DNA of 27,086 bases from Paramacrobiotus metropolitanus (lineage: Eukaryota > Tardigrada > Eutardigrada > Parachela > Macrobiotidae): positions 1 through 27,086 of the forward strand of contig NW_026570619.1 of the NCBI RefSeq assembly GCF_019649055.1, given 5' to 3'. The stretch's first letter is position 1. Each line of letters opens with the position of its first letter. Positions 1 to 27,086 of this stretch are shown piece by piece. A program made the translations under genes and the position numbers. The notes below the pieces were generated by a model, which did not search any database, had not been told where the DNA came from, and was given only the letters and a program-made list of their open reading frames with translations.

Positions 1-588
1 CAAAAGATTAAACAGGCGCTGCTGAATCAGAAGAAACCGCAGAACGATACTGCGCAAGAAGAAAATAGAGCAGCATGCGAAATTCGAAAATTTTTGGCAG
101 AAAATGACAAAACGAATGAACCAAGTTGCGAATGTTGCGGAGAGATAAAGCCAAAGTTTTGGAACTGTTCAGAAGACGAAGAAGAGAAGCTGGCAAGGCA
201 AGAATGGATTAAGCAGAATATCACCGTTAGTAGTAAAGATGAAAGGTCACCTTCCGTTGGAAAAGTTCAAGTGAAAGGTCGCGGAGCAGATGCGAACGCT
301 AAAGGTCACGGTGAAAGTGCCGTGTTAAAAGGTCAAGAAACAGACTTGACACTGCGAACAGCGCAGCAGAAGAATAGCGAACCGGCACAACAGGACTCCG
401 AAGACTCACTTGTTGATGCAGTAACTCTGCAACAGAAGGAAAAATGGCAAAAAGTGGCCTACAGACCGAATGGCAATCACGGGATGTGGATACCTGTGAC
501 GCCAAAAGCAAAGCAGAAAGCGAGAATGTCACAGGAGGATTACTGGGACATGCAACAGTTGCGAACGCAATGTGAAGAAAGCGATTAG
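1..588 (+). CDS. 5'-truncated ORF of the retroelement, charged, with a Cys cluster
   Basis: The frame is open from base 1 and ends at TAG 586-588; no start codon is visible in the window. The first ATG-like choice near 94 is really TTG, so the true start is probably upstream. The product is rich in K, E and Q with no membrane segment. A cysteine group (C43, C45, C46, C56, counted from base 1) resembles a small metal-binding knot; a similar group recurs in the segment just before 2,902. Several AAAGGTCA copies are read here as E-R-S-P, K-G-R and K-G-H. The position upstream of the protease suggests the C-terminal part of a gag-like region, but no capsid or CCHC knuckle can be named. Function unknown. 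Confidence 0.5.
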   Translation, partial: QKIKQALLNQKKPQNDTAQEENRAACEIRKFLAENDKTNEPSCECCGEIKPKFWNCSEDEEEKLARQEWIKQNITVSSKDERSPSVGKVQVKGRGADANAKGHGESAVLKGQETDLTLRTAQQKNSEPAQQDSEDSLVDAVTLQQKEKWQKVAYRPNGNHGMWIPVTPKAKQKARMSQEDYWDMQQLRTQCEESD

Positions 589-1005
589 AAGAGTTGGTTA
601 CCGGGAAACCAGCCCAAGGGTCACTGAACAGTCCCAGCATTCAACGCAGAGGAATATAAGAAGACATGCGCTGACTGGAATTATTCACGTAATGCTCCGC
701 CACAGGATAAACCGCCGAATTATGGAGAAAAAGTCCCCATACAAAAGCTGACAAACGGCGGATTTGTCATGAAGCAACGAAAGGTCACAGGACTTAGCGC
801 AAAATGAACAAAAGGACGGTCAAATGAGATGACGCAAACGCAACAGAATAACGCAGTCGAAAGGTCACGGGACTTATCACAAGCACTGCATAAGGATGCA
901 AACGATCACCAGCGAACAGACGGAATGTCGTCACAAATTGATCAGACGAAAACGAACAATGAAGTGTCAGAAGGTGATCGAATGGATGACCGAAAAGGGA
1001 TATGA
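589..1005 (+). pseudogene. Continuation of the same frame, interrupted by stop codons
   Basis: The frame of the previous ORF stays protein-like after its stop but is cut by TGA at 625-627, TGA at 805-807 and TGA at 1003-1005. The translation keeps the K/E/Q-rich style and motif copies at 780 and 860. After about 1,000 the coding signal moves to another frame (ORF starting at 1,002). Decay of this copy, stop-codon readthrough, splicing and base-call errors would all give this picture; I favour decay or error because single-frame lesions continue through the protease. Confidence 0.4.
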
Positions 1006-1337
1006 TGATTACATATGAAAGGTCACCAGATGAGATGAAAGATAGCGAAGAAGACGAATTGAAGCGAGCGGAGCAAATAACAAGTGAAGTCATGGAGAAG
1101 CTGCGAGATAAGCGAAATGAAAACCGTAAAGAAGAACTGATTCATCAGACGATAAACGAAGTGACTAAAGGTCACATGATGGCACAAAAGCAAACGAGCA
1201 AGTGCAGAACGCTGAAAAGGTCACCAGTGGTAAAATGGCTACAGAGAGAAGCAAATAAACAAGAAAAACCGCGAAAATTTTACGATGTTCGAACTAACGT
1301 TCCACACAGAATCGATAAGCTGAGCGAAATACTGTAA
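1002..1337 (+). CDS. Short lysine/glutamate-rich ORF
   Basis: 111 codons from ATG 1002-1004 to TAA. The product is strongly charged and probably helical or coiled, with three motif copies read in three different ways: E-R-S-P at 1018, K-G-H at 1167 and K-R-S-P at 1216. It overlaps the end of the preceding frame by a few bases and probably belongs to the same interrupted upstream polyprotein rather than being an independent gene. No family recognised. Confidence 0.35.
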   Translation: MMITYERSPDEMKDSEEDELKRAEQITSEVMEKLRDKRNENRKEELIHQTINEVTKGHMMAQKQTSKCRTLKRSPVVKWLQREANKQEKPRKFYDVRTNVPHRIDKLSEIL

Positions 1338-1340
1338 GGT

Positions 1341-1890
1341 CACAGCACTCCAGCTAAAGGGCAAGTGCTTCCCGATATGGATCCAGGACCAGTATCGCTC
1401 ATTCCCGTGAAATGTAAGATTCATACATTGAAGATTCAAAACGGAAATTGCCCAAAAGAATTGAAGCGTATACACACGAAGTGAAAGTGGGAGACATAAA
1501 GGTCAACGCAATGTTGGACACCGGCGCTGAGACGTCGCTGATCAGCAAACCGTTTGTGAGAAGAATGGACTTCACATGCTCCCATTGCCACCAGACAGAT
1601 TGGTGAAAATAAACGGAATTAGTGGAACGTCAGGATTCCTGGTGACGCATTACTGTAGCACCAGTGACCTTAAGGAAGAAGACAAGCGAACATTCATTCT
1701 ACGTCCGACCGAAGTGTGACGACGTACAAGTGTTATTGGGATTTGACTTCTTGGAAAGAAATTCGTATTGATGGACAATGAAGGTGAAGAAGAAAAGAAG
1801 ATGACCCGAAACCAGTTGCCAAAGTACAAGTCGGAAAGGTCACCGAACTTGAAAAACAGAGAAACGTTCCAACTGCTAATAAAACGCTAA
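1341..1890 (+). pseudogene. Retropepsin-like aspartic protease, broken by frameshifts
   Basis: The catalytic signature is clear: a strand followed by A-M-L-D-T-G-A-E-T-S-L-I-S, with D-T-G at 1517-1525. The conserved C-terminal strand L-L-G-F-D-F-L lies near 1,733-1,753 but in a register that needs two frame changes between the two motifs (about 1,570 and about 1,717). Further shifts lie near 1,465 and 1,762. Such proteases act as dimers and process the Gag-Pol polyprotein. Both key motifs survive while the frame does not, so this copy cannot make the protease without recoding. The cause may be mutation or sequence error; the breaks are left as seen. Confidence 0.65.
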
Positions 1891-2463
1891 TCCCAGTACC
1901 AGAGGCACCGGGAAACGTAAAGAAAAAGATGACGCAAAAGAATTGTCACCATTTGGGCAGTTGCAAATGATTCGGCAAGAGATCGAAAACACGTTAAACC
2001 GGACAATGCTGACAAAAGGGAAGAAAAGGTCATCCCAGTACCAGAGGCACCGGGAATGACAAAAGTGCAGCAGGAAGAAATTATCCCAGTACCAGAGGCA
2101 CTGGAAACGATAAACGAAAATGGAAAAGTTGAAAAAGTTATCCCAGTACCAGAGGCACTGGGAAAGGAAGACGAAAGGTTACCAGCGACTGAGAACTTGG
2201 AACCAGAGCGTACCTCGAACCTTTTCGAACCACGATCTGCTACCCAAAATGAAAGGTCACCAGATGAAGCTAAAGAAGAAGTAACAGAACGTGACCCTCA
2301 AAAGGAACCCTTTTTCGAACCACACTCTGCTATCAATGACGAAAGGTCAAAAACACTTGAAGAAATAGCTGCCACACAGAAAGAAGCGACAGCTGCGGCG
2401 AAACAATCGCTCGTGCCGGGCAGGGAGTGGGCAACGCCTATCCCAGTACCAGAGGCACTGGGA
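1891..2463 (+). repeat. Five copies of a 23-base hairpin repeat (I-P-V-P-E-A)
   Basis: The unit begins TCCCAGTACCAGAGGCA and ends ctggga or ccggga. Copies lie at 1891-1913, 2033-2055, 2084-2105, 2141-2163 and 2441-2463. In the best copies (2141, 2441) the ends TCCCAGT and ACTGGGA are reverse complements, giving a 7-bp stem around a 9-base loop. The last four copies, in the frame open from 1,933, read I-P-V-P-E-A-L/P, so the repeat could serve either as a peptide repeat or as an RNA hairpin. Spacing is irregular (142, 51, 57 and 300 bases), so it is dispersed rather than a simple tandem repeat. Confidence 0.8.
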
Positions 2464-2691
2464 ATAAAGACAGCTAAAGTATGGAAGGATAAAAAGAGTG
2501 AAAGGTTACGGGTTTTGAAACGAATAGCTGAAGAGGAACAGATGTTCACAAGTGAAATTCGTAACAAGGCACTCGAACAGTTGAAAGGTCACAGAACACC
2601 AAAAGAACCAGAGGTCATCGAGATATCCTCTGAGGACAAAAGCGTGACTCAATCGAATGTGAGGAAGATACCACAGCACAGGATAAGGTAA
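2056..2691 (+). CDS. Repeat-rich linker ORF after the protease
   Basis: 211 codons from ATG 2056-2058 to TAA 2689-2691; the frame is open from about 1,933, so the ATG may be internal. The product is acidic and low in hydrophobic residues. It contains I-P-V-P-E-A-L repeats and two copies of an F-F-E-P-(R/H)-S-A repeat (2215-2244, 2311-2340) that returns four times in the tail of the pol ORF. That sharing ties this segment to the pol polyprotein. Probably a disordered spacer; no enzymatic motif seen. After the stop the same frame remains open to 3,801. Confidence 0.5.
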   Translation: MTKVQQEEIIPVPEALETINENGKVEKVIPVPEALGKEDERLPATENLEPERTSNLFEPRSATQNERSPDEAKEEVTERDPQKEPFFEPHSAINDERSKTLEEIAATQKEATAAAKQSLVPGREWATPIPVPEALGIKTAKVWKDKKSERLRVLKRIAEEEQMFTSEIRNKALEQLKGHRTPKEPEVIEISSEDKSVTQSNVRKIPQHRIR

Positions 2692-2901
2692 AACCGCAAG
2701 CAGTCAAGGACATTAACTCCAGAAGAACGAGGCGGGAGTTGTCACCACGGTTACTTTGAGGACCCGTGCAGAATACAACCACAATGGGAATGTGCTGAAT
2801 GTTGCGAAAATGCCTCCCAAGATGACCTTTCAGAATGGCCGAAATGTAATGCCGCAATAGCTGACCTTAAAGGTCATGCCCAAAAGGAAGCGAAAAGCAT
2901 C

Positions 2902-3801
2902 ATGCGGACAAACGAAATGTGGAAACCACACATCGAACGGTATCATTGGAATAGATATCGAACGTGGCTGTCATGCGTGGAAAGCTTTATAATTGGGAGA
3001 GGCAAATGGCTAAATCATTGGCTACAACGTGTTGAAAAGGGAATCCAAGATCCCCTTGACCCGGTAGCAACCGAAAAGAGATTTGAAAGAGAGATAGAGG
3101 AGATGAACGAAGAAGGGGAGTTGTGGGAAGAAGCAAGAGTTGACCTTTTCTGGGACTTTCGCGTAAACCACATGTACAAAGGTGAAGGGAGGACGATAAT
3201 TTTCCCGGCAGGACTTGGCACACCTGTTTACGAGTCACTCGAAGCGTATTACAACGCGTTGAAAGAGGGGACCGAAGAAGCATTTGAAAAATACTGGAAT
3301 AAATTCGAAAGAGAAATTCCCACATTTGATGTCAAAGATATGAGAGAATTACAAGTAACCCGGAGAAGAAGGTTACCGGGATTGATGCAAAAGAAAAAGG
3401 TGACCTTTGCACCAGATCCAGACGGAGTGGATTACCCCGAACGAGGCGGTGATACGTGGTGCATGTATGAAACGATTCCAAATGATGAATGGGTCACCGA
3501 AGAACTGATGGCAAACTGCATTTTCGTCGGCCCCAAACGACCTAAAGGCTACGAAACAGTTCAACAGGATGGAATTGATAAAGGGACTGTAAAAGAAGCG
3601 GAAAAAGAGGAACCGGTCAAAGAGATACTTGAAGGAGGATCCAATGAAACAGAAGAAAGTTCAAAGTCGGCTTTCGATATCGCGCAGATGTTAACGGATA
3701 GAGGTGAAATGTGGAGGAAGTTTAAGGAGGAAGTGGAGCGAATATCGAATGAACAGCAAAACCCAGTAACTGAGGGCAAAACGGGAAAGGTCACTCGATA
3801 A
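2902..3801 (+). CDS. Tryptophan-rich helical ORF between protease and RT
   Basis: 299 codons from ATG 2902-2904 to TAA 3799-3801; the same frame is open from 2,692, and that extension carries a C-x2-C-C...C cluster like the one near base 127. The N-terminal half is rich in W, Y and charged residues (W at positions 7, 16, 22, 36 and 40) with several probable amphipathic helices; the C-terminal 80 residues are acidic and probably disordered. It is not a known RT, RNase H or integrase part. Its place between protease and RT is unusual for Ty3/gypsy elements, where these are normally close. It could be a structural or nucleic-acid-binding domain. Family not recognised. Confidence 0.5.
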   Translation: MRTNEMWKPHIERYHWNRYRTWLSCVESFIIGRGKWLNHWLQRVEKGIQDPLDPVATEKRFEREIEEMNEEGELWEEARVDLFWDFRVNHMYKGEGRTIIFPAGLGTPVYESLEAYYNALKEGTEEAFEKYWNKFEREIPTFDVKDMRELQVTRRRRLPGLMQKKKVTFAPDPDGVDYPERGGDTWCMYETIPNDEWVTEELMANCIFVGPKRPKGYETVQQDGIDKGTVKEAEKEEPVKEILEGGSNETEESSKSAFDIAQMLTDRGEMWRKFKEEVERISNEQQNPVTEGKTGKVTR

Positions 3802-3810
3802 CGGTGAGGA

Positions 3811-4293
3811 ATGTCCGCCGACCGAGCTGACCGAAAAGCCATTAACGAGCCTTTGAAGAACATAAATGAAATGGAAAAGTCAAAATCGGACGAAGAAAGG
3901 TCAAACTCCGACCAATCAGAAAGGTCACCAGCGAGAATCCGAGTAGCAAGGAGTCACCCGAGAGTCGCCGCACGAAATGGGCGAAAGGCAAAAAAAGGGG
4001 ACAAACCCCTGCTCAAAAATTCGAAAGCGAAAAAACTTAGCGATTCGCGGGAAAACGAAAGTGACCTTTCGTCAGAAGACGAAGGAGTTGACGAACGCCC
4101 ACTTGAAAAGACTAACAAAGGTCAAGCTACTGCACAAGAATACGAGAGCAGTAACTCAGATTCAGAGTGGACGAGTTCAAGTGATAACTCAACAACTTCG
4201 GAAGATTCAGGTGTAAGTGACCTTTCGGAGCAAGAGGATTTAATGGACTTGGATGAGGATGACGAAGTAGATGAGAAAAAAAAAGGATATTAA
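3811..4293 (+). CDS. Acidic Ser/Asp/Glu-rich ORF overlapping the pol start
   Basis: 160 codons from ATG 3811-3813. Its first half is basic (K/R), its second half acidic (S, D, E), a polarised low-complexity layout. It overlaps the pol ORF by 23 bases across a run of nine A (4276-4284); pol is in the +1 frame relative to it. Only TAA and TGA codons at 3,799-3,807 separate it from the previous ORF in the same frame. It may therefore be a separately started leader or the last part of an upstream polyprotein that enters pol at the A-run. Function unknown. Confidence 0.45.
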   Translation: MSADRADRKAINEPLKNINEMEKSKSDEERSNSDQSERSPARIRVARSHPRVAARNGRKAKKGDKPLLKNSKAKKLSDSRENESDLSSEDEGVDERPLEKTNKGQATAQEYESSNSDSEWTSSSDNSTTSEDSGVSDLSEQEDLMDLDEDDEVDEKKKGY

Positions 4294-7200
4294 AGTCAGA
4301 AGGTTGAAAGTGGAAAAAGCCAGAATGTCGAAAGATGTGATTAAAGTCTACAGTGATCAAAGAATTAAATTGAAACCGTCAAACTGCACAAGGGTAAAGG
4401 TCAAGATGGGAAAATATGCACCGGCCCAGAACAAGCTGATGTTTACACCGGTTCCACAAGTGGAAACTGAAGTGCAACCGTTGGCAGGAGTGACGGATCA
4501 TAGAGGAAAATACTTCGAAATCGTCATTGCGAATCATAGTAGCAAATACAGGATCGTGAAGAAAAATCAGCTTCTCGGCTACGTTGAGCCGTATGAACAT
4601 ATGGAGAATGTAAAGGTCAACGCAGGGACAGTAAAAAACGTACTCGAGGACCCTGAGGTGGACGATACAACAAAAGCTGAATTGAAAAAGATAATCGAAA
4701 ACTTGAAATTGGGACCTGACCTTACCCAAGAACAGAAGAACGACGTGTATAACGCATTTTGGGAATTCTGGAAGGTCCTACCCACATCAAAGAAACCATA
4801 CGGCGATGTGAAAGGGGTCACTCACGTAATCGATACGGGAGATGCGAAACCAGTAAAATGTAACCCGGCCAGAACGAGTTGGACAGGCCGTGAATTTATA
4901 ACGAAACATATCGAAGAGATGTTGGCACAAGATGTGATCGAACCGTCAGACGCCGAGTGGAGTTTTCCAGTCGTGCTGGCAGTAAAGAAAAACGGCGACG
5001 GGACCATGGGGACAAGATTTTGTGTCAACTACATCATGCTTAACAAGCTGACGAGAAAGAATAACTACCCGCTACCGAACCCAGATGAACTGCTTGACGC
5101 GTGCGCAGGTAACAAATATTACGGAAAAATGGACTTACAAAGTGGATTTTGGCAGATCCCAATGGATCCAGCGTCAATCAACAAGACGACCTTTGTAACG
5201 CAAGATGGAATGTACCGATTTAAAAGAATGCCATTCGGCGTATGCAACGGACCAGCAACATTCCAATTGTGTATGGATAAAGTACTTTCGAAAGCGAAAA
5301 GAAAGGGTTGCGTTTTCGGGTATATCGATGACGTTATCTTCGCTGGAAAAACTTGGGAAATCTTCATGCAGAACTTGAGAAACGTCTTAATGAGCTTAGT
5401 CGAAGCAGGATTCACGATTAAGCCAACGAAATGCGAATTCGGAATGAGACAAATGGGATTCCTGGGTCACATACTCAGCGAAGACGGAATTCGAATGGAT
5501 CCGGAAAAGGTCACCGCGGTCTCAGAATTTAAACGGCCTCAAACAGAAAGGCAATTAAGGTCATTCCTTGGACTGGCGAACTATTACCGCAAATTCATAA
5601 TGGGATACGCACAGAAGACTAGCCACCTGTACGAGTTGCTGAGACAAGATAAACACGTGAAGAAGGACTGGACGAAGGTACATGAAGATGAATTCAACAG
5701 TTTGAAACAGTTGTTATGTGAAGGTCCAGTACTGGCAAAGTTTGACCCCGCGAAACCGACCGTCATTGAATGCGACGCGAGTAAAGAAGGAATCGGAGCG
5801 GTGCTGTCACAAGATGGGCATCCGATCGCGTACGCCAGTCGTGTCCTACATGGAGCGGAGAAAAATTACGGTGTAACGGAATGGGAATGTCTGGCAGTAG
5901 TATTTGCTGTCAGGAAATTTAAGCCGTATATCGATTACGCAGAATTCACCGTAAGGACGGATCATCAGGCGCTGACGAACTTGTTGAGGTCAGAAACGAA
6001 TAAAGTTGGAATGAACCCGCGATTGACAAGATGGGCGATGGCATTACAAGGTCATCAGTTCAAAATCGAATATAAACCTGGAAAGTACTGTGACAATGCG
6101 GATGCGTTATCAAGAGCGCCGATTGAAGGTCCAACGTGCCAAGAGGAGGAATTTGATGAGATTCCAAATTTCGAGGACTACAAGAAGGAATTTGACACAA
6201 AAGAACCAGCGATTGAAATTGGCCAGTTGTTCTTACAGATGGTGGAACAACGAGAGAAACGATTAAAGGTCACTTCAGTTACGGCGAACGAGTCGGCTGA
6301 AAATGAAGCAAAAGTGAACCGAGTAAAAAGCTGGTTGCCCACGGTTAGTGACTTAAAGGTCACCGGACTTGACGCGGAATCAACAATTCAGAATGGAAAG
6401 GTCACGGGACTCGATGAAGCAGCGGAGAAGAGAGATGACCTTTGGGAAACGGACAAAGTTACACAAGCGTTGAACGAATGTCCGATCAAACTGCTGAGAT
6501 TCCCAAAACAAACGAAAAAGAGATACAAACCGTTACCACGCTGCAAGGTCATCAGAGATTGGAATGAACTCAGCACAGCGACAGTCCGTATCGTTAACTT
6601 GCAAGGAGACGAAGAAGACGAAGATGATTCAAATTTGCAGTTGAGGAATAAACAGCTAAAAGATCCCCATCTGGCAATGATTATAGATGAATTGGAACAT
6701 CTACCAGACGCAGAAACGAGATCAAAATTCGAAGTACATTACCAGTTGTGGAACGGTATATTGTACCGAGTAAAAGATAAGAATGGGAAACTTGAAAGGT
6801 CATATGTGGTACCGTTGTCCATGCGAAGAGCGATAATTCACGCATTGCACGACGAGAAAGCAGCAGGACATCTGGGATTCGAAAAGACATTATCAGCGAT
6901 AAGACTACGATATTACTGGGACAGAATGAGCACTGATGTGAAGAATTACATACTTGCCTGTCAAGGATGTCAGTTCCGCAAGACACCGAGAAAATGTCCA
7001 CCGGGTAAATTGCAAGAGATAAAGGTCGGACATCCATTCTTCCGAGTGTACGCTGATCTGAAAGGACCGCTGTTACCACCGAAGAAACGCGGATACAAGT
7101 ACATAGCGGTGTTCATCGACCAGCTGACGAAATATGTGATTGCGGTACCAATGAAGACGGCAACGGCTAAAGAATTCGCTAAAGTGTTCGTAAAGCACGT

Positions 7201-8509
7201 GATATTGGTACAGGGAGCACCGCACATCCTACATACGGATCGCGGACGACACTTTACAGCGGAAGTATTGGCAAAGGTCACTAATGTGTTTAAGATTAAA
7301 CACACATTCGGAACGGCGTATCATCCGGAAGGTCAAGGCCAAGTTGAAAGACAGATGCAAACGATTGCGGATGGCCTGGCACAGTACCTGAAAGCGGGAA
7401 ACGAGAGAAAGTTCAACAAGTACCTTCCATATGTCATCTCGGCGATGAACAGAGTCGTGCACGCCACAACGGGATACTCAGCATACTATATGCTACACGG
7501 CAGAGAAACGACAATGCCGGAAGATGTGGTCACAAAAACGAATATCCCAGACGATTACGGGACTCCAGATGAATGGGTGGAGACCATGAAAAGGAACCTG
7601 ACCTTTGCGGAAGAAGTGGCAAAATGCAATATCAAAGATGCATACGAGAAGAATGCGGAAATTTACAATAAGAAGAAATCGGAGCCGAACTTCAAAGTGG
7701 GCGACCTTGTACTGATACGATTACCAAAGGACACGAAACAAGGGAAGAAAGAAAACCAGTCGGACTTTAAGTCGAAATATGATAAAGTGTGGAAGATTCT
7801 GAGTTTTCCGCGAACAAACGAAGCTGAGGTCATCGAGCAGAACCCTAAGAAGGAAGCAGACTTAAAGGTGGTCTCGATCGACCGATTAAAGCTGTGGCAT
7901 CCGCCATTACCTGAGGAGAAAGATTCGCAAAAAGTATCAGAGCGTACCTCGAATTTTTTCGAACCACCTCTGCTACCTGAAGTGGAACAGGGAACAGTGG
8001 AACGAGTAACAGAGCGTACTCAAAAAGACTCGGCAGAATCTTTTTTCGAACCACGCACCCTGCCACCTGACATGAGTAGAGATAAACCGAGGAAGAAGAG
8101 AGGAAGACCCAGGAAAGAAGATAAAGATTTCGAGACAGCGGTTACAAAAAAGTTGAACGCAGAAGCTGGAAATTTGGCAGAAAGGTCACCGGAAGATGAA
8201 ATCGAAGTAGCAGGGCGCGCTTCGCAAAAGGATTTCGAATCGAATCAAAAGCCTTTTTTCGAACCACGTACTGCTACCGGAGATAAAGATGACCTTTTGA
8301 AACAGCAAGTTGGCGCTGGAATATCAGAGCGCGATTCGAATTTTTCCGAACCACGCACTGCTACCGGCAATGAGAATGACCTCATAAGGAAGAGAGAAGA
8401 GGAAATAGAGGCGGTCAAATCAAAAGCTGAACAATTGGGCCGCGATATAGCGACAGAAGAAGAAGAAACCAACTCCTACGGAACTACTGACCCAAAAAGG
8501 CGAACCTGA
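4271..8509 (+). CDS. pol: Ty3/gypsy pol: reverse transcriptase, RNase H, integrase
   Basis: 1412 codons, intact. Residues about 60-110 form the beta-rich linker that normally sits between protease and RT. RT spans about 190-450, with catalytic D288 (K-M-D-L-Q-S-G) and Y-I-D-D at 351-354. RNase H spans about 490-615: D502, E539, D564, and N-A-D-A-L-S-R at 609-615. Integrase has a zinc knuckle H860, H867, C897, C900 and a catalytic triad D929, D990, E1026 with 35 residues between the last two. All catalytic residues expected for these families are present. The protein copies the element RNA and inserts the DNA. The triad is followed by a GPY/F-like basic region, then a tail of roughly 200 residues with four F-F-E-P repeats in place of a chromodomain. 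The ATG at 4271 overlaps the upstream ORF at an A-run, so synthesis may be by fusion. Confidence 0.95.
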   Translation: MRKKKDIKVRRLKVEKARMSKDVIKVYSDQRIKLKPSNCTRVKVKMGKYAPAQNKLMFTPVPQVETEVQPLAGVTDHRGKYFEIVIANHSSKYRIVKKNQLLGYVEPYEHMENVKVNAGTVKNVLEDPEVDDTTKAELKKIIENLKLGPDLTQEQKNDVYNAFWEFWKVLPTSKKPYGDVKGVTHVIDTGDAKPVKCNPARTSWTGREFITKHIEEMLAQDVIEPSDAEWSFPVVLAVKKNGDGTMGTRFCVNYIMLNKLTRKNNYPLPNPDELLDACAGNKYYGKMDLQSGFWQIPMDPASINKTTFVTQDGMYRFKRMPFGVCNGPATFQLCMDKVLSKAKRKGCVFGYIDDVIFAGKTWEIFMQNLRNVLMSLVEAGFTIKPTKCEFGMRQMGFLGHILSEDGIRMDPEKVTAVSEFKRPQTERQLRSFLGLANYYRKFIMGYAQKTSHLYELLRQDKHVKKDWTKVHEDEFNSLKQLLCEGPVLAKFDPAKPTVIECDASKEGIGAVLSQDGHPIAYASRVLHGAEKNYGVTEWECLAVVFAVRKFKPYIDYAEFTVRTDHQALTNLLRSETNKVGMNPRLTRWAMALQGHQFKIEYKPGKYCDNADALSRAPIEGPTCQEEEFDEIPNFEDYKKEFDTKEPAIEIGQLFLQMVEQREKRLKVTSVTANESAENEAKVNRVKSWLPTVSDLKVTGLDAESTIQNGKVTGLDEAAEKRDDLWETDKVTQALNECPIKLLRFPKQTKKRYKPLPRCKVIRDWNELSTATVRIVNLQGDEEDEDDSNLQLRNKQLKDPHLAMIIDELEHLPDAETRSKFEVHYQLWNGILYRVKDKNGKLERSYVVPLSMRRAIIHALHDEKAAGHLGFEKTLSAIRLRYYWDRMSTDVKNYILACQGCQFRKTPRKCPPGKLQEIKVGHPFFRVYADLKGPLLPPKKRGYKYIAVFIDQLTKYVIAVPMKTATAKEFAKVFVKHVILVQGAPHILHTDRGRHFTAEVLAKVTNVFKIKHTFGTAYHPEGQGQVERQMQTIADGLAQYLKAGNERKFNKYLPYVISAMNRVVHATTGYSAYYMLHGRETTMPEDVVTKTNIPDDYGTPDEWVETMKRNLTFAEEVAKCNIKDAYEKNAEIYNKKKSEPNFKVGDLVLIRLPKDTKQGKKENQSDFKSKYDKVWKILSFPRTNEAEVIEQNPKKEADLKVVSIDRLKLWHPPLPEEKDSQKVSERTSNFFEPPLLPEVEQGTVERVTERTQKDSAESFFEPRTLPPDMSRDKPRKKRGRPRKEDKDFETAVTKKLNAEAGNLAERSPEDEIEVAGRASQKDFESNQKPFFEPRTATGDKDDLLKQQVGAGISERDSNFSEPRTATGNENDLIRKREEEIEAVKSKAEQLGRDIATEEEETNSYGTTDPKRRT
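7941..8370 (+). repeat. TTTTTTCGAACCAC repeat in the pol tail (F-F-E-P)
   Basis: Four copies here (7941-7980, 8041-8070, 8253-8280, 8341-8370), plus two upstream at 2215-2244 and 2311-2340. The shared core is T-rich, then CGAACCAC, then a CTGCTACC-like end, read mostly as F-F-E-P-R-T-A-T. Copies at 2215 and 7941 share a longer left flank (AGAGCGTACCTCGAA). The T-run stands out against the purine-rich background and is kept at DNA level. A peptide cleavage or binding site and an RNA element are both possible. Confidence 0.75.
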
Positions 8510-8694
8510 GGATGCAGCCGAGAAGGAACTTCTTGATCGGATAACTAAAGGACGCGAGAACAAATAACCACATAGACATAAATAAGGGGTCACACTAAAT
8601 TAAAAATAAGAGTTGGGAAGGCAAAAAGAAAGGTCACCACTGTGCAAAAAGTTAACTTTTATTGTTTCGTTTTTATAGAAGGTAAGCACAGTTA
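8510..8694 (+). promoter_or_regulatory. Spacer with splice-acceptor-like tract before the second large ORF
   Basis: The 185-base gap between pol and the next ORF changes composition abruptly to pyrimidines at about 8,655-8,679, ending ttttatag just before the ATG at 8,695. A TTAAC branch-point-like sequence lies upstream. This looks like a 3' splice site that would place the second large ORF on a spliced mRNA, as for env in errantiviruses and retroviruses. A donor-like AAGGTAAGC follows immediately, so a short exon is also possible. One AAAGGTCA copy is at 8629. Confidence 0.45.
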
Positions 8695-11600
8695 ATGGAC
8701 AGATTGGAACGACAAAACTCGGATAATTCAGACTCTGAAAGTATCGGAAACCCACTAAAAGCATCAACACCTATAAGAATGGAAGGCGAATACGGTTATG
8801 ACACCTCATATGGTGAAGGATCGACGTCGTCAGTGGGAACGGCTCAGAACGAACCTGGAACAAGTCAAGGAGGTTACTATGGCGGCCAGGGGTATTATGT
8901 GTATCATGATCCGGGACAATCGACGAACTACCAGGACACGGTCAACTGGGTGCACCACGGCTCACCTGTCGGAACCCAGTATTCGGGACAAGCAACGGGC
9001 GCCCCTTATCAACCGTATTCAGGATCGTATACCCCACCGGCGGGACCATCGCAGGTGATAATGGGACCGGCAAGAATGCTGATGCCGCCACCACAACAGA
9101 CTCCACCGAATCGATTTACGGGACATGGGGGATTCACCGGAATGCTAGTGACCCCAGTACAGTCACAAAGGTCATCTCCGATATTACCGCCTTTTCCGGA
9201 GACGGGAGGCTTGTCATTGTCGGAAATAGGAGCGCCTCGCATGAGAACACCGCAGCAACTTGGAGCGCAACGATTTCACCGGAACTCGCCACAGAAAGGA
9301 GGGAGACGAGGCGGAAACCGGTTTGATTCACCACGACCGCGAGGCATATTGCCATCACTGGGCCCTAACTTGGACGAAACTGGACCAGATGGGTTACGGT
9401 TGACGCCACCAGGCGAACCTTCAGTACACGAATACGCGCCGAAACTCCCTTTGGACCTCAAAGATGATGATGCGCGTTTAAACGTGATCGTGGACAAAGC
9501 AGAAAAGTTGACAGAAGCGGACGGAAAGGCCATTCAGGACTTTAACAGGATGTGCCGTGACCTTTACAGAATTCATATGAGAGTGGAAGATGAACATGGA
9601 TGGTATGGAAAGTTGATCAGCCTGGAGGCAGTCATCAAACCATGCCACACAGCATTGAAAGAGAAAACAAAAGTGATAGAAGTCAAGCGCAAAGAATTAG
9701 CGATAAAAATTGCATCGATGTGGCAATATCATCCGGCAGTACATGGCAGGCAGTGGCCGCGGATTATCGAGAAGGTTCTGAGATACCTTAAAGTATTTCC
9801 GGAAGAGAAAATGATCCCAACGACTAGCAACGCAGGACCATCCAAGCCATTAGTCGAAAAAGCCACTTCGGTGGATGAAATGTCTGACAGTGACCTTTTG
9901 GCAACAAAGAGAAAGATTGATGCCGAATTAACTGAACGAGCAGAAAGGTCACGGGCCAGCTCGACTGCAGGATCAACACGAGGACGGACCAGTTCGGTTA
10001 CAGAACCATCCAGCGGGACCGCGAAGAGTGGAAAAAGAGTAAGGTCACCGACGATAAGCCCAAAAGAAACTGACAAGAAAGGGCAGCGAACGAAGAAGGC
10101 CACGTCAGGTAAAGCAACACCAGCTGAGCCGGCAAAGCCACAAGGCCCAGTCCCAGTGGGTAGAAAGAGTGCGCCACCCACACCGGCCGGAACAGAAGGT
10201 CAGATTCGATTCCCGAAGTGTAGAAGTTTCACTGCCAAATACACTGGCGAGGACCATAAGGAACGAAAGGTTACGGCACGTATAGTCGATAAGAAAACGA
10301 ATAAAGAGATCGACTCGTATAATCCCTTCGCGGATAGGTCAGTTAAGGACGCCATTGGGGAAGAATCAAAAACTGTGGTCAACGAGGCGTTACAGTTTGT
10401 TCCCCCGGAAGAACGTCATAATCCACGAGTTCTCATTCAGATGTTGAAGCACGTGGTATCCAAAGTTGCGACCGAAGAAGATGCATGGATCCGTATTAAA
10501 GTGGGCACAAATGACGACCACTTGGCATATACATACACCGTGGACGGCCAATTGTTGACCAAAGAGAGGACCCGCTCAAAGCCGACAGCAGATCCAGATC
10601 CAAAGAAACGGTCGTCGGATGATTATGAGTCGACCTTGAGATATACAGAGGCGACAAGCAGAAAGGTCACCCTCAGACTTTTCGCTGGTAATGGAGAAGT
10701 TGTGGAAACCATAACTGCTGTGATAGTTGACCCAATAACAGGAGACCCGGTTCCATATGCTCCATGGGATGTATCAGAAGAGAGTGCCCGTAATGCGAAT
10801 CAGGCAGCCATTGAGCAGTTATGGAATCTGATACCCGAAAGTGACCGGGAAGATCCGGTAGTCCAAGCAAGTACACTGATCAGTATGATGAGGCATCGGG
10901 CGGAGATAGATGAAGCGCATTTCCGGCTTACAAGACGCATGGAAGACGGATCGTATAAAACGGTATTTTATGACGCAAAGAAGAACCCTTTGTGGGAGGT
11001 CGCCTCACCGGGACAAACGAAAGAAACACCCCACTTGGAAATTCAGCCCCCGGCACAAGAAGGCGGAGCCGGAGAACCGGAAGAAGCGCAGGGCACATCG
11101 GCAAACGTAACTGAAACAGGAGGGGCCAGACGTTCGTTACAAAGAGTACTCGAAATCGCCCAAGGAAGTCATGACCACCTTCAGTGTGATGAACCAAACT
11201 GTGCCCACTGTAATTCACCTGGTGATGGTGAACCAGAGTCCGAAGATGAGGACTCAGCTGAAGAAGATGAAAACTCAGATGAGGAAATGGTTGATAAACA
11301 CAAAAAGCCCTTGAGAGTCGCCAAGCCGAGGAAGGCACCCAAATTGGAAGAAGCCATGAACCGCGAAAAAACGGCTAAGAAAGGCGATTTCCTGAAAAAA
11401 CGAAGGGAAGAAGAAGATAAGAAGAAACGACAGGGAGAGGAAGATAAGAAGAAAAAGAGCGGTGACGAAAGCGATAGCACGAGCACCGGGAAGAAGAAAA
11501 AGGAAGGGTCAAAGAAAAGAGACGAACCAGCGCCCCATGATGTCGAAATATTAGATGAATCGGTTGGCGAAGTTGAAGAAAGGTCATCGACACCTACAAC

Positions 11601-13134
11601 TTTAAAGAAGGTCATCCAATCAGCTACATCAAAATCAAAGGTCACTGAGCCGGACTCGCCAAAACCCAAAGGAAAGGTCATAGCGGTGAAACAAGTCGTC
11701 CCCATCGTCATTTCCGCATCCACGCCAAAAGAGCGCAAGGATAAACAAATTCGTGAAAAAGCGAAGCGGGAGACGTCCCGAGAGTCAGAAGCTTCGGAAG
11801 TGAGCCTACCAAGCACTTCGACGGTCAGTGCGAGGTCACACACGGATTCGAAGACAACCCGGTCAAGGACCACAGAACCAAGAAGCCTAGCGGAGGCCTT
11901 GGATAAAAGGAAAAAAGCAAAGAGCGAACCCGTTAAAACCAAAGGAAAGGGCAAGACAGCTATGAAAATCGATGCATTGGCAATGGTCAATTACACGGAA
12001 CCGGACGGAGAGAGTGAGTTGGACTTCACCTCGGATGAAGAATTTGATGGCCCGGACAATGATAACTTGACCACCGTCGATGAGATCATCAACGCATATA
12101 ACGGAGCGGAGAAAAATTTCACACGGATAAGAACAGCATCGGTGACATCGAAATTTAAAGCGGGCCTGAAGACATATTTGAAGAAACAGCGTCGTAGCTT
12201 CACTAAACAAAAGTTCGACGTTGTATTGGAATTTGCGCGGAACGCAGGAAAACTTATCCAGAAGCACCCGAATTTCTCGTATGAGGCCAAGCTGTTTAGA
12301 CCAGCCAGTTCGGATAAGGCGCTGACAACTCCAAATGAAGCCGTCCCAATGCGAGTAGAAAGGGCAATCGCAGGAATGACAAGCCCGTTGGGATCAACGA
12401 GCCATCGGATTAGCCAATACATTAACGCAGTCTGGAACGACGGGAATGGAATGATAAAGGAGATTGATACGTCCACTGAACGCGTGTTGCCCAAGATGAT
12501 TAAACAGAACATCCTCTCCACAACGAACGCGAATAAAGGACACCCAATTCGATACACAAGAGTCGGTTTGATACCACCGGAAAGACAGATCCACTGTCAT
12601 ATGTCTGACAGTCAGGATATGGAAAAGGTCACAGTTCCATTGAGCGGAGACCCGTCAACGCCGATATTGAACCAGATTGCACAGAAAACGGCTGAAGAAG
12701 AAGCAGCTCGGCTTAAATCACAAGCCCCGAAAGCGTCCTGGACCAGGGGACCGATGGATGACGAAGCGGAGGAAAGCGACGACGATGCTACAACAGCTCC
12801 TCCTGGACCTGCGACAGAAAAAGATGAACAGTCGAAAGGTCAAGAGACATCGCACAAACAGGAGAAAGAAAAGGTCATGCTCCCGATGGATAAGGCAGCG
12901 GCAGAAGCTGAAGCGGATTCGGCGCGACAGGTGTTTCAGAAATCACTGTTCACGCCACTAAAGGAAGTCTTCGAGAAGGAACGATCGAAGTCAGCTGGCG
13001 ATCTAAAAGGTCAAGAGACTTTGCCGCAGGAGGAAAAGAAGACAGCCGAACCAAAATCGGCGGGGTCATCATCAGGATCATTGGCAAAGCTGAGGATCGA
13101 CGAAACAGCGACAGCCGACCCAACGGAAAAGTAG
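8695..13134 (+). CDS. 1479-residue accessory protein with duplicated domain
   Basis: Starts at ATG 8695 and ends at TAG. Residues 1-250 are rich in G, Y, P, Q and S and probably disordered. Residues about 255-370 form a helical domain with conserved-looking W and H residues. After an S/T/K-rich linker come two copies of one domain, about 506-625 and 648-765; they align over a T-A-x-I-V-D strand, a helix and a P-E-x-x-R-x-x-P-x-V segment. A Cys/His group (H826, H828, C831, C836, C839) could bind metal. A long K/E/S coiled or disordered stretch (about 850-1090) precedes a second folded region (about 1100-1320) and a charged tail. No signal peptide or membrane helix is visible, so it is not an ordinary env. 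It may be structural or nucleic-acid binding. Not matched to a known family. Confidence 0.8.
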   Translation: MDRLERQNSDNSDSESIGNPLKASTPIRMEGEYGYDTSYGEGSTSSVGTAQNEPGTSQGGYYGGQGYYVYHDPGQSTNYQDTVNWVHHGSPVGTQYSGQATGAPYQPYSGSYTPPAGPSQVIMGPARMLMPPPQQTPPNRFTGHGGFTGMLVTPVQSQRSSPILPPFPETGGLSLSEIGAPRMRTPQQLGAQRFHRNSPQKGGRRGGNRFDSPRPRGILPSLGPNLDETGPDGLRLTPPGEPSVHEYAPKLPLDLKDDDARLNVIVDKAEKLTEADGKAIQDFNRMCRDLYRIHMRVEDEHGWYGKLISLEAVIKPCHTALKEKTKVIEVKRKELAIKIASMWQYHPAVHGRQWPRIIEKVLRYLKVFPEEKMIPTTSNAGPSKPLVEKATSVDEMSDSDLLATKRKIDAELTERAERSRASSTAGSTRGRTSSVTEPSSGTAKSGKRVRSPTISPKETDKKGQRTKKATSGKATPAEPAKPQGPVPVGRKSAPPTPAGTEGQIRFPKCRSFTAKYTGEDHKERKVTARIVDKKTNKEIDSYNPFADRSVKDAIGEESKTVVNEALQFVPPEERHNPRVLIQMLKHVVSKVATEEDAWIRIKVGTNDDHLAYTYTVDGQLLTKERTRSKPTADPDPKKRSSDDYESTLRYTEATSRKVTLRLFAGNGEVVETITAVIVDPITGDPVPYAPWDVSEESARNANQAAIEQLWNLIPESDREDPVVQASTLISMMRHRAEIDEAHFRLTRRMEDGSYKTVFYDAKKNPLWEVASPGQTKETPHLEIQPPAQEGGAGEPEEAQGTSANVTETGGARRSLQRVLEIAQGSHDHLQCDEPNCAHCNSPGDGEPESEDEDSAEEDENSDEEMVDKHKKPLRVAKPRKAPKLEEAMNREKTAKKGDFLKKRREEEDKKKRQGEEDKKKKSGDESDSTSTGKKKKEGSKKRDEPAPHDVEILDESVGEVEERSSTPTTLKKVIQSATSKSKVTEPDSPKPKGKVIAVKQVVPIVISASTPKERKDKQIREKAKRETSRESEASEVSLPSTSTVSARSHTDSKTTRSRTTEPRSLAEALDKRKKAKSEPVKTKGKGKTAMKIDALAMVNYTEPDGESELDFTSDEEFDGPDNDNLTTVDEIINAYNGAEKNFTRIRTASVTSKFKAGLKTYLKKQRRSFTKQKFDVVLEFARNAGKLIQKHPNFSYEAKLFRPASSDKALTTPNEAVPMRVERAIAGMTSPLGSTSHRISQYINAVWNDGNGMIKEIDTSTERVLPKMIKQNILSTTNANKGHPIRYTRVGLIPPERQIHCHMSDSQDMEKVTVPLSGDPSTPILNQIAQKTAEEEAARLKSQAPKASWTRGPMDDEAEESDDDATTAPPGPATEKDEQSKGQETSHKQEKEKVMLPMDKAAAEAEADSARQVFQKSLFTPLKEVFEKERSKSAGDLKGQETLPQEEKKTAEPKSAGSSSGSLAKLRIDETATADPTEK

Positions 13135-13180
13135 CGGTACACCGGCAAAGGAGGCTACAGATTACACGTTAGGGCCGGCA

Positions 13181-13690
13181 TTGGACGTGAATAATCGTAC
13201 ATGGAACGAAGTCCAGGCTGCGCTCCAGATTATTCGGGAAAAAGAAATGCTGGGTACGGATCTGAAAAGACAAGTCGCGATAAATTCGAACGGAAGGTCG
13301 TCACTTAACATGACCGAACGAGCCCTGAAACGAGCATATAAGGAAGGAAAGTTGGGATGTAAATACAACAAGGACAACAAAGTTGTCTACTACCTTCCGA
13401 AACAGGGTCAGGAACGAACACCCAGACTGAAAATGGAACTGGAGGCCTGGAAGATAGCCATTACAGACGTGGCTTTGGACGCCATCGGTGGTACCAACGG
13501 AGCGTCATGGAATGACCTTTCGAACTTCATGGCCGTCAATTACGAATTGGGAGAATTGAATATCGAAACTGATAAAGAGTGGATTAAGAATGCCGTCGAA
13601 GCCTTGATCGCAGACGAAGTGCTTCATATTAATCCAGATGGTCGAATTGACTTCAAGCCGTATAAACCACCGGCGAAGGAATCCGAGTAA
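13181..13690 (+). CDS. Possible tandem winged-helix protein, no proximal ATG
   Basis: About 169 codons ending at TAA 13688-13690. The frame is open from 13,094, inside the end of the preceding ORF and in its +1 frame. The codon at 13,181 is TTG, and the first in-frame ATG is near 13,247. Protein-like sequence already runs through the overlap, so this may be expressed as an extension of the 1479-residue protein. Two halves each look like a small alpha/beta unit: three helices followed by a basic hairpin (K-L-G-C-K-Y...V-V-Y-Y-L-P in the first, L-H-I-N-P-D-G-R-I-D-F in the second), which suggests winged-helix nucleic-acid binding. That fold call is inference from pattern only. Confidence 0.55.
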   Translation: MDVNNRTWNEVQAALQIIREKEMLGTDLKRQVAINSNGRSSLNMTERALKRAYKEGKLGCKYNKDNKVVYYLPKQGQERTPRLKMELEAWKIAITDVALDAIGGTNGASWNDLSNFMAVNYELGELNIETDKEWIKNAVEALIADEVLHINPDGRIDFKPYKPPAKESE

Positions 13691-13700
13691 ACGAGAGAGC

Positions 13701-13735
13701 GTAATATGCAGCGAGTAATGAACCCTGCATATTAC
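13701..13735 (+). terminator. Perfect 11-bp hairpin just after a stop codon
   Basis: Arms GTAATATGCAG (13701-13711) and CTGCATATTAC (13725-13735) are exact reverse complements around a 13-base loop, 10 bases after the stop codon of the preceding ORF. It could be an RNA stability or 3'-end signal, or a structure between cistrons. Listed as terminator only for want of a better type; no poly-T follows. Confidence 0.6.
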
Positions 13736-14029
13736 AGAAAAAGCATAAAATAGTTTAAAACGAAAGAGAAAAGTGTTATGAAAGGTCACCTGAAAGCAGT
13801 ACTAGGACTAATAGAAAAGGTCACAGTAGTCAGAGAGTGCTGATAACGTGACAAAGGTCACCATGTTACAGTGATAAGAAAAGGCAGCAGGAGCTAGGAA
13901 AGTCTCAGCTCAGTAACGGAATAGGCGTAAAAATGATAAAAAGCCTTGATAATGGATAGGAATGGAAAGGATTAACGTGGAAAGGTTATCATGATGGATT
14001 GTTTTATAATTGCAGATTGAAGAGGAAAA
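13736..14029 (+). promoter_or_regulatory. Non-coding spacer with motif cluster and splice acceptor
   Basis: About 290 bases without a convincing ORF. Three AAAGGTCA copies lie within 80 bases (13781, 13816, 13853), the tightest cluster outside coding sequence, and a near match at 13,980. The spacer ends with gttttataattgcag (ending 14015), a good 3' splice site 14 bases before the ATG of the next ORF. This parallels the tract before 8,695 and suggests a second spliced message. Confidence 0.45.
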
Positions 14030-14620
14030 ATGGCACAGAAAGGTCAAGCCACTTCGAAACGTACGGGAACGACGGCGGATATCGATCGGTTTACGGGCTA
14101 TAATCCAAAGCGTCCGGACTGTCTACGTAATAACAAAAAGGTTGATAAGAAATTTCCGTGCTACGCATGCATTCATAAGTTGGAGGACCCACATATTGTT
14201 TCACTCGTTGGGGTCTCGGAGGCCAAACGTGGGAACCTGGATGTCTTCCGCAACCTGATAAGTGCAAGGAACTACGGCAGCATCCCAGTGGAAGAGCGAA
14301 TGCTACTTGAGGATCGCTACCGAGAAGCGATCCGGAACAACGAACCCGGTTGGGATGAGACCTTAGAGCCGTTGAAGTGTCCACAAACAGACGCGTATCG
14401 AAAGAAATTTGAAGAAGATCAAGAGAAGATGCGAGTCCAGCAAATGGAAGATGAAATCAGAGCGAAAATTAATGCGGAAAATAAAAGAGCAAGTGAACAG
14501 GCCGCACGGGAAGCATTGCCCAGTACGTCGGGTTTAGCTGCACCCACGGGCATGGCCAGCCTTAATGAAGACGAAATGCAACTTGTACGACAGTCGCTCA
14601 TCATCAAATCGAGACGCTGA
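14030..14620 (+). CDS. 196-residue ORF with N-terminal Cys/His group and coiled coil
   Basis: ATG at 14030, 14 bases after a splice-acceptor-like sequence. The N-terminal part is basic, with a group C-x15-C-x2-C-x-H near residues 31-53 (P-D-C-L...F-P-C-Y-A-C-I-H) that could bind zinc. The middle is helical, and residues about 125-165 are a charged coiled coil (E/K/R/Q/M) before an S/T/G-rich tail. One motif copy at 14039 covers codons 4-6. A nucleocapsid-like or other RNA-binding role is possible from the basic, Cys-bearing N-terminus, but no family is recognised. Confidence 0.65.
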   Translation: MAQKGQATSKRTGTTADIDRFTGYNPKRPDCLRNNKKVDKKFPCYACIHKLEDPHIVSLVGVSEAKRGNLDVFRNLISARNYGSIPVEERMLLEDRYREAIRNNEPGWDETLEPLKCPQTDAYRKKFEEDQEKMRVQQMEDEIRAKINAENKRASEQAAREALPSTSGLAAPTGMASLNEDEMQLVRQSLIIKSRR

Positions 14621-14637
14621 CGAAGGACCCAGCCGCC

Positions 14638-15378
14638 ATGTCAGATGATGTGTTTAAGACACTACTCCGAGAGAAAAAGCGGCTCGAACAGGGTTTCGCA
14701 CCGGCACCATACATAAAGAAGGAAGTTGAAAGACGTATGGACGAATTACGTAAATCTCGCCGAACTGAAAGTGATGTGCTCCAGGCGCTCAGAAGTTTCA
14801 AACGGGACGAAGGTTTTATTCGACCTCGGTCGCCTCCGCATAGAGAAAGGTCACGAGGACATTCACGTGAACATGAGCGGACTTCTGAACGACAGAGAGA
14901 AAGGTCACGCGAACACTCCCGTGAAAGAACACGTGACTACCGCAATGAAAGGTCACGCGAACGTTCTCGCGATAGAGATTACCGCGGCGGAAGAGGATGG
15001 GTGCGCCATGGAAACGAAATAACAGAAATGAGTATTCAGAGGAAAATCGATACGGCAAAGATTTTGGCGGCGACGAGAGAACGTGAAGAAAAACGGCGTG
15101 CGGAGACATTCCGTACAGAGCCTGAAAAGCAAGGGCATCAGGTGCCGATGGGAGTTGCATTCCGGAATCGCAGTGTCAGAATGTCAACACCTGAAAGGTC
15201 ATGGAACAAAAGACGCGAACAAACGCGGAATCGAACGCCCGACCCACAGGATAAGAGATGGCAACAGAAGCCGCATTTTATGCGACCTTTGACTCGGGTG
15301 CAAGCAAAAGGTCATCAAGCGCTGAACGGGAAGATTCACCCCCGAAATATCAGCGAATGGAGTCAACAGTCCACGTAG
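14638..15378 (+). CDS. SR-like arginine/serine-rich protein
   Basis: 246 codons starting in a strong Kozak-like context (GCCGCCATG), 17 bases after the previous stop. Residues about 65-120 are an R-S/R-E repeat region (E-R-S-R-G-H-S-R-E-H and similar), followed by a G/R patch, like SR-protein RS domains and arginine-rich RNA-binding regions. There is no RRM. Several of the R-S dipeptides are encoded by the dispersed motif itself (14846, 14900, 14948, 15194), so the RS-like tract may have grown partly from motif insertion. A role in RNA binding, packaging or splicing control is plausible. Its last 121 bases overlap the next ORF in another frame. Confidence 0.65.
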   Translation: MSDDVFKTLLREKKRLEQGFAPAPYIKKEVERRMDELRKSRRTESDVLQALRSFKRDEGFIRPRSPPHRERSRGHSREHERTSERQRERSREHSRERTRDYRNERSRERSRDRDYRGGRGWVRHGNEITEMSIQRKIDTAKILAATREREEKRRAETFRTEPEKQGHQVPMGVAFRNRSVRMSTPERSWNKRREQTRNRTPDPQDKRWQQKPHFMRPLTRVQAKGHQALNGKIHPRNISEWSQQST

Positions 15379-15902
15379 TGGATCCAATCGTAAACGCTGT
15401 ACAAGAAGATGACTCGATGGAAGGGACCAGTTCGATCGCAGAGGCGTCTCAAGACAACGTAGCCCATCGACGAAATGTAATTCTGGACAGTGACCTTCAA
15501 CCGGCTACACCGGCGAGTAATGAACCGTCGCGGCCTGAGTCAGGAGAGCGACGTGAACCAGAAGGTCAACGTGAACCGGATAATCGTCGCCAAGCTGATC
15601 AGCGACAGAACTCCAGATTCGATAACCGACGCCCTGAAAGTATTGATATGGAATATAATACGACTGATATTGATGAACAAACGGTCGAAATTTGTCGATA
15701 TTTTGGAATTGAATCGGATTCGGTTGAAGCTAACAAAATTGGCACAATTCTGAGACAGCTGAGCCAATTCTTACTTGACCCGGGTTATGCGAAAGAAATT
15801 AAAGAGGAGTGGAACAAGGACTTTTTCGCCGGTTATTCATCCACCGCGATTCGGTACGGGACTGTTATCTCCCTATCAGACGGAATGGGCTACATAGCTT
15901 AG
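15258..15902 (+). CDS. 214-residue ORF, disordered N-terminus then helical domain start
   Basis: ATG 15258 to TAG 15900-15902, in the -1 frame relative to the preceding ORF, which it overlaps by 121 bases. Residues 1-130 are S/E/R/P-rich and disordered. From about residue 140 a folded helical region begins (E-I-C-R-Y-F-G-I...L-S-Q-F-L-L-D-P-G-Y) and appears to continue without loss of character into the next ORF, which lies in the -1 frame from about 15,887. The two probably form one protein in some copies or by recoding. A capsid-like helical domain is conceivable; not recognised. Confidence 0.55.
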   Translation: MATEAAFYATFDSGASKRSSSAEREDSPPKYQRMESTVHVVDPIVNAVQEDDSMEGTSSIAEASQDNVAHRRNVILDSDLQPATPASNEPSRPESGERREPEGQREPDNRRQADQRQNSRFDNRRPESIDMEYNTTDIDEQTVEICRYFGIESDSVEANKIGTILRQLSQFLLDPGYAKEIKEEWNKDFFAGYSSTAIRYGTVISLSDGMGYIA

Positions 15903-16768
15903 TGGACTTGAACTTATTAGATGTACCGTTGGATACAACTGACCCAATCGGGATGACACAGTTTTACTACTCAGATTATCCTGAACGACAAGAATATGTG
16001 GCTCAGTTTGTTTTACGCTATGTAAACCCGGCCTTCAAGTTGCTTGCAGCAAGAGCATCAGTAGGACTGCAAGTGGATCCTAAAGATTACGCCGCAAAAA
16101 GGATGGGGCAGAAGGTATTCGCTGCACGACTGGCACACTATAAGACACAGAACCAGTTGGTATCCAATACCATGAGAGACGATATTCCACCATTTTTCCG
16201 AGCTCATGTCGCTAAATTGGGGCAACCAATGGAACATATCAGCATAGCGCATACAGCTCGAAAGCCGCTGAAAAAGTGTAAGACACGAATGGAAAAGGGC
16301 AACTTGACACAGCGTCATGCCTCTCAAGTCGAAGAAAGGGTCAACAAAATCAAAGATTCCCTGGGCAGTGACTACGTCGAACCAGTGGACGGAGTTGAAA
16401 CGTACATCGATGAATTCCTGGTGAAGAAAAGCGACCGACGTCCGGAACGCGCCCCTAATCAGATGGGACGACGCGGTATACGGAACCAGCAGCTTCGGGA
16501 TAATCTCGCTGATGTGCAACGTCGACTAGCTAACGACCCCGATAACCGAAGATTGCGGCTCGAAGAAAATGACGCACGCCATCAACTCGAAAGGGTTAAG
16601 CGAAGTCGTCAAGGGAAAGGTCGTGGCCAGCGCGAAGTTGACCCGTCAAAGGTCATGGAAGTCGACCTGACGCAGCCAGTTGACCGCACTTCTGATCGAA
16701 ACCAACCGGAAAGTGCTAAGAAACGCCCGCCAAGAGATGGTGAGGGCGATTCAAATGAAATGGAATAG
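15809..16768 (+). CDS. Last element ORF: helical domain and basic tail
   Basis: Listed from the GTG at 15809; the first in-frame ATG is 15953. Sequence before about 15,887 is better explained by the overlapping ORF, so this reading probably starts by frame change there. The body (about residues 30-170) is helical with aromatic residues (Q-F-Y-Y-S-D-Y-P-E-R), followed by a strongly basic, R/D/Q-rich tail of about 100 residues that could bind RNA. It ends at TAG 16766-16768, and this stop codon lies within a hairpin. If gag-like, it would be unusual in sitting 7 kb after pol. Family unknown. Confidence 0.55.
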   Translation: MEQGLFRRLFIHRDSVRDCYLPIRRNGLHSLVDLNLLDVPLDTTDPIGMTQFYYSDYPERQEYVAQFVLRYVNPAFKLLAARASVGLQVDPKDYAAKRMGQKVFAARLAHYKTQNQLVSNTMRDDIPPFFRAHVAKLGQPMEHISIAHTARKPLKKCKTRMEKGNLTQRHASQVEERVNKIKDSLGSDYVEPVDGVETYIDEFLVKKSDRRPERAPNQMGRRGIRNQQLRDNLADVQRRLANDPDNRRLRLEENDARHQLERVKRSRQGKGRGQREVDPSKVMEVDLTQPVDRTSDRNQPESAKKRPPRDGEGDSNEME

Positions 16769-16793
16769 TGTTGATCGTTAGGATCACACTATT
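16764..16793 (+). other. 12-bp hairpin enclosing the last stop codon
   Basis: AATAGTG (16764-16770) pairs with CACTATT (16787-16793), and TGATC (16772-16776) with GATCA (16782-16786), leaving one bulged T and a five-base loop. The stop codon TAG 16766-16768 is inside the 5' arm. All 12 pairs are Watson-Crick. Possible roles are termination control or an RNA 3' landmark. Confidence 0.65.
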
Positions 16794-16854
16794 AAAAGGA
16801 CGTCTACGGCATTTTGTCGGTACGTTAGAAAGATGAAAACTGGTGTTGTATAAA

Positions 16855-16909
16855 GTACGTGACATGTGATATGTTAACATAAACTGTATTGTGTACTTGT
16901 TGTTTGCAG
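16855..16909 (+). other. Candidate 55-base intron in the 3' non-coding region
   Basis: A donor-like AAAGTACGT (GT at 16855), a TTAAC branch-like sequence and a T/G-rich tract ending TTTGCAG at 16909 occur in the right order and spacing for a very short metazoan intron. No transcript evidence can be seen. Confidence 0.3.
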
Positions 16910-16942
16910 CGTTTATAGCACAGAATTGCCTAAAGAAATCAT

Positions 16943-17405
16943 GTGGAATATCTATTGGGGTTGAAATTGATTCGGTCTATAAAGCCGGCCCCAAGGGAGT
17001 TGTTACGGCAGTTAGCCGGCTCTCCTCTCTAAGCGACTCAGTGTTATGAATGTACAAGAGAAACTACGGTAATCAAGCCGGATCTCTTGCAGACGAAAGT
17101 GGGCCACAAGCGGCGAAAAAGAGAAAGACAACAGGTGGAATATTGATGAGGTTAATTCAATGCGGCAACCAGCCGGCCTCATTAGAGTTGTCACGGTAAA
17201 CTGCGCCGGCACTCTTCTTAAGCGATTCAGTGTTAAAGGTGAAACGAGAAAAACTACGGTAATCGAGCCGGATTTCTCGTATTAACATGGGCTACAGGCG
17301 GCGAACAAGAGTAAAAGATTAAATGTGGAAATTTCATGGGGTAAACTCAATGCGGTAATTAGCCGGCCCCATCAGAGATGCTACGGTAAACTCGCCGGCA
17401 CTCTG
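16943..17405 (+). repeat. 190-bp tandem repeat carrying eight covarying hairpins
   Basis: Two and a half units start at GTGGAA 16943, 17135 and 17325 (periods 192 and 190). Each full unit holds three hairpins, A, B and C: A at 16955-16994, 17146-17182, 17336-17372; B at 16995-17025, 17184-17215, 17373-17405; C at 17055-17089, 17244-17280. All share an inner core CGGY-loop-GCCG and an A-rich left shoulder, closed by an outer stem whose sequence differs. C stems are CAAGAGA/TCTCTTG and ACGAGAAA/TTTCTCGT around a nearly identical loop, with two paired changes. A stems are TTGGGG/CCCCAA, ATGAGG/CCTCAT and ATGGGG/CCCCAT. A ninth, isolated relative lies at 16800-16825 (ACGT/ACGT stem). Paired changes point to a functional RNA structure. 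Confidence 0.85.
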
Positions 17406-17441
17406 GCCGCTCGAGGCATGTTGGAGTTGGATGTGCGACGG

Positions 17442-17926
17442 AAAGGTCAAATCAAGTCTTTATCAGGGAGGCAAGCAAAGAAGTGCTTGAAGGCCGCAGA
17501 AAATTGGCTAAGTTCCTCCATGACCTTTAATGGAAATTTGAAGAGAAGTCGGATGACCTTTGGGACCGTTACCGCCCAAGAGTCATCATAGGAATTCAAG
17601 TCGCATGACCTTTGGGACCATTAACCCAAAACGAGTCGCACATCTCAACTGATCATCTCAGCAAGGATGACCTTTATCAGGGAGGAAGCGAACTACGCTT
17701 GTCTACAAGACGTCCCTCCATGACCTTTATGGATCTCATTTAAAGTCGTACAATTGATACGCACCTTATTCCAAAGATTGAGTGAAGCAGTATTCCTAAG
17801 TCGTACTTGATACGCACCTGATTCTCAAGCGGATTGTGATGAAGTCGCATTACGGATGCGCAGGATTGCTCAACAGAGCGGAATGGGCCAAAGTGCGGAA
17901 AACGGTGGACAGGACCTGTGACCTTT
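17442..17926 (+). repeat. Packed hairpin array with TGACCTTT, 3' end of element
   Basis: Non-coding. TGACCTTT recurs at 17521, 17554, 17606, 17668, 17721 and 17919, and AAAGGTCA at 17442. Two modules have the same plan, GGAGG, inner hairpin(s), CCTCC, then TCCAT-gaccttt-ATGGA: 17467-17534 and 17681-17733. In the second, AAGCG/CGCTT (17686-17700) and GTCT/AGAC (17701-17711) sit side by side inside GGAGG/CCTCC, a three-way junction. Between them, GATGAC/GTCATC with inner TTGGG/CCCAA spans 17552-17587, and TTTGGG/CCCAAA lies near 17,611-17,630. CGTA/TACG hairpins in a repeated 22-24-base unit lie at 17743-17766 and 17798-17819, and CGCAT/ATGCG at 17846-17860. Confidence 0.7.
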
Positions 17927-17940
17927 ACGAGTCAGAAATG

Positions 17941-18495
17941 GAGGATCCTAGTCTACATTTGATTAAAACTTTTGTTGATCTGTTCCTAATGATTTGATAG
18001 TATTTTTATAATTGGATCTCTTTATTCACATTGTATTAAATGGAATTGTGCCTTTATGGAATTGATGTGATAAAATGGATTAAGAGAATTTGATGTTTTT
18101 GAGCACGCACAGACACTGGCGACCGTCGTTTTCGTGGATTCGGGAGTGTGTCCAGCCTCACAGGAGCTCGGCATCCCCCCAGAGGCATGTGAGCGGGGTT
18201 CACTAGCGTTCACGCTCGTGACGCTACTCGCCACTGGATTACGTGTCTGTGTTGTGTCTCGCCTCTGATTGGCTTATGTTTTGTTAGTGGGCGCGGCATA
18301 GCACGTGCTGCACAGTGTTACACAGTGTGGAATTGGCTCCACGTTTTACGATCGAGCTGCGCCGATCATTATTGATTTTCTGTTGTCGGAATTCTCAATA
18401 TTATAAAAAGTCAGCAATTAGCGGTGCGACGTTTCGTGATTCCGTGTAGTTCGCAATCCAGATCGCATTGCTCACTTCCACGGGATCTATTCCGT
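17941..18495. other. Non-coding DNA, possible terminal (LTR-like) region
   Basis: No ORF of note. The first part (to about 18,090) is AT-rich; the second (about 18,095-18,350) is GC- and CpG-richer with short repeats (ACAGTG near 18,314 and 18,324), followed by a TATA-like box. The dispersed motif is absent. The order of an AT-rich start, a GC-rich block and then TATA would suit a U3 region, but no polypurine tract or second LTR copy is available to prove it. It may equally be host DNA. Confidence 0.35.
18412..18418 (+). promoter_or_regulatory. TATA-like box
   Basis: TATAAAA follows a GC-rich stretch and lies about 80 bases left of the surviving F-box-gene exon fragment. It could be an LTR promoter or a host promoter reading right. 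One short match only. Confidence 0.3.
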
Positions 18496-18684
18496 TTAGG
18501 TCTCCGTATCTGGATCACAGTTGGATCTAGCTTTAGACCTGTCTTCATCCGCATGGAATTGCTGGTTGTGCAGCCGCTCATTTGACAGCGCTTTCTCATC
18601 ATCCGAACTGTCAAGGTCGTCTTCCGTATAGGGTGAGACTTTACCAGGGCTAAGCTTCTGTCTCTCATGTCGGAAGGCCATTGC
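18496..18684 (-). pseudogene. Truncated second exon of left F-box-gene copy
   Basis: On the minus strand, ttttaactgtag is followed by GCAATGGCC at 18684, matching the acceptor and exon start of the right copy (tttttaactgcag, then GCAAG at 24034). The next residues align (E-R-Q-K-L-S and D-(L/V)-D-S-S, then F-x-A-D-(E/K)-x). The match fades before the F-box and a stop falls at 18496-18498. The leucine-rich F-box seen in the right copy is absent. The gene therefore encodes only the N-terminal domain plus a short tail, or is dead. Confidence 0.6.
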
Positions 18685-19007
18685 CTACAGTTAAAACCAA
18701 GAATGACATGACACCTGTTCAAGATGTTTCGAAATTACACTCCGTCTGAAACGACCGGGCACGAATCATGTTGTACTTATTCCTCTCTTTCACGTTTAAA
18801 AACTAGATTAAAAAATGGTAGGGCAAAATTTAAGGCTGCCGTTTCGGCGGCCCCGGTCGTTTCGGACGGTTTAGAGGCCAAAAGCGACCCGCGGTCGTTT
18901 CAGACGACTAGTGGTTTTGGACGGTTACAATCGTGACTCTAGTGTCCGGCAAGCAAATTTTGAAGGCGGAGAACGCCGAAGTAGGTAGTTTCCCGACAGC
19001 AACTCAC
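18685..19007 (-). other. Intron of left F-box-gene copy with divergent insert
   Basis: 323 bases from donor GTGAGT (19007-19002) to the acceptor at 18685. Similarity to the right copy holds for about 70 bases after the donor (to about 18,936). The rest has a small internal repeat (GGTCGTTTCGGACG and GGTCGTTTCAGACG near 18,855 and 18,892). No gene seen. Confidence 0.45.
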
Positions 19008-19628
19008 CACATCTTCATCTGTCATCACACTCGCGCGGCCCGATCGGACATAATTCATCGTCTGGCTGCGAATGCTGAAAAATCGTATAGAGCACAGTTT
19101 TCCGAGCAGCGACTCCGCCATAGACGGATTGCGAGTCCATTCCGTCCAGTAGCCATCCGGGACCCTGCAGGTACCCATCACAAAATCGCCCGATTTTACA
19201 AGACCTCGCCGGAAGGTTTCTTTCGACAACGGCCATCGGATCTGACAGTGAGGAACTAGTTCACAAGAACGATATTCGGCCCGCGCCACTTCCACCATAG
19301 CGTAGCCGTCTAGACTTCCGGCCTCGAACGAGTGGATCACTTTGCCGGGATACCATGTCCGAGGGCGATCCTCATGATCGTGCAGCAGCACCAGCACCTC
19401 CATGCCAGCCTCTATGTTATCTGGTTCATCGTCATAGCTGCCATCGATTACCGTTCCGTACTCAACCAGGACCGATCGCTGCTGCGGACAGCAGAAATCC
19501 ACGATCAGACGCGGCGGAGTGCTGCTTTTCTCCTCCATGGCAACGACATAGCCGCGCTGCAGCAACCCATTAATCTCCACATCCACCGCGCTCCACGCAT
19601 ACCGAAATGACCGTTTATACAATTGCAT
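19008..19628 (-). CDS. Exon 1 of left copy: N-terminal beta-rich domain
   Basis: 207 codons from ATG 19628-19626 to a consensus donor (GATGTG, then GTGAGT). It is clearly paralogous to exon 1 at 24,377-24,997, with the same length and the same end. Shared blocks include R-Y-A-W-(S/N)-(A/T)-V-D-V-E-I, P-P-R-L-I-V-D-F, W-Y-P-G-K-V and C-R-V-P-D-G-Y-W-T-E-W-T-R-N-P-S. The W-Y-P-G-K-V strand recalls Tudor/Agenet-like barrels, but that is weak. The reading frame is intact, so loss of the downstream F-box did not come with decay of exon 1; it may be recent, or the short form may be used. Confidence 0.65.
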
Positions 19629-20317
19629 TCTGATATTGTCACTTGAATTAAGCCTGGTCAACTGTCAGTGCGTTATCTGCAAACGGGCAAAAATATCTAG
19701 AATAACAGACTCGAAATGCGCTCCTATCGCTACCAAGGATCAAACAACAGTAAACCACGAAATCAGAAAGACATGGAATAACACGAAGTTCTTGCTCACC
19801 GAAAATCCATAGAACGCAGACGTGTCACTAGAAGTTCAATCTCCGAGAAAACAGCAACATGAGTACAGTATCTTGACTCACTTAAACAAACACGTGAAAG
19901 GGAAATCAAAGCTCCTGGAGATCGAAAGTATCAGATTTCGTTTTCCAGCGGTTTTTACATAACGGAATTCAATTCCGTGACACGTTTGCGTGGAATGTGG
20001 ATTGTGGAACCCATTCACGCTCAGACATGCCGTGCACATTAACAGGTAACTGCTGCTACGTGGGCTCATGGCCATGTACAGTACTAACAGTAGCATGAAA
20101 ATAAACTGATCATGGACCACAGTACACAACAGAAACAGCCTTTTATTGCACTGGAGGTAGAAACAAGAACATCAAGTATGTAACCGGAGAACCGCCGGAC
20201 GGATGAACCGTTCGTCGTAACTTTTGTCTACCGAGTTTTTTCCACTTTTCTTACATCAGTGGGGATCATTCACGTGGAGGTTTCAGCTGATGAGGTCATC
20301 GATGAACTGAACAGCAG
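19629..20317. other. Intergenic part of the left duplication
   Basis: No gene of its own. It is the 5' flank of the minus-strand gene and carries duplication anchors (20,043, 20,149, 20,200). TTTCAG near 20,283 is an acceptor-like site shared with 26,346. Confidence 0.4.
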
Positions 20318-20809
20318 GTGTCAGAGAGCGCGAAGAGAGAATTGCTAATGTCAAAGTTTGGACCTGCAAATGGGAAGACGGATTCCCTGCGACTGTTGGG
20401 TAAGGAAGGCTCGGGCAAAATAACTTTTCTATGGCTACCGATCAATGTGTCCTAGCTAAAACCGTTGCCAACTGGTGCACCTGGTGGAGGACCGCCGTGT
20501 GGAACCCGAGACGGATTTTCGACTGATGTACAATTATGAAGGTGTACGAAGAAAGCAAAAAGCGCCAACTGAGCACCACGCCCATCACGCACCACGACGA
20601 CCTGCAACCGCTTATGCGGCAGCGGGAGGACGGCGGGATTCAGCCCTTCCAGTTCCTCATGAACGGTCAGGGTCAGCAGTTCCACGTGGAAAAGGAGAAC
20701 TCGCACAAAATGGAGGCGCTGTTCCGCCTTTTCTACACCTACGCGAGAAGAATACGCGAGAGACCGGCTCAAACTCATGAACAAGACAACGCTTCACGAG
20801 TTCAAATAA
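20318..20809 (+). pseudogene. Decayed plus-strand gene, left copy
   Basis: A small exon can be seen at 20318-20399 between acagcag and a GTAAGG donor, reading E-E-R-I-A-N-V-K-V-W-T. A longer open stretch at 20,536-20,743 reads L-M-R-Q-R-E-D-G-G-I-Q-P and then H-K-M-E-A-L-F-R-L-F. Coding character then moves to another frame at about 20,744 and ends at TAA 20807-20809. The related right copy (26,347-26,650) has its own break after M-E-A-L-F. Both are probably non-functional. The family is not recognised. Confidence 0.45.
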
Positions 20810-21411
20810 GATCCCTGGTTGTTTTTGGGCTGCCGGCTTAATACTTTGAGTGGTCACGTGTCGAGCAGCGTAGACGATCGAGCAGCGTAGAATTTCGGTA
20901 TATAAAATAATAACAAAAGCGTGAAATACTTCTTATTAGTGTAGCTGGCTTGATTGCGGCGCAGAGGGTGCGCGCTGAAACCGTTTTCAGGTTTGCACAT
21001 AAAATGCATACGAGTCGTACATGACATTCGGTTACATGTACGGAAAGTGATAAGACGATAGTACGAGAAATTTGCTGTACATGAATGTTTCGGCGCCGAC
21101 GTATATACTCGTAACTCTGCTCGCCTCTTGGCTCACCGGAGTCGTGTGCCTGGTTATCTGCTTCATTGGTTTCAATTTTTGGAAATTTACTAGAAAACGC
21201 TCACTTACACATTGCCTTGGCGCGGCGGTTGAGAGCTCCTGTCTGGGAAAAGCATGTTTGCCGTTGCAGTAACAACGTAGACGGTGCGACAAAGCGGGTG
21301 TTAAATTCGGTAAAAGTGTCTTAGGCATTAGAGCCGGCGGGCTTAGACAGAGGCGATGGAAAGCGGCCAGACGGAATGATAGCTTTCCCATAGAGAAATG
21401 GAAAGCCGCTA
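20810..21411. other. Anonymous spacer with one hydrophobic short ORF
   Basis: The duplication ends at about 21,090 (GACGATAGTACGAGAAA, like 26,913). A 63-codon ORF from ATG 21081 would encode one strong membrane helix (L-V-T-L-L-A-S-W-L-T-G-V-V-C-L-V); it has no other support. Nothing else is seen. Confidence 0.25.
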
Positions 21412-21705
21412 GTGTGGGTTGTTTCCGTGGCAGACACATTTGCCCAAATACACACTGCGCAGATGTCGAGGGTACCAGGGAATGCAGCGGAAATACGGGA
21501 AAACCGAAAGTTACGAAAGTCTAACGGGCTGGTAGACCGTTACATCATTCAACCATTGGCGTTCGAAACTACGGGTACACGGGGTCCACTAAAGAAGCAA
21601 TTCTTCAAAGAGCGGGTTAGAAAGATTTTCGACAGCACAGGCAACCCTCGTTCAGGAGAGCTTTTACCGATCTACTTTTTGCATCCTGGCCGAAAAGTTA
21701 CCTAA
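21412..21705 (+). pseudogene. LINE-like reverse transcriptase C-terminal relic
   Basis: About 97 codons opening at GTG; the first ATG is at about 21,463. The stretch I-I-Q-P-L-A-F-E-T-T-G-T-R-G followed by F-F...R-V-R-K-I-F-D-S-T-G-N-P-R-S-G resembles the conserved tail found at the end of some non-LTR-type RT ORFs in invertebrates (a V-E-T-x-G-x-x-G block followed by T-G-D-x-R). The RT core is not present nearby, so this is a fragment. Confidence 0.35.
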
Positions 21706-22484
21706 TCACATTTTTGTATTCAGCTTCTTTTGTTTCCATTTTCCATCGCCGATATATTTTCTTATGGTTAGCTGCGTGAAACTGGCTGCGTTTGCATTGA
21801 CCAATGAGAAAAACAACGTATCTCTAGCACTAGGCAGCCATTTTGCGTAATAACGAGACACAATGGGCCGCAGAGTTAGTTCTTTTAGTTAAAAAGATTA
21901 GCGTGATCCATTTAAGGACCACTACTAAGTTTTGAAATGTTACTCTTTTAAAGTTACGGAAAAATGTATAAACTGTAACTTAATCAACCCTCGGTGGATA
22001 CCGCTGCGGTGGCTGCGCGTGACGCGCCGCGTTCGTTGCTAGTACTGCTGACTACGGCATAGGTAACTATAGTCTAAAACTAAAATTAAACCTTGGTATG
22101 AGAACAGCCGATGCCGAAATCAAAGCCAGCTTAGCCAAGTGTCATCATGCGATACTGGTTATTTATAAACTGAAGAGCGTCCATGCGGGATTGTACAGAG
22201 GCGATTTTGACCATAATTATTCTAGGAAAGGCTTTTAAACCGAGAAGCTTACAAAGCTGCAAATCTTTAGCAAGCTCAATGAGGTACAATATGTAAAACT
22301 AAGTGCTGAAAAAAAACAAAGTAGTGCAAGATTATCCCATTTTGTTGCCACAAAACTAAAGCAAACTCAGCCAAGCAGAAGTACAACAGCACAAGGAAGG
22401 ATTCTGTCCGTCTATTCCTATTCCTTCGGGATTCATGGTTTACAGCGGAAATATAGACTGAACTCGACAAGTGGGCTATATTGG
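21706..22484. other. Anonymous intergenic DNA
   Basis: About 780 AT-rich bases with no convincing ORF on either strand. The right end is the 3' flank of the minus-strand F-box gene. No repeat structure recognised. Confidence 0.4.
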
Positions 22485-22679
22485 CTAATCGTCTTCCAAG
22501 CTGTCACTGGATTCCTCGCTTCCAGACTCTTCATACAAACTCACGTAGTCTGACAAGGCAAACAGGCAGAATTTATTCAGCTTCCGCACTTTCACTTCAG
22601 CCAGATTGTCCAACGTCCACTTGTGTCCGCAATAATGCGCGGACGCTCGCGGGTCACAGGCTTGATAATCCTTCAGAAT
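22485..22679 (-). CDS. F-box gene, terminal exon
   Basis: 64 codons plus TAG (22487-22485), read from an acceptor ttctgcag at 22680-22687. It joins in phase to the exon ending at 23162. The product is compact: C-x-D-P-R-A-S-A-H-Y-C-G-H-K-W-T-L-D-N-L-A-E-V, then a helix L-N-K-F-C-L-F-A-L-S, then an acidic S/E/D tail. No other reading of this region looks coding. The intron before it is 482 bases (22680-23161). Confidence 0.6.
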   Translation of the reverse strand: MLKDYQACDPRASAHYCGHKWTLDNLAEVKVRKLNKFCLFALSDYVSLYEESGSEESSDSLEDD

Positions 22680-23161
22680 CTGCAGAAATTACTGGGATTT
22701 GTATTTCACGCACAAACACAACGAGAAACTCTAAGACTTATGCCGAAACAGATAGCTAAGATTCTTTCCGAAAATACTAAATGCTGCAACGGTAAACCAC
22801 GTTAAGAACCCAGGAGAAGTAAACACAACAGTGACAACCTTAAGAACCCACACAGTACTCGTATGCGTAATTTCTAGCGCATCAACGTAGCGACAAATAT
22901 GAATTAACAGATTACTCTTAACTCCATATTACCGCGCGCCACGCCACACTGGTTGCGCTGTACACGCCAACTGGCGTACCTAGCGCTGATGCAAGATTAC
23001 AAACGATCCATACAGAAAATAAAAGAATAACTACTCTCCTCCCTCGGATATCAAGACGAGTGAATTTCTCAATGTGGTTGGCGTTGTAATGGCAACCGTT
23101 CGTAGCGCAAACTCCGCGTGAACTTGTTATCTGTATCTTCTACATTTGTACAGTTGCTCAC

Positions 23162-24034
23162 CCTTTTCACTTCTTTTGCTCTCGCACGACTGTCAGTCGA
23201 ATTGGCTATGAAGTCTGCAATGTCCTGCGCATCGTACTGCCATCCATCACAACAATGCTGCTCGAACACATCCCACATCTGTGCCTCATCGATCTTGTCC
23301 GGCGTGAAGACAGTAAAGGGAATGCGAAATTTCATAAACACACCCTCATATTCGTTTTGACAGTCCAGCGAATAATGTGCCCAAATTAAGCGGTCACAGC
23401 GCGACGCCAGCTGGGAATTTAGCGCCACCGCATCAGCCAAAAACATGCGCAAATCAAAGACGCTACCCCGATAAATCGGGATGGTTAGTGATCGCCCGTA
23501 CTCTATCCAGCGGTGCACGCGAAGGCCGGCGCTGTCCAGGATGTTCTTTGCCAACCCGATGGCTTCGTGGGCAGCCGTCAAATTTTCCCGTTCGTCACAG
23601 AAGGTTTCCGTTGGATAAAATAAACACACTGTGCGCGTCAAGGCCGTGACATACTTGAAGAGACAAACGCACACCACGTAGTGATATTGACGGCTATTCC
23701 CCTCTGCACCATACGGTTCAATCAAGTCCAAACCATAGTCTTGTCGTGAGATACGGACGTCTTGGCACAAATCCGCAGACGTCAGCAGCGTCTCCCACAG
23801 TTGACAGGTGCGACGGCAGCGCTGCCGGTCAACGGTGTCCACCAACAGAAAGATTTCTTTCAGCAACTCCAATGGCAACCTCAACTTGTTTTTATCCGCA
23901 CGGAAGTGACGGAACCACTGCTTGCACGGCAGCGCATTCGACATCTTTTCCACAGCGGGCGAACTATCAACGTCGTGATCTTTACGGGACGAAACTTCAC
24001 TAAGTTTCTGCCGTTCAAGTTCGAATTCTCTTGC
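23162..24034 (-). CDS. F-box gene, middle exon with F-box
   Basis: 291 codons between acceptor tttttaactgcag (ends 24035) and donor AAAAGG/GTGAGC (GT at 23161-23160). The F-box lies about 52-85 residues into the exon: L-R-L-P-L-E-L-L-K-E-I-F-L-L-V-D followed by C-R-R-T-C-Q-L-W. F-box proteins bind Skp1 and recruit substrates to SCF ubiquitin ligases; the region after it would hold the target-binding part, which has no recognisable WD40 or LRR repeats here. All three exons join in phase 0, giving about 562 residues with the F-box near 259-295. The style resembles large tardigrade F-box families. Confidence 0.75.
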
Positions 24035-24376
24035 CTGCAGTTAAAAAATGAAAATTCTTTGTGATGAGTTGTGTTGCAGCTGTTCCCTCGACTCTTAACT
24101 GTACGATACTTCCAGGTTTTTCGTAAATCGGACATTTTAAACTCAAAGTTTTGCATGCCGGACACGAGAAACACGGTATTCCCTGCGTTATTCCACATTA
24201 CAAACCCAATAAATTTTTTTATCCCGTGTACAAGCGTGTATGCATTGTGCAATCACCAACTATAACGCTTAAACAATTTTGGAAAGATTTCTGTCATATG
24301 GAATAATGCGGAGAATATCGTGTCTCGGGTGTCTGGTTCGCGAATTTCGAAGGCGAAGAACGCCGACACAACCTAC

Positions 24377-24997
24377 CACATCTTCATCGGTCAAAGCATA
24401 GGTGTAGCGCACTCGGACATAATTCATCGCCTGGCTGCGAACGTTGAAAAATCGTACAGAATGTCTATACAGATTTTCGAGCAGCGACTCCGCCCTAGAC
24501 GGATTGCGAGTCCATTCCGTCCAATAGCCATCAGGTACCCGGCACGTGCCCACCACAAAATCTCCCGGTTTAACAAGACGCTCATAGCAAGGGTCTTTCG
24601 ACAACGGCAACTGGATCTGATTGCAGAGAACCAGTTCGCAGGAACGATATCCGGCCCTCGTCACCTCCACCGTAGCGTAGTCTTCTAGGCTTCCGTTCCC
24701 GAACGAGTGGAGAACTTTTCCGGGATACCATGACCAACGATCCTGATGGTCTCGCAGCAGCACCAACACCTCCGTGCCAGACCCTTCACTCGCTCTCCAG
24801 GAGCTGATGCCTGTCGTTACTTTCCCGTACTCAACCAGAACCGATCGTTGTTCCGGCCCTTGGAAATCAACGATGAGACGCGGCGGAGTGGTACCGTTCT
24901 CTTCCATGCCGACGACATGGCCGCGCTGGAGTTGACCGTCAATCTCCACATCCACAGTATTCCACGCGTACCGTCTCGACAACTCGTACAGATGCAT
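24377..24997 (-). CDS. F-box gene, first exon (N-terminal beta-rich domain)
   Basis: 207 codons from ATG 24997-24995 to GATGTG followed by donor GTAGGT (GT at 24376-24375). Upstream codons are open but begin with TTG, so this ATG, shared in position with the left copy, is chosen. The 342-base intron to 24035 ends in a good acceptor. The domain is the same as at 19,008-19,628; conservation of both length and donor in two copies supports the exon model. Its function is not known; a Tudor-like or other small barrel is a guess. Confidence 0.7.
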
Positions 24998-25990
24998 TCC
25001 GATTTTTGTCGTCTTCAGTGGCAAAACGGTAAACCTGGACAATAGTCAGTGCGTCATCTGTAACTGGGCAACATTATCTAGATGCGAAATGCGCTTCCTG
25101 CAGCTCTGATTACACTAAACTACAAAGTACAAGGAAGCTTTGGGCAGAAAAGATAGAGAATAACCTAAACTATAAGTTCTTGCTCACCTAAAATTGAGAG
25201 AACGCAGACCAGTCTACCAATCTGTGAATCTACGTGAGAAGAACAATCAATATCTCAAGCGATCAAATCGAGTGAAAAAGACTTGTAATAGAAATTAAAA
25301 TCATGGAGATCGAAAGTACCCGATTTCGTACTCTAGCGAGCTTTCTGCAGTACGAAACGAACGTTTTTAATACCGCGTGGTACTCTACTACTCATTCCAT
25401 TCGCGCAGAATCACGCTCTGACATGTTTGGTGCTATCAGGTAACTGCTGCTACGTGGGCGTATGTCCATGTAGCACCAGTCATGATAGAAAAACTGAACA
25501 CAAGTTCAGACTTGCAGTGCACATGTGCACAGAATATTTCAGAGTCATTGAATGCATGGGCTTTAATGCCGGAGTTAAGTAATTTTGCGTGTTTTATACC
25601 GCGTTGCGAAGAGTTTATGACTGTCAGACACAAAGTAGAATGTAGAGAATTAATTTCTCTACATTCGGATATGTAATAAGTCAATTCTAACCTTATGGAA
25701 CGATTTTTAAAATGGTTTGAAGAAATCGTCTTGTTTTGCTCGACTGCATCTTACTGCCAATCGAGGGTGGTGGCAGTATAATAGGTGATTTGGGATTTTT
25801 AAGGAGAGCTTTACCAAAACGATCCAAATCCCAAGGTTTTCCCAATGCCTTAAAAACGATCCAAATCCCAACGCCTTAAAACGCTTGCCTCAGCTTTCCT
25901 TGAACACTTCCTGAATTTTATTGAACACTTTGAATACCAAATTGTAGAAAAATTAATTTCCTACATTTTGGTATGAAGTGAGCAGGTAAT
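24998..25990. other. Intergenic DNA with two related palindromes
   Basis: The 5' flank of the minus-strand gene, then anonymous DNA. AATGTAGAGAA (25639-25649) and its exact complement (25655-25665) form an 11-bp hairpin. Arms 25934-25947 and 25961-25974 pair at 13 of 14 positions. Both hairpins have an AATTAATTTC centre and a CTACATT right arm. Between them, ACGATCCAAATCCCAA occurs twice (about 25,819 and 25,856). No gene supported. Confidence 0.5.
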
Positions 25991-26580
25991 ATGGCTCCAG
26001 AAAACGCAGTAGGAACGCAAAAGGCTTGTACCACTACATACGCCTATGTAAAATGTGACTCTGAAATATCAGCCGCGCAAGTGTCGTACAGGGAATTTGT
26101 CAGGCCCGTCTGCACAAGATTAAAGCTCATTCACAAATTCATAGAAGCAGAAACACCACTTGGTAAGTTGGTGGCACTGGAGGTAGAAACTACCGGGTAG
26201 AAAGAGGTGCGTTACGAATAGAACGGGTACAACGTCCGGACGGATGAACCGTCCGCTGGTCCAACAAAACATCCACCATAAAGTTTGACCACCCCGTTTT
26301 TTCTACTTTTCGTAGAAAACGTAGATAATTCAGGTGGAGGTTTCAGGAGAGAAGGGTCCTCGAAGAGAGACTGGCTTATGTGAATCTGTACACAATTTGC
26401 GCATTCAAGATACGGACTGGACTCCGTGCGGCTATTGAGCATGAACGGCTAATCACCGTTCGAGGACGCCAGGATTCGGCCATTCCAGTTCCTAACTTCT
26501 TTATGAGAAGACTCGCCCGAAAATTCTATGTGGAAGTGAATTACAAGCACATCATGGAAGCGCTGTTTTGTGTCATCTAA
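25991..26580 (+). pseudogene. Plus-strand gene remnant, right copy
   Basis: A 69-codon ORF from ATG 25991 contains a consensus donor TTG/GTAAGT at 26162-26163. After an acceptor at 26341-26346 (tttcag), an open stretch 26347-26580 (E-E-R-L-A-Y-V-N, then I-M-E-A-L-F) matches the left copy at 20,318-20,740. The phases of the two candidate exons do not match simply, so the gene model is incomplete or broken. Another fragment after the stop (26,581-26,655, I-N-N-T-T-L-Q-D-F-K) also matches the left copy. Confidence 0.4.
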
Positions 26581-26655
26581 TGTATATCGACGAAATGAAG
26601 TACGAAAAGGACCAACTCCAGTTTATTAACAACACAACGCTGCAGGACTTCAAAT

Positions 26656-27086
26656 GCTATCACTCGATTTTTGTCTGTCTGCTTATGTGCTTTTGAGTGG
26701 TCACATTTCGAGAAGATCGAGCAGTGTAGTCTGTGGAGTTTTCGGTGCTTTACTAGTTTAAAAACAGTAAGTACCAGTACTGCAGACCGTGAACTACTTT
26801 TTATTAATTACAGTACATGTTCCACGATTTACGAACACCGTTTTTTTCATGTTTACACAAAAGCGCGTTCAGATCATTTGGCGACCTATTGAATGTAAGT
26901 TATGTAATTAAGACGGTAGTACGAAATAAATGTCTGGCAGTGCAGGAAGGTGATGGTAATGTTATAATGGACATATAATATTATTATATATATTTCAGCA
27001 CCGATGTACCGCAAGATCATAATGCTAAACATGCACTGCAACGCCTGTTAAAAATGACGCTCAGCTCGAATTAACAGTAGTCCCGC
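26656..27086. other. Anonymous right end of the window
   Basis: Duplication similarity continues to about 26,940. A TATATATTTCAG acceptor-like site ends at about 26,998, possibly the start of an exon running off the window. Nothing firmer seen. Confidence 0.3.

Follow-up and report, generated by a model that had tools for sequence, protein, structure and literature searches.

The window, by which we mean the whole 27,086-nucleotide stretch of Paramacrobiotus metropolitanus DNA that was analysed, carries part of a giant Ty3/gypsy-type LTR retrotransposon with dozens of relatives in the same genome (Table 1). An earlier note on this DNA had named a Ty3 element, and the Pfam matches in the pol ORF, in the order reverse transcriptase, RNase H, integrase, bear this out. 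The 5' part of the element is missing, cut off by the contig start, and the window holds the start of a 3' LTR only, with no LTR pair. Positions 242..17926, which the note had taken for the whole element, are the extent of an octamer field; the element itself runs on, with an LTR from 18188. The end given for this LTR (18522) assumes the 335-bp LTR length of a relative on contig 1. That relative is complete, with 87 octamers in 18.6 kb, LTRs of 336 bp (C1:201729-202064) and 335 bp (C1:220024-220358) with TG...CA ends, and a target-site duplication, GGCT, at both sides. Its length exceeds the ~4-10 kb usual for Ty3/gypsy elements, which makes the size unusual and is not a defining criterion.

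Table 1. Features of the element in the window.
Feature	Position	Strand	Observations
ORF open at contig start, upstream of pol	1..588	+	64% identity over 88 aa with contig-1 relative
Octamer field	242..17926	both	exact count, shuffles, conservation
Short ORF upstream of pol	1002..1337	+	matched in relatives L011, L060, L063
ORF with repeated peptide IPVPEAL	2056..2691	+	
Conserved ORF adjoining pol upstream, no assigned function	2902..3801	+	44-67% identical pieces in three relatives
Acidic ORF overlapping pol start	3811..4293	+	
pol: reverse transcriptase, RNase H, integrase (H2C2 and rve)	4271..8509	+	12 octamers
Accessory ORF, 1479 aa	8695..13134	+	12 octamers
Accessory ORF	13181..13690	+	weak similarity to linker histone, below cut-off
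Accessory ORF with cysteine motif	14030..14620	+	36% identity in contig-1 relative
Arginine/serine-rich ORF	14638..15378	+	octamer spells part of ERS repeats
Two overlapping accessory ORFs	15258..15902, 15809..16768	+	
Non-coding 3' block	17442..17926	both	1 plus and 6 minus octamers; conserved in 21 copies
3' LTR, begins TGTGAGCG	18188..18522	+	no octamer

A protein search with the conserved ORF at 2902-3801 returned no homologues at E up to 0.001, and the five homologues found for the 1479-aa accessory ORF all came from the same species. The ORF at 13181-13690 was unmatched in the contig-1 relative. Structure models of 2902-3798 and 14030-14617, built without an alignment, were of too poor a quality for use, and Rfam at gathering scores gave no match in the window.

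An exact count found 67 copies of the octamer AAAGGTCA/TGACCTTT, 50 on the plus and 17 on the minus strand, which is the number that the earlier note had reached by eye, whereas a second-order Markov model predicts ~1.4. The first copy starts at 242, the last occupies 17919-17926, and the remaining 9.2 kb of the window (17927-27086) contain none in the exact count, again as the note had it. By comparison, the 24 single-mismatch neighbours of AAAGGTCA occur 0 to 6 times each. The sites are single and irregularly spaced, with a wide spread of inter-site gaps. They are densest in the 3' non-coding block, with 8.9 per kb over 17401-18187. Of the 17 minus-strand copies, six are grouped at the 3' end. 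ORFs, which total 14,826 bp, contain 49 of the 67. The three codon phases listed in the earlier note are all used on the plus strand (9, 16 and 14 copies); on the minus strand only two phases are used (2 and 8 copies), and in the third, as read directly from the sequence, the octamer would make an in-frame TGA stop. Within pol, a single octamer falls in the 1302 bp of counted Pfam (catalytic) domains, versus 11 in the other 2937 bp.

Codon-preserving shuffles, which the earlier note had proposed as a check, did not reproduce these numbers. Synonymous-codon shuffling of the ORFs, with the protein held fixed and codons pooled across ORFs, gave a mean of 3.3 octamers and a maximum of 13 in 1000 shuffles against the 49 observed, while codon-order shuffling gave a mean of 0.8 and a maximum of 5 in 1000, so that composition and codon usage are ruled out as the cause of the count. 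The synonymous shuffles split 3.1 plus to 0.2 minus, and the observed plus bias is thus no greater than codon composition yields. Flanks of the octamer copies were 26.6% alike, as against 26.6% at random, with nothing shared past the octamer; since this is the random level, longer units have not been copied, and their amplification is ruled out. Of the two processes that the note had offered, selection or amplification, the data support selection acting at the nucleotide level on the octamer.

Comparison with relatives leads in the same direction. Between the window and the contig-1 relative, 16 of 25 alignable octamer sites were kept, versus 537 of 5014 random octamers (10.7%), and motif columns were 95% identical where near flanks were 73% identical. 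Eight of the kept sites are on the minus and eight on the plus strand; this equal keeping of both orientations points to recognition of double-stranded DNA. Across 21 copies of the 3' non-coding block, 133 of 147 octamers were intact and in register. Diversity within octamers was 0.023, below both the 0.10 of near flanks and the 0.075 of other positions. The motif is present in two lineages of the family. It is absent from several copies of a sister clade, one of which keeps 0 of 26 sites, and from one copy in each of two more distant lineages. Among the motif-free copies is one at C44:722501-730500. The earlier note had named loss at neutral rates in related copies as grounds for refutation: loss is complete in the sister clade, whereas the motif-bearing lineages conserve their sites. 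AGATGA, AGATCA and CAGCTGA words abound in one motif-free copy, at C1 ~102-120 kb; we do not claim a replacement motif for this clade, since another motif-free copy has no clear word. In pooled motif-bearing elements, C is rare at the first position (AAAGGTCA 154 versus CAAGGTCA 6), and mild excesses of TAAGGTCA (10 versus 1.3 expected) and AAAGGGCA (7 versus 1.4 expected) mean that the recognised site may be looser than the exact octamer.

The earlier note had stated that the octamer saturates the element and nothing else. This is true of the window and not of the genome, where AAAGGTCA occurs 42,562 times. The reversed word occurs 15,522 times there, and the first-base variants CAAGGTCA, GAAGGTCA and TAAGGTCA have 19,908 copies between them, so that AAAGGTCA outnumbers the average variant 6.4-fold. 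None of 21 stretches with scattered or zero octamers (L001-L005, L013-L028) resembles the element interior; L013, which belongs to this set, carries five octamers within 300 bp. The octamer is therefore also in excess in host DNA outside the element family. Taken together, the conservation of both orientations and this host-wide excess favour double-stranded DNA recognition over the RNA-pairing and basic-protein ideas that the note had put forward.

As that note recognised, the octamer contains the nuclear-receptor half-site AGGTCA; its assignment to the extended HNF4/ROR type is disfavoured, since the octamer is identical to the exact NBRE sequence of NR4A receptors and is directly preceded by C in just 11 of 67 cases, against a CAAAGGTCA preference. 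NR4A receptors are described as binding the NBRE, AAAGGTCA, as monomer or homodimer (PMC7901948), a mode that the single, irregular sites fit. In the host genome, the exons L044 and L045 gave their best matches to NR4A1/NGFI-B and Nurr1 (134.7-135.9 bits), followed by a longer NR4A2 chain (130.5 bits) and RXR (109.5 bits); from these matches, the genome appears to carry an NR4A-like DNA-binding domain, with its exons at C45:296809-297642. The assignment covers these DNA-binding domain exons; the leading A's of the site are read in NR4A by the carboxy-terminal extension. Because the genome has 63 zf-C4 matches and other receptors also read AGGTCA half-sites, NR4A is singled out here purely on sequence similarity. 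We regard the octamer as a candidate double-stranded-DNA site of an NR4A-type host receptor, exploited along the whole element, and put the chances of this at about even.

In such a scheme, the family would have gained octamers through point mutation and selection across its internal region, coding and non-coding, and a host NR4A-type (NBRE-binding) receptor would read them in double-stranded DNA. We infer both the binding, by NR4A or by a receptor of the same specificity, and its effect: most likely, bound receptor would maintain open, transcribed chromatin over the element in cells with active receptor, and could counter silencing along the element body, as VANC does on plant VANDAL transposons. 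NR4A can also silence, since Nurr1 is described as recruiting CoREST and silencing HIV (PMC9295971). The LTRs contain no octamer, though a retrotransposon promoter usually lies there; this speaks only weakly against the scheme, given that ~1.6 would be expected in 335 bp. It is a tentative and less probable proposal that here the whole body of an LTR retrotransposon of an animal, with its coding sequence, has become densely packed with monomer sites for a stress- or signal-responsive host nuclear receptor, that the element's own proteins have been bent to fit, and that the array acts body-wide (through open chromatin, or through nuclear protein loaded on linear cDNA for import) and not as an LTR promoter, in a strategy given up by the sister clade. 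If NR4A is the reader, AAAGGTCA should be bound best, and CAAGGTCA and AAAGATCA more weakly.

Alternatively, an element-encoded DNA-binding protein may read the octamer on its own DNA, as an analogue of VANC, with host-wide copies as side effects or older remnants. VANC proteins are reported to act in this way, and a short motif is over-represented where they bind in VANDAL elements (PMC5735166); here too, motif presence varies by clade, as VANDAL target motifs vary by family, and there are several unexplained ORFs, some of them conserved in the relative (2902-3801, 14030-14620). However, a Pfam scan of ten ORFs of the window (those of Table 1 other than 1002-1337 and 3811-4293; ORFs upstream in the relative were outside its scope) gave scores above a cut-off for parts of pol only. 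The large accessory ORF is disfavoured as the reader since its distribution does not track the motif: it was unmatched in a motif-bearing relative and matched in motif-free copies. Moreover, the motif coincides with the known site of a host receptor and is over-represented in host DNA that is unlike the element, and VANDAL sites lie in non-coding tandem repeats, whereas here they lie mostly in ORFs without repeats. We consider an element-encoded reader unlikely.

A role in RNA is more doubtful still: plus AAAGGUCA and minus UGACCUUU would pair and thereby fold the 18-kb genomic RNA or package it, or the octamer would be read by an RNA-binding protein. Copies on the two strands are perfectly complementary, and the six minus copies at the 3' end could pair with the body, but the plus bias lies within what codon composition yields, the motif-free clade has several copies, and the host-wide excess would be left unexplained. 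It is similarly improbable that the reader is another host nuclear receptor (of HNF4, COUP-TF, RXR, ERR or FTZ-F1 type) or some host factor unrelated to these. The genome does contain DNA-binding domains that we take to be FTZ-F1-like, ERR-like, COUP-like and RXR-like. Sites of the FTZ-F1/ERR type have C at the first position, which is rare here, and there is no preference for C before the octamer; both observations disfavour a typical HNF4, ERR or FTZ-F1 site. In addition, site gaps are widely spread. That the count has no function behind it, and reflects base composition, codon usage, repeat amplification or assembly error, is barely credible: some octamers sit in repeated peptides such as ERSP, but shuffles fail to reach the count, flanks are not common to the copies, octamers are conserved above flanks between and within lineages, and motif-bearing copies occur on many contigs.

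The DNA uptake sequences of Neisseria and Haemophilus are short exact words enriched in genes; they are bacterial, serve DNA uptake and are unrelated to the tardigrade octamer. VANDALs are DNA transposons of plants. In Arabidopsis, VANDAL/VANC has a short motif that is enriched in one transposon family, differs among related families and is read as DNA, features that the present case may share, with the described motifs located in non-coding tandem repeats and read by a TE-encoded protein (PMC5735166, PMC10398659). By contrast, the tardigrade element is an animal LTR retrotransposon with most of its sites in ORFs, dispersed and without shared flanks, and with no element-encoded reader identified by Pfam among the ORFs scanned. 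The Drosophila gypsy insulator likewise equips a retrotransposon with many sites for a host DNA-binding protein, Su(Hw), the described array being 12 sites in 340 bp of 5' untranslated region (PMC2374998), whereas the tardigrade family has 67-87 sites across ~17.5 kb, coding sequence included. HNF4-alpha sites in Alu repeats are a further example of a nuclear-receptor site recurring in a retroelement family, although there the sites were apparently spread by a human repeat family and not accumulated by the dozen per element (PMC3252374).

These results describe nucleotide-level selection strong enough to place one 8-mer in protein-coding regions that are unrelated to each other, using three different reading phases. 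Should the sites be read by a host receptor, an animal retrotransposon would here escape silencing in a sequence-specific manner, or employ a host factor along its whole body in some other way; if true, how a transposon resists silencing over its full length would become testable, with natural motif-bearing and motif-free relatives available for comparison within one genome. The host-wide excess, in turn, suggests that the octamer is a cis-element in wide use in the control of tardigrade genes.

An exact count of the octamer AAAGGTCA at 242-17926 of the window gave 50 plus-strand and 17 minus-strand copies, with none in 17927-27086, as the earlier note had estimated by eye. A second-order Markov model predicts 1.4 copies, and the 24 single-mismatch neighbours each occur 0 to 6 times in the window. 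As also described there, copies fall in both orientations in coding and non-coding DNA: 49 lie within 14,826 bp of ORFs, where those on the plus strand occupy all three codon phases, and another 18 lie wholly or partly inside the non-ORF 3.1 kb. Shuffling of synonymous codons in the ORFs, with protein and codon usage preserved, gave 3.3 octamers on average and never more than 13 in 1000 trials, versus the 49 observed, in support of the proposed selection on nucleotides. The alternative, amplification of longer units, was not borne out, as the 20-base flanks on each side were no more alike between copies than at random places (26.6% versus 26.6%). Spacing between octamers appears random, with a coefficient of variation of 1.04; the shortest gap is 24 bp in the window and 15 bp in a related element on contig 1.

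The window spans bases 1-27086 of contig 399. Its element has the domain order of a Ty3/gypsy retrotransposon, and 89% of the pol protein aligns at 97% identity with a Paramacrobiotus metropolitanus protein. This copy is truncated by the contig start, whereas the contig-1 relative is complete (18.6 kb in total), with two LTRs that are 98.5% identical over 272 bp, have TG...CA ends and are bordered on both sides by a GGCT duplication. Between these LTRs lie 87 octamers; within either of them there are none. In the 169.8-Mb assembly, the window pol piece has at least 59 matches at 87–100%, window counted (56 of 2105 candidates scored), and that of the contig-1 relative at least 98 at 75–100% (98 of 1506 scored), so that the family comprises dozens of copies at least.

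Coordinates of LTRs, the pol ORF and other features in the window and the contig-1 relative
Sequence	Feature	Position	Length	Remarks
Contig 1	LTR of the contig-1 relative	201729-202064	336 bp	
Contig 1	LTR of the contig-1 relative	220024-220358	335 bp	
Window	3' LTR	from 18188		
Window	pol ORF	4271-8509		reverse transcriptase, RNase H, integrase, in this order
Window	Repeated peptides IPVPEAL, FEPRSAT-like	1881-2476 and pol C-terminus		short repeats of another kind, in the protein; shared by the contig-1 relative
Window	Accessory ORF	13181-13690		weak, below-cut-off likeness to linker histone (E 0.013); unmatched in the contig-1 relative
Window	Stretch between last ORF and dense 3' block	16769-17400		without octamers; several GCCGGC-like words by eye
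Window	Gene-sized unit, two diverged copies	18933-19661 and 24269-25042		about 5.4 kb apart; pieces 75-88% identical; minus-strand ORFs of 240 and 257 aa
Window	Minus-strand ORF	23069-23953		F-box protein-like start by eye

Individual sites are conserved between lineages. The window can be aligned with the contig-1 relative over 5.5 kb (74% identity), only the better-conserved third of the element. There, 16 of the 25 octamers of the window were identical, eight on each strand, versus 537 of 5014 octamers in general. Of the remaining nine, the site at 780 differs by gap placement alone and eight have changed; conversely, three octamers of the contig-1 relative have no counterpart in the window. 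Column identity was 95% in the motif, 73% in the ten bases on each side and 71% beyond. Within the lineage, block 17380-18187 has at least 40 genomic matches, window counted (40 of 211 candidates scored), and the window was compared with 20 of the 39 others, picked along the whole list. Across these 21 copies, 133 of 147 possible octamers at seven sites were intact in register, and two more were displaced by one column. Motif columns had a nucleotide diversity of 0.023, compared with 0.075 for other columns and 0.10 for near flanks; sets of seven random 8-column windows were equally low in 1.25% of 20,000 draws, with some bias toward low diversity from picking the sites by majority presence. 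In a 1.2-kb pol slice, five motif-bearing copies retain 4, 5, 5, 3 and 5 of 6 sites (backgrounds between 0.17 and 0.46); for the contig-1 relative it is 3 of 5 (background 0.08).

Loss of the motif at neutral rates from related copies, which the earlier note had named as refuting its reading, was thus not seen in these motif-bearing lineages; a sister clade lacks the motif. A contig 44 copy, whose pol piece is 89% and DNA 75% identical to the window, has no octamers in 8 kb and retains none of 26 window sites (some in gaps), versus 12% of random octamers. In the pol slice, copies C58:467904, C287 and C1 at about 102-120 kb retain none of 5, 4 and 3 sites, respectively. The last, which is visibly broken, has four octamers across 18 kb; AGATGA, AGATCA, GAGATC and CAGCTGA words abound in it, possibly reflecting another motif or decay. 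In an unrooted pol-slice tree these four copies form one clade (support 0.998) adjoining the motif-bearing copy C89:579323, and the contig-1 relative occupies the longest branch. Were the root on that branch, an ancestral motif lost once would be the simplest history. Two more distant pol lineages, one copy each, have no octamers in 8 kb. Beside another pol copy (C1:1787908), C1:1789238-1799315 contains, among the matches listed, at least seven first-base variants of the octamer on the plus strand (C, G or T followed by AAGGTCA) in about 10 kb, and may be an element copy whose motif has shifted or decayed.

The suggestion that nothing else carries the octamer holds in the window but not across the genome, where it occurs 42,562 times, versus 15,522 for the reversed word and 19,908 for the other three first-base variants combined. 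Among the matches listed for the initial 0.83 Mb of contig 1, 76 plus-strand octamers lie outside the contig-1 relative (a few in or beside other family copies) versus 38 for the three variants combined, and fifteen 10-kb stretches hold 11 versus 4.1 expected. In a comparison of 21 stretches (these fifteen, L013 and L001-L005), none was similar to the element's interior; the only two matches, both weak, were to DNA beyond the contig-1 relative's LTR. Part of the excess could sit in other transposon families. One of the stretches, L013, has five octamers in 300 bp at 6774-7080 (C1 about 331.8-332.1 kb), where the DNA is unlike the element; three are GGTGACCTTTATAT-like words lying upstream of what seems to be a gene start. 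From sequence, all five look to be just upstream of or at that start, and the region may be a host promoter that employs this octamer.

Retention of both orientations, together with single, irregularly spaced sites, suits a monomer-binding protein on double-stranded DNA. The nuclear-receptor reading of the earlier note stands in part, since the octamer matches the NBRE, the site of NR4A receptors, base for base (PMC7901948). The genome contains 63 zf-C4 matches, many being single exons, and the analysis covered 30 short stretches around such matches. Two contig 45 exons combined score 134.7–135.9 bits against NR4A1/NGFI-B and Nurr1 and 130.5 against a longer NR4A2 chain, versus 109.5 for RXR, the next class. 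Other zf-C4 stretches we take to resemble FTZ-F1, ERR, COUP and RXR receptors. An ERR/FTZ-F1 type of site is disfavoured, as first-base variants are scarce in pooled motif-bearing elements (C 6, G 10, T 10, versus 154 octamers). In the same pool, TAAGGTCA (10 versus 1.3 expected) and AAAGGGCA (7 versus 1.4) are in excess, so the recognised site may be slightly looser than the exact octamer.

Among the open-licence titles and abstract openings listed, no such element appeared in literature on the octamer in transposons or tardigrades, dispersed nuclear-receptor half-sites in retrotransposons, the P. metropolitanus genome and transposons, or tardigrade gypsy elements; the available text of a tardigrade transposon paper (PMC11071193) does not mention Paramacrobiotus.

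Most likely, the element exploits a putative host receptor site over its entire body. Octamers reach their highest density in the 3' non-coding block and are absent from the LTRs, where few are expected at that length; in pol, one lies in the 1302 bp of catalytic domains versus 11 in the other 2937 bp. A body-wide effect fits this arrangement better than a classical LTR promoter does. Such an effect might be to hold chromatin open, by analogy with VANC, which keeps chromatin open on Arabidopsis VANDAL transposons (PMC5735166, available text). NR4A receptors can also recruit repressors (PMC9295971), so the effect on the element may go either way.
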